DNA from: Sacculina carcini
Lineage: Eukaryota > Arthropoda > Thecostraca > Sacculinidae
Direction of reading: 5' to 3'
Assembly (NCBI GenBank): GCA_916048095.2
Contig: OU696591.1
Coordinates: 3,568,568 to 3,632,567, forward strand
DNA: 64,000 nucleotides
Part shown: one piece after another, positions 1 to 64,000 of the stretch
Numbering within the stretch: the first letter of the stretch is position 1
Layout of the letters: each line of letters opens with the position of its first letter
The notes under the pieces: generated by a model
Databases searched by the model: none
What the model saw: the letters and a program-made list of their open reading frames with translations, nothing else
Told to the model about the DNA's origin: nothing
Program-made: the position numbers and the translations under genes

Positions 1-763
1 TTCTTTATTTTCTTTATTTTCTTTATTTTCTTTATTTTCTTTATTTTCTTTATTTTCTTTATTTTCTTTATTTTCTTTATTTTCTTTATTTTCTTTATTT
101 TCTTTATTTTCTTTATTTTCTTTATTTTCTTTATTTTCTTTATTTTCTTTATTTTCTTTATTTTCTTTATTTTCTTTATTTTCTTTATTTTCTTTATTTT
201 CTTTATTTTCTTTATTTTCTTTATTTTCTTTATTTTCTTTATTTTCTTTATTTTCTTTATTTTCTTTATTTTCTTTATTTTCTTTATTTTCTTTATTTTC
301 TTTATTTTCTTTATTTTCTTTATTTTCTTTATTTTCTTTATTTTCTTTATTTTCTTTATTTTCTTTATTTTCTTTATTTTCTTTATTTTCTTTATTTTCT
401 TTATTTTCTTTATTTTCTTTATTTTCTTTATTTTCTTTATTTTCTTTATTTTCTTTATTTTCTTTATTTTCTTTATTTTCTTTATTTTCTTCATTTTCTT
501 TATTTTCTTTATTTTCTTTATTTTCTTTATTTTCTTTATTTTCTTTATTTTCTTTATTTTCTTTATTTTCTTTATTTTCTTTATTTTCTTTATTTTCTTT
601 ATTTTCTTTATTTTCTTTATTTTCTTTATTTTCTTTATTTTCTTTATTTTCTTTATTTTCTTTATTTTCTTTATTTTCTCCATTTTCTTTATTTTCTTTA
701 TTTTATTTATTTTATTTATTTTCTTTATTTTATTTATTTTCTTTATTTTATTTATTTTATTTA
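1..763. repeat. Minisatellite block T0 (partial)
   Basis: Cut by the window start. Almost uniform TTTTCTTTA. Single variants TTTTCTTCA (near 490) and TTTTCTCCA (near 680) break the run, and TTTTATTTA units become frequent in the last 70 bp before L1. Confidence 0.99.
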
Positions 764-826
764 ATTCATCCAATTTATTTCGATTATTTGTGTGTAGAGT
801 TTAGTGTTGAGTGAAGAAAGTTATTA

Positions 827-894
827 CCTGGCTGGGATTCGAACCGAGGTCCTCGGGGTTCGAGCAGAGTCTTACGCGGTTCGGCCATTGTAGA
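827..894 (-). ncRNA. tRNA-like element with Pol III box A and box B (reference copy)
   Basis: Read on the - strand. Box B is GGTTCGAATCC at 845-835, an exact match to the tRNA consensus GGTTCGANNCC. Box A is TGGCCGAACCGC at 887-876, close to TRGCNNAGYNGG. The boxes are 42 nt apart start to start, against about 44 in a tRNA. The T arm is CTCGG, loop TTCGAAT, CCCAG, with one C-C mismatch. The acceptor arms (TCTACAA and CCAGGTA) do not pair and the D stem is poor, so this is not a working tRNA. It resembles the head of a tRNA-derived SINE or a tRNA-derived promoter. The same element occurs in all 53 spacers. Transcription is inferred only. Confidence 0.62.
844..856. other. Palindrome CCGAGGTCCTCGG inside the tRNA-like element
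   Basis: Perfect odd dyad with arms CCGAGG and CCTCGG around a central T. The outer bases TTCGAA (left) and TTCGAG (right, after two extra G) allow the stem to continue with a 2-nt bulge. In RNA or extruded DNA this long hairpin would compete with the tRNA fold. S5 and S10 carry a G-to-T change in it. Confidence 0.7.
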
Positions 895-921
895 TGTTCA
901 AGAGAGATGGTTTATATGTGG

Positions 922-929
922 TATATATA
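922..929 (-). promoter_or_regulatory. TATATATA box upstream of the tRNA-like element
   Basis: If the - strand RNA starts at 894 (7 nt before box A, as in tRNA numbering), TATATATA lies at -35 to -28, the usual place for a TATA element that helps TFIIIB or TBP. The box is symmetrical, so a + strand use directed at the right is equally possible from sequence. I saw it intact in both spacer types. Confidence 0.5.
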
Positions 930-941
930 GTGCGCAAGCAC
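930..941 (+). other. Small hairpin GTGC-GCAA-GCAC
   Basis: A 4-bp stem closed by GCAA, a GNRA-type tetraloop if transcribed from the + strand. It ends six bases before the point where long and short spacers diverge. Could be chance. Confidence 0.4.
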
Positions 942-960
942 GAGTGTACAATTAATATAT

Positions 961-1350
961 AGAATTGTGAGATACTTGTGGCGCACATGATACAATTGTG
1001 GCGCACGTATTAGATATATTAATGTTTATTATATTTGGTTATGCTAACTAAATTAATTTAGAGTTGTGAGACAAATGCACATGATACAATTGTGGCGCGC
1101 GTATTTGGTATATTAATGTTTATTATATTATGTTATGCTAATTAAATAAATTTAGAGAATTGTGAAACACTTGTGACGCACATGATACAATTGTGGCGCG
1201 CGTATTAGGTATATTAATGTTTTTTAAATTAGTTTGAGAATTAAATTAATTCATAGAATTGTGAGACACTTGTGGCGCACATGATACAATTGTGGCGCAC
1301 GTATTTCGTATATTAATGTTTATTATATTAGGTTATGATAATTAGTTGTG
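961..1350. repeat. Four tandem AT-rich subrepeats (~94-101 bp)
   Basis: Copies start at about 961, 1060, 1156 and 1255. Each begins AGAATTGTGA or a variant, contains ACATGATACAATTGTGGCGC (starting at 985, 1079, 1180 and 1279) and then TATATTAATGTTT. Copy 2 lacks several bases near CTTGTGG. Inside copy 1 the 11-mer TTGTGGCGCAC occurs twice, 20 bp apart (976-986 and 996-1006). Each copy has the palindrome ACAATTGT. The four copies differ more from one another than the same copy differs between spacers, so this inner duplication is older than array expansion. Confidence 0.92.
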
Positions 1351-1367
1351 TTAAGACAAGTTGATTT

Positions 1368-1372
1368 AAAAA
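1368..1372 (-). terminator. T5 run on the - strand (second met)
   Basis: AAAAA on + reads TTTTT on -, a possible Pol III stop for transcripts entering from the right. L21 and L23-L25 have six A here. Confidence 0.35.
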
Positions 1373-1390
1373 TATAATGAAATTAAATTG

Positions 1391-1395
1391 AAAAA
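1391..1395 (-). terminator. T5 run on the - strand (first met)
   Basis: AAAAA on +. For a - strand transcript coming from the right, this is the first run of four or more T after the minisatellite, any short spacer and the GC module. Present at the equivalent place in the long spacers; short spacers have none. Confidence 0.4.
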
Positions 1396-1470
1396 TATTT
1401 ATCAAGTGTGTTTAAACGGGTGAATAGACGGTGGATGGTAGAAGATGTCTATAACAATGATTTGTTCAAA

Positions 1471-1484
1471 CTGCGCATGCGCAG
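1471..1484. promoter_or_regulatory. NRF1-like palindrome CTGCGCATGCGCAG, copy 1
   Basis: Perfect 14-bp palindrome containing TGCGCATGCGCA, the ideal NRF1 (Drosophila Ewg family) core. Followed directly by ACGTCA. Confidence 0.55.
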
Positions 1485-1497
1485 ACGTCAGCGCGGT

Positions 1498-1518
1498 ATC
1501 ACGTACGCGGTGCGTGAT
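1498..1518. other. Inverted repeat in the GC module
   Basis: Arms ATCACGTAC and GTGCGTGAT around GCG, with one non-Watson-Crick position in nine. The second half-copy has lost this dyad. Confidence 0.6.
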
Positions 1519-1529
1519 TGTGCACCATC

Positions 1530-1542
1530 CAAGGTTACCTTG
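1530..1542. promoter_or_regulatory. Dyad CAAGGTTACCTTG
   Basis: Arms CAAGGT and ACCTTG around a central T. Paralogous to the CAAGGTGACCTTG at 1632-1644. Confidence 0.55.
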
Positions 1543-1545
1543 AGA

Positions 1546-1560
1546 TGGCGCCAGACTGGC
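1546..1560. other. Overlapping palindromes TGGCGCCA and GCCAGACTGGC
   Basis: TGGCGCCA at 1546-1553 and GCCAGACTGGC at 1550-1560 share four bases. Copies L23 and L24 carry a G-to-A change that breaks the second dyad. Confidence 0.55.
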
Positions 1561-1579
1561 GGGGAATGTGTTTGATGTA

Positions 1580-1593
1580 CTGCGCATGCGCAG
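1580..1593. promoter_or_regulatory. NRF1-like palindrome CTGCGCATGCGCAG, copy 2
   Basis: Identical to the copy at 1471-1484, 109 bp downstream. Confidence 0.55.
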
Positions 1594-1631
1594 ACGTCAG
1601 CGCGGTATCATGGTGTGTGCATTGCATCAGC

Positions 1632-1645
1632 CAAGGTGACCTTGA
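1632..1645. promoter_or_regulatory. Dyad CAAGGTGACCTTG with nuclear-receptor half site
   Basis: The right part TGACCTTGA (1637-1645) is the exact complement of TCAAGGTCA, the monomer site of the ERR, SF-1 and FTZ-F1 receptors. In L18 and L19 the site reads TGACTTTGA. Confidence 0.5.
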
Positions 1646-1647
1646 AT

Positions 1648-1668
1648 GCAGTGCTGAGTCAGCACTGC
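1648..1668. promoter_or_regulatory. 21-bp perfect dyad containing a T-MARE
   Basis: Arms GCAGTGCTGA and TCAGCACTGC around a central G. The core TGCTGAGTCAGCA (1652-1664) is the exact 13-bp T-MARE bound by large and small Maf and CNC/bZIP dimers, with an AP-1 site (TGAGTCA) at its centre. Confidence 0.6.
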
Positions 1669-1676
1669 TGACGTCA
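1666..1676. promoter_or_regulatory. CRE TGACGTCA / partial C-MARE
   Basis: TGACGTCA at 1669-1676 is the full CREB/ATF palindrome. With TGC before it, it also matches 11 bases of the C-MARE. It lies 6 bp before the first minisatellite unit. Confidence 0.55.
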
Positions 1677-1682
1677 TCTATA

Positions 1683-2348
1683 TTTTCTTTATTTTCTTTA
1701 TTTTCTTTATTTTCTTTATTTTCTTTATTTTCTTTATTTTCTTTATTTTCTTTATTTTCTTTATTTTCTTTATTTTCTTTATTTTCTTTATTTTCTTTAT
1801 TTTCTTTATTTTCTTTATTTTCTTTATTTTCTCTATTTTCTTTATTTTCTTTATTTTCTTTATTTTCTTTATTCTCTTTATTTTCTTTATTTTCTTTATT
1901 TTCTTTATTTTCTTTATTTTCTTTATTTTCTTTATTTTCTTTATTTTCTTTATTTTCTTTATTTTCTCTATTTTCTCTATTTTCTTTATTTTCTTTATTT
2001 TATTTATTTTCTTTATTTTATTTATTTTATTTATTTTCTTTATTTTCTTTATTTTCTTTATATTCTTTATTTTATTTATTTTCTTTATTTTATTTATTTT
2101 CTTCATTTTATTTATTTTATTTATTTTATTTATTTTCTTTATATTCTTTATTTTATTTATTTTCTTTATTTTATTTATTTTCTTCATTTTATTTATTTTC
2201 TTTATTTTCTTTATTTTCTTTATTTTCTTTATTTTCTTTATTTTATTTATTTTCTTCATTTTATTTATTTTCTTTATTTTCTTTATTTTCTTTATTTTCA
2301 TTATTTTCTTTATTTTCTTTATTTTCTTTATTTTATTTATTTTATTTA
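1683..2348. repeat. Minisatellite block T1
   Basis: 666 bp, 74 units exactly. Left half TTTTCTTTA with some TTTTCTCTA; right half rich in TTTTATTTA, TTTTCTTCA and TATTCTTTA. Counterpart of T5. Confidence 0.99.
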
Positions 2349-2534
2349 ATTCATCCAATTTATTTCGATTATTTGTGTGTAGAGTTTAGTGTTGAGTGAA
2401 GAAAGTTATTACCTGGCTGGGATTCGAACCGAGGTCCTCGGGGTTCGAGCAGAGTCTTACGCGGTCCGGCCATTGTAGATGTTCAAGAGAGATGGTTTAT
2501 ATGTGGTATATATAGTGCGCAAGCACGAGTGTTA
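2349..2534. repeat. Short spacer S1 (reference copy)
   Basis: 186 bp. Same as the first 168 bp of a long spacer (tRNA-like element 2412-2479, TATATATA after it), then GAGTGT joins TATTTTC of the next block. It has C at 2466 where every long spacer has T, changing the conserved A14 of box A to G on the - strand. Confidence 0.97.
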
Positions 2535-3137
2535 TTTTCTTTATTTTCTTTATTTTCTTTATTTTCTTTATTTTCTTTATTTTCTTTATTTTCTTTATTT
2601 TCTTTATTTTCTTTATTTTCTTTATTTTCTTTATTTTCTTTATTTTCTTTATTTTCTTTATTTTCTTTATTTTCTTTATTTTCTTTATTTTCTTTATTTT
2701 CTTTATTTTCTTTATTTTCTTTATTTTCTTTATTTTCTTTATTTTCTTTATTTTATTTATTTTATTTATTTTATTTTTTTTTTATTTTTTTTTTTTTTCA
2801 TTTATTTTCTTTATTTTCTTCATTTTCTTTATTTTCTTCATTTTCTTTATTTTCTTTATTTTCTTTATTTTCTTTATTTTCTTTATTTTCTTTATTTTCT
2901 TTATTCTCTCTATTTTCTTTATTTTCTTTATTTTATTTATTTTCTTTATTTTCTTTATTTTATTTATTTTCTTTATTTTATTTATTTTATTTATTTTATT
3001 TATTTTCTTTATTTTATTTATTTTCTTCATTTTATTTATTTCATTTATTTTCTTTATTTTCTTTATTTTCTTTATTTTCTTTATTTTCTTTATTTTCTTT
3101 ATTTTCTTTATTTTCTTTATTTTATTTATTTTATTTA
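2535..3137. repeat. Minisatellite block T2
   Basis: 603 bp, 67 units. Contains a poly-T tract at about 2774-2798, also found in T6 and T17, that still adds up to whole 9-bp units. Confidence 0.99.
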
Positions 3138-4056
3138 ATTCATCCAATTTATTTCGATTATTTGTGTGTAGAGTTTAGTGTTGAGTGAAGAAAGTTATTA
3201 CCTGGCTGGGATTCGAACCGAGGTCCTCGGGGTTCGAGCAGAGTCTTACGCGGTTCGGCCATTGTAGATGTTCAAGAGAGATGGTTTATATGTGGTATAT
3301 ATAGTGCGCAAGCACGAGTGTACAATTAATATATAGAATTGTGAGATACTTGTGGCGCACATGATACAATTGTGGCGCACGTATTAGATATATTAATGTT
3401 TATTAAATTTGGTTATGCTAACTAAATTAATTTAGAGTTGTGAGACAAATGCACATGATACAATTGTGGCGCGCGTATTTGGTATATTAATGTTTATTAT
3501 ATTATGTTATGCTAATTAAATAAATTTAGAGAATTGTGAAACACTTGTGACGCACATGATACAATTGTGGCGCGCGTATTAGGTATATTAATGTTTTTTA
3601 AATTAGTTTGAGAATTAAATTAATTCATAGAATTGTGAGACACTTGTGGCGCACATGATATAATTGTGGCGCACGTATTTCGTATATTAATGTTTATTAT
3701 ATTAGGTTATGATAATTAGTTGTGTTAAGACAAGTTGATTTAAAAATATAATGAAATTAAATTGAAAAATATTTATCAAGTGTGTTTAAACGGGTGAATA
3801 GACGGTGGATGGTAGAAGATGTCTATAACAATGATTTGTTCAAACTGCGCATGCGCAGACGTCAGCGCGGTATCACGTACGCGGTGCGTGATTGTGCACC
3901 ATCCAAGGTTACCTTGAGATGGCGCCAGACTGGCGGGGAATGTGTTTGATGTACTGCGCATGCGCAGACGTCAGCGCGGTATCATGGTGTGTGCATTGCA
4001 TCAGCCAAGGTGACCTTGAATGCAGTGCTGAGTCAGCACTGCTGACGTCATCTATA
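3138..4056. repeat. Long spacer L2
   Basis: tRNA-like element 3201-3268; GC module 3845-4050. Carries TATTAAATTTGG (about 3402) and GATATAATTG (about 3657), markers shared only with L4 and L10. Confidence 0.97.
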
Positions 4057-4263
4057 TTTTCTTTATTTTCTTTATTTTCTTTATTTTCTTTATTTTCTTT
4101 ATTTTCTTTATTTTCTTTATTTTCTTTATTTTCTTTATTTTCTTTATTTTCTTTATTTTCTTTATTTTATTTATTTTCTTCATTTTATTTATTTTCTTTA
4201 TTTTCTTTATTTTCATTATTTTCTATATTTTCTTTATTTTCTTTATTTTATTTATTTTATTTA
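4057..4263. repeat. Minisatellite block T3
   Basis: 207 bp, 23 units. Ends with a TTTTCATTA, TTTTCTATA pair shared with T7, T9, T18 and T20. Confidence 0.99.
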
Positions 4264-4449
4264 ATTCATCCAATTTATTTCGATTATTTGTGTGTAGAGT
4301 TTAGTGTTGAGTGAAGAAAGTTATTACCTGGCTGGGATTCGAACCGAGGTCCTCGGGGTTCGAGCAGAGTCTTACGCGGTCCGGCCATTGTAGATGTTCA
4401 AGAGAGATGGTTTATATGTGGTATATATAGTGCGCAAGCACGAGTGTTA
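4264..4449. repeat. Short spacer S2
   Basis: tRNA-like element 4327-4394, C variant in box A. Confidence 0.96.
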
Positions 4450-5268
4450 TTTTCTTTATTTTCTTTATTTTCTTTATTTTCTTTATTTTCTTTATTTTCT
4501 TTATTTTCTTTATTTTCTTTATTTTCTTTATTTTCTTGATTTTCTTGATTTTCTTGATTTTCTTTATTTTCTTTATTTTCTTTATTTTCTTTATTTTCTT
4601 TATTTTCTTTATTTTCTTTATTTTCTTTATTTTCTTTATTTTCTTTATTTTCTTTATTTTCTTTATTTTCTTTATTTTCTTTATTTTCTTTATTTTCTTT
4701 ATTTTCTTTATTTTCTTTATTTTCTTTATTTTCTTTATTTTCTTTATTTTCTTTATTTTCTTCATTTTCTTCATTTTCTTCATTTTCTTTATTTTCTTTA
4801 TTTTCTTTATTTTCTTTATTTTCTTTATTTTCTTTATTTTCTTTATTTTCTTTATTTTCTTTATTTTCTTTATTTTATTTATTTTATTTATTTTATTTAT
4901 TTTATTTATTTTATTTATTTTATTTATTTTATTTATTTTCTTTATTTTATTTATTTTCTTTATTTTCTTTATTTTCTTTATTTTCTTTATTTTCTTTATT
5001 TTCTTTATTTTCTCTATTTTCTTTATTTTCTTTATTTTATTAATTTTCTTGATTTTATTTATTTTCTTTATTTTCTTTATTTTATTTATTTTATTTATTT
5101 TATTTATTTTCTTTATTTTATTTATTTTCTTCATTTTATTTATTTCATTTATTTTCTTTATTTTCTTTATTTTCTTTATTTTCTTTATTTTCTTTATTTT
5201 CTTTATTTTCTTTATTTTCTTTATTTTCTTTATTTTCTTTATTTTCTTTATTTTATTTATTTTATTTA
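4450..5268. repeat. Minisatellite block T4
   Basis: 819 bp, 91 units. Has three TTTTCTTGA units near 4535-4560, three TTTTCTTCA near 4760-4790, then a TTTTATTTA run. T8 and T19 repeat this order with two TTTTCTTGA. Confidence 0.99.
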
Positions 5269-6187
5269 ATTCATCCAATTTATTTCGATTATTTGTGTGT
5301 AGAGTTTAGTGTTGAGTGAAGAAAGTTATTACCTGGCTGGGATTCGAACCGAGGTCCTCGGGGTTCGAGCAGAGTCTTACGCGGTTCGGCCATTGTAGAT
5401 GTTCAAGAGAGATGGTTTATATGTGGTATATATAGTGCGCAAGCACGAGTGTACAATTAATATATAGAATTGTGAGATACTTGTGGCGCACATGATACAA
5501 TTGTGGCGCACGTATTAGATATATTAATGTTTATTATATTTGGTTATGCTAACTAAATTAATTTAGAGTTGTGAGACAAATGCACATGATACAATTGTGG
5601 CGCGCGTATTTGGTATATTAATGTTTATTATATTATGTTATGCTAATTAAATAAATTTAGAGAATTGTGAAACACTTGTGACGCACATGATACAATTGTG
5701 GCGCGCGTATTAGGTATATTAATGTTTTTTAAATTAGTTTGAGAATTAAATTAATTCATAGAATTGTGAGACACTTGTGGCGCACATGATACAATTGTGG
5801 CGCACGTATTTCGTATATTAATGTTTATTATATTAGGTTATGATAATTAGTTGTGTTAAGACAAGTTGATTTAAAAATATAATGAAATTAAATTGAAAAA
5901 TATTTATCAAGTGTGTTTAAACGGGTGAATAGACGGTGGATGGTAGAAGATGTCTATAACAATGATTTGTTCAAACTGCGCATGCGCAGACGTCAGCGCG
6001 GTATCACGTACGCGGTGCGTGATTGTGCACCATCCAAGGTTACCTTGAGATGGCGCCAGACTGGCGGGGAATGTGTTTGATGTACTGCGCATGCGCAGAC
6101 GTCAGCGCGGTATCATGGTGTGTGCATTGCATCAGCCAAGGTGACCTTGAATGCAGTGCTGAGTCAGCACTGCTGACGTCATCTATA
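5269..6187. repeat. Long spacer L3
   Basis: tRNA-like element 5332-5399; GC module 5976-6181. I saw no difference from L1. Confidence 0.97.
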
Positions 6188-6853
6188 TTTTCTTTATTTT
6201 CTTTATTTTCTTTATTTTCTTTATTTTCTTTATTTTCTTTATTTTCTTTATTTTCTTTATTTTCTTTATTTTCTTTATTTTCTTTATTTTCTTTATTTTC
6301 TTTATTTTCTTTATTTTCTTTATTTTCTTTATTTTCTTTATTTTCTTTATTTTCTCTATTTTCTTTATTTTCTTTATTTTCTTTATTTTCTTTATTCTCT
6401 TTATTTTCTTTATTTTCTTTATTTTCTTTATTTTCTTTATTTTCTTTATTTTCTTTATTTTCTCTATTTTCTCTATTTTCTTTATTTTCTTTATTTTATT
6501 TATTTTCTTTATTTTATTTATTTTATTTATTTTCTTTATTTTCTTTATTTTCTTTATATTCTTTATTTTATTTATTTTCTTTATTTTATTTATTTTCTTC
6601 ATTTTATTTATTTTATTTATTTTCTTTATATTCTTTATTTTATTTATTTTCTTTATTTTATTTATTTTCTTCATTTTATTTATTTTATTTATTTTATTTA
6701 TTTTCTTTATTTTCTTTATTTTCTTTATTTTCTTTATTTTCTTTATTTTATTTATTTTCTTCATTTTATTTATTTTCTTTATTTTCTTTATTTTCTTTAT
6801 TTTCATTATTTTCTTTATTTTCTTTATTTTCTTTATTTTATTTATTTTATTTA
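6188..6853. repeat. Minisatellite block T5
   Basis: 666 bp, 74 units, the same length and variant order as T1 apart from small internal shifts. Its sequence recurs as the right half of T16. Confidence 0.99.
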
Positions 6854-7039
6854 ATTCATCCAATTTATTTCGATTATTTGTGTGTAGAGTTTAGTGTTGA
6901 GTGAAGAAAGTTATTACCTGGCTGGGATTCGAACCGAGGTCCTCGGGGTTCGAGCAGAGTCTTACGCGGTCCGGCCATTGTAGATGTTCAAGAGAGATGG
7001 TTTATATGTGGTATATATAGTGCGCAAGCACGAGTGTTA
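6854..7039. repeat. Short spacer S3
   Basis: tRNA-like element 6917-6984, C variant. Confidence 0.96.
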
Positions 7040-7669
7040 TTTTCTTTATTTTCTTTATTTTCTTTATTTTCTTTATTTTCTTTATTTTCTTTATTTTCTT
7101 TATTTTCTTTATTTTCTTTATTTTCTTTATTTTCTTTATTTTCTTTATTTTCTTTATTTTCTTTATTTTCTTTATTTTCTTTATTTTCTTTATTTTCTTT
7201 ATTTTCTTTATTTTCTTTATTTTCTTTATTTTCTTTATTTTCTTTATTTTCTTTATTTTCTTTATTTTCTTTATTTTCTTTATTTTATTTATTTTATTTA
7301 TTTTATTTTTTATTTATTTTTTTTTTTTTTCATTTATTTTCTTTATTTTCTTCATTTTCTTTATTTTCTTCATTTTCTTTATTTTCTTTATTTTCTTTAT
7401 TTTCTTTATTTTCTTTATTTTCTTTATTTTCTTTATTCTCTCTATTTTCTTTATTTTCTTTATTTTATTTATTTTCTTTATTTTCTTTATTTTATTTATT
7501 TTCTTTATTTTATTTATTTTATTTATTTTATTTATTTTCTATATTTTATTTATTTTCTTCATTTTATTTATTTCATTTATTTTCTTTATTTTCTTTATTT
7601 TCTTTATTTTCTTTATTTTCTTTATTTTCTTTATTTTCTTTATTTTCTTTATTTTATTTATTTTATTTA
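7040..7669. repeat. Minisatellite block T6
   Basis: 630 bp, 70 units, with the poly-T tract at about 7305-7331. Confidence 0.99.
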
Positions 7670-8588
7670 ATTCATCCAATTTATTTCGATTATTTGTGTG
7701 TAGAGTTTAGTGTTGAGTGAAGAAAGTTATTACCTGGCTGGGATTCGAACCGAGGTCCTCGGGGTTCGAGCAGAGTCTTACGCGGTTCGGCCATTGTAGA
7801 TGTTCAAGAGAGATGGTTTATATGTGGTATATATAGTGCGCAAGCACGAGTGTACAATTAATATATAGAATTGTGAGATACTTGTGGCGCACATGATACA
7901 ATTGTGGCGCACGTATTAGATATATTAATGTTTATTAAATTTGGTTATGCTAACTAAATTAATTTAGAGTTGTGAGACAAATGCACATGATACAATTGTG
8001 GCGCGCGTATTTGGTATATTAATGTTTATTATATTATGTTATGCTAATTAAATAAATTTAGAGAATTGTGAAACACTTGTGACGCACATGATACAATTGT
8101 GGCGCGCGTATTAGGTATATTAATGTTTTTTAAATTAGTTTGAGAATTAAATTAATTCATAGAATTGTGAGACACTTGTGGCGCACATGATATAATTGTG
8201 GCGCACGTATTTCGTATATTAATGTTTATTATATTAGGTTATGATAATTAGTTGTGTTAAGACAAGTTGATTTAAAAATATAATGAAATTAAATTGAAAA
8301 ATATTTATCAAGTGTGTTTAAACGGGTGAATAGACGGTGGATGGTAGAAGATGTCTATAACAATGATTTGTTCAAACTGCGCATGCGCAGACGTCAGCGC
8401 GGTATCACGTACGCGGTGCGTGATTGTGCACCATCCAAGGTTACCTTGAGATGGCGCCAGACTGGCGGGGAATGTGTTTGATGTACTGCGCATGCGCAGA
8501 CGTCAGCGCGGTATCATGGTGTGTGCATTGCATCAGCCAAGGTGACCTTGAATGCAGTGCTGAGTCAGCACTGCTGACGTCATCTATA
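7670..8588. repeat. Long spacer L4
   Basis: tRNA-like element 7733-7800; GC module 8377-8582. Same two markers as L2 and L10. Confidence 0.97.
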
Positions 8589-8786
8589 TTTTCTTTATTT
8601 TCTTTATTTTCTTTATTTTCTTTATTTTCTTTATTTTCTTTATTTTCTTTATTTTCTTTATTTTCTTTATTTTCTTTATTTTCTTTATTTTATTTATTTT
8701 CTTCATTTTATTTATTTTCTTTATTTTCTTTATTTTCATTATTTTCTATATTTTCTTTATTTTCTTTATTTTATTTATTTTATTTA
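8589..8786. repeat. Minisatellite block T7
   Basis: 198 bp, 22 units. Confidence 0.99.
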
Positions 8787-8972
8787 ATTCATCCAATTTA
8801 TTTCGATTATTTGTGTGTAGAGTTTAGTGTTGAGTGAAGAAAGTTATTACCTGGCTGGGATTCGAACCGAGGTCCTCGGGGTTCGAGCAGAGTCTTACGC
8901 GGTCCGGCCATTGTAGATGTTCAAGAGAGATGGTTTATATGTGGTATATATAGTGCGCAAGCACGAGTGTTA
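8787..8972. repeat. Short spacer S4
   Basis: tRNA-like element 8850-8917, C variant. Confidence 0.96.
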
Positions 8973-9791
8973 TTTTCTTTATTTTCTTTATTTTCTTTAT
9001 TTTCTTTATTTTCTTTATTTTCTTTATTTTCTTTATTTTCTTTATTTTCTTTATTTTCTTGATTTTCTTGATTTTCTTTATTTTCTTTATTTTCTTTATT
9101 TTCTTTATTTTCTTTATTTTCTTTATTTTCTTTATTTTCTTTATTTTCTTTATTTTCTTTATTTTCTTTATTTTCTTTATTTTCTTTATTTTCTTTATTT
9201 TCTTTATTTTCTTTATTTTCTTTATTTTCTTTATTTTCTTTATTTTCTTTATTTTCTTTATTTTCTTTATTTTCTTCATTTTCTTCATTTTCTTCATTTT
9301 CTTTATTTTCTTTATTTTCTTTATTTTCTTTATTTTCTTTATTTTCTTTATTTTCTTTATTTTCTTTATTTTCTTTATTTTCTTTATTTTATTTATTTTA
9401 TTTATTTTATTTATTTTATTTATTTTATTTATTTTATTTATTTTATTTATTTTATTTATTTTCTTTATTTTATTTATTTTCTTTATTTTCTTTATTTTCT
9501 TTATTTTCTTTATTTTCTTTATTTTCTTTATTTTCTCTATTTTCTTTATTTTCTTTATTTTATTAATTTTCTTTATTTTATTTATTTTCTTTATTTTCTT
9601 TATTTTATTTATTTTATTTATTTTATTTATTTTCTTTATTTTATTTATTTTCTTCATTTTATTTATTTCATTTATTTTCTTTATTTTCTTTATTTTCTTT
9701 ATTTTCTTTATTTTCTTTATTTTCTTTATTTTCTTTATTTTATTTATTTTCTTTATTTTCTTTATTTTCTTTATTTTATTTATTTTATTTA
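8973..9791. repeat. Minisatellite block T8
   Basis: 819 bp, 91 units; two TTTTCTTGA and three TTTTCTTCA units in the same order as T4. Confidence 0.99.
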
Positions 9792-10710
9792 ATTCATCCA
9801 ATTTATTTCGATTATTTGTGTGTAGAGTTTAGTGTTGAGTGAAGAAAGTTATTACCTGGCTGGGATTCGAACCGAGGTCCTCGGGGTTCGAGCAGAGTCT
9901 TACGCGGTTCGGCCATTGTAGATGTTCAAGAGAGATGGTTTATATGTGGTATATATAGTGCGCAAGCACGAGTGTACAATTAATATATAGAATTGTGAGA
10001 TACTTGTGGCGCACATGATACAATTGTGGCGCACGTATTAGATATATTAATGTTTATTATATTTGGTTATGCTAACTAAATTAATTTAGAGTTGTGAGAC
10101 AAATGCACATGATACAATTGTGGCGCGCGTATTTGGTATATTAATGTTTATTATATTATGTTATGCTAATTAAATAAATTTAGAGAATTGTGAAACACTT
10201 GTGACGCACATGATACAATTGTGGCGCGCGTATTAGGTATATTAATGTTTTTTAAATTAGTTTGAGAATTAAATTAATTCATAGAATTGTGAGACACTTG
10301 TGGCGCACATGATACAATTGTGGCGCACGTATTTCGTATATTAATGTTTATTATATTAGGTTATGATAATTAGTTGTGTTAAGACAAGTTGATTTAAAAA
10401 TATAATGAAATTAAATTGAAAAATATTTATCAAGTGTGTTTAAACGGGTGAATAGACGGTGGATGGTAGAAGATGTCTATAACAATGATTTGTTCAAACT
10501 GCGCATGCGCAGACGTCAGCGCGGTATCACGTACGCGGTGCGTGATTGTGCACCATCCAAGGTTACCTTGAGATGGCGCCAGACTGGCGGGGAATGTGTT
10601 TGATGTACTGCGCATGCGCAGACGTCAGCGCGGTATCATGGTGTGTGCATTGCATCAGCCAAGGTGACCTTGAATGCAGTGCTGAGTCAGCACTGCTGAC
10701 GTCATCTATA
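9792..10710. repeat. Long spacer L5
   Basis: tRNA-like element 9855-9922; GC module 10499-10704. Confidence 0.97.
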
Positions 10711-10899
10711 TTTTCTTTATTTTCTTTATTTTCTATATTTTCTTTATTTTCTTTATTTTCTTTATTTTCTTTATTTTCTTTATTTTCTTTATTTTCTTTA
10801 TTTTATTTATTTTCTTCATTTTATTTATTTTCTTTATTTTCTTTATTTTCATTATTTTCTATATTTTCTTTATTTTCTTTATTTTATTTATTTTATTTA
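10711..10899. repeat. Minisatellite block T9
   Basis: 189 bp, 21 units; the shortest complete block, equal in length to T20. Confidence 0.99.
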
Positions 10900-11085
10900 A
10901 TTCATCCAATTTATTTCGATTATTTGTGTGTAGAGTTTAGTGTTGAGTGAAGAAAGTTATTACCTGGCTGGGATTCGAACCGAGTTCCTCGGGGTTCGAG
11001 CAGAGTCTTACGCGGTCCGGCCATTGTAGATGTTCAAGAGAGATGGTTTATATGTGGTATATATAGTGCGCAAGCACGAGTGTTA
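10900..11085. repeat. Short spacer S5
   Basis: tRNA-like element 10963-11030, C variant, plus G-to-T at 10985 that breaks the CCGAGGTCCTCGG dyad. S10 has the same change. Confidence 0.96.
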
Positions 11086-11859
11086 TTTTCTTTATTTTCT
11101 TTATTTTCTTTATTTTCTTTATTTTCTTTATTTTCTTTATTTTCTTTATTTTATTTATTTTATTTATTTTCTTTATTTTCTTTATTTTCTTTATTTTCTT
11201 TATTTTCTTTATTTTCTTTATTTTCTTTATTTTCTTTATTTTCTTTATTTTCTTTATTTTCTTTATTTTCTTTATTTTCTTTATTTTCTTTATTTTCTTT
11301 ATTTTCTTTATTTTCTTTATTTTCTTTATTTTATTTATTTTATTTATTTTATTTATTTTATTTATTTTATTTATTTTATTTATTTTATTTATTTTATTTA
11401 TTTTATTTATTTTATTTATTTTATTTATTTTATTTATTTTATTTATTTTATTTATTTTATTTATTTTATTTATTTTATTTATTTTATTTATTTTATTTAT
11501 TTTATTTATTTTCTTTATTTTCTTTATTTTCTTTATTTTCTTTATTTTCTTTATTTTCTTTATTTTCTTTATTTTCTTTATTTTCTTTATTTTCTTTATT
11601 TTCTTTATTTTCTTTATTTTCTTTATTTTCTTTATTTTCTCTATTTTCTTTATTTTCTTTATTTTATTTATTTTCTTTATTTTCTTTATTTTATTTATTT
11701 TATTTATTTTATTTATTTTATTTATTTTATTTATTTTCTTTATTTTATTTATTTTCTTCATTTTATTTATTTCATTTATTTTCTTTATTTTCTTTATTTT
11801 CTTTATTTTCTTTATTTTCTTTATTTTCTTTATTTTCTTTATTTTCTTTATTTTATTTA
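11086..11859. repeat. Minisatellite block T10
   Basis: 774 bp, 86 units, with a pure run of 20 TTTTATTTA units at 11329-11508. Confidence 0.99.
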
Positions 11860-12778
11860 ATTCATCCAATTTATTTCGATTATTTGTGTGTAGAGTTTAG
11901 TGTTGAGTGAAGAAAGTTATTACCTGGCTGGGATTCGAACCGAGGTCCTCGGGGTTCGAGCAGAGTCTTACGCGGTTCGGCCATTGTAGATGTTCAAGAG
12001 AGATGGTTTATATGTGGTATATATAGTGCGCAAGCACGAGTGTACAATTAATATATAGAATTGTGAGATACTTGTGGCGCACATGATACAATTGTGGCGC
12101 ACGTATTAGATATATTAATGTTTATTATATTTGGTTATGCTAACTAAATTAATTTAGAGTTGTGAGACAAATGCACATGATACAATTGTGGCGCGCGTAT
12201 TTGGTATATTAATGTTTATTATATTATGTTATGCTAATTAAATAAATTTAGAGAATTGTGAAACACTTGTGACGCACATGATACAATTGTGGCGCGCGTA
12301 TTAGGTATATTAATGTTTTTGAAATTAGTTTGAGAATTAAATTAATTCATAGAATTGTGAGACACTTGTGGCGCACATGATACAATTGTGGCGCACGTAT
12401 TTCGTATATTAATGTTTATTATATTAGGTTATGATAATTAGTTGTGTTAAGACAAGTTGATTTAAAAATATAATGAAATTAAATTGAAAAATATTTATCA
12501 AGTGTGTTTAAACGGGTGAATAGACGGTGGATGGTAGAAGATGTCTATAACAATGATTTGTTCAAACTGCGCATGCGCAGACGTCAGCGCGGTATCACGT
12601 ACGCGGTGCGTGATTGTGCACCATCCAAGGTTACCTTGAGATGGCGCCAGACTGGCGGGGAATGTGTTTGATGTACTGCGCATGCGCAGACGTCAGCGCG
12701 GTATCATGGTGTGTGCATTGCATCAGCCAAGGTGACCTTGAATGCAGTGCTGAGTCAGCACTGCTGACGTCATCTATA
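11860..12778. repeat. Long spacer L6
   Basis: tRNA-like element 11923-11990; GC module 12567-12772. G at 12321 (TTTTTGAAATTAG), shared with L12 only. Confidence 0.97.
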
Positions 12779-13264
12779 TTTTCTATATTTTCTTTATTTT
12801 CTTTATTTTCTTTATTTTCTTTATTTTCTTTATTTTCTTTATTTTCTTTATTTTCTTTATTTTCTTTATTTTCTTTATTTTCTTTATTTTCTTTATTTTC
12901 TTTATTTTCTTTATTTTCTCTATTTTCTCTATTTTCTTTATTTTCTTTATTTTCTTTATTTTCTTTATTTTATTTATTTTCTTTATTTTCTTTATATTCT
13001 TTATTTTATTTATTTTCTTTATTTTATTTATTTTCTTCATTTTATTTATTTTATTTATTTTATTTATTTTCTTTATATTCTTTATTTTATTTATTTTCTT
13101 TATTTTATTTATTTTCTTCATTTTATTTATTTTATTTATTTTCTTTATTTTCTTTATTTTCTTTATTTTCTATATTTTATTTATTTTCTTCATTTTATTT
13201 ATTTTCTTTATTTTCATTATTTTCTTTATTTTCTTTATTTTCTTTATTTTATTTATTTTATTTA
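12779..13264. repeat. Minisatellite block T11
   Basis: 486 bp, 54 units. Starts with TTTTCTATA. Confidence 0.99.
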
Positions 13265-13450
13265 ATTCATCCAATTTATTTCGATTATTTGTGTGTAGAG
13301 TTTAGTGTTGAGTGAAGAAAGTTATTACCTGGCTGGGATTCGAACCGAGGTCCTCGGGGTTCGAGCAGAGTCTTACGCGGTCCGGCCATTGTAGATGTTC
13401 AAGAGAGATGGTTTATATGTGGTATATATAGTGCGCAAGCACGAGTGTTA
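13265..13450. repeat. Short spacer S6
   Basis: tRNA-like element 13328-13395, C variant. Confidence 0.96.
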
Positions 13451-14251
13451 TTTTCTTTATTTTCTTTATTTTCTTTATTTTCTTTATTTTCTTTATTTTC
13501 TTTATTTTCTTTATTTTCTTTATTTTCTTTATTTTCTTTATTTTCTTTATTTTCTTTATTTTCTTTATTTTCTTTATTTTCTTTATTTTCTTTATTTTCT
13601 TTATTTTCTTTATTTTCTTTATTTTCTTTATTTTCTTTATTTTCTTCATTTTCTTCATTTTCTTCATTTTCTTCATTTTCTTTATTTTCTTTATTTTCTT
13701 TATTTTCTTTATTTTCTTTATTTTCTTTATTTTCTTTATTTTCTTTATTTTCTTTATTTTCTTTATTTTCTTTATTTTATTTATTTTATTTATTTTATTT
13801 ATTTTATTTATTTTATTTATTTTCTTTATTTTATTTATTTTATTTATTTTCTTTATTTTCTTTATTTTCTTTATTTTCTTTATTTTCTTTATTTTCTTTA
13901 TTTTCTTTATTTTCTTTATTTTCTTTATTTTCTCTATTTTCTTTATTTTCTTTATTTTATTTATTTTCTTTATTTTATTTATTTTCTTTATTTTCTTTAT
14001 TTTCTTTATTTTATTTATTTTATTTATTTTATTTATTTTATTTATTTTCTTTATTTTATTTATTTTCTTCATTTCATTTATTTCATTTATTTTCTTTATT
14101 TTCTTTATTTTCTTTATTTTCTTTATTTTCTTTATTTTCTTTATTTTCTTTATTTTCTTTATTTTCTTTATTTTCTTTATTTTCTTTATTTTCTTTATTT
14201 TCTTTATTTTCTTTATTTTATTTATTTTATTTATTTTATTTATTTTATTTA
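13451..14251. repeat. Minisatellite block T12
   Basis: 801 bp, 89 units, with four consecutive TTTTCTTCA near 13640-13680. Confidence 0.99.
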
Positions 14252-15170
14252 ATTCATCCAATTTATTTCGATTATTTGTGTGTAGAGTTTAGTGTTGAGT
14301 GAAGAAAGTTATTACCTGGCTGGGATTCGAACCGAGGTCCTCGGGGTTCGAGCAGAGTCTTACGCGGTTCGGCCATTGTAGATGTTCAAGAGAGATGGTT
14401 TATATGTGGTATATATAGTGCGCAAGCACGAGTGTACAATTAATATATAGAATTGTGAGATACTTGTGGCGCACATGATACAATTGTGGCGCACGTATTA
14501 GATATATTAATGTTTATTATATTTGGTTATGCTAACTAAATTAATTTAGAGTTGTGAGACAAATGCACATGATACAATTGTGGCGCGCGTATTTGGTATA
14601 TTAATGTTTATTATATTATGTTATGCTAATTAAATAAATTTAGAGAATTGTGAAACACTTGTGACGCACATGATACAATTGTGGCGCGCGTATTAGGTAT
14701 ATTAATGTTTTTTAAATTAGTTTGAGAATTAAATTAATTCATAGAATTGTGAGACACTTGTGGCGCACATGATACAATTGTGGCGCACGTATTTCGTATA
14801 TTAATGTTTATTATATTAGGTTATGATAATTAGTTGTGTTAAGACAAGTTGATTTAAAAATATAATGAAATTAAATTGAAAAATATTTATCAAGTGTGTT
14901 TAAACGGGTGAATAGACGGTGGATGGTGGAAGATGTCTATAACAATGATTTGTTCAAACTGCGCATGCGCAGACGTCAGCGCGGTATCACGTACGCGGTG
15001 CGTGATTGTGCACCATCCAAGGTTACCTTGAGATGGCGCCAGACTGGCGGGGAATGTGTTTGATGTACTGCGCATGCGCAGACGTCAGCGCGGTATCATG
15101 GTGTGTGCATTGCATCAGCCAAGGTGACCTTGAATGCAGTGCTGAGTCAGCACTGCTGACGTCATCTATA
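14252..15170. repeat. Long spacer L7
   Basis: tRNA-like element 14315-14382; GC module 14959-15164. A-to-G at 14928, shared with L13 only. Followed by L8 with no short spacer between. Confidence 0.97.
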
Positions 15171-15809
15171 TTTTCTTTATTTTCTTTATTTTCTTTATTT
15201 TCTTTATTTTCTTTATTTTCTTTATTTTCTTTATTTTCTTTATTTTCTTTATTTTCTTTATTTTCTTTATTTTCTTTATTTTCTTTATTTTCTTTATTTT
15301 CTTTATTTTCTTTATTTTCTTTATTTTCTTTATTTTCTTTATTTTCTTTATTTTCTTTATTTTCTTTATTTTCTTTATTTTCTTTATTTTCTTTATTTTC
15401 TTTATTTTCTTTATTTTCTTTATTTTCTTTATTTTCTTTATTTTCTTTATTTTCTTTATTTTCTTTATTTTCTTTATTTTCTTTATTTTCTTTATTTTCT
15501 TTATTTTCTTTATTTTCTTTATTTTCTTTATTTTCTTTATTTTCTTTATTTTCTTTATTTTATTTATTTTCTCTATTTTCTCTATTTTCTCTATTTTCTT
15601 TACTTTCTTTACTTTCTTTATTTTATTTATTTTCTTTATTTTATTTATTTTCTTTATTTTCTTTATTTTCTTTATATTCTTTATTTTCTTTATTTTATTT
15701 ATTTTATTTATTTTCTTCATTTTATTTATTTTATTTATTTTCTTTATTTTCTTTATTTTCTTTATTTTCTTTATTTTCTTTATTTTCTTTATTTTATTTA
15801 TTTTATTTA
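15171..15809. repeat. Minisatellite block T13
   Basis: 639 bp, 71 units. The first ~390 bp are pure TTTTCTTTA. Three TTTTCTCTA and then TTTACTTTC-type units follow near 15568-15620. Confidence 0.99.
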
Positions 15810-16728
15810 ATTCATCCAATTTATTTCGATTATTTGTGTGTAGAGTTTAGTGTTGAGTGAAGAAAGTTATTACCTGGCTGGGATTCGAACCGAGGTCCTC
15901 GGGGTTCGAGCAGAGTCTTACGCGGTTCGGCCATTGTAGATGTTCAAGAGAGATGGTTTATATGTGGTATATATAGTGCGCAAGCACGAGTGTACAATTA
16001 ATATATAGAATTGTGAGATACTTGTGGCGCACATGATACAATTGTGGCGCACGTATTAGATATATTAATGTTTATTATATTTGGTTATGCTAACTAAATT
16101 AATTTAGAGTTGTGAGACAAATGCACATGATACAATTGTGGCGCGCGTATTTGGTATATTAATGTTTATTATATTATGTTATGCTAATTAAATAAATTTA
16201 GAGAATTGTGAAACACTTGTGACGCACATGATACAATTGTGGCGCGCGTATTAGGTATATTAATGTTTTTTAAATTAGTTTGAGAATTAAATTAATTCAT
16301 AGAATTGTGAGACACTTGTGGCGCACATGATACAATTGTGGCGCACGTATTTCGTATATTAATGTTTATTATATTAGGTTATGATAATTAGTTGTGTTAA
16401 GACAAGTTGATTTAAAAATATAATGAAATTAAATTGAAAAATATTTATCAAGTGTGTTTAAACGGGTGAATAGACGGTGGATGGTAGAAGATGTCTATAA
16501 CAATGATTTGTTCAAACTGCGCATGCGCAGACGTCAGCGCGGTATCACGTACGCGGTGCGTGATTGTGCACCATCCAAGGTTACCTTGAGATGGCGCCAG
16601 ACTGGCGGGGAATGTGTTTGATGTACTGCGCATGCGCAGACGTCAGCGCGGTATCATGGTGTGTGCATTGCATCAGCCAAGGTGACCTTGAATGCAGTGC
16701 TGAGTCAGCACTGCTGACGTCATCTATA
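15810..16728. repeat. Long spacer L8
   Basis: tRNA-like element 15873-15940; GC module 16517-16722. Confidence 0.97.
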
Positions 16729-17034
16729 TTTTCTTTATTTTCTTCATTTTATTTATTTTATTTATTTTATTTATTTTCTTTATATTCTTTATTTTATTTA
16801 TTTTCTTTATTTTATTTATTTTCTTTATTTTCTTTATTTTCTTTATTTTCTTTATTTTCTTTATTTTCTTTATTTTCTTTATTTTCTTTATTTTCTTTAT
16901 TTTCTTTATTTTCTTTATTTTCTTTATTTTATTTATTTTCTTCATTTTATTTATTTTCTTTATTTTCTTTATTTTCTTTATTTTCATTATTTTCTTTATT
17001 TTCTTTATTTTCTTTATTTTATTTATTTTATTTA
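16729..17034. repeat. Minisatellite block T14
   Basis: 306 bp, 34 units. Confidence 0.99.
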
Positions 17035-17220
17035 ATTCATCCAATTTATTTCGATTATTTGTGTGTAGAGTTTAGTGTTGAGTGAAGAAAGTTATTACCT
17101 GGCTGGGATTCGAACCGAGGTCCTCGGGGTTCGAGCAGAGTCTTACGCGGTTCGGCCATTGTAGATGTTCAAGAGAGATGGTTTATATGTGGTATATATA
17201 GTGCGCAAGCACGAGTGTTA
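17035..17220. repeat. Short spacer S7 (T variant)
   Basis: tRNA-like element 17098-17165. One of three short spacers with the long-spacer T in box A. Confidence 0.96.
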
Positions 17221-18030
17221 TTTTCTTTATTTTCTTTATTTTCTATATTTTATTTATTTTCTTTATTTTCTTTATTTTCTTTATTTTCTTTATTTTCTTT
17301 ATTTTCTTTATTTTCTTTATTTTCTTTATTTTCTTTATTTTCTTTATTTTCTTTATTTTCTTTATTTTCTTTATTTTCTTTATTTTCTTTATTTTCTTTA
17401 TTTTCTTTATTTTCTTTATTTTCTTCATTTTCTTCATTTTCTTCATTTTCTTCATTTTCTTCATTTTCTTTATTTTCTTTATTTTCTTTATTTTCTTTAT
17501 TTTCTTTATTTTCTTTATTTTCTTTATTTTCTTTATTTTATTTATTTTATTTATTTTATTTATTTTATTTATTTTATTTATTTTATTTATTTTCTTTATT
17601 TTCTTTATTTTCTTTATTTTCTTTATTTTCTTTATTTTCTTTATTTTCTTTATTTTCTTTATTTTCTTTATTTTCTTTATTTTCTTTATTTTCTTTATTT
17701 TCTTAATTTTCTTTATTTTCTTTATTTTCTTTATTTTCTTTATTTTCTTTATTTTCTTTATTTTCTTTATTTTCTTTATTTTCTCTATTTTCTTTATTTT
17801 ATTTATTTTCTTTATTTTCTTTATTTTCTTTATTTTATTTATTTTCTTTATTTTATTTATTTTATTTATTTTATTTATTTTCTTTATTTTATTTATTTTC
17901 TTCATTTTATTTATTTCATTTATTTTCTTTATTTTCTTTATTTTCTTTATTTTCTTTATTTTCTTTATTTTCTTTATTTTCTTTATTTTCTTTATTTTCT
18001 TTATTTTCTTTATTTTATTTATTTTATTTA
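17221..18030. repeat. Minisatellite block T15
   Basis: 810 bp, 90 units, with five TTTTCTTCA near 17420-17467 and one TTTTCTTAA near 17697-17706. Confidence 0.99.
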
Positions 18031-18949
18031 ATTCATCCAATTTATTTCGATTATTTGTGTGTAGAGTTTAGTGTTGAGTGAAGAAAGTTATTACCTGGCT
18101 GGGATTCGAACCGAGGTCCTCGGGGTTCGAGCAGAGTCTTACGCGGTTCGGCCATTGTAGATGTTCAAGAGAGATGGTTTATATGTGGTATATATAGTGC
18201 GCAAGCACGAGTGTACAATTAATATATAGAATTGTGAGATACTTGTGGCGCACATGATACAATTGTGGCGCACGTATTAGATATATTAATGTTTATTATA
18301 TTTGGTTATGCTAACTAAATTAATTTAGAGTTGTGAGACAAATGCACATGATACAATTGTGGCGCGCGTATTTGGTATATTAATGTTTATTATATTATGT
18401 TATGCTAATTAAATAAATTTAGAGAATTGTGAAACACTTGTGACGCACATGATACAATTGTGGCGCGCGTATTAGGTATATTAATGTTTTTTAAATTAGT
18501 TTGAGAATTAAATTAATTCATAGAATTGTGAGACACTTGTGGCGCACATGATACAATTGTGGCGCACGTATTTCGTATATTAATGTTTATTATATTAGGT
18601 TATGATAATTAGTTGTGTTAAGACAAGTTGATTTAAAAATATAATGAAATTAAATTGAAAAATATTTATCAAGTGTGTTTAAACGGGTGAATAGACGGTG
18701 GATGGTAGAAGATGTCTATAACAATGATTTGTTCAAACTGCGCATGCGCAGACGTCAGCGCGGTATCACGTACGCGGTGCGTGATTGTGCACCATCCAAG
18801 GTTACCTTGAGATGGCGCCAGACTGGCGGGGAATGTGTTTGATGTACTGCGCATGCGCAGACGTCAGCGCGGTATCATGGTGTGTGCATTGCATCAGCCA
18901 AGGTGACCTTGAATGCAGTGCTGAGTCAGCACTGCTGACGTCATCTATA
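18031..18949. repeat. Long spacer L9
   Basis: tRNA-like element 18094-18161; GC module 18738-18943. Confidence 0.97.
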
Positions 18950-20254
18950 TTTTCTTTATTTTCTTTATTTTCTTTATTTTCTTTATTTTCTTTATTTTCT
19001 TTATTTTCTTTATTTTCTTTATTTTCTTTATTTTCTTTATTTTCTTTATTTTCTTTATTTTCTTTATTTTCTTTATTTTCTTTATTTTCTCTATTTTCTT
19101 TATTTTCTTTATTTTCTTTATTTTCTTTATTTTCTTTATTTTCTTTATTTTCTTTATTTTCTTTATTTTCTTTATTTTCTTTATTTTCTTTATTTTATTT
19201 ATTTTCTTTATTTTATTTATTTTATTTATTTTATTTATTTTATTTATTTTATTTATTTTATTTATTTTCTTTATTTTCTTTATTTTCTTTATTTTCTTTA
19301 TTTTCTTTATTTTCTTTATTTTCTTTATTTTCTTTATTTTCTTTATTTTCTTTATTTTCTTTATATTCTTTATTTTATTTATATTCTTTATTTTATATAT
19401 TTTCTTCATTTTATTTATTTTATTTATTTTCTTTATATTCTTTATTTTATTTATTTTCTTTATTTTATTTATTTTCTTCATTTTCTTCATTTTATTAATT
19501 TTATTTATTTTATTAATTTTATTTATTTTCTTTATTTTCTTTATTTTCTTTATTTTCTTTATTTTATTTATTTTCTTCATTTTATTTATTTTCTTTATTT
19601 TCTTTATTTTCTTTATTTTCTTTATTTTCTTTATTTTCTTTATTTTCTTTATTTTCTTTATTTTCTTTATTTTCTTTATTTTCTTTATTTTCTTTATTTT
19701 CTTTATTTTCTTTATTTTCTTTATTTTCTTTATTTTCTTTATTTTCTTTATTTTCTCTATTTTCTTTATTTTCTTTATTTTCTTTATTTTCTTTATTCTC
19801 TTTATTTTCTTTATTTTCTTTATTTTCTTTATTTTCTTTATTTTCTTTATTTTCTTTATTTTCTCTATTTTCTCTATTTTCTTTATTTTCTTTATTTTAT
19901 TTATTTTCTTTATTTTATTTATTTTATTTATTTTCTTTATTTTCTTTATTTTCTTTATATTCTTTATTTTATTTATTTTCTTTATTTTATTTATTTTCTT
20001 CATTTTATTTATTTTATTTATTTTCTTTATATTCTTTATTTTATTTATTTTCTTTATTTTATTTATTTTCTTCATTTTATTTATTTTATTTATTTTATTT
20101 ATTTTCTTTATTTTCTTTATTTTCTTTATTTTCTTTATTTTCTTTATTTTATTTATTTTCTTCATTTTATTTATTTTCTTTATTTTCTTTATTTTCTTTA
20201 TTTTCATTATTTTCTTTATTTTCTTTATTTTCTTTATTTTATTTATTTTATTTA
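18950..20254. repeat. Minisatellite block T16 (hybrid)
   Basis: 1305 bp, 145 units. The left ~71 units follow the variant order of T27 and T29 (TTTATATTC, TATATATTTTC, TTTTATTAA markers). The right 74 units match T5. The change lies near 19590 and marks the junction of the 13.4 kb duplication. Confidence 0.97.
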
Positions 20255-20440
20255 ATTCATCCAATTTATTTCGATTATTTGTGTGTAGAGTTTAGTGTTG
20301 AGTGAAGAAAGTTATTACCTGGCTGGGATTCGAACCGAGGTCCTCGGGGTTCGAGCAGAGTCTTACGCGGTCCGGCCATTGTAGATGTTCAAGAGAGATG
20401 GTTTATATGTGGTATATATAGTGCGCAAGCACGAGTGTTA
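20255..20440. repeat. Short spacer S8
   Basis: tRNA-like element 20318-20385, C variant. Confidence 0.96.
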
Positions 20441-21052
20441 TTTTCTTTATTTTCTTTATTTTCTTTATTTTCTTTATTTTCTTTATTTTCTTTATTTTCT
20501 TTATTTTCTTTATTTTCTTTATTTTCTTTATTTTCTTTATTTTCTTTATTTTCTTTATTTTCTTTATTTTCTTTATTTTCTTTATTTTCTTTATTTTCTT
20601 TATTTTCTTTATTTTCTTTATTTTCTTTATTTTCTTTATTTTCTTTATTTTCTTTATTTTCTTTATTTTATTTATTTTATTTATTTTTTTTTTTATTTTT
20701 TTTTTTTTTTTTTCATTTATTTTCTTTATTTTCTTCATTTTCTTTATTTTCTTCATTTTCTTTATTTTCTTTATTTTCTTTATTTTCTTTATTTTCTTTA
20801 TTTTCTTTATTTTCTTTATTCTCTCTATTTTCTTTATTTTCTTTATTTTATTTATTTTCTTTATTTTCTTTATTTTATTTATTTTCTTTATTTTATTTAT
20901 TTTATTTATTTTATTTATTTTCTATATTTTATTTATTTTCTTCATTTTATTTATTTCATTTATTTTCTTTATTTTCTTTATTTTCTTTATTTTCTTTATT
21001 TTCTTTATTTTCTTTATTTTCTTTATTTTCTTTATTTTATTTATTTTATTTA
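20441..21052. repeat. Minisatellite block T17
   Basis: 612 bp, 68 units, with the poly-T tract at about 20684-20713. Confidence 0.99.
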
Positions 21053-21971
21053 ATTCATCCAATTTATTTCGATTATTTGTGTGTAGAGTTTAGTGTTGAG
21101 TGAAGAAAGTTATTACCTGGCTGGGATTCGAACCGAGGTCCTCGGGGTTCGAGCAGAGTCTTACGCGGTTCGGCCATTGTAGATGTTCAAGAGAGATGGT
21201 TTATATGTGGTATATATAGTGCGCAAGCACGAGTGTACAATTAATATATAGAATTGTGAGATACTTGTGGCGCACATGATACAATTGTGGCGCACGTATT
21301 AGATATATTAATGTTTATTAAATTTGGTTATGCTAACTAAATTAATTTAGAGTTGTGAGACAAATGCACATGATACAATTGTGGCGCGCGTATTTGGTAT
21401 ATTAATGTTTATTATATTATGTTATGCTAATTAAATAAATTTAGAGAATTGTGAAACACTTGTGACGCACATGATACAATTGTGGCGCGCGTATTAGGTA
21501 TATTAATGTTTTTTAAATTAGTTTGAGAATTAAATTAATTCATAGAATTGTGAGACACTTGTGGCGCACATGATATAATTGTGGCGCACGTATTTCGTAT
21601 ATTAATGTTTATTATATTAGGTTATGATAATTAGTTGTGTTAAGACAAGTTGATTTAAAAATATAATGAAATTAAATTGAAAAATATTTATCAAGTGTGT
21701 TTAAACGGGTGAATAGACGGTGGATGGTAGAAGATGTCTATAACAATGATTTGTTCAAACTGCGCATGCGCAGACGTCAGCGCGGTATCACGTACGCGGT
21801 GCGTGATTGTGCACCATCCAAGGTTACCTTGAGATGGCGCCAGACTGGCGGGGAATGTGTTTGATGTACTGCGCATGCGCAGACGTCAGCGCGGTATCAT
21901 GGTGTGTGCATTGCATCAGCCAAGGTGACCTTGAATGCAGTGCTGAGTCAGCACTGCTGACGTCATCTATA
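21053..21971. repeat. Long spacer L10
   Basis: tRNA-like element 21116-21183; GC module 21760-21965. Shares both L2/L4 markers. Confidence 0.97.
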
Positions 21972-22169
21972 TTTTCTTTATTTTCTTTATTTTCTTTATT
22001 TTCTTTATTTTCTTTATTTTCTTTATTTTCTTTATTTTCTTTATTTTCTTTATTTTCTTTATTTTCTTTATTTTATTTATTTTCTTCATTTTATTTATTT
22101 TCTTTATTTTCTTTATTTTCATTATTTTCTATATTTTCTTTATTTTCTTTATTTTATTTATTTTATTTA
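21972..22169. repeat. Minisatellite block T18
   Basis: 198 bp, 22 units, the same length as T7. Confidence 0.99.
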
Positions 22170-22355
22170 ATTCATCCAATTTATTTCGATTATTTGTGTG
22201 TAGAGTTTAGTGTTGAGTGAAGAAAGTTATTACCTGGCTGGGATTCGAACCGAGGTCCTCGGGGTTCGAGCAGAGTCTTACGCGGTCCGGCCATTGTAGA
22301 TGTTCAAGAGAGATGGTTTATATGTGGTATATATAGTGCGCAAGCACGAGTGTTA
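22170..22355. repeat. Short spacer S9
   Basis: tRNA-like element 22233-22300, C variant. Confidence 0.96.
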
Positions 22356-23183
22356 TTTTCTTTATTTTCTTTATTTTCTTTATTTTCTTTATTTTCTTTA
22401 TTTTCTTTATTTTCTTTATTTTCTTTATTTTCTTTATTTTCTTGATTTTCTTGATTTTCTTTATTTTCTTTATTTTCTTTATTTTCTTTATTTTCTTTAT
22501 TTTCTTTATTTTCTTTATTTTCTTTATTTTCTTTATTTTCTTTATTTTCTTTATTTTCTTTATTTTCTTTATTTTCTTTATTTTCTTTATTTTCTTTATT
22601 TTCTTTATTTTCTTTATTTTCTTTATTTTCTTTATTTTCTTTATTTTCTTTATTTTCTTTATTTTCTTCATTTTCTTCATTTTCTTCATTTTCTTTATTT
22701 TCTTTATTTTCTTTATTTTCTTTATTTTCTTTATTTTCTTTATTTTCTTTATTTTCTTTATTTTCTTTATTTTCTTTATTTTCTTTATTTTATTTATTTT
22801 ATTTATTTTATTTATTTTATTTATTTTATTTATTTTATTTATTTTATTTATTTTCTTTATTTTATTTATTTTCTTTATTTTCTTTATTTTCTTTATTTTC
22901 TTTATTTTCTTTATTTTCTTTATTTTCTCTATTTTCTTTATTTTCTTTATTTTATTAATTTTCTTTATTTTATTTATTTTCTTTATTTTCTTTATTTTAT
23001 TTATTTTATTTATTTTATTTATTTTCTTTATTTTATTTATTTTCTTCATTTTATTTATTTCATTTATTTTCTTTATTTTCTTTATTTTCTTTATTTTCTT
23101 TATTTTCTTTATTTTCTTTATTTTCTTTATTTTCTTTATTTTCTTTATTTTCTTTATTTTCTTTATTTTATTTATTTTATTTA
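22356..23183. repeat. Minisatellite block T19
   Basis: 828 bp, 92 units; copy of T8 with one unit more. Confidence 0.99.
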
Positions 23184-24102
23184 ATTCATCCAATTTATTT
23201 CGATTATTTGTGTGTAGAGTTTAGTGTTGAGTGAAGAAAGTTATTACCTGGCTGGGATTCGAACCGAGGTCCTCGGGGTTCGAGCAGAGTCTTACGCGGT
23301 TCGGCCATTGTAGATGTTCAAGAGAGATGGTTTATATGTGGTATATATAGTGCGCAAGCACGAGTGTACAATTAATATATAGAATTGTGAGATACTTGTG
23401 GCGCACATGATACAATTGTGGCGCACGTATTAGATATATTAATGTTTATTATATTTGGTTATGCTAACTAAATTAATTTAGAGTTGTGAGACAAATGCAC
23501 ATGATACAATTGTGGCGCGCGTATTTGGTATATTAATGTTTATTATATTATGTTATGCTAATTAAATAAATTTAGAGAATTGTGAAACACTTGTGACGCA
23601 CATGATACAATTGTGGCGCGCGTATTAGGTATATTAATGTTTTTTAAATTAGTTTGAGAATTAAATTAATTCATAGAATTGTGAGACACTTGTGGCGCAC
23701 ATGATACAATTGTGGCGCACGTATTTCGTATATTAATGTTTATTATATTAGGTTATGATAATTAGTTGTGTTAAGACAAGTTGATTTAAAAATATAATGA
23801 AATTAAATTGAAAAATATTTATCAAGTGTGTTTAAACGGGTGAATAGACGGTGGATGGTAGAAGATGTCTATAACAATGATTTGTTCAAACTGCGCATGC
23901 GCAGACGTCAGCGCGGTATCACGTACGCGGTGCGTGATTGTGCACCATCCAAGGTTACCTTGAGATGGCGCCAGACTGGCGGGGAATGTGTTTGATGTAC
24001 TGCGCATGCGCAGACGTCAGCGCGGTATCATGGTGTGTGCATTGCATCAGCCAAGGTGACCTTGAATGCAGTGCTGAGTCAGCACTGCTGACGTCATCTA
24101 TA
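23184..24102. repeat. Long spacer L11
   Basis: tRNA-like element 23247-23314; GC module 23891-24096. Confidence 0.97.
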
Positions 24103-24291
24103 TTTTCTTTATTTTCTTTATTTTCTATATTTTCTTTATTTTCTTTATTTTCTTTATTTTCTTTATTTTCTTTATTTTCTTTATTTTCTTTATTTTATTT
24201 ATTTTCTTCATTTTATTTATTTTCTTTATTTTCTTTATTTTCATTATTTTCTATATTTTCTTTATTTTCTTTATTTTATTTATTTTATTTA
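24103..24291. repeat. Minisatellite block T20
   Basis: 189 bp, 21 units; copy of T9. Confidence 0.99.
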
Positions 24292-24477
24292 ATTCATCCA
24301 ATTTATTTCGATTATTTGTGTGTAGAGTTTAGTGTTGAGTGAAGAAAGTTATTACCTGGCTGGGATTCGAACCGAGTTCCTCGGGGTTCGAGCAGAGTCT
24401 TACGCGGTCCGGCCATTGTAGATGTTCAAGAGAGATGGTTTATATGTGGTATATATAGTGCGCAAGCACGAGTGTTA
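24292..24477. repeat. Short spacer S10
   Basis: tRNA-like element 24355-24422, C variant, with the S5-type G-to-T at 24377. Confidence 0.96.
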
Positions 24478-25242
24478 TTTTCTTTATTTTCTTTATTTTC
24501 TTTATTTTCTTTATTTTCTTTATTTTCTTTATTTTCTTTATTTTCTTTATTTTCTTTATTTTATTTATTTTATTTATTTTCTTTATTTTCTTTATTTTCT
24601 TTATTTTCTTTATTTTCTTTATTTTCTTTATTTTCTTTATTTTCTTTATTTTCTTTATTTTCTTTATTTTCTTTATTTTCTTTATTTTCTTTATTTTCTT
24701 TATTTTCTTTATTTTATTTATTTTATTTATTTTATTTATTTTATTTATTTTATTTATTTTATTTATTTTATTTATTTTATTTATTTTATTTATTTTATTT
24801 ATTTTATTTATTTTATTTATTTTATTTATTTTATTTATTTTATTTATTTTATTTATTTTATTTATTTTATTTATTTTATTTATTTTATTTATTTTCTTTA
24901 TTTTCTTTATTTTCTTTATTTTCTTTATTTTCTTTATTTTCTTTATTTTCTTTATTTTCTTTATTTTCTTTATTTTCTTTATTTTCTTTATTTTCTTTAT
25001 TTTCTTTATTTTCTTTATTTTCTCTATTTTCTTTATTTTCTTTATTTTATTTATTTTCTTTATTTTCTTTATTTTATTTATTTTATTTATTTTATTTATT
25101 TTATTTATTTTATTTATTTTCTTTATTTTATTTATTTTCTTCATTTTATTTATTTCATTTATTTTCTTTATTTTCTTTATTTTCTTTATTTTCTTTATTT
25201 TCTTTATTTTCTTTATTTTCTTTATTTTCTTTATTTTATTTA
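24478..25242. repeat. Minisatellite block T21
   Basis: 765 bp, 85 units, with exactly 20 TTTTATTTA units at 24712-24891, as in T10. Confidence 0.99.
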
Positions 25243-26161
25243 ATTCATCCAATTTATTTCGATTATTTGTGTGTAGAGTTTAGTGTTGAGTGAAGAAAGT
25301 TATTACCTGGCTGGGATTCGAACCGAGGTCCTCGGGGTTCGAGCAGAGTCTTACGCGGTTCGGCCATTGTAGATGTTCAAGAGAGATGGTTTATATGTGG
25401 TATATATAGTGCGCAAGCACGAGTGTACAATTAATATATAGAATTGTGAGATACTTGTGGTGCACATGATACAATTGTGGCGCACGTATTAGATATATTA
25501 ATGTTTATTATATTTGGTTATGCTAACTAAATTAATTTAGAGTTGTGAGACAAATGCACATGATACAATTGTGGCGCGCGTATTTGGTATATTAATGTTT
25601 ATTATATTATGTTATGCTAATTAAATAAATTTAGAGAATTGTGAAACACTTGTGACGCACATGATACAATTGTGGCGCGCGTATTAGGTATATTAATGTT
25701 TTTGAAATTAGTTTGAGAATTAAATTAATTCATAGAATTGTGAGACACTTGTGGCGCACATGATACAATTGTGGCGCACGTATTTCGTATATTAATGTTT
25801 ATTATATTAGGTTATGATAATTAGTTGTGTTAAGACAAGTTGATTTAAAAATATAATGAAATTAAATTGAAAAATATTTATCAAGTGTGTTTAAACGGGT
25901 GAATAGACGGTGGATGGTAGAAGATGTCTATAACAATGATTTGTTCAAACTGCGCATGCGCAGACGTCAGCGCGGTATCACGTACGCGGTGCGTGATTGT
26001 GCACCATCCAAGGTTACCTTGAGATGGCGCCAGACTGGCGGGGAATGTGTTTGATGTACTGCGCATGCGCAGACGTCAGCGCGGTATCATGGTGTGTGCA
26101 TTGCATCAGCCAAGGTGACCTTGAATGCAGTGCTGAGTCAGCACTGCTGACGTCATCTATA
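25243..26161. repeat. Long spacer L12
   Basis: tRNA-like element 25306-25373; GC module 25950-26155. Shares the L6 marker (G at 25704) and has its own CpG C-to-T at 25461. Confidence 0.97.
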
Positions 26162-26656
26162 TTTTCTATATTTTCTTTATTTTCTTTATTTTCTTTATTT
26201 TCTTTATTTTCTTTATTTTCTTTATTTTCTTTATTTTCTTTATTTTCTTTATTTTCTTTATTTTCTTTATTTTCTTTATTTTCTTTATTTTCTTTATTTT
26301 CTCTATTTTCTCTATTTTCTTTATTTTCTTTATTTTCTTTATTTTCTTTATTTTATTTATTTTCTTTATTTTCTTTATATTCTTTATTTTATTTATTTTC
26401 TTTATTTTATTTATTTTCTTCATTTTATTTATTTTATTTATTTTATTTATTTTCTTTATATTCTTTATTTTATTTATTTTCTTTATTTTATTTATTTTCT
26501 TCATTTTATTTATTTTATTTATTTTCTTTATTTTCTTTATTTTCTTTATTTTCTATATTTTATTTATTTTCTTCATTTTATTTATTTTCTTTATTTTCTT
26601 TATTTTCATTATTTTCTTTATTTTCTTTATTTTCTTTATTTTATTTATTTTATTTA
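26162..26656. repeat. Minisatellite block T22
   Basis: 495 bp, 55 units; copy of T11 plus one unit. Confidence 0.99.
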
Positions 26657-26842
26657 ATTCATCCAATTTATTTCGATTATTTGTGTGTAGAGTTTAGTGT
26701 TGAGTGAAGAAAGTTATTACCTGGCTGGGATTCGAACCGAGGTCCTCGGGGTTCGAGCAGAGTCTTACGCGGTCCGGCCATTGTAGATGTTCAAGAGAGA
26801 TGGTTTATATGTGGTATATATAGTGCGCAAGCACGAGTGTTA
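26657..26842. repeat. Short spacer S11
   Basis: tRNA-like element 26720-26787, C variant. Confidence 0.96.
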
Positions 26843-27643
26843 TTTTCTTTATTTTCTTTATTTTCTTTATTTTCTTTATTTTCTTTATTTTCTTTATTTT
26901 CTTTATTTTCTTTATTTTCTTTATTTTCTTTATTTTCTTTATTTTCTTTATTTTCTTTATTTTCTTTATTTTCTTTATTTTCTTTATTTTCTTTATTTTC
27001 TTTATTTTCTTTATTTTCTTTATTTTCTTTATTTTCTTTATTTTCTTTATTTTCTTCATTTTCTTCATTTTCTTCATTTTCTTTATTTTCTTTATTTTCT
27101 TTATTTTCTTTATTTTCTTTATTTTCTTTATTTTCTTTATTTTCTTTATTTTCTTTATTTTCTTTATTTTCTTTATTTTATTTATTTTATTTATTTTATT
27201 TATTTTATTTATTTTATTTATTTTCTTTATTTTATTTATTTTATTTATTTTCTTTATTTTCTTTATTTTCTTTATTTTCTTTATTTTCTTTATTTTCTTT
27301 ATTTTCTTTATTTTCTTTATTTTCTTTATTTTCTCTATTTTCTTTATTTTCTTTATTTTATTTATTTTCTTTATTTTATTTATTTTCTTTATTTTCTTTA
27401 TTTTCTTTATTTTATTTATTTTATTTATTTTATTTATTTTCTTTATTTTATTTATTTTCTTCATTTCATTTATTTCATTTATTTTCTTTATTTTCTTTAT
27501 TTTCTTTATTTTCTTTATTTTCTTTATTTTCTTTATTTTCTTTATTTTCTTTATTTTCTTTATTTTCTTTATTTTCTTTATTTTCTTTATTTTCTTTATT
27601 TTCTTTATTTTATTTATTTTATTTATTTTATTTATTTTATTTA
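26843..27643. repeat. Minisatellite block T23
   Basis: 801 bp, 89 units, the same length as T12 but with three rather than four TTTTCTTCA. Confidence 0.99.
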
Positions 27644-28562
27644 ATTCATCCAATTTATTTCGATTATTTGTGTGTAGAGTTTAGTGTTGAGTGAAGAAAG
27701 TTATTACCTGGCTGGGATTCGAACCGAGGTCCTCGGGGTTCGAGCAGAGTCTTACGCGGTTCGGCCATTGTAGATGTTCAAGAGAGATGGTTTATATGTG
27801 GTATATATAGTGCGCAAGCACGAGTGTACAATTAATATATAGAATTGTGAGATACTTGTGGCGCACATGATACAATTGTGGCGCACGTATTAGATATATT
27901 AATGTTTATTATATTTGGTTATGCTAACTAAATTAATTTAGAGTTGTGAGACAAATGCACATGATACAATTGTGGCGCGCGTATTTGGTATATTAATGTT
28001 TATTATATTATGTTATGCTAATTAAATAAATTTAGAGAATTGTGAAACACTTGTGACGCACATGATACAATTGTGGCGCGCGTATTAGGTATATTAATGT
28101 TTTTTAAATTAGTTTGAGAATTAAATTAATTCATAGAATTGTGAGACACTTGTGGCGCACATGATACAATTGTGGCGCACGTATTTCGTATATTAATGTT
28201 TATTATATTAGGTTATGATAATTAGTTGTGTTAAGACAAGTTGATTTAAAAATATAATGAAATTAAATTGAAAAATATTTATCAAGTGTGTTTAAACGGG
28301 TGAATAGACGGTGGATGGTGGAAGATGTCTATAACAATGATTTGTTCAAACTGCGCATGCGCAGACGTCAGCGCGGTATCACGTACGCGGTGCGTGATTG
28401 TGCACCATCCAAGGTTACCTTGAGATGGCGCCAGACTGGCGGGGAATGTGTTTGATGTACTGCGCATGCGCAGACGTCAGCGCGGTATCATGGTGTGTGC
28501 ATTGCATCAGCCAAGGTGACCTTGAATGCAGTGCTGAGTCAGCACTGCTGACGTCATCTATA
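27644..28562. repeat. Long spacer L13
   Basis: tRNA-like element 27707-27774; GC module 28351-28556. L7-type G at 28320. No short spacer before L14. Confidence 0.97.
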
Positions 28563-29192
28563 TTTTCTTTATTTTCTTTATTTTCTTTATTTTCTTTATT
28601 TTCTTTATTTTCTTTATTTTCTTTATTTTCTTTATTTTCTTTATTTTCTTTATTTTCTTTATTTTCTTTATTTTCTTTATTTTCTTTATTTTCTTTATTT
28701 TCTTTATTTTCTTTATTTTCTTTATTTTCTTTATTTTCTTTATTTTCTTTATTTTCTTTATTTTCTTTATTTTCTTTATTTTCTTTATTTTCTTTATTTT
28801 CTTTATTTTCTTTATTTTCTTTATTTTCTTTATTTTCTTTATTTTCTTTATTTTCTTTATTTTCTTTATTTTCTTTATTTTCTTTATTTTCTTTATTTTC
28901 TTTATTTTCTTTATTTTCTTTATTTTCTTTATTTTATTTATTTTCTCTATTTTCTCTATTTTCTCTATTTTCTTTACTTTCTTTACTTTCTTTACTTTCT
29001 TTATTTTATTTATTTTCTTTATTTTATTTATTTTCTTTATTTTCTTTATTTTCTTTATATTCTTTATTTTCTTTATTTTATTTATTTTATTTATTTTCTT
29101 CATTTTCTTTATTTTATTTATTTTCTTTATTTTCTTTATTTTCTTTATTTTCTTTATTTTCTTTATTTTCTTTATTTTATTTATTTTATTTA
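28563..29192. repeat. Minisatellite block T24
   Basis: 630 bp, 70 units; copy of T13 with three rather than two TTTACTTTC-type units. Confidence 0.99.
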
Positions 29193-30111
29193 ATTCATCC
29201 AATTTATTTGGATTATTTGTGTGTAGAGTTTAGTGTTGAGTGAAGAAAGTTATTACCTGGCTGGGATTCGAACCGAGGTCCTCGGGGTTCGAGCAGAGTC
29301 TTACGCGGTTCGGCCATTGTAGATGTTCAAGAGAGATGGTTTATATGTGGTATATATAGTGCGCAAGCACGAGTGTACAATTAATATATAGAATTGTGAG
29401 ATACTTGTGGCGCACATGATACAATTGTGGCGCACGTATTAGATATATTAATGTTTATTATATTTGGTTATGCTAACTAAATTAATTTAGAGTTGTGAGA
29501 CAAATGCACATGATACAATTGTGGCGCGCGTATTTGGTATATTAATGTTTATTATATTATGTTATGCTAATTAAATAAATTTAGAGAATTGTGAAACACT
29601 TGTGACGCACATGATACAATTGTGGCGCGCGTATTAGGTATATTAATGTTTTTTAAATTAGTTTGAGAATTAAATTAATTCATAGAATTGTGAGACACTT
29701 GTGGCGCACATGATACAATTGTGGCGCACGTATTTCGTATATTAATGTTTATTATATTAGGTTATGATAATTAGTTGTGTTAAGACAAGTTGATTTAAAA
29801 ATATAATGAAATTAAATTGAAAAATATTTATCAAGTGTGTTTAAACGGGTGAATAGACGGTGGATGGTAGAAGATGTCTATAACAATGATTTGTTCAAAC
29901 TGCGCATGCGCAGACGTCAGCGCGGTATCACGTACGCGGTGCGTGATTGTGCACCATCCAAGGTTACCTTGAGATGGCGCCAGACTGGCGGGGAATGTGT
30001 TTGATGTACTGCGCATGCGCAGACGTCAGCGCGGTATCATGGTGTGTGCATTGCATCAGCCAAGGTGACCTTGAATGCAGTGCTGAGTCAGCACTGCTGA
30101 CGTCATCTATA
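29193..30111. repeat. Long spacer L14
   Basis: tRNA-like element 29256-29323; GC module 29900-30105. Private C-to-G at 29210 in the left flank. Confidence 0.97.
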
Positions 30112-30417
30112 TTTTCTTTATTTTCTTCATTTTATTTATTTTATTTATTTTATTTATTTTCTTTATATTCTTTATTTTATTTATTTTCTTTATTTTATTT
30201 ATTTTCTTTATTTTATTTATTTTCTTTATTTTCTTTATTTTCTTTATTTTCTTTATTTTCTTTATTTTCTTTATTTTCTTTATTTTCTTTATTTTCTTTA
30301 TTTTCTTTATTTTATTTATTTTCTTCATTTTATTTATTTTCTTTATTTTCTTTATTTTCTTTATTTTCATTATTTTCTTTATTTTCTTTATTTTCTTTAT
30401 TTTATTTATTTTATTTA
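30112..30417. repeat. Minisatellite block T25
   Basis: 306 bp, 34 units; copy of T14. Confidence 0.99.
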
Positions 30418-30603
30418 ATTCATCCAATTTATTTCGATTATTTGTGTGTAGAGTTTAGTGTTGAGTGAAGAAAGTTATTACCTGGCTGGGATTCGAACCG
30501 AGGTCCTCGGGGTTCGAGCAGAGTCTTACGCGGTTCGGCCATTGTAGATGTTCAAGAGAGATGGTTTATATGTGGTATATATAGTGCGCAAGCACGAGTG
30601 TTA
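30418..30603. repeat. Short spacer S12 (T variant)
   Basis: tRNA-like element 30481-30548 with the T variant, as in its partner S7. Confidence 0.96.
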
Positions 30604-31404
30604 TTTTCTTTATTTTCTTTATTTTCTATATTTTATTTATTTTCTTTATTTTCTTTATTTTCTTTATTTTCTTTATTTTCTTTATTTTCTTTATTTTCTT
30701 TATTTTCTTTATTTTCTTTATTTTCTTTATTTTCTTTATTTTCTTTATTTTCTTTATTTTCTTTATTTTCTTTATTTTCTTTATTTTCTTCATTTTCTTC
30801 ATTTTCTTCATTTTCTTCATTTTCTTCATTTTCTTTATTTTCTTTATTTTCTTTATTTTCTTTATTTTCTTTATTTTCTTTATTTTCTTTATTTTCTTTA
30901 TTTTATTTATTTTATTTATTTTATTTATTTTATTTATTTTATTTATTTTATTTATTTTCTTTATTTTCTTTATTTTCTTTATTTTCTTTATTTTCTTTAT
31001 TTTCTTTATTTTCTTTATTTTCTTTATTTTCTTTATTTTCTTTATTTTCTTTATTTTCTTTATTTTCTTTATTTTCTTAATTTTCTTTATTTTCTTTATT
31101 TTCTTTATTTTCTTTATTTTCTTTATTTTCTTTATTTTCTTTATTTTCTTTATTTTCTCTATTTTCTTTATTTTATTTATTTTCTTTATTTTCTTTATTT
31201 TCTTTATTTTATTTATTTTCTTTATTTTATTTATTTTATTTATTTTATTTATTTTCTTTATTTTATTTATTTTCTTCATTTTATTTATTTCATTTATTTT
31301 CTTTATTTTCTTTATTTTCTTTATTTTCTTTATTTTCTTTATTTTCTTTATTTTCTTTATTTTCTTTATTTTATTTATTTTCTTTATTTTATTTATTTTA
31401 TTTA
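30604..31404. repeat. Minisatellite block T26
   Basis: 801 bp, 89 units; copy of T15 with the five TTTTCTTCA and the single TTTTCTTAA kept. Confidence 0.99.
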
Positions 31405-32323
31405 ATTCATCCAATTTATTTCGATTATTTGTGTGTAGAGTTTAGTGTTGAGTGAAGAAAGTTATTACCTGGCTGGGATTCGAACCGAGGTCCTCGGGGT
31501 TCGAGCAGAGTCTTACGCGGTTCGGCCATTGTAGATGTTCAAGAGAGATGGTTTATATGTGGTATATATAGTGCGCAAGCACGAGTGTACAATTAATATA
31601 TAGAATTGTGAGATACTTGTGGCGCACATGATACAATTGTGGCGCACGTATTAGATATATTAATGTTTATTATATTTGGTTATGCTAACTAAATTAATTT
31701 AGAGTTGTGAGACAAATGCACATGATACAATTGTGGCGCGCGTATTTGGTATATTAATGTTTATTATATTATGTTATGCTAATTAAATAAATTTAGAGAA
31801 TTGTGAAACACTTGTGACGCACATGATACAATTGTGGCGCGCGTATTAGGTATATTAATGTTTTTTAAATTAGTTTGAGAATTAAATTAATTCATAGAAT
31901 TGTGAGACACTTGTGGCGCACATGATACAATTGTGGCGCACGTATTTCGTATATTAATGTTTATTATATTAGGTTATGATAATTAGTTGTGTTAAGACAA
32001 GTTGATTTAAAAATATAATGAAATTAAATTGAAAAATATTTATCAAGTGTGTTTAAACGGGTGAATAGACGGTGGATGGTAGAAGATGTCTATAACAATG
32101 ATTTGTTCAAACTGCGCATGCGCAGACGTCAGCGCGGTATCACGTACGCGGTGCGTGATTGTGCACCATCCAAGGTTACCTTGAGATGGCGCCAGACTGG
32201 CGGGGAATGTGTTTGATGTACTGCGCATGCGCAGACGTCAACGCGGTATCATGGTGTGTGCATTGCATCAGCCAAGGTGACCTTGAATGCAGTGCTGAGT
32301 CAGCACTGCTGACGTCATCTATA
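31405..32323. repeat. Long spacer L15
   Basis: tRNA-like element 31468-31535; GC module 32112-32317. Private G-to-A at 32241 beside the second NRF1-like site. Confidence 0.97.
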
Positions 32324-33088
32324 TTTTCTTTATTTTCTTTATTTTCTTTATTTTCTTTATTTTCTTTATTTTCTTTATTTTCTTTATTTTCTTTATTTTC
32401 TTTATTTTCTTTATTTTCTTTATTTTCTTTATTTTCTTTATTTTCTTTATTTTCTCTATTTTCTTTATTTTCTTTATTTTCTTTATTTTCTTTATTTTCT
32501 TTATTTTCTTTATTTTCTTTATTTTCTTTATTTTCTTTATTTTCTTTATTTTCTTTATTTTATTTATTTTCTTTATTTTATTTATTTTATTTATTTTATT
32601 TATTTTATTTATTTTATTTATTTTATTTATTTTATTTATTTTCTTTATTTTCTTTATTTTCTTTATTTTCTTTATTTTCTTTATTTTCTTTATTTTCTTT
32701 TTTTTCTTTATTTTCTTTATTTTCTTTATTTTCTTTATATTCTTTATTTTATTTATATTCTTTATTTTATATATTTTCTTCATTTTATTTATTTTATTTA
32801 TTTTCTTTATATTCTTTATTTTATTTATTTTCTTTATTTTATTTATTTTCTTCATTTTCTTCATTTTATTAATTTTATTTATTTTATTAATTTTATTTAT
32901 TTTCTTTATTTTCTTTATTTTCTTTATTTTCTTTATTTTCTTTATTTTCTTTATTTTCTTTATTTTCTTTATATTCTTTATTTTCTTTATTTTCTTTATT
33001 TTCTTTATTTTCTTTATTTTCTTTATTTTCTTTATTTTATTTATTTTATTTATTTTCTTTATTTTCTTTATTTTATTTATTTTATTTA
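32324..33088. repeat. Minisatellite block T27
   Basis: 765 bp, 85 units. TATTCTTTA, TTTTATATA and TTTTATTAA markers match T29 and the left part of T16. Confidence 0.99.
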
Positions 33089-33274
33089 ATTCATCCAATT
33101 TATTTCGATTATTTGTGTGTAGAGTTTAGTGTTGAGTGAAGAAAGTTATTACCTGGCTGGGATTCGAACCGAGGTCCTCGGGGTTCGAGCAGAGTCTTAC
33201 GCGGTCCGGCCATTGTAGATGTTCAAGAGAGATGGTTTATATGTGGTATATATAGTGCGCAAGCACGAGTGTTA
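33089..33274. repeat. Short spacer S13
   Basis: tRNA-like element 33152-33219, C variant. Confidence 0.96.
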
Positions 33275-34561
33275 TTTTCTTTATTTTCTTTATTTTCCTT
33301 ATTTTCTTTATTTTCTTTATTTTCTTTATTTTCTTTATTTTCTTTATTTTCTTTATTTTCTTTATTTTCTTTATTTTCTTTATTTTCTTTATTTTCTTTA
33401 TTTTATTTATTTTCTTCATTTTATTTATTTTCTTCATTTTATTTATTTTATTTATTTTATTTATTTTATTTATTTTATTTATTTTATTTATTTTATTTAT
33501 TTTCTTTATTTTCTTTATTTTCTTTATTTTCTTTATTTTCTTTATTTTCTTTATTTTCTTTATTTTCTTTATTTTCTTTATTTTCTTTATTTTCTTTATT
33601 TTCTTTATTTTCTTTATTTTCTTTATTTTCTTTATTTTCTTTATTTTCTTTATTTTCTTTATTTTCTTTATTTTCTTTATTTTCTTTATTTTCTTTATTT
33701 TCTTTATTTTCTTTATTTTCTTTATTTTCTTTATTTTCTTTATTTTCTTTATTTTCTTTATTTTCTTTATTTTCTTTATTTTCTTTATTTTCTTTATTTT
33801 CTTTATTTTCTTTATTTTCTTTATTTTCTTTATTTTCTTTATTTTCTTTATTTTCTTTATTTTCTTTATTTTCTTTATTTTCTTTATTTTCTCTATTTTC
33901 TTTATTTTCTTTATTTTCTTTATTTTCTTTATTTTCTTTATTTTCTTTATTTTCTTTATTTTCTTTATTTTATTCATTTTCTTTATTTTCTTTATTTTAT
34001 TCATTTTCTTCATTTTCTTTATTTTCTTTATTTTCTTTATTTTCTTTATTTTCTTTATTTTCTTTATTTTATTTATTTTATTTATTTTCTTTATTTTCTT
34101 TATTTTCTTTATTTTCTTTATTTTCTTTATTTTATTTATTTTCTTTATTTTCTTTATTTTCTTTATTTTCTTTATTTTCTTTATTTTCTTTATTTTATTT
34201 ATTTTATTTATTTTATTTATTTTTTTTATTTTTTTTATTTTATTTATTTTATTTATTTTATTTATTTTATTTATTTTATTTATTTTATTTATTTTATTTA
34301 TTTTATTTATTTTATTTATTTTATTTATTTTCTTTATTTTCTTTATTTTCCTTATTTTCTTTATTTTATTTATTTTATTTATTTTCTTTATTTTCTTTAT
34401 TTTCTTTATTTTCTTTATTTTCTTTATTTTCTTTATTTTATTTATTTTCTTCATTTTATTTATTTTATTTATTTTCTTTATTTTCATTATTTTCTTTATT
34501 TTCTTTATTTTCTTTATTTTCTTTACTTTCTTTATTTTCTTTATTTTATTTATTTTATTTA
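33275..34561. repeat. Minisatellite block T28
   Basis: 1287 bp, 143 units. Begins with two TTTTCTTTA then TTTTCCTTA, a start shared with T30-T31, T33, T36 and T38. Long pure core, then TTTTATTCA, TTTTTTTTA and TTTACTTTC-type variants near the end. Paralogue of T31. Confidence 0.99.
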
Positions 34562-35480
34562 ATTCATCCAATTTATTTCGATTATTTGTGTGTAGAGTTT
34601 AGTGTTGAGTGAAGAAAGTTATTACCTGGCTGGGATTCGAACCGAGGTCCTCGGGGTTCGAGCAGAGTCTTACGCGGTTCGGCCATTGTAGATGTTCAAG
34701 AGAGATGGTTTATATGTGGTATATATAGTGCGCAAGCACGAGTGTACAATTAATATATAGAATTGTGAGATACTTGTGGCGCACATGATACAATTGTGGC
34801 GCACGTATTAGATATATTAATGTTTATTATATTTGGTTATGCTAACTAAATTAATTTAGAGTTGTGAGACAAATGCACATGATACAATTGTGGCGCGCGT
34901 ATTTGGTATATTAATGTTTATTATATTATGTTATGCTAATTAAATAAATTTAGAGAATTGTGAAACACTTGTGACGCACATGATACAATTGTGGCGCGCG
35001 TATTAGGTATATTAATGTTTTTTAAATTAGTTTGAGAATTAAATTAATTCATAGAATTGTGAGACACTTGTGGCGCACATGATACAATTGTGGCGCACGT
35101 ATTTCGTATATTAATGTTTATTATATTAGGTTATGATAATTAGTTGTGTTAAGACAAGTTGATTTAAAAATATAATGAAATTAAATTGAAAAATATTTAT
35201 CAAGTGTGTTTAAACGGGTGAATAGACGGTGGATGGTAGAAGATGTCTATAACAATGATTTGTTCAAACTGCGCATGCGCAGACGTCAGCGCGGTATCAC
35301 GTACGCGGTGCGTGATTGTGCACCATCCAAGGTTACCTTGAGATGGCGCCAGACTGGCGGGGAATGTGTTTGATGTACTGCGCATGCGCAGACGTCAGCG
35401 CGGTATCATGGTGTGTGCATTGCATCAGCCAAGGTGACCTTGAATGCAGTGCTGAGTCAGCACTGCTGACGTCATCTATA
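34562..35480. repeat. Long spacer L16
   Basis: tRNA-like element 34625-34692; GC module 35269-35474. Confidence 0.97.
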
Positions 35481-36236
35481 TTTTCTTTATTTTCTTTATT
35501 TTCTTTATTTTCTTTATTTTCTTTATTTTCTTTATTTTCTTTATTTTCTTTATTTTCTTTATTTTCTTTATTTTCTTTATTTTCTTTATTTTCTTTATTT
35601 TCTTTATTTTCTCTATTTTCTTTATTTTCTTTATTTTCTTTATTTTCTTTATTTTCTTTATTTTCTTTATTTTCTTTATTTTCTTTATTTTCTTTATTTT
35701 CTTTATTTTCTTTATTTTATTTATTTTCTTTATTTTATTTATTTTATTTATTTTATTTATTTTATTTATTTTTTTTATTTTATTTATTTTCTTTATTTTC
35801 TTTATTTTCTTTATTTTCTTTATTTTCTTTATTTTCTTTATTTTCTTTATTTTCTTTATTTTCTTTATTTTCTTTATTTTCTTTATATTCTTTATTTTAT
35901 TTATATTCTTTATTTTATATATTTTCTTCATTTTATTTATTTTATTTATTTTCTTTATATTCTTTATTTTATTTATTTTCTTTATTTTATTTATTTTCTT
36001 CATTTTCTTCATTTTATTAATTTTATTTATTTTATTAATTTTATTTATTTTCTTTATTTTCTTTATTTTCTTTATTTTCTTTATTTTCTTTATTTTCTTT
36101 ATTTTCTTTATTTTCTTTATATTCTTTATTTTCTTTATTTTCTTTATTTTCTTTATTTTCTTTATTTTCTTTATTTTCTTTATTTTATTTATTTTATTTA
36201 TTTTCTTTATTTTCTTTATTTTATTTATTTTATTTA
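35481..36236. repeat. Minisatellite block T29
   Basis: 756 bp, 84 units; near copy of T27. Confidence 0.99.
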
Positions 36237-36422
36237 ATTCATCCAATTTATTTCGATTATTTGTGTGTAGAGTTTAGTGTTGAGTGAAGAAAGTTATTAC
36301 CTGGCTGGGATTCGAACCGAGGTCCTCGGGGTTCGAGCAGAGTCTTACGCGGTCCGGCCATTGTAGATGTTCAAGAGAGATGGTTTATATGTGGTATATA
36401 TAGTGCGCAAGCACGAGTGTTA
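36237..36422. repeat. Short spacer S14
   Basis: tRNA-like element 36300-36367, C variant. Followed by another short spacer, S15. Confidence 0.96.
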
Positions 36423-37466
36423 TTTTCTTTATTTTCTTTATTTTCCTTATTTTCTTTATTTTCTTTATTTTCTTTATTTTCTTTATTTTCTTTATTTTCT
36501 TTATTTTCTTTATTTTCTTTATTTTCTTTATTTTCTTTATTTTCTTTATTTTATTTATTTTCTTCATTTTATTTATTTTCTTCATTTTATTTATTTTATT
36601 TATTTTATTTATTTTATTTATTTTATTTATTTTATTTATTTTATTTATTTTCTTTATTTTCTTTATTTTCTTTATTTTCTTTATTTTCTTTATTTTCTTT
36701 ATTTTCTTTATTTTCTTTATTTTCTTTTTTTTCTTTATTTTTTTTATTTTCTTTATTTTCTTTATTTTCTTTATTTTCTTTATTTTCTTTATTTTCTTTA
36801 TTTTCTTTATTTTCTTTATTTTCTTTATTTTCTTTATTTTCTTTATTTTCTTTATTTTCTTTATTTTCTTTATTTTCTTTATTTTCTTTATTTTCTTTAT
36901 TTTCTTTATTTTCTTTATTTTCTTTATTTTCTTTATTTTCTTTATTTTCTTTATTTTCTTTATTTTCTTTATTTTCTTTATTTTCTTTATTTTCTTTATT
37001 TTCTTTATTTTATTTATTTTCTTTATTTTCTTTATTTTCTTTATTTTCTTTATTTTCTTTATTTTCTTTATTTTCTTTATTTTCTTTATTTTCTTTATTT
37101 TCTTTATTTTCTTTATATTCTTTATTTTATTTATTTTCTTTATTTTATTTATTTTCTTTATTTTCTTTATTTTCTTTATTTTATTTATTTTCTTTATTTT
37201 ATTTATTTTCTTTATTTTATTTATTTTCTTCATTTTCTTCATTTTATTAATTTTATTTATTTTATTAATTTTATTTATTTTCTTTATTTTCTTTATTTTC
37301 TTTATTTTCTTTATTTTCTTTATTTTCTTTATTTTCTTTATTTTCTTTATATTCTTTATTTTCTTTATTTTCTTTATTTTCTTTATTTTCTTTATTTTCT
37401 TTATTTTTTTTTTTTTATTTATTTTATTTATTTTCTTTATTTTCTTTATTTTATTTATTTTATTTA
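36423..37466. repeat. Minisatellite block T30 (hybrid)
   Basis: 1044 bp, 116 units. Starts like T28 and ends like T27/T29 (TTTTATTAA pair near 37250-37270). Has a poly-T tract near 37404-37417. Probably an unequal-exchange product. Confidence 0.97.
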
Positions 37467-37652
37467 ATTCATCCAATTTATTTCGATTATTTGTGTGTAG
37501 AGTTTAGTGTTGAGTGAAGAAAGTTATTACCTGGCTGGGATTCGAACCGAGGTCCTCGGGGTTCGAGCAGAGTCTTACGCGGTCCGGCCATTGTAGATGT
37601 TCAAGAGAGATGGTTTATATGTGGTATATATAGTGCGCAAGCACGAGTGTTA
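37467..37652. repeat. Short spacer S15
   Basis: tRNA-like element 37530-37597, C variant. Confidence 0.96.
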
Positions 37653-38966
37653 TTTTCTTTATTTTCTTTATTTTCCTTATTTTCTTTATTTTCTTTATTT
37701 TCTTTATTTTCTTTATTTTCTTTATTTTCTTTATTTTCTTTATTTTCTTTATTTTCTTTATTTTCTTTATTTTCTTTATTTTATTTATTTTCTTCATTTT
37801 ATTTATTTTCTTCATTTTATTTATTTTATTTATTTTATTTATTTTATTTATTTTATTTATTTTATTTATTTTATTTATTTTATTTATTTTCTTTATTTTC
37901 TTTATTTTCTTTATTTTCTTTATTTTCTTTATTTTCTTTATTTTCTTTATTTTCTTTATTTTCTTTATTTTCTTTATTTTCTTTATTTTCTTTATTTTCT
38001 TTATTTTCTTTATTTTTTTTATTTTCTTTATTTTCTTTATTTTCTTTATTTTCTTTATTTTCTTTATTTTCTTTATTTTCTTTATTTTCTTTATTTTCTT
38101 TATTTTCTTTATTTTCTTTATTTTCTTTATTTTCTTTATTTTCTTTATTTTCTTTATTTTCTTTATTTTCTTTATTTTCTTTATTTTCTTTATTTTCTTT
38201 ATTTTCTTTATTTTCTTTATTTTCTTTATTTTCTTTATTTTCTTTATTTTCTTTATTTTCTTTATTTTCTCTATTTTCTTTATTTTCTTTATTTTCTTTA
38301 TTTTCTTTATTTTCTTTATTTTCTTTATTTTCTTTATTTTCTTTATTTTCTTTATTTTATTCATTTTCTTTATTTTCTTTATTTTATTCATTTTCTTCAT
38401 TTTCTTTATTTTCTTTATTTTCTTTATTTTCTTTATTTTCTTTATTTTATTTATTTTATTTATTTTCTTTATTTTCTTTATTTTCTTTATTTTCTTTATT
38501 TTCTTTATTTTCTTTATTTTCTTTATTTTCTTTATTTTATTTATTTTCTTTATTTTCTTTATTTTCTTTATTTTCTTTATTTTCTTTATTTTATTTATTT
38601 TATTTATTTTATTTATTTTTTTTATTTTTTTTATTTTATTTATTTTATTTATTTTATTTATTTTATTTATTTTATTTATTTTATTTATTTTATTTATTTT
38701 ATTTATTTTATTTATTTTATTTATTTTCTTTATTTTCTTTATTTTCCTTATTTTCTTTATATTATTTATTTTATTTATTTTATTTATTTTCTTTATTTTC
38801 TTTATTTTCTTTATTTTCTTTATTTTCTTTATTTTCTTTATTTTATTTATTTTCTTCATTTTATTTATTTTATTTATTTTCTTTATTTTCATTATTTTCT
38901 TTATTTTCTTTATTTTCTTTATTTTCTTTACTTTCTTTATTTTCTTTATTTTATTTATTTTATTTA
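37653..38966. repeat. Minisatellite block T31
   Basis: 1314 bp, 146 units, the longest block. Copy of T28, with small unit gains. Confidence 0.99.
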
Positions 38967-39885
38967 ATTCATCCAATTTATTTCGATTATTTGTGTGTAG
39001 AGTTTAGTGTTGAGTGAAGAAAGTTATTACCTGGCTGGGATTCGAACCGAGGTCCTCGGGGTTCGAGCAGAGTCTTACGCGGTTCGGCCATTGTAGATGT
39101 TCAAGAGAGATGGTTTATATGTGGTATATATAGTGCGCAAGCACGAGTGTACAATTAATATATAGAATTGTGAGATACTTGTGGCGCACATGATACAATT
39201 GTGGCGCACGTATTAGATATATTAATGTTTATTATATTTGGTTATGCTAACTAAATTAATTTAGAGTTGTGAGACAAATGCACATGATACAATTGTGGCG
39301 CGCGTATTTGGTATATTAATGTTTATTATATTATGTTATGCTAATTAAATAAATTTAGAGAATTGTGAAACACTTGTGACGCACATGATACAATTGTGGC
39401 GCGCGTATTAGGTATATTAATGTTTTTTAAATTAGTTTGAGAATTAAATTAATTCATAGAATTGTGAGACACTTGTGGCGCACATGATACAATTGTGGCG
39501 CACGTATTTCGTATATTAATGTTTATTATATTAGGTTATGATAATTAGTTGTGTTAAGACAAGTTGATTTAAAAATATAATGAAATTAAATTGAAAAATA
39601 TTTATCAAGTGTGTTTAAACGGGTGAATAGACGGTGGATGGTAGAAGATGTCTATAACAATGATTTGTTCAAACTGCGCATGCGCAGACGTCAGCGCGGT
39701 ATCACGTACGCGGTGCGTGATTGTGCACCATCCAAGGTTACCTTGAGATGGCGCCAGACTGGCGGGGAATGTGTTTGATGTACTGCGCATGCGCAGACGT
39801 CAGCGCGGTATCATGGTGTGTGCATTGCATCAGCCAAGGTGACCTTGAATGCAGTGCTGAGTCAGCACTGCTGACGTCATCTATA
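38967..39885. repeat. Long spacer L17
   Basis: tRNA-like element 39030-39097; GC module 39674-39879. Confidence 0.97.
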
Positions 39886-40849
39886 TTTTCTTTATTTTCT
39901 TTATTTTCTTTATTTTCTTTATTTTCTTTATTTTCTTTATTTTCTTTATTTTCTTTATTTTCTTTATTTTCTTTATTTTCTTTATTTTCTTTATTTTCTT
40001 TATTTTCTTTATTTTCTTTATTTTCTTTATTTTCTTTATTTTCTTTATTTTCTCTATTTTCTTTATTTTCTTTATTTTCTTTATTTTCTTTATTTTCTTT
40101 ATTTTCTTTATTTTCTTTATTTTCTTTATTTTCTTTATTTTCTTTATTTTCTTTATTTTCTTTATTTTCTTTATTTTCTTTATTTTCTTTATTTTCTTTA
40201 TTTTCTTTATTTTCTTTATTTTCTCTATTTTCTTTATTTTATTTATTTTATTTATTTTATTTATTTTTATTTATTTTATTTATTTTATTTATTTTATTTA
40301 TTTTATTTATTTTATTTATTTTATTTATTTTCTTTATTTTCTTTATTTTCTTTATTTTCTTTATTTTCTTTATTTTCTTTATTTTCTTTATTTTCTTTAT
40401 TTTCTTTATTTTCTTTATTTTCTTTATTTTCTTTATTTTCTTTATATTCTTTATTTTATTTATATTCTTTATTTTATATATTTTCTTCATTTTATTTATT
40501 TTATTTATTTTATTTATTTTATTTATTTTATTTATTTTCTTTATATTCTTTATTTTATTTATTTTCTTTATTTTATTTATTTTATTTATTTTATTAATTT
40601 TATTTATTTTATTAATTTTATTAATTTTCTTTATTTTCTTTATTTTCTTTATTTTCTTTATTTTCTTTATTTTCTTTATTTTCTTTATTTTCTTTATTTT
40701 CTTTATTTTCTTTATTTTCTTTATTTTCTTTATTTTCTTTATTTTCTTTATTTTCTTTATTTTATTTATTTTATTTATTTTATTTATTTTATTTATTTTA
40801 TTTATTTTATTTATTTTCTTTATTTTCTTTATTTTATTTATTTTATTTA
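39886..40849. repeat. Minisatellite block T32
   Basis: 964 bp: 107 units plus one base, from a 10-bp TTTTTATTTA unit near 40264. Paralogue of T35. Confidence 0.99.
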
Positions 40850-41035
40850 ATTCATCCAATTTATTTCGATTATTTGTGTGTAGAGTTTAGTGTTGAGTGA
40901 AGAAAGTTATTACCTGGCTGGGATTCGAACCGAGGTCCTCGGGGTTCGAGCAGAGTCTTACGCGGTCCGGCCATTGTAGATGTTCAAGAGAGATGGTTTA
41001 TATGTGGTATATATAGTGCGCAAGCACGAGTGTTA
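40850..41035. repeat. Short spacer S16
   Basis: tRNA-like element 40913-40980, C variant. Confidence 0.96.
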
Positions 41036-41602
41036 TTTTCTTTATTTTCTTTATTTTCCTTATTTTCTTTATTTTCTTTATTTTCTTTATTTTCTTTATT
41101 TTCTTTATTTTCTTTATTTTCTTTATTTTCTTTATTTTCTTTATTTTCTTTATTTTCTTTATTTTCTTTATTTTCTTTATTTTCTTTATTTTCTTTATTT
41201 TCTTTATTTTATTTATTTTATTTATTTTCTTCATTTTATTTATTTTATTTATTTTCTTTATTTTCTTTATTTTCTTTATTTTCTTTATTTTCTTTATTTT
41301 CTTTATTTTCTTTATTTTCTTTATTTTCTTTATTTTCTTTATTTTCTTTATTTTCTTTATTTTCTTTATTTTCTTTATTTTCTTTATTTTCTTTATTTTC
41401 TTTATTTTCTTTATTTTCTTTATTTTCTTTATTTTCTTTATTTTCTTTATTTTCTTTATTTTCTTTATTTTATTTATTTTCTTCATTTTATTTATTTTAT
41501 TTATTTTATTTATTTTCTTTATTTTCTTTATTTTCTTTATTTTCTTTATTTTCTTTATTTTCTTTATTTTCTTTATTTTCTTTATTTTATTTATTTTATT
41601 TA
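41036..41602. repeat. Minisatellite block T33
   Basis: 567 bp, 63 units; paralogue of T36. Confidence 0.99.
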
Positions 41603-42519
41603 ATTCATCCAATTTATTTCGATTATTTGTGTGTAGAGTTTAGTGTTGAGTGAAGAAAGTTATTACCTGGCTGGGATTCGAACCGAGGTCCTCGGGGTTC
41701 GAGCAGAGTCTTACGCGGTTCGGCCATTGTAGATGTTCAAGAGAGATGGTTTATATGGTATATATAGTGCGCAAGCACGAGTGTACAATTAATATATAGA
41801 ATTGTGAGATACTTGTGGCGCACATGATACAATTGTGGCGCACGTATTAGATATATTAATGTTTATTATATTTGGTTATGCTAACTAAATTAATTTAGAG
41901 TTGTGAGACAAATGCACATGATACAATTGTGGCGCGCGTATTTGGTATATTAATGTTTATTATATTATGTTATGCTAATTAAATATATTTAGAGAATTGT
42001 GAAACACTTGTGACGCACATGATACAATTGTGGCGCGCGTATTAGGTATATTAATGTTTTTTAAACTAGTTTGAGAATTAAATTAATTCATAGAATTGTG
42101 AGACACTTGTGGCGCACATGATACAATTGTGGCGCACGTATTTCGTATATTAATGTTTATTATATTAGGTTATGATAATTAGTTGTGTTAAAACAAGTTG
42201 ATTTAAAAATATAATGAAATTAATTTGAAAAATATTTATCAAGTGTGTTTAAACGGGTGAATAGACGGTGGTTGGTAGAAGATGTCTATAACAATGATTT
42301 GTTCAAACTGCGCATGCGCAGACGTCAGCGCGGTATCACGTACGCGGTGCGTGATTGTGCACCATCCAAGGTTACCTTGAGATGGCGCCAGACTGGCGGG
42401 GAATGTGTTTGATGTACTGCGCATGCGCAGACGTCAGCGCGGTATCATGGTGTGTGCATTGCATCAGCCAAGGTGACTTTGAATGCAGTGCTGAGTCAGC
42501 ACTGCTGACGTCATCTATA
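41603..42519. repeat. Long spacer L18
   Basis: 917 bp. tRNA-like element 41666-41733; GC module 42308-42513. A 2-bp deletion near 41757 shortens the stretch before the TATA box. Shares several substitutions with L19 and L20 (AAACTAG, TTAAAACAAG, GTGGTTGG). TGACTTTGA replaces TGACCTTGA. Confidence 0.97.
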
Positions 42520-42951
42520 TTTTCTTTATTTTCTTTATTTTCTTTATTTTCTTTATTTTCTTTATTTTATTCATTTTCTTTATTTTCTTTATTTTATTCA
42601 TTTTCTTTATTTTCTTTATTTTCTATATTTTCTTTATTTTCTTTATTTTCTTTATTTTCTTTATTTTCTTTATTTTCTTTATTTTCTTTATTTTCTTTAT
42701 TTTATTTATTTTCTTTATTTTCTTTATTTTCTTTATTTTCTTTATTTTCTTTATTTTCTTTATTTTCTTTATTTTCTTTATTTTCTTTATTTTCTTTATT
42801 TTCTTTATTTTCTTTATTTTCTTTATTTTATTTATTTTATTTATTTTCTTCATTTTATTTATTTTATTTATTTTATTTATTTTCTTTATTTTCATTATTT
42901 TCTTTATTTTCTTTATTTTCTTTATTTTATTTATTTTATTTATTTTATTTA
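42520..42951. repeat. Minisatellite block T34
   Basis: 432 bp, 48 units. Two TTTTATTCA units near the start, as in T37. Confidence 0.99.
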
Positions 42952-43137
42952 ATTCATCCAATTTATTTCGATTATTTGTGTGTAGAGTTTAGTGTTGAGT
43001 GAAGAAAGTTATTACCTGGCTGGGATTCGAACCGAGGTCCTCGGGGTTCGAGCAGAGTCTTACGCGGTCCGGCCATTGTAGATGTTCAAGAGAGATGGTT
43101 TATATGTGGTATATATAGTGCGCAAGCACGAGTGTTA
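42952..43137. repeat. Short spacer S17
   Basis: tRNA-like element 43015-43082, C variant. Followed by S18. Confidence 0.96.
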
Positions 43138-44063
43138 TTTTCTTTATTTTCTTTATTTTCATTATTTTCCTTATTTTCTTTATTTTCTTTATTTTCTTTA
43201 TTTTCTTTATTTTCTTTATTTTCTTTATTTTCTTTATTTTCTTTATTTTCTTTATTTTCTTTATTTTCTTTATTTTCTTTATTTTCTTTATTTTATTTAT
43301 TTTCTTTATTTTCTTTATTTTCTCTATTTTCTTTATTTTCTTTATTTTCTTTATTTTCTTTATTTTCTTTATTTTCTTTATTTTCTTTATTTTCTTTATT
43401 TTCTTTATTTTCTTTATTTTCTTTATTTTCTTTATTTTCTTTATTTTCTTTATTTTCTTTATTTTCTTTATTTTCTTTATTTTCTCTATTTTCTTTATTT
43501 TATTTATTTTATTTATTTTATTTATTTTATTTATTTTATTTATTTTATTTATTTTATTTATTTTCTTTATTTTCTTTATTTTCTTTATTTTCTTTATTTT
43601 CTTTATTTTCTTTATTTTCTTTATTTTCTTTATTTTCTTTATTTTCTTTATTTTCTTTATTTTCTTTATTTTCTTTATATTCTTTATTTTATTTATATTC
43701 TTTATTTTATATATTTTCTTCATTTTATTTATTTTATTTATTTTATTTATTTTATTTATTTTCTTTATATTCTTTATTTTATTTATTTTCTTTATTTTAT
43801 TTATTTTCTTCATTTTATTAATTTTATTTATTTTATTAATTTTATTTATTTTCTTTATTTTCTTTTTTTTCTTTATTTTCTTTATTTTCTTTATTTTCTT
43901 TATTTTCTTTATTTCTTTATTTTCTTTATTTTCTTTATTTTCTTTATTTTCTTTATTTTCTTTATTTTCTTTATTTTCTTTATTTTCTTTATTTTATTTA
44001 TTTTATTTATTTTATTTATTTTATTTATTTTCTTTATTTTCTTTATTTTATTTATTTTATTTA
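43138..44063. repeat. Minisatellite block T35
   Basis: 926 bp: 103 units minus one base. An 8-bp unit near 43911 shifts the register. Confidence 0.99.
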
Positions 44064-44249
44064 ATTCATCCAATTTATTTCGATTATTTGTGTGTAGAGT
44101 TTAGTGTTGAGTGAAGAAAGTTATTACCTGGCTGGGATTCGAACCGAGGTCCTCGGGGTTCGAGCAGAGTCTTACGCGGTCCGGCCATTGTAGATGTTCA
44201 AGAGAGATGGTTTATATGTGGTATATATAGTGCGCAAGCACGAGTGTTA
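44064..44249. repeat. Short spacer S18
   Basis: tRNA-like element 44127-44194, C variant. Confidence 0.96.
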
Positions 44250-44798
44250 TTTTCTTTATTTTCTTTATTTTCCTTATTTTCTTTATTTTCTTTATTTTCT
44301 TTATTTTCTTTATTTTCTTTATTTTCTTTATTTTCTTTATTTTCTTTATTTTCTTTATTTTCTTTATTTTCTTTATTTTCTTTATTTTCTTTATTTTCTT
44401 TATTTTCTTTATTTTATTTATTTTATTTATTTTCTTCATTTTATTTATTTTATTTATTTTATTTATTTTATTTATTTTCTTTATTTTCTTTATTTTCTTT
44501 ATTTTCTTTATTTTCTTTATTTTCTTTATTTTCTTTATTTTCTTTATTTTCTTTATTTTCTTTATTTTCTTTATTTTCTTTATTTTCTTTATTTTCTTTA
44601 TTTTCTTTATTTTCTTTATTTTCTTTATTTTCTTTATTTTCTTTATTTTCTTTATTTTCTTTATTTTCTTTATTTTATTTATTTTCTTCATTTTATTTAT
44701 TTTATTTATTTTCTTTATTTTCTTTATTTTCTTTATTTTCTTTATTTTCTTTATTTTCTTTATTTTCTTTATTTTCTTTATTTTATTTATTTTATTTA
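44250..44798. repeat. Minisatellite block T36
   Basis: 549 bp, 61 units. Confidence 0.99.
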
Positions 44799-45707
44799 AT
44801 TCATCCAATTTATTTCGATTATTTGTGTGTAGAGTTTAGTGTTGAGTGAAGAAAGTTATTACCTGGCTGGGATTCGAACCGAGGTCCTCGGGGTTCGAGC
44901 AGAGTCTTACCCGGTTCGGCCATTGTAGATGTTCAAGAGAGATGGTTTATGTGGTATATATAGTGCGCAAGCACGAGTGTACAATTAATATATAGAATTG
45001 TGAGATACTTGTGGCGCACATGATACAATTGTGATTAGATATATTAATGTTTATTATATTTGGTTATGCTAACTAAATTAATTTAGAGTTGTGAGACAAA
45101 TGCACATGATACAATTGTGGCGCGCGTATTTGGTATATTAATGTTTATTATATTATGTTATGCTAATTAAATATATTTAGAGAATTGTGAAACACTTGTG
45201 ACGCACATGATACAATTGTGGCGCGCGTATTAGGTATATTAATGTTTTTTAAACTAGTTTGAGAATTAAATTAATTCATAGAATTGTGAGACACTTGTGG
45301 CGCACATGATACAATTGTGGCGCACGTATTTCGTATATTAATGTTTATTATATTAGGTTATGATAATTAGTTGTGTTAAAACAAGTTGATTTAAAAATAT
45401 AATGAAATTAATTTGAAAAATATTTATCAAGTGTGTTTAAACGGGTGAATAGACGGTGGTTGGTAGAAGATGTCTATAACAATGATTTGTTCAAACTGCG
45501 CATGCGCAGACGTCAGCGCGGTATCACGTACGCGGTGCGTGATTGTGCACCATCCAAGGTTACCTTGAGATGGCGCCAGACTGGCGGGGAATGTGTTTGA
45601 TGTACTGCGCATGCGCAGACGTCAGCGCGGTATCATGGTGTGTGCATTGCATCAGCCAAGGTGACTTTGAATGCAGTGCTGAGTCAGCACTGCTGACGTC
45701 ATCTATA
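44799..45707. repeat. Long spacer L19 (most damaged copy)
   Basis: 909 bp. tRNA-like element 44862-44929 with a private G-to-C at 44911 beside box A; GC module 45496-45701. A 2-bp deletion near 44950 and an 8-bp deletion (GCGCACGT) near 45033 in the first subrepeat. Shares the L18 substitutions. Confidence 0.97.
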
Positions 45708-46193
45708 TTTTCTTTATTTTCTTTATTTTCTTTATTTTCTTTATTTTATTCATTTTCTTTATTTTCTTTATTTTATTCATTTTCTTTATTTTCTTTATTT
45801 TCTATATTTTCTTTATTTTCTTTATTTTCTTTATTTTCTTTATTTTCTTTATTTTCTTTATTTTATTTATTTTCTTTATTTTCTTTATTTTCTTTATTTT
45901 CTTTATTTTCTTTATTTTCTTTATTTTCTTTATTTTCTTTATTTTCTTTATTTTCTTTATTTTCTTTATTTTCTTTATTTTCTTTATTTTCTTTATTTTC
46001 TTTATTTTCTTTATTTTCTTTATTTTCTTTATTTTCTTTATTTTCTTTATTTTCTTTATTTTATTTATTTTATTTATTTTCTTCATTTTATTTATTTTAT
46101 TTATTTTATTTATTTTCTTTATTTTCATTATTTTCTTTATTTTCTTTATTTTCTTTATTTTCTTTATTTTATTTATTTTATTTATTTTATTTA
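45708..46193. repeat. Minisatellite block T37
   Basis: 486 bp, 54 units; longer paralogue of T34. Confidence 0.99.
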
Positions 46194-46379
46194 ATTCATC
46201 CAATTTATTTCGATTATTTGTGTGTAGAGTTTAGTGTTGAGTGAAGAAAGTTATTACCTGGCTGGGATTCGAACCGAGGTCCTCGGGGTTCGAGCAGAGT
46301 CTTACGCGGTCCGGCCATTGTAGATGTTCAAGAGAGATGGTTTATATGTGGTATATATAGTGCGCAAGCACGAGTGTTA
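46194..46379. repeat. Short spacer S19
   Basis: tRNA-like element 46257-46324, C variant. Confidence 0.96.
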
Positions 46380-46865
46380 TTTTCTTTATTTTCTTTATTT
46401 TCCTTATTTTCCTTATTTTCTTTATTTTCTTTATTTTATTTATTTTCTTTATTTTCTTTATTTTCTTTATTTTCTTTATTTTCTTTATTTTCTTTATTTT
46501 CTTTATTTTCTTTATTTTCTTTATTTTCTTTATTTTCTTTATTTTATTTATTTTATTTATTTTATTTATTTTATTTATTTTCTTTATTTTCTTTATTTTC
46601 TTTATTTTCTTTATTTTCTTTATTTTCTTTATTTTCTTTATTTTCTTTATTTTCTTTATTTTCTTTATTTTCTTTATTTTCTTTATTTTCTTTATTTTCT
46701 TTATTTTCTTTATTTTCTTTATTTTATTTATTTTCTTCATTTTATTTATTTTATTTATTTTATTTATTTTATTTATTTTCTTTATTTTCTTTATTTTCTT
46801 TATTTTCTTTATTTTCTTTATTTTCTTTATTTTCTTTATTTTCTTTATTTTATTTATTTTATTTA
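46380..46865. repeat. Minisatellite block T38
   Basis: 486 bp, 54 units, with two TTTTCCTTA near the start. Confidence 0.99.
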
Positions 46866-47782
46866 ATTCATCCAATTTATTTCGATTATTTGTGTGTAGA
46901 GTTTAGTGTTGAGTGAAGAAAGTTATTACCTGGCTGGGATTCGAACCGAGGTCCTCGGGGTTCGAGCAGAGTCTTACGCGGTTCGGCCATTGTAGATGTT
47001 CAAGAGAGATGGTTTATATGGTATATATAGTGCGCAAGCACGAGTGTACAATTAATATATAGAATTGTGAGATACTTGTGGCGCACATGATACAATTGTG
47101 GCGCACGTATTAGATATATTAATGTTTATTATATTTGGTTATGCTAACTAAATTAATTTAGAGTTGTGAGACAAATGCACATGATACAATTGTGGCGCGC
47201 GTATTTGGTATATTAATGTTTATTATATTATGTTATGCTAATTAAATATATTTAGAGAATTGTGAAACACTTGTGACGCACATGATACAATTGTGGCGCG
47301 CGTATTAGGTATATTAATGTTTTTTAAACTAGTTTGAGAATTAAATTAATTCATAGAATTGTGAGACACTTGTGGCGCACATGATACAATTGTGGCGCAC
47401 GTATTTCGTATATTAATGTTTATTATATTAGGTTATGATAATTAGTTGTGTTAAAACAAGTTGATTTAAAAATATAATGAAATTAATTTGAAAAATATTT
47501 ATCAAGTGTGTTTAAACGGGTGAATAGACGGTGGTTGGTAGAAGATGTCTATAACAATGATTTGTTTAAACTGCGCATGCGCAGACGTCAGCGCGGTATC
47601 ACGTACGCGGTGCGTGATTGTGCACCATCCAAGGTTACCTTGAGATGGCGCCAGACTGGCGGGGAATGTGTTTGATGTACTGCGCATGCGCAGACGTCAG
47701 CGCGGTATCATGGTGTGTGCATTGCATCAGCCAAGGTGACCTTGAATGCAGTGCTGAGTCAGCACTGCTGACGTCATCTATA
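46866..47782. repeat. Long spacer L20
   Basis: 917 bp. tRNA-like element 46929-46996; GC module 47571-47776. Same 2-bp deletion as L18; private C-to-T at 47567. Its nuclear-receptor-like site is intact (TGACCTTGA), unlike L18 and L19. Confidence 0.97.
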
Positions 47783-48214
47783 TTTTCTTTATTTTCTTTA
47801 TTTTCTTTATTTTCTTTATTTTCTTTATTTTCTTTATTTTCTTTATTTTCTTTATTTTCTTTATTTTCTTTATTTTCTTTATTTTCTTTATTTTCTTTAT
47901 TTTCTTTATTTTCTTTATTTTCTTTATTTTCTTTATTTTCTTTATTTTATTTATTTTCTTTATTTTCTTTATTTTCTTTATTTTCTTTATTTTCTTTATT
48001 TTCTTTATTTTCTTTATTTTCTTTATTTTCTTTATTTTCTTTATTTTCTTTATTTTCTTTATTTTCTTTATTTTCTTTATTTTATTTATTTTATTTATTT
48101 TCTTCATTTTATTTATTTTATTTATTTTATTTATTTTATTTATTTTCTTTATTTTCTTTATTTTCTTTATTTTCTTTATTTTCTTTATTTTATTTATTTT
48201 ATTTATTTTATTTA
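47783..48214. repeat. Minisatellite block T39
   Basis: 432 bp, 48 units. Confidence 0.99.
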
Positions 48215-48400
48215 ATTCATCCAATTTATTTCGATTATTTGTGTGTAGAGTTTAGTGTTGAGTGAAGAAAGTTATTACCTGGCTGGGATTCGAACCGAGG
48301 TCCTCGGGGTTCGAGCAGAGTCTTACGCGGTCCGGCCATTGTAGATGTTCAAGAGAGATGGTTTATATGTGGTATATATAGTGCGCAAGCACGAGTGTTA
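48215..48400. repeat. Short spacer S20
   Basis: tRNA-like element 48278-48345, C variant. Confidence 0.96.
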
Positions 48401-48625
48401 TTTTCTTTATTTTCTTTATTTTCTTTATTTTCTTTATTTTCTTTATTTTCTTTATTTTCTTTATTTTCTTTATTTTCTTTATTTTCTTTATTTTCTTGAT
48501 TTTCTTTATTTTATTTATTTTCTTCATTTTATTTATTTTCTTTATTTTCATTATTTTCTTTATTTTCTTTATTTTCTTTATTTTCTTTATTTTCTTTATT
48601 TTCTTTATTTTATTTATTTTATTTA
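48401..48625. repeat. Minisatellite block T40
   Basis: 225 bp, 25 units, with one TTTTCTTGA near 48495. Confidence 0.99.
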
Positions 48626-49544
48626 ATTCATCCAATTTATTTCGATTATTTGTGTGTAGAGTTTAGTGTTGAGTGAAGAAAGTTATTACCTGGCTGGGAT
48701 TCGAACCGAGGTCCTCGGGGTTCGAGCAGAGTCTTACGCGGTTCGGCCATTGTAGATGTTCAAGAGAGATGGTTTATATGTGGTATATATAGTGCGCAAG
48801 CACGAGTGTACAATTAATATATAGAATTGTGAGATACTTGTGGCGCACATGATACAATTGTGGCGCACGTATTAGATATATTAATGTTTATTATATTTGG
48901 TTTTGCTAACTAAATTAATTTAGAGTTGTGAGACAAATGCACATGATACAATTGTGGTGCGCGTATTTGGTATATTAATGCTTATTATATTATGTTATGC
49001 TAATTAAATAAATTTAGAGAATTGTGAAACACTTGTGACGCACATGATACAATTGTGGCGCGCGTATTAGGTATATTAATGTTTTTTAAATTAGTTTGAG
49101 AATTAAATTAATTCATAGAATTGTGAGACACTTGTGGCGCACATGATACAATTGTGGCGCACGTATTTCGTATATTAATGTTTATTATATTAGGTTATGA
49201 TAATTAGTTGTGTTAAAACAAGTTGATTAAAAAATATAATGAAATTAATTTGAAAAATATTTATCAAGTGTGTTTAAACGGGTGAATAGACGGTGGATGG
49301 TAGAAGATGTCTATAACAATGATTTGTTCAAACTGCGCATGCGCAGACGTCAGCGCGGTATCACGTACGCGGTGCGTGATTGTGCACCATCCAAGGTTAC
49401 CTTGAGATGGCGCCAGACTGGCGGGGAATGTGTTTGATGTACTGCGCATGCGCAGACGTCAGCGCGGTATCATGGTGTGTGCATTGCATCAGCCAAGGTG
49501 ACCTTGAATGCAGTGCTGAGTCAGCACTGCTGACGTCATCTATA
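48626..49544. repeat. Long spacer L21
   Basis: tRNA-like element 48689-48756; GC module 49333-49538. GGTTTTGCTAAC, AATGCTTATT and GATTAAAAAAT are shared with L23 and L24. Private CpG C-to-T in subrepeat 2 near 48957. Confidence 0.97.
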
Positions 49545-49948
49545 TTTTCTTTATTTTCTTTATTTTCTTTATTTTCTTTATTTTCTTTATTTTCTTTATT
49601 TTCTTTATTTTCTTTATTTTCTTTATTTTCTTTATTTTCTTTATTTTCTTTATTTTCTTTATTTTCTTTTTTTCTTTATTTTCTTTATTTTCTTTATTTT
49701 CTTTATTTTCTTTATTTTCTTTATTTTCTTTATTTTCTCTATTTTCTCTATTTTCTCTATTTTCTTTACTTTCTTTATTTTATTTATTTTCTTTATTTTC
49801 TTTATTTTATTTATTTTCTTTATTTTCTTTATATTCTTTATTTTATTTATTTTCTTTATTTTATTTATTTTCTTCATTTTATTTATTTTATTTATTTTAT
49901 TTATTTTCTTTATTTTCTTTATTTTCTTTATTTTATTTATTTTATTTA
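49545..49948. repeat. Minisatellite block T41
   Basis: 404 bp: 45 units minus one base, from a unit shortened near 49667-49673. TTTTCTCTA triplet and TTTACTTTC-type units as in T13. Confidence 0.99.
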
Positions 49949-50134
49949 ATTCATCCAATTTATTTCGATTATTTGTGTGTAGAGTTTAGTGTTGAGTGAA
50001 GAAAGTTATTACCTGGCTGGGATTCGAACCGAGGTCCTCGGGGTTCGAGCAGAGTCTTACGCGGTTCGGCCATTGTAGATGTTCAAGAGAGATGGTTTAT
50101 ATGTGGTATATATAGTGCGCAAGCACGAGTGTTA
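49949..50134. repeat. Short spacer S21 (T variant)
   Basis: tRNA-like element 50012-50079 with the T variant. Confidence 0.96.
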
Positions 50135-50836
50135 TTTTCTTTATTTTCTTTATTTTCTTTATTTTCTTTATTTTCTTTATTTTCTTTATTTTCTTTATTT
50201 TCTTTATTTTATTTATTTTCTTTATTTTCTTTATTTTCTTTATTTTCTTTATTTTCTTTATTTTCTTTATTTTCTTTATTTTCTATATTTTCTTTATTTT
50301 CTTTATTTTCTTTATTTTCTTTATTTTCTTTATTTTCTTTATTTTATTTATTTTATTTATTTTATTTATTTTATTTATTTTATTTATTTTATTTATTTTA
50401 TTTATTTTATTTATTTTATTTATTTTCTTTATTTTCTTTATTTTCTTTATTTTCTTTATTTTCTTTATTTTCTTTATTTTCTTCATTTTCTTTATTTTCT
50501 TTATTTTCTTTATTTTCTTTATTTTCTTTATTTTCTTTATTTTCTTTATTTTCTCTATTTTCTCTATTTTCTTTATTTTATTTATTTTCTTTATTTTATT
50601 TATTTTATTTATTTTCTTTATTTTATTTATTTTATTTATTTTATTTATTTTATTTATTTTATTTATTTTCTTTATTTTATTTATTTTCTTCATTTTATTT
50701 ATTTCATTTATTTTCTTTATTTTCTTTATTTTCTTTATTTTCTTTATTTTCTTTATTTTCTTTATTTTCTTTATTTTCTTTATTTTCTTTATTTTCTTTA
50801 TTTTCTTTATTTTCTTTATTTTATTTATTTTATTTA
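50135..50836. repeat. Minisatellite block T42
   Basis: 702 bp, 78 units. Confidence 0.99.
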
Positions 50837-51755
50837 ATTCATCCAATTTATTTCGATTATTTGTGTGTAGAGTTTAGTGTTGAGTGAAGAAAGTTATTAC
50901 CTGGCTGGGATTCGAACCGAGGTCCTCGGGGTTCGAGCAGAGTCTTACGCGGTTCGGCCATTGTAGATGTTCAAGAGAGATGGTTTATATGTGGTATATA
51001 TAGTGCGCAAGCACGAGTGTACAATTAATATATAGAATTGTGAGATACTTGTGGCGCACATGATACAATTGTGGCGCACGTATTAGATATATTAATGTTT
51101 ATTATATTTGGTTATGCTAACTAAATTAATTTAGAGTTGTGAGACAAATGCACATGATACAATTGTGGCGCGCGTATTTGGTATATTAATGTTTATTATA
51201 TTATGTTATGCTAATTAAATAAATTTAGATAATTGTGAAACACTTGTGACGCACATGATACAATTGTGGCGCGCGTATTAGGTATATTAATGTTTTTTAA
51301 ATTAGTTTGAGAATTAAATTAATTCATAGAATTGTGAGACACTTGTGGCGCACATGATACAATTGTGGCGCACGTATTTCGTATATTAATGTTTATTATA
51401 TTAGGTTATGATAATTAGTTGTGTTAAGACAAGTTGATTTAAAAATATAATGAAATTAAATTGAAAAATATTTATCAAGTGTGTTTAAACGGGTGAATAG
51501 ACGGTGGATGGTAGAAGATGTCTATAACAATGATTTGTTCAAACTGCGCATGCGCAGACGTCAGCGCGGTATCACGTACGCGGTGCGTGATTGTGCACCA
51601 TCCAAGGTTACCTTGAGATGGCGCCAGACTGGCGGGGAATGTGTTTGATGTACTGCGCATGCGCAGACGTCAGCGCGGTATCATGGTGTGTGCATTGCAT
51701 CAGCCAAGGTGACCTTGAATGCAGTGCTGAGTCAGCACTGCTGACGTCATCTATA
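50837..51755. repeat. Long spacer L22
   Basis: tRNA-like element 50900-50967; GC module 51544-51749. Private G-to-T at 51230. Confidence 0.97.
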
Positions 51756-52592
51756 TTTTCTTTATTTTCTTTATTTTCTTTATTTTCTTTATTTTCTTTA
51801 TTTTCATTATTTTCTTTATTTTCTTTATTTTCTTTATTTTCTTTATTTTCTTTATTTTCTTTATTTTCTTTATTTTCTTTATTTTCTTTATTTTCTTTAT
51901 TTTCTTTATTTTCTTTATTTTCTTTATTTTATTTATTTTCTTTATTTTCTTTATTTTCTCTATTTTCTTTATTTTCTTTATTTTCTTTATTTTCTTTATT
52001 TTCTTTATTTTCTTTATTTTCTTTATTTTCTTTATTTTCTTTATTTTCTTTATTTTCTTTATTTTCTTTATTTTCTTTATTTTCTCTATTTTCTCTATTT
52101 TCTTTATTTTCTTTATTTTATTTATTTTCTTTATTTTATTTATTTTATTTATTTTATTTATTTTATTTATTTTCTTTATTTTCTTTATTTTCTTTATTTT
52201 CTTTATTTTCTTTATTTTCTTTATTTTCTTTATTTTCTTTATTTTCTTTATTTTCTTTATTTTCTTTATTTTCTTTATTTTCTTTATTTTATTTATTTTC
52301 TTTATTTTCTATATTTTCTTTATATTCTTTATTTTATTTATTTTCTTTATTTTATATATTTTCTTCATTTTATATATTTTCTTCATTTTATTTATTTTAT
52401 TTATTTTATTTATTTTCTTTATATTCTTTATTTTATTTATTTTCTTTATTTTCTTTATTTTCTTTATTTTCTTTATTTTCTTTATTTTCTTTATTTTCTT
52501 TATTTTCTTTATTTTCTTTATTTTCTTTATTTTCTTTATTTTCTTTATTTTCTTTATTTTCTTTATTTTCTTTATTTTATTTATTTTATTTA
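51756..52592. repeat. Minisatellite block T43
   Basis: 837 bp, 93 units, with TTTTATATA and TTTTCTTCA pairs near 52345-52385. Confidence 0.99.
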
Positions 52593-52778
52593 ATTCATCC
52601 AATTTATTTCGATTATTTGTGTGTAGAGTTTAGTGTTGAGTGAAGAAAGTTATTACCTGGCTGGGATTCGAACCGAGGTCCTCGGGGTTCGAGCAGAGTC
52701 TTACGCGGTCCGGCCATTGTAGATGTTCAAGAGAGATGGTTTATATGTGGTATATATAGTGCGCAAGCACGAGTGTTA
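52593..52778. repeat. Short spacer S22
   Basis: tRNA-like element 52656-52723, C variant. Confidence 0.96.
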
Positions 52779-53462
52779 TTTTCTTTATTTTCTTTATTTT
52801 CTTTATTTTCTTTATTTTCTTTATTTTCTTTATTTTCTTTATTTTCTTTATTTTCTTTATTTTCTTTATTTTCTTTATTTTCTTTATTTTATTTATTTTC
52901 TTTATTTTCTTTATTTTATTTATTTTCTTTATTTTCTTTATTTTCTTTATTTTCTTTATTTTCTTTATTTTCTTTATTTTCTTTATTTTCTTTATTTTCT
53001 TTATTTTCTTTATTTTCTTTATTTTCTTTATTTTCTTTATTTTCTTTATTTTCTTTATTTTCTTTATTTTCTTTATTTTATTTATTTTATTTATTTTATT
53101 TATTTTATTTATTTTATTTATTTTATTTATTTTCTTTATTTTCTTTATTTTCTTTATTTTCTTTATTTTCTTTATTTTCTTTATTTTATTTATTTTATTT
53201 ATTTTCTTTATTTTCTTTATTTTCTTTATTTTCTTTATTTTCTTTATTTTCTTTATTTTCTTTATTTTATTTATTTTATTTATTTTCTTTATTTTCTTTA
53301 TTTTCTTTATTTTCTTTATTTTCTTTATTTTCTTTATTTTATTTATTTTATTTATTTTCTTCATTTTATTTATTTTATTTATTTTCTTTATTTTCATTAT
53401 TTTCTTTATTTTCTCTATTTTCTTTATTTTCTTTATTTTCTTTATTTTATTTATTTTATTTA
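52779..53462. repeat. Minisatellite block T44
   Basis: 684 bp, 76 units; paralogue of T46. Confidence 0.99.
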
Positions 53463-54381
53463 ATTCATCCAATTTATTTCGATTATTTGTGTGTAGAGTT
53501 TAGTGTTGAGTGAAGAAAGTTATTACCTGGCTGGGATTCGAACCGAGGTCCTCGGGGTTCGAGCAGAGTCTTACGCGGTTCGGCCATTGTAGATGTTCAA
53601 AAGAGATGGTTTATATGTGGTATATATAGTGCGCAAGCACGAGTGTACAATTAATATATAGAATTGTGAGATACTTGTGGCGCACATGATACAATTGTGG
53701 CGCACGTATTAGATATATTAATGTTTATTATATTTGGTTTTGCTAACTAAATTAATTTAGAGTTGTGAGACAAATGCACATGATACAATTGTGGCGCGCG
53801 TATTTGGTATATTAATGCTTATTATATTATGTTATGCTAATTAAATAAATTTAGAGAGTTGTGAAACACTTGTGACGCACATGATACAATTGTGGCGCGC
53901 GTATTAGGTATATTAATGTTTTTTAAATTAGTTTGAGAATTAAATTAATTCATAGAATTGTGAGACACTTGTGGCGCACATGATACAATTGTGGCGCACG
54001 TATTTCGTATATTAATGTTTATTATATTAGGTTATGATAATTAGTTGTGTTAAAACAAGTTGATTAAAAAATATAATGAAATTAATTTGAAAAATATTTA
54101 TCAAGTGTGTTTAAACGGGTGAATAGACGGTGGATGGTAGAAGATGTCTATAACAATGATTTGTTCAAACTGCGCATGCGCAGACGTCAGCGCGGTATCA
54201 CGTACGCGGTGCGTGATTGTGCACCATCCAAGGTTACCTTGAGATGGCGCCAGACTGACGGGGAATGTGTTTGATGTACTGCGCATGCGCAGACGTCAGC
54301 GCGGTATCATGGTGTGTGCATTGCATCAGCCAAGGTGACCTTGAATGCAGTGCTGAGTCAGCACTGCTGACGTCATCTATA
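53463..54381. repeat. Long spacer L23
   Basis: tRNA-like element 53526-53593; GC module 54170-54375. Shares with L24: TTCAAAAGAG (about 53596), GAGAGTTGTGAAAC in subrepeat 3, and G-to-A at 54258 in the GCCAGACTGGC dyad. Confidence 0.97.
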
Positions 54382-55120
54382 TTTTCTTTATTTTCTTTAT
54401 TTTCTTTATTTTCTTTATTTTCTTTATTTTCTTTATTTTCTTTATTTTCTTTATTTTCTTTATTTTCTTTATTTTCTTTATTTTCTTTATTTTCTTTATT
54501 TTCTTAATTTTCTTAATTTTCTTAATTTTCTTAATTTTCTTAATTTTCTTAATTTTCTTAATTTTCTTAATTTTCTTAATTTTCTTAATTTTCTTAATTT
54601 TCTTAATTTTCTTTATTTTCTTTATTTTCTTTATTTTCTTTATTTTATTTATTTTATTTATTTTCTTTATTTTCTTTATTTTCTTTATTTTCTTTATTTT
54701 CTTTATTTTCTTTATTTTCTTTATTTTCTTTATTTTCTTTATTTTCTTTATTTTCTTTATTTTCTTTATTTTCTTTATTTTCTTTATTTTCTTTATTTTC
54801 TTTATTTTCTCTATTTTCTCTATTTTCTTTATTTTCTTTATTTTATTTATTTTATTTTTTTTTATTTATTTTCTTTATATTCTTTATTTTATTTATTTTC
54901 TTTATTTTATTTATTTTCTTCATTTTATTTATTTTATTTATTTTATTTATTTTATTTATTTTATTTATTTTATTTATTTTATTTATTTTATTTATTTTCT
55001 TTATTTTCTTTATTTTCTTTATTTTCTTTATTTTATTTATTTTCTTCATTTTATTTATTTTCTTTATTTTCTTTATTTTCATTATTTTCTTTATTTTCTT
55101 TATTTTATTTATTTTATTTA
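54382..55120. repeat. Minisatellite block T45
   Basis: 739 bp: 82 units plus one base, with a TTTTTTTTT tract near 54855. Twelve TTTTCTTAA units at 54499-54606. Confidence 0.99.
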
Positions 55121-55306
55121 ATTCATCCAATTTATTTCGATTATTTGTGTGTAGAGTTTAGTGTTGAGTGAAGAAAGTTATTACCTGGCTGGGATTCGAA
55201 CCGAGGTCCTCGGGGTTCGAGCAGAGTCTTACGCGGTCCGGCCATTGTAGATGTTCAAGAGAGATGGTTTATATGTGGTATATATAGTGCGCAAGCACGA
55301 GTGTTA
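55121..55306. repeat. Short spacer S23
   Basis: tRNA-like element 55184-55251, C variant. Confidence 0.96.
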
Positions 55307-55945
55307 TTTTCTTTATTTTCTTTATTTTCTTTATTTTCTTTATTTTCTTTATTTTCTTTATTTTATTTATTTTCTTTATTTTCTTTATTTTATTTATTTT
55401 CTTTATTTTATTTATTTTCTTTATTTTCTTTATTTTCTTTATTTTCTTTATTTTCTTTATTTTCTTTATTTTCTTTATTTTCTTTATTTTCTTTATTTTC
55501 TTTATTTTCTTTATTTTCTTTATTTTCTTTATTTTCTTTATTTTCTTTATTTTCTTTATTTTCTTTATTTTCTTTATTTTATTTATTTTATTTATTTTAT
55601 TTATTTTATTTATTTTATTTATTTTATTTATTTTCTTTATTTTCTTTATTTTCTTTATTTTCTTTATTTTCTTTATTTTCTTTATTTTATTTATTTTATT
55701 TATTTTCTTTATTTTCTTTATTTTCTTTATTTTCTTTATTTTCTTTATTTTCTTTATTTTCTTTATTTTATTTATTTTATTTATTTTCTTTATTTTCTTT
55801 ATTTTCTTTATTTTCTTTATTTTATTTATTTTATTTATTTTCTTCATTTTATTTATTTTATTTATTTTCTTTATTTTCATTATTTTCTTTATTTTCTCTA
55901 TTTTCTTTATTTTCTTTATTTTCTTTATTTTATTTATTTTATTTA
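55307..55945. repeat. Minisatellite block T46
   Basis: 639 bp, 71 units. Confidence 0.99.
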
Positions 55946-56864
55946 ATTCATCCAATTTATTTCGATTATTTGTGTGTAGAGTTTAGTGTTGAGTGAAGAA
56001 AGTTATTACCTGGCTGGGATTCGAACCGAGGTCCTCGGGGTTCGAGCAGAGTCTTACGCGGTTCGGCCATTGTAGATGTTCAAAAGAGATGGTTTATATG
56101 TGGTATATATAGTGCGCAAGCACGAGTGTACAATTAATATATAGAATTGTGAGATACTTGTGGCGCACATGATACAATTGTGGCGCACGTATTAGATATA
56201 TTAATGTTTATTATATTTGGTTTTGCTAACTAAATTAATTTAGAGTTGTGAGACAAATGCACATGATACAATTGTGGCGCGCGTATTTGGTATATTAATG
56301 CTTATTATATTATGTTATGCTAATTAAATAAATTTAGAGAGTTGTGAAACACTTGTGACGCACATGATACAATTGTGGCGCGCGTATTAGGTATATTAAT
56401 GTTTTTTAAATTAGTTTGAGAATTAAATTAATTCATAGAATTGTGAGACACTTGTGGCGCACATGATACAATTGTGGCGCACGTATTTCGTATATTAATG
56501 TTTATTATATTAGGTTATGATAATTAGTTGTGTTAAAACAAGTTGATTAAAAAATATAATGAAATTAATTTGAAAAATATTTATCAAGTGTGTTTAAACG
56601 GGTGAATAGACGGTGGATGGTAGAAGATGTCTATAACAATGATTTGTTCAAACTGCGCATGCGCAGACGTCAGCGCGGTATCACGTACGCGGTGCGTGAT
56701 TGTGCACCATCCAAGGTTACCTTGAGATGGCGCCAGACTGACGGGGAATGTGTTTGATGTACTGCGCATGCGCAGACGTCAGCGCGGTATCATGGTGTGT
56801 GCATTGCATCAGCCAAGGTGACCTTGAATGCAGTGCTGAGTCAGCACTGCTGACGTCATCTATA
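55946..56864. repeat. Long spacer L24
   Basis: tRNA-like element 56009-56076; GC module 56653-56858. Near twin of L23, with the same G-to-A at 56741. Confidence 0.97.
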
Positions 56865-57594
56865 TTTTCTTTATTTTCTTTATTTTCTTTATTTTCTTTA
56901 TTTTCTTTATTTTCTTTATTTTCTTTATTTTCTTTATTTTCTTTATTTTCTTTATTTTCTTTATTTTCTTTATTTTCTTTATTTTCTTAATTTTCTTAAT
57001 TTTCTTAATTTTCTTAATTTTCTTAATTTTCTTAATTTTCTTAATTTTCTTAATTTTCTTAATTTTCTTAATTTTCTTAATTTTCTTAATTTTCTTAATT
57101 TTCTTTATTTTCTTTATTTTCTTTATTTTCTTTATTTTATTTATTTTATTTATTTTCTTTATTTTCTTTATTTTCTTTATTTTCTTTATTTTCTTTATTT
57201 TCTTTATTTTCTTTATTTTCTTTATTTTCTTTATTTTCTTTATTTTCTTTATTTTCTTTATTTTCTTTATTTTCTTTATTTTCTCTATTTTCTCTATTTT
57301 CTTTATTTTCTTTATTTTATTTATTTTATTTTTTTTTATTCATTTTCTTTATATTCTTTATTTTATTTATTTTCTTTATTTTATTTATTTTCTTCATTTT
57401 ATTTATTTTATTTATTTTATTTATTTTATTTATTTTATTTATTTTATTTATTTTATTTATTTTATTTATTTTCTTTATTTTCTTTATTTTCTTTATTTTC
57501 TTTATTTTATTTATTTTCTTCATTTTATTTATTTTCTTTATTTTCTTTATTTTCATTATTTTCTTTATTTTCTTTATTTTATTTATTTTATTTA
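56865..57594. repeat. Minisatellite block T47
   Basis: 730 bp: 81 units plus one base. Thirteen TTTTCTTAA units at 56982-57098; otherwise like T45. Confidence 0.99.
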
Positions 57595-57780
57595 ATTCAT
57601 CCAATTTATTTCGATTATTTGTGTGTAGAGTTTAGTGTTGAGTGAAGAAAGTTATTACCTGGCTGGGATTCGAACCGAGGTCCTCGGGGTTCGAGCAGAG
57701 TCTTACGCGGTCCGGCCATTGTAGATGTTCAAGAGAGATGGTTTATATGTGGTATATATAGTGCGCAAGCACGAGTGTTA
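57595..57780. repeat. Short spacer S24
   Basis: tRNA-like element 57658-57725, C variant. The last short spacer with the GAGTGT-TATTTTC join. Confidence 0.96.
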
Positions 57781-58338
57781 TTTTCTTTATTTTCTTTATT
57801 TTCTTTATTTTCTTTATTTTCTTTATTTTCTTTATTTTATTTATTTTCTTTATTTTCTTTATTTTCTTTATTTTCTTTATTTTCTTTATTTTCTTTATTT
57901 TCTTTATTTTCTTTATTTTCTTTATTTTCTTTATTTTCTTTATTTTCTTTATTTTCTTTATTTTCTTTATTTTCTTTATTTTATTTATTTTATTTATTTT
58001 ATTTATTTTCTTTATTTTCTTTATTTTCTTTATTTTCTTTATTTTCTTTATTTTCTTTATTTTCTTTATTTTCTTTATTTTCTTTATTTTCTTTATTTTC
58101 TTTATTTTCTTTATTTTCTTTATTTTCTTTATTTTCTTTATTTTCTCTATTTTATTTATTTTCTTTATTTTATTTATTTTATTTATTTTCTTTATTTTAT
58201 TTATTTTATTTATTTTCTTTATTTTATTTATTTTCTTTATTTTATTTATTTTCTTCATTTTATTTATTTCATTTATTTTCTTTATTTTCTTTATTTTCTT
58301 TATTTTCTTTATTTTCTTTATTTTATTTATTTTATTTA
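57781..58338. repeat. Minisatellite block T48
   Basis: 558 bp, 62 units. Confidence 0.99.
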
Positions 58339-59257
58339 ATTCATCCAATTTATTTCGATTATTTGTGTGTAGAGTTTAGTGTTGAGTGAAGAAAGTTATT
58401 ACCTGGCTGGGATTCGAACCGAGGTCCTCGGGGTTCGAGCAGAGTCTTACGCGGTTCGGCCATTGTAGATGTTCAAGAGAGATGGTTTATATGTGGTATA
58501 TATAGTGCGCAAGCACGAGTGTACAATTAATATATAGAATTGTGAGATACTTGTGGCGCACATGATACAATTGTGGCGCACGTATTAGATATATTAATGT
58601 TTATTATATTTGGTTATGCTAACTAAATTAATTTAGAGTTGTGAGACAAATGCACATGATACAATTGTGGCGCGCGTATTTGGTATATTAATGTTTATTA
58701 TATTATGTTATGCTAATTAAATAAATTTAGAGAATTGTGAAACACTTGTGACGCACATGATACAATTGTGGCGCGCGTATTAGGTATATTAATGTTTTTT
58801 AAATTAGTTTGAGAATTAAATTAATTCATAGAATTGTGAGACACTTGTGGCGCACATGATACAATTGTGGCGCACGTATTTCGTATATTAATGTTTATTA
58901 TATTAGGTTATGATAATTAGTTGTGTTAAGACAAGTTGATTAAAAAATATAATGAAATTAAATTGAAAAATATTTATCAAGTGTGTTTAAACGGGTGAAT
59001 AGACGGTGGATGGTAGAAGATGTCTATAACAATGATTTGTTCAAACTGCGCATGCGCAGACGTCAGCGCGGTATCACGTACGCGGTGCGTGATTGTGCAC
59101 CATCCAAGGTTACCTTGAGATGGCGCCAGACTGGCGGGGAATGTGTTTGATGTACTGCGCATGCGCAGACGTCAGCGCGGTATCATGGTGTGTGCATTGC
59201 ATCAGCCAAGGTGACCTTGAATGCAGTGCTGAGTCAGCACTGCTGACGTCATCTATA
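58339..59257. repeat. Long spacer L25
   Basis: tRNA-like element 58402-58469; GC module 59046-59251. Has GATTAAAAAAT (near 58938) as in L21, but not the other L21 markers. No short spacer before L26. Confidence 0.97.
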
Positions 59258-60264
59258 TTTTCTTTATTTTCTTTATTTTCTTTATTTTCTTTATTTTCTT
59301 TATTTTCTTTATTTTCTTTATTTTCTTTATTTTCTTTATTTTCTTTATTTTCTTTATTTTCTTTATTTTCTTTATTTTCTTTATTTTCTCTATTTTCTTT
59401 ATTTTCTTTATTTTCTTTATTTTCTTTATTTTCTTTATTTTCTTTATTTTCTTTATTTTCTTTATTTTCTTTATTTTCTTTATTTTCTTTATTTTCTTTA
59501 TTTTCTTTATTTTCTCTATTTTCTCTATTTTCTTTATTTTCTTTATTTTATTTATTTTCTTTATTTTATTTATTTTATTTATTTTATTTATTTTCTTTAT
59601 TTTCTTTATTTTATTTATTTTCTTTATTTTCTTTATTTTCTTTATTTTCTTTATTTTCTTTATTTTCTTTATTTTCTTTATTTTCTTTATTTTCTTTATT
59701 TTATTTATTTTCTATATTTTCTTTATTTTCTTTATATTCTTTATTTTATTTATTTTCTTTATTTTATTTATTTCTTCATTTTATTTATTTTATTTATTTT
59801 ATTTATTTTATTTATTTTCTTTATATTCTTTATTTTATTTATTTTCTTTATTTTATTTATTTTCTTCATTTTCTTCATTTTCTTCATTTTATTTATTTTC
59901 TTTATTTTCTTTATTTTCTTTATTTTCTTTATTTTCTTTATTTTCTTTATTTTCTTTATTTTCTTTATTTTCTTTATTTTCTTTATTTTCTTTATTTTCT
60001 TTATTTTCTTTATTTTCTTTATTTTCTTTATTTTCTTTATTTTCTTTATTTTCTTTATTTTCTTTATTTTCTTTATTTTCTTTATTTTCTTTATTTTATT
60101 TATTTTATTTATTTTATTTATTTTATTTATTTTATTTATTTTATTTATTTTCTTTATTTTATTTATTTTCTTTATTTTCTTTATTTTATTTATTTTCTTT
60201 ATTTTCTTTATTTTCTTTATTTTCTTTATTTTCTTTATTTTCTTTATTTTCTTTATTTTATTTA
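59258..60264. repeat. Minisatellite block T49
   Basis: 1007 bp: 112 units minus one base, from an 8-bp TTTCTTCA unit near 59770. Confidence 0.99.
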
Positions 60265-61183
60265 ATTCATCCAATTTATTTCGATTATTTGTGTGTAGAG
60301 TTTAGTGTTGAGTGAAGAAAGTTATTACCTGGCTGGGATTCGAACCGAGGTCCTCGGGGTTCGAGCAGAGTCTTACGCGGTTCGGCCATTGTAGATGTTC
60401 AAGAGAGATGGTTTATATGTGGTATATATAGTGCGCAAGCACGAGTGTACAATTAATATATAGAATTGTGAGATACTTGTGGCGCACATGATACAATTGT
60501 GGCGCACGTATTAGATATATTAATGTTTATTATATTTGGTTATGCTAACTAAATTAATTTAGAGTTGTGAGACAAATGCACATGATACAATTGTGGCGCG
60601 CGTATTTGGTATATTAATGTTTATTATATTATGTTATGCTAATTAAATAAATTTAGAGAATTGTGAAACACTTGTGACGCACATGATACAATTGTGGCGC
60701 GCGTATTAGGTATATTAATGTTTTTTAAATTAGTTTGAGAATTAAATTAATTCATAGAATTGTGAGACACTTGTGGCGCACATGATACAATTGTGGCGCA
60801 CGTATTTCGTATATTAATGTTTATTATATTAGGTTATGATAATTAGTTGTGTTAAGACAAGTTGATTTAAAAATATAATGAAATTAAATTGAAAAATATT
60901 TATCAAGTGTGTTTAAACGGGTGAATAGACGGTGGATGGTAGAAGATGTCTATAACAATGATTTGTTCAAACTGCGCATGCGCAGACGTCAGCGCGGTAT
61001 CACGTACGCGGTGCGTGATTGTGCACCATCCAAGGTTACCTTGAGATGGCGCCAGACTGGCGGGGAATGTGTTTGATGTACTGCGCATGCGCAGACGTCA
61101 GCGCGGTATCATGGTGTGTGCATTGCATCAGCCAAGGTGACCTTGAATGCAGTGCTGAGTCAGCACTGCTGACGTCATCTATA
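60265..61183. repeat. Long spacer L26 (last long spacer)
   Basis: tRNA-like element 60328-60395; GC module 60972-61177. To its right only short spacers follow. Confidence 0.97.
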
Positions 61184-61948
61184 TTTTCTTTATTTTCTTT
61201 ATTTTCTTTATTTTCTTTATTTTCTTTATTTTCTTTATTTTCTTTATTTTCTTTATTTTCTTTATTTTCTTTATTTTCTTTATTTTCTTTATTTTCTTTA
61301 TTTTCTTTATTTTCTTTATTTTCTTTATTTTCTTTATTTTCTTTATTTTCTTTATTTTCTTTATTTTCTTTATTTTCTTTATTTTCTTTATTTTCTTTAT
61401 TTTCTTTATTTTCTTTATTTTCTTTATTTTCTTTATTTTATTTATTTTATTTATTTTATTTATTTTATTTATTTTCTTTATTTTCTTTATTTTCTTTATT
61501 TTCTTTATTTTCTTTATTTTCTTTATTTTCTTTATTTTCTTTATTTTCTTTATTTTCTTTATTTTCTTCATTTTCTTCATTTTCTTTATTTTCTTTATTT
61601 TCTTTATTTTCTTTATTTTCTTTATTTTCTTTATTTTCTTTATTTTCTTTATTTTCTTTATTTTCTTTATTTTCTTTATTTTCTTTATTTTCTTTATTTT
61701 CTTTATTTTCTTTATTTTCTTTATTTTCTTTATTTTCTTTATTTTCTTTATTTTCTTTATTTTCTGTATTTTCTGTATTTTCTTTATTTTCTTTATTTTC
61801 TTTATTTTCTTTATTTTCTTCATTTTCTTTATTTTCTTTATTTTCTTTATTTTCTTTATTTTCTTTATTTTCCTTATTTTCTTTATTTTCTTTATTTTCT
61901 TTATTTTCTTTATTTTGTTTATTTTCTTTATTTTCTTTATTTTATTTA
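61184..61948. repeat. Minisatellite block T50
   Basis: 765 bp, 85 units. Two TTTTCTGTA near 61760-61780 and one TTTTCCTTA near 61868, a pattern repeated in T51. Confidence 0.99.
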
Positions 61949-62140
61949 ATTCATCCAATTTATTTCGATTATTTGTGTGTAGAGTTTAGTGTTGAGTGAA
62001 GAGAGTTATTACCTGGCTGGGATTCGAACCGAGGTCCTCGGGGTTCGAGCAGAGTCTTACGCGGTCCGGCCATTGTAGATGTTCAAGAGAGATGGTTTAT
62101 ATGTGGTATATATAGTGCGCAAGCACGAGTGTACAATTAA
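61949..62140. repeat. Short spacer S25 (second junction class)
   Basis: 192 bp. tRNA-like element 62012-62079, C variant. Continues eight bases further than S1-S24 (ACAATTAA) before TTTTC. A-to-G at 62003, shared with S26. Confidence 0.96.
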
Positions 62141-62626
62141 TTTTCTTCATTTTCTTTATTTTCTTTATTTTCTTTATTTTCTTTATTTTCTTTATTTTCT
62201 TTATTTTCTTTATTTTCTTTATTTTCTTTATTTTCTTTATTTTCTTTATTTTCTTTATTTTCTTCATTTTCTTCATTTTCTTCATTTTCTTTATTTTCTT
62301 TATTTTCTTTATTTTCTTTATTTTCTTTATTTTCTTTATTTTCTTTATTTTCTTTATTTTCTTTATTTTCTTTATTTTCTTTATTTTCTTTATTTTCTTT
62401 ATTTTCTTTATTTTCTTTATTTTCTTTATTTTCTTTATTTTCTGTATTTTCTGTATTTTCTTTATTTTCTTTATTTTCTTTATTTTCTTTATTTTCTTTA
62501 TTTTCTTTATTTTCTTTATTTTCCTTATTTTCTTTATTTTCTTTATTTTCTTTATTTTCTTTATTTTCTTTATTTTCTTTATTTTCTTTATTTTCTTTAT
62601 TTTCTTTATTTTCTTTATTTTATTTA
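62141..62626. repeat. Minisatellite block T51
   Basis: 486 bp, 54 units, with the TTTTCTGTA pair near 62440-62460. Confidence 0.99.
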
Positions 62627-62818
62627 ATTCATCCAATTTATTTCGATTATTTGTGTGTAGAGTTTAGTGTTGAGTGAAGAGAGTTATTACCTGGCTGGGA
62701 TTCGAACCGAGGTCCTCGGGGTTCGAGCAGAGTCTTACGCGGTCCGGCCATTGTAGATGTTCAAGAGAGATGGTTTATATGTGGTATATATAGTGCGCAA
62801 GCACGAGTGTACAATTAA
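62627..62818. repeat. Short spacer S26 (second junction class)
   Basis: 192 bp. tRNA-like element 62690-62757, C variant; A-to-G at 62681. Confidence 0.96.
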
Positions 62819-63736
62819 TTTTCTTTATTTTCTTTATTTTCTTAATTTTCTTAATTTTCTTAATTTTCTTAATTTTCTTAATTTTCTTAATTTTCTTAAT
62901 TTTCTTAATTTTCTTAATTTTCTTAATTTTCTTAATTTTCTTAATTTTCTTAATTTTCTTAATTTTCTTAATTTTCTTAATTTTCTTAATTTTCTTAATT
63001 TTCTTAATTTTCTTAATTTTCTTAATTTTCTTAATTTTCTTAATTTTCTTAATTTTCTTAATTTTCTTAATTTTCTTAATTTTCTTAATTTTCTTAATTT
63101 TCTTAATTTTCTTAATTTTCTTAATTTTCTTAATTTTCTTAATTTTCTTAATTTTCTTAATTTTCTTAATTTTCTTAATTTTCTTTATTTTCTTTATTTT
63201 CTTTATTTTCTTTATTTTCTTTATTTTCTTTATTTTCTTTATTTTCTTTATTTTCTTTATTTTCTTTATTTTCTTTATTTTCTTTATTTTCTTTATTTTC
63301 ATTATTTTCATTATTTTCATTATTTTCATTATTTTCTTTATTTTCTTTATTTTCTTTATTTTCTATATTTTCTATATTTTCTTTATTTTCTTTATTTTCT
63401 TTATTTTCTTTATTTTCTTTATTTTCTTTATTTTCTTTATTTTCTTTATTTTCTTTATTTTCTTTTTTTTCTTTATTTTCTTTATTTTCTTTATTTTCTT
63501 TATTTTCTTTATTTTCTTTATTTTCTTTATTTTCTTTATTTTCTTTATTTTCTTTATTTTCTTTATTTTCTTTATTTTCTTTATTTTCTATATTTTCTTT
63601 ATTTTCTTTATTTTCTTTATTTTCTTTATTTTCTTTATTTTCTTTATTTTCTTTATTTTCTTTATTTTCTTTATTTTCTTTATTTTCTTTATTTTCTTTA
63701 TTTTCTTTATTTTCTTTATTTTCTTTATTTTCTTTA
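62819..63736. repeat. Minisatellite block T52
   Basis: 918 bp, 102 units. Holds 38 consecutive TTTTCTTAA (62837-63178) and four TTTTCATTA near 63298-63336. Ends in TTTTCTTTA, not the usual TTTTATTTA, at the spacer edge. Confidence 0.99.
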
Positions 63737-63928
63737 ATTCATCCAATTTATTTCGATTATTTGTGTGTAGAGTTTAGTGTTGAGTGAAGAAAGTTATTAC
63801 CTGGCTGGGATTCGAACCGAGGTCCTCGGGGTTCGAGCAGAGTCTTACGCGGTCCGGCCATTGTAGATGTTCAAGAGAGATGGTTTATATGTGGTATATA
63901 TAGTGCGCAAGCACGAGTGTACAATTAA
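63737..63928. repeat. Short spacer S27 (second junction class)
   Basis: 192 bp. tRNA-like element 63800-63867, C variant, without the A-to-G of S25 and S26. Confidence 0.96.
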
Positions 63929-64000
63929 TTTTCTTCATTTTCTTTATTTTCTTTATTTTCTTTATTTTCTATATTTTCATTATTTTCATTATTTTCTTTA
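63929..64000. repeat. Minisatellite block T53 (partial)
   Basis: 72 bp seen, 8 units, cut by the window end. Already mixed: TTTTCTTCA, TTTTCTATA and two TTTTCATTA. Confidence 0.98.

Follow-up and report, generated by a model that had tools for sequence, protein, structure and literature searches.

The window, meaning the whole 64,000-nt stretch of DNA analysed here, is a satellite array throughout (1..64000, annotated without strand). A 9-bp minisatellite, TTTATTTTC/TTTATTTTA on the + strand, is interrupted by 53 spacers (26 long and 27 short) that share a single orientation. An example stretch of the minisatellite occupies 1..763 and reads (TAAAGAAAA)n on the - strand. The first long spacer follows at 764..1676 (- strand, limits approximate). 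Its - strand carries an exact box B, GGTTCGAATCC, at 835..845, box A in the consensus form TGGCCGAACCG at 877..887, and TATATATA at 922..929, that is, at -35 to -28 relative to a nominal start at 894. On the same strand lie four repeats of ~99 bp detected by TRF (950..1344) and two T5 runs within 1368..1395 (1368-1372 and 1391-1395), which are the first possible Pol III stops in this spacer. A GC-rich block with the palindromes TGACGTCA and TGCGCATGCGCA spans 1440..1680 (annotated without strand). The first short spacer (2341..2533, - strand, limits approximate) consists of the promoter segment only, and the upstream part is missing. Its - strand has an exact box B at 2420..2430, a box A whose conserved A at position 7 is replaced by G (TGGCCGGACCG, 2462..2472), and TATATATA at 2507..2514.

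Promoter elements and terminators in the spacers

The preliminary description placed box A, box B and TATATATA on the - strand of every spacer. TATATATA does occur 53 times, once per spacer and at the position described, its start preceding box A by 42 nt in 50 spacers and by 40 nt in three. Box B is likewise exact in 53/53, but only 29 of the 53 spacers (26 long and three short) have a box A, TGGCCGAACCG, that fits the consensus scored, TRGYNNANNNG. In the other 24, all short, box A is TGGCCGGACCG, in which the conserved A at position 7 has become G; this changed form has 1,750 exact copies genome-wide. The two boxes are spaced 42 nt apart, start to start, in all 53 spacers, and the criterion used for a type 2 Pol III promoter is a box A 30-67 bp from box B. 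First-order Markov resampling of the long spacer produced a strict A..B pair in none of 20,000 sequences. A short spacer that lacks the strict pair does so because of its altered box A. The 53 spacers are copies of one unit and therefore represent one event, not 53. The position of the spacer TATA is one at which the genome's own tRNA genes often carry TATA: among 40 tRNA flanks of the same genome, TATA starts between -42 and -22 in 16, with 18 starts at -33 to -29, and it occurs elsewhere within the 60 bases examined in 12. Judged from its sequence, a type 2 Pol III-like promoter really does appear to be present in the spacers.

T runs of at least four number 60 on the - strand of the whole window and 3,848 on the + strand. 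All 60 of the - strand runs fall in long-type units, which bears out the earlier observation that the - strand of the minisatellite and of the short spacers has no TTTT; the first T5 run of the first long spacer had also been correctly located at 1391-1395. The predicted path from the nominal start to the first T4, measured for 52 of the 53 sites (the last runs beyond the window), is 607-3,904 nt long with a median of 1,491.5, so that the RNA length of about 1-3 kb proposed before is slightly narrow. With this orientation, long transcripts free of T4 could run along the - strand.

Terminal repeats of a Maverick/Polinton transposon as the probable source

The genome also contains a Maverick/Polinton transposon of ~16 kb whose terminal inverted repeats include the same segment. 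Maverick/Polinton elements are ~15-20 kb long and have terminal inverted repeats, AG...CT ends and a 6-bp target-site duplication. They encode a retroviral-type integrase, a protein-primed family B DNA polymerase, an A32/FtsK-like packaging ATPase, and major and minor capsid proteins. Dispersed copies of the segment were scored at 40 places among 185 candidates, and 24 of these places form 12 inverted pairs, 15.2-18.6 kb apart, every pair in the order - then +. The two ends are 99.7% alike over 969 bp in a copy on C1 (5.19/5.20 Mb) and 98.6% alike over 812 bp in a copy on C18, which sits within TA repeats. The termini of the C1 copy are AGTAGTAG...CTACTACT, flanked by ACAAG, a target-site duplication that was read at this copy only and measures 5 bp, or 6 if the first A is shared. 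One 3-kb piece inside a copy on C9 (L075) encodes an integrase (PF00665 rve, E 8.1e-14, 52.2 bits against a cut-off of 32.6), a Pox_A32-type ATPase (PF04665, E 4.1e-6, 26.9 bits against a cut-off of 22.8) and part of a DNA polymerase (phrog_1907, E 4.6e-19), presumably of the protein-primed kind. The polymerase fragment had no Pfam match and nothing relevant in PDB, and the ATPase query found no match in viral contigs. Five of the seven predicted proteins had no Pfam match at E 0.01; capsid-like frames of 445 and 506 aa had no significant family match, and the 445-aa frame had none in PDB. The source element resembles Maverick/Polinton in size, terminal inverted repeats, integrase, A32-type ATPase and DNA polymerase, whereas the window holds an amplified piece of its end only. 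None of the literature matches listed describes a Polinton end with a Pol III-type promoter.

By BLAST, 951-1680 matches the end of the C1 element in pieces at 77-97% identity, and nothing in the window matches the outermost 380 bases of this end. The first long spacer is accordingly part of the terminal inverted repeat minus its outermost ~370 bp; the four ~99-bp repeats belong to the inner terminal repeat and are present in the transposon too, and the GC-rich block matches the inner part of the transposon end. Long spacers retain much of the terminal repeat, and short spacers retain the promoter segment alone. In the transposon end the promoter points outward and is followed by an A-rich tract, of AATAAA type in ends L061-L072, and the minisatellite, as in 1..763, stands in the place of that tract. 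Whole transposon ends recur at a spacing of 1,880 bp on contig C32, where ~540 bp between the repeated ends have no match to the end compared.

The order of promoter and A-rich tract is already found in the transposon ends, and the orientation is therefore one inherited event. Of the preliminary Pol III reading, the promoter-like sequence stands, but its orientation as an adaptation of the satellite finds no support here. T4 precedes the recognised terminus in none of the 18 transposon loci that have one, out of 23; among the five loci without a recognised terminus, L063 has a T4 148 nt after box B and L108 has one at 615. This absence is uninformative, because 86% of resampled sequences of one transposon end share it.

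Constraint on the promoter in transposon and satellite

A first conservation profile used ends selected by the promoter and was discarded for that reason; ends selected by their outer part took its place. Thirteen ends were fetched, from which three without box B in the ~1.1 kb fetched, one near-duplicate and two with unrelated upstream DNA were dropped. Box B of L126 probably lies farther off than the ~1.1 kb fetched. In the seven ends kept, boxes A-B vary in 3/53 columns versus 40/194 flanking columns (Fisher p 0.006), or p 0.077 against the nearest outer segment alone; this is a small test with non-independent columns, in which L122 and L124 look like two ends of one element. Promoter diversity is likewise low among ends picked by a promoter query, but that choice biases the result. 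The satellite presents no such contrast. Its 27 distinct cores vary in 5/30 columns in the boxes and 21/158 elsewhere, and conservation in the satellite boxes does not exceed that of the remaining spacer. C29 has 43 copies with a box B change, C56G, and 38 of these lie within ~98 kb, the C56G block being at 3.43-3.53 Mb; C56G lowers yeast TFIIIC binding 370-fold (PMC11811891). C56T has one copy, itself a dispersed end (L134), and a control change has none; a CpG-transition test of box B selection is unusable because there are too few events. Judged by these patterns, promoter function does not seem to be maintained in the satellite copies. In the transposon the promoter is probably useful, with the constraint coming from a small set of ends and the product presumed.

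Origin and possible roles of the satellite

We consider it likely that the satellite is a tandem-amplified piece of the terminal repeat of a dispersed Maverick/Polinton, and that the promoter, which probably serves the transposon, is carried along in the satellite as a passenger. The Pol III-like promoter, with its TATA, box A and box B, belongs to the terminal repeat and faces the end of the element. The A-rich tract just downstream may have grown into the 9-bp minisatellite, long spacers presumably came before short ones, and unequal exchange and conversion may have homogenised the arrays. Pol III may read through into the minisatellite to some extent, but nothing found in the sequence points to read-through as the purpose of the satellite.

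An origin of the satellite in a tRNA-derived SINE, A-rich tail included, would explain the SINE-like order of promoter, short body and A-rich tail, and the segment including box B does align to a tRNA gene at 55 against at most 52 in 300 resampled versions. With box B masked, however, the tRNA likeness falls within the resampled range. The dispersed copies include the upstream 99-bp repeats, which would be missing from a Pol III transcript; they also lie as inverted termini of ~16 kb elements that encode integrase and polymerase. A SINE origin is rejected on this placement as inverted transposon ends and is extremely improbable. A tRNA origin beyond the boxes is unsupported by the masked alignment, by ARAGORN (no tRNA in the 64-kb window), by Rfam (no match in 1-8000 at E<=10) and by folding (no cloverleaf). 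It is also quite unlikely that the satellite units are active Pol III genes that each make purine-rich RNAs of 1-3 kb, with an orientation kept to avoid terminators. The exact box B and TATA in 53/53 spacers, the T4-free path of 607-3,904 nt and the nearness of the spacer TATA to the tRNA-gene position agree with such genes. Yet the transposon end already has the identical orientation, chance alone predicts its lack of T4, box A is altered in 24/53 window spacers and in the 1,750 copies genome-wide, C56G copies have been amplified, and the boxes are conserved no better than the remaining spacer.

A centromeric role, in which box B copies serve as TFIIIC landing sites or a mirror-image layout makes two streams of transcription converge, is doubtful. 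Interrupted arrays that extend over hundreds of kb lie near the middle of the chromosome on C12 and C29, and C1 has an array of ~80 kb at 60% of the contig. Among the copies listed, the left copies on all three are + and the right copies -, so that the arrays look like mirror images. The genome has ~2,700 copies on 43 contigs. This mapping covers only 3/43 contigs among the copies listed, however, 11/86 + strand long units fall outside those copies, one order in 3/3 arrays has a probability of 1/8 by chance, and many copies carry altered boxes. The junction pattern for mirror-image arrays matched C1 only, and none of seven small samples in which further arrays were sought on C3, C6 and C10 matched. 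Similarly speculative is a Polinton with a working outward Pol III promoter in each terminal repeat, whose amplified ends form mirror-image arrays at chromosome middles and contribute to marking the centromere there through TFIIIC sites or converging Pol III transcripts. A working promoter of this kind would have a parallel, in principle, in the small Pol III RNAs that DNA viruses make.

Parallels exist for parts of the preferred origin from amplified transposon ends. The Tetris TIR-220 satellite of Drosophila virilis, from a foldback element, likewise has arrays derived from repeats that lie in the terminal inverted repeats of a transposon; unlike here, its abstract mentions no Pol III promoter or purine minisatellite (PMC4079207). 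CgiSat52 of Crassostrea gigas is tabulated as similar to DNA/Polinton, the kind of element that is the source here, but has a 1,656-bp unit, makes up 0.06% of the genome and has no promoter described in the part of the source available (PMC8268682). Amphibian tandem repeats with Pol III features, namely PolIII/TAN (newt), OAX/satellite I (Xenopus), Rana/polIII and Hy/polIII, are alike in being tandem and tRNA-like, Hy/polIII without box B, and PolIII/TAN is transcribed in vitro. They differ in their units of ~200-360 nt where stated, in the excerpted account describing no embedded purine minisatellite, and in an origin suggested or doubted to be a tRNA or SINE, not a Polinton end (PMC10702118). 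Squamate SINE-derived satellites likewise descend from portions of a mobile element that has a Pol III head, according to the same excerpt, though their source is a SINE and the source here a DNA transposon (PMC10702118).

The proposed origin shows concretely how a chromosome-scale satellite could arise from a giant virus-like transposon, and a single genome contains the likely intermediates. Whether Polintons make a Pol III product is a separate question, prompted by the constraint on the promoter in the transposon end. Tens of near-identical copies with a changed box B share an array with intact ones, and whether Pol III transcription of the satellite has any effect is therefore testable without engineering; C56G and intact copies in one array amount to a natural experiment.

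Promoter-like spacers of the array

The whole window, 3.57-3.63 Mb on a 7.5 Mb contig of a 264 Mb genome, is a single satellite array. Its 9-bp minisatellite, (TTTATTTTC/TTTATTTTA)n on the + strand, is broken by 53 spacers of uniform orientation. The preliminary description placed Pol III-type boxes in all of them on the - strand. This holds for box B, which is exact in 53/53, but box A matches TRGYNNANNNG in only 29 (26 long, 3 short). Position 7 of box A is changed from A to G in 24 spacers, all short, and this position is among the four (T1, G3, A7, G11) used for A-box matching in PMC11724288. The two boxes are 42 nt apart. The TATA-type element TATATATA occurs 53 times, as had been described, 42 nt upstream of box A (40 nt in 3 spacers). 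When a long spacer was resampled 20,000 times under a first-order Markov model, none of the sequences contained a strict A..B pair, so the pair is no chance match.

Minisatellite and short spacers do lack TTTT on the - strand, since all 60 runs of at least four T lie inside long-type units. The distance from the nominal Pol III start to the first such run has a median of 1,491.5 nt (52/53 sites), which agrees with the proposed path of about 1-3 kb, but its range of 607-3,904 nt is wider. The argument drawn from orientation is weak. The 53 spacers are copies of one unit, so their orientation relative to the minisatellite is one event copied 53 times, and strand composition accounts for the lack of T4. 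The earlier observation was otherwise mostly right.

A giant transposon as the source

Sequence comparison identifies the source of the satellite as a giant transposon whose end turned into satellite; by the features of its family, this dispersed element is a Maverick/Polinton. With a dispersed copy (L063) as genome query, the best 40 scored places of 185 candidates included 12 inverted pairs (24 places), 15.2-18.6 kb apart, each with - left and + right. The copy on contig C1 has ends 99.7% identical across 969 bp, termini AGTAGTAG...CTACTACT, and ACAAG flanking both sides. Within the C9 copy, 3 kb of sequence (L075) codes for an integrase of the rve family (E 8.1e-14), an ATPase of the Pox_A32 type (E 4.1e-6) and part of a DNA polymerase (phrog_1907, E 4.6e-19). 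Two long frames from the C20 and C2 copies, candidate capsid proteins, gave no significant match in family searches, and the 445-aa frame none in PDB either. TTAGG-type repeats in L132 suggest that the genome belongs to an arthropod.

From inside to outside, the transposon end consists of a GC-rich block, ~99-bp repeats, TATA, box A, box B, a short body, an A-rich tract and the outermost ~370 bp. The long spacer aligns with this series up to and including the body, and the minisatellite occupies the position of the A-rich tract. Nothing in the window matches the outermost 380 bases, and short spacers retain only the TATA-to-body part. The GC-rich block (window 1440-1680; L076) contains TGACGTCA, TGCGCATGCGCA and TGCTGACTCAGCA, which presumably resemble CRE, NRF1 and Maf sites. 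Three ends keep the body with other DNA upstream: L119 and L120 have box B and no consensus box A, and L134 has a C to T change in box B.

On C32, a whole transposon end is repeated head-to-tail at two places 99.6% identical (L112, C32:564000-566400; L113, C32:607300-610000), with successive box B copies 1,880 bp apart and the minisatellite not expanded. About 540 bp of this unit have no match to the C1 end. These tandem ends may represent an early step towards the satellite, and the series would run from transposon end to tandem ends, to long units with an expanded tract, and to short units. The stages themselves are seen in the sequence, and their time order is inferred. That order is supported by the box A sequence, which is AACTG in the transposon ends, AACCG in the long units and, for most of the short ones, GACCG.

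Promoter constraint and tRNA likeness

A first profile gave very low promoter diversity, a biased result because its ends were picked by the promoter itself. Thirteen ends were then picked by their outer part, with promoter places outside the first list (L126 probably excepted), and box B was exact in 10. Removal of a near-duplicate (L115) and of L119 and L120, whose upstream DNA is unrelated, left seven. From box A to box B, 3/53 columns varied, against 40/194 in flanking non-repeat segments (Fisher p 0.006; p 0.00007 to 0.077 for individual segments). The evidence that the promoter is constrained in the transposon is moderate, because columns are not independent, the ends are few, and L122 and L124 look like a pair from the same element. 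The 27 distinct satellite cores showed no such contrast (5/30 box columns variable, 21/158 others). The box A change has 1,750 exact copies genome-wide, compared with 2,699 box B pattern places, transposon ends included. In yeast, C56G in box B cuts TFIIIC binding 370-fold, according to PMC11811891. Forty-three C29 copies carry this change, of which 38 lie within ~98 kb and five on the other side of the array, so an intact box B is unnecessary for amplification.

A tRNA identity beyond the boxes was not supported. ARAGORN found no tRNA in the window and Rfam none in window 1-8000 (E up to 10); the folded promoter segment formed no cloverleaf, with stability not clearly above shuffles (z -0.8 and -0.6). 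Against 40 of 51 listed tRNA genes of this genome, the segment scored 55 (300 resampled versions, at most 52). Masking box B lowered the score to 35, within the resampled range (mean 30.4, sd 3.7), so the likeness depends on box B. TATA starts at -42 to -22 in 16/40 tRNA flanks and elsewhere in 12/40; between -33 and -29, near the spacers' TATA position, there are 18 starts. According to PMC10137851, TATA-like boxes of type 2 genes lie at -30/-24. Another sequence, L051 (C21:2852873-2852939), has a head recognisably like a tRNA, scoring 36 bits against Rfam tRNA, and is perhaps a SINE.

Array layout and known systems

Three mapped arrays look like mirror images, + copies left and - copies right, facing each other. 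On C1, among the matches listed, copies are + at 8,905,380-8,962,378 and 16 are - from 8,962,689; a second listing agrees, and the switch lies inside minisatellite near 8,962,530 (L065). At C1:8904900-8906400 (L064), two satellite units are followed by GC-rich non-satellite DNA, and the next among the matches listed is at 8,913,850. On C12, the 40 matches listed comprise 18 + at 5.11-5.15 Mb and 22 - at 5.27-5.47 Mb; further - copies lie at 5.18-5.24 Mb. Long units on C29, among the matches listed, are 75 + at 3.11-3.24 Mb and 25 - from 3.43 Mb (beyond these, 11 + and 138 - by count alone). Spot samples and the window are consistent with one switch at about 3.33-3.39 Mb. The C12 and C29 arrays are near mid-chromosome, and that of C1 is at 60%. 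The same order in 3/3 arrays is alone not significant. A tandem dimer of the transposon, with a right end (+) adjoining a left end (-), would give the layout a simple origin.

The literature offers parallels. OAX, PolIII/TAN, Rana/polIII and Hy/polIII (PMC10702118) are, like this satellite, tandem repeats with Pol III features. Tetris (PMC4079207) likewise derives from transposon inverted repeats, an origin stated generally in PMC12628747, and CgiSat52 (PMC8268682) is also Polinton-like. Among the matches listed in the open-licence literature, neither a Polinton end with a Pol III-type promoter nor a satellite combining Pol III features with a Polinton-end origin was found.
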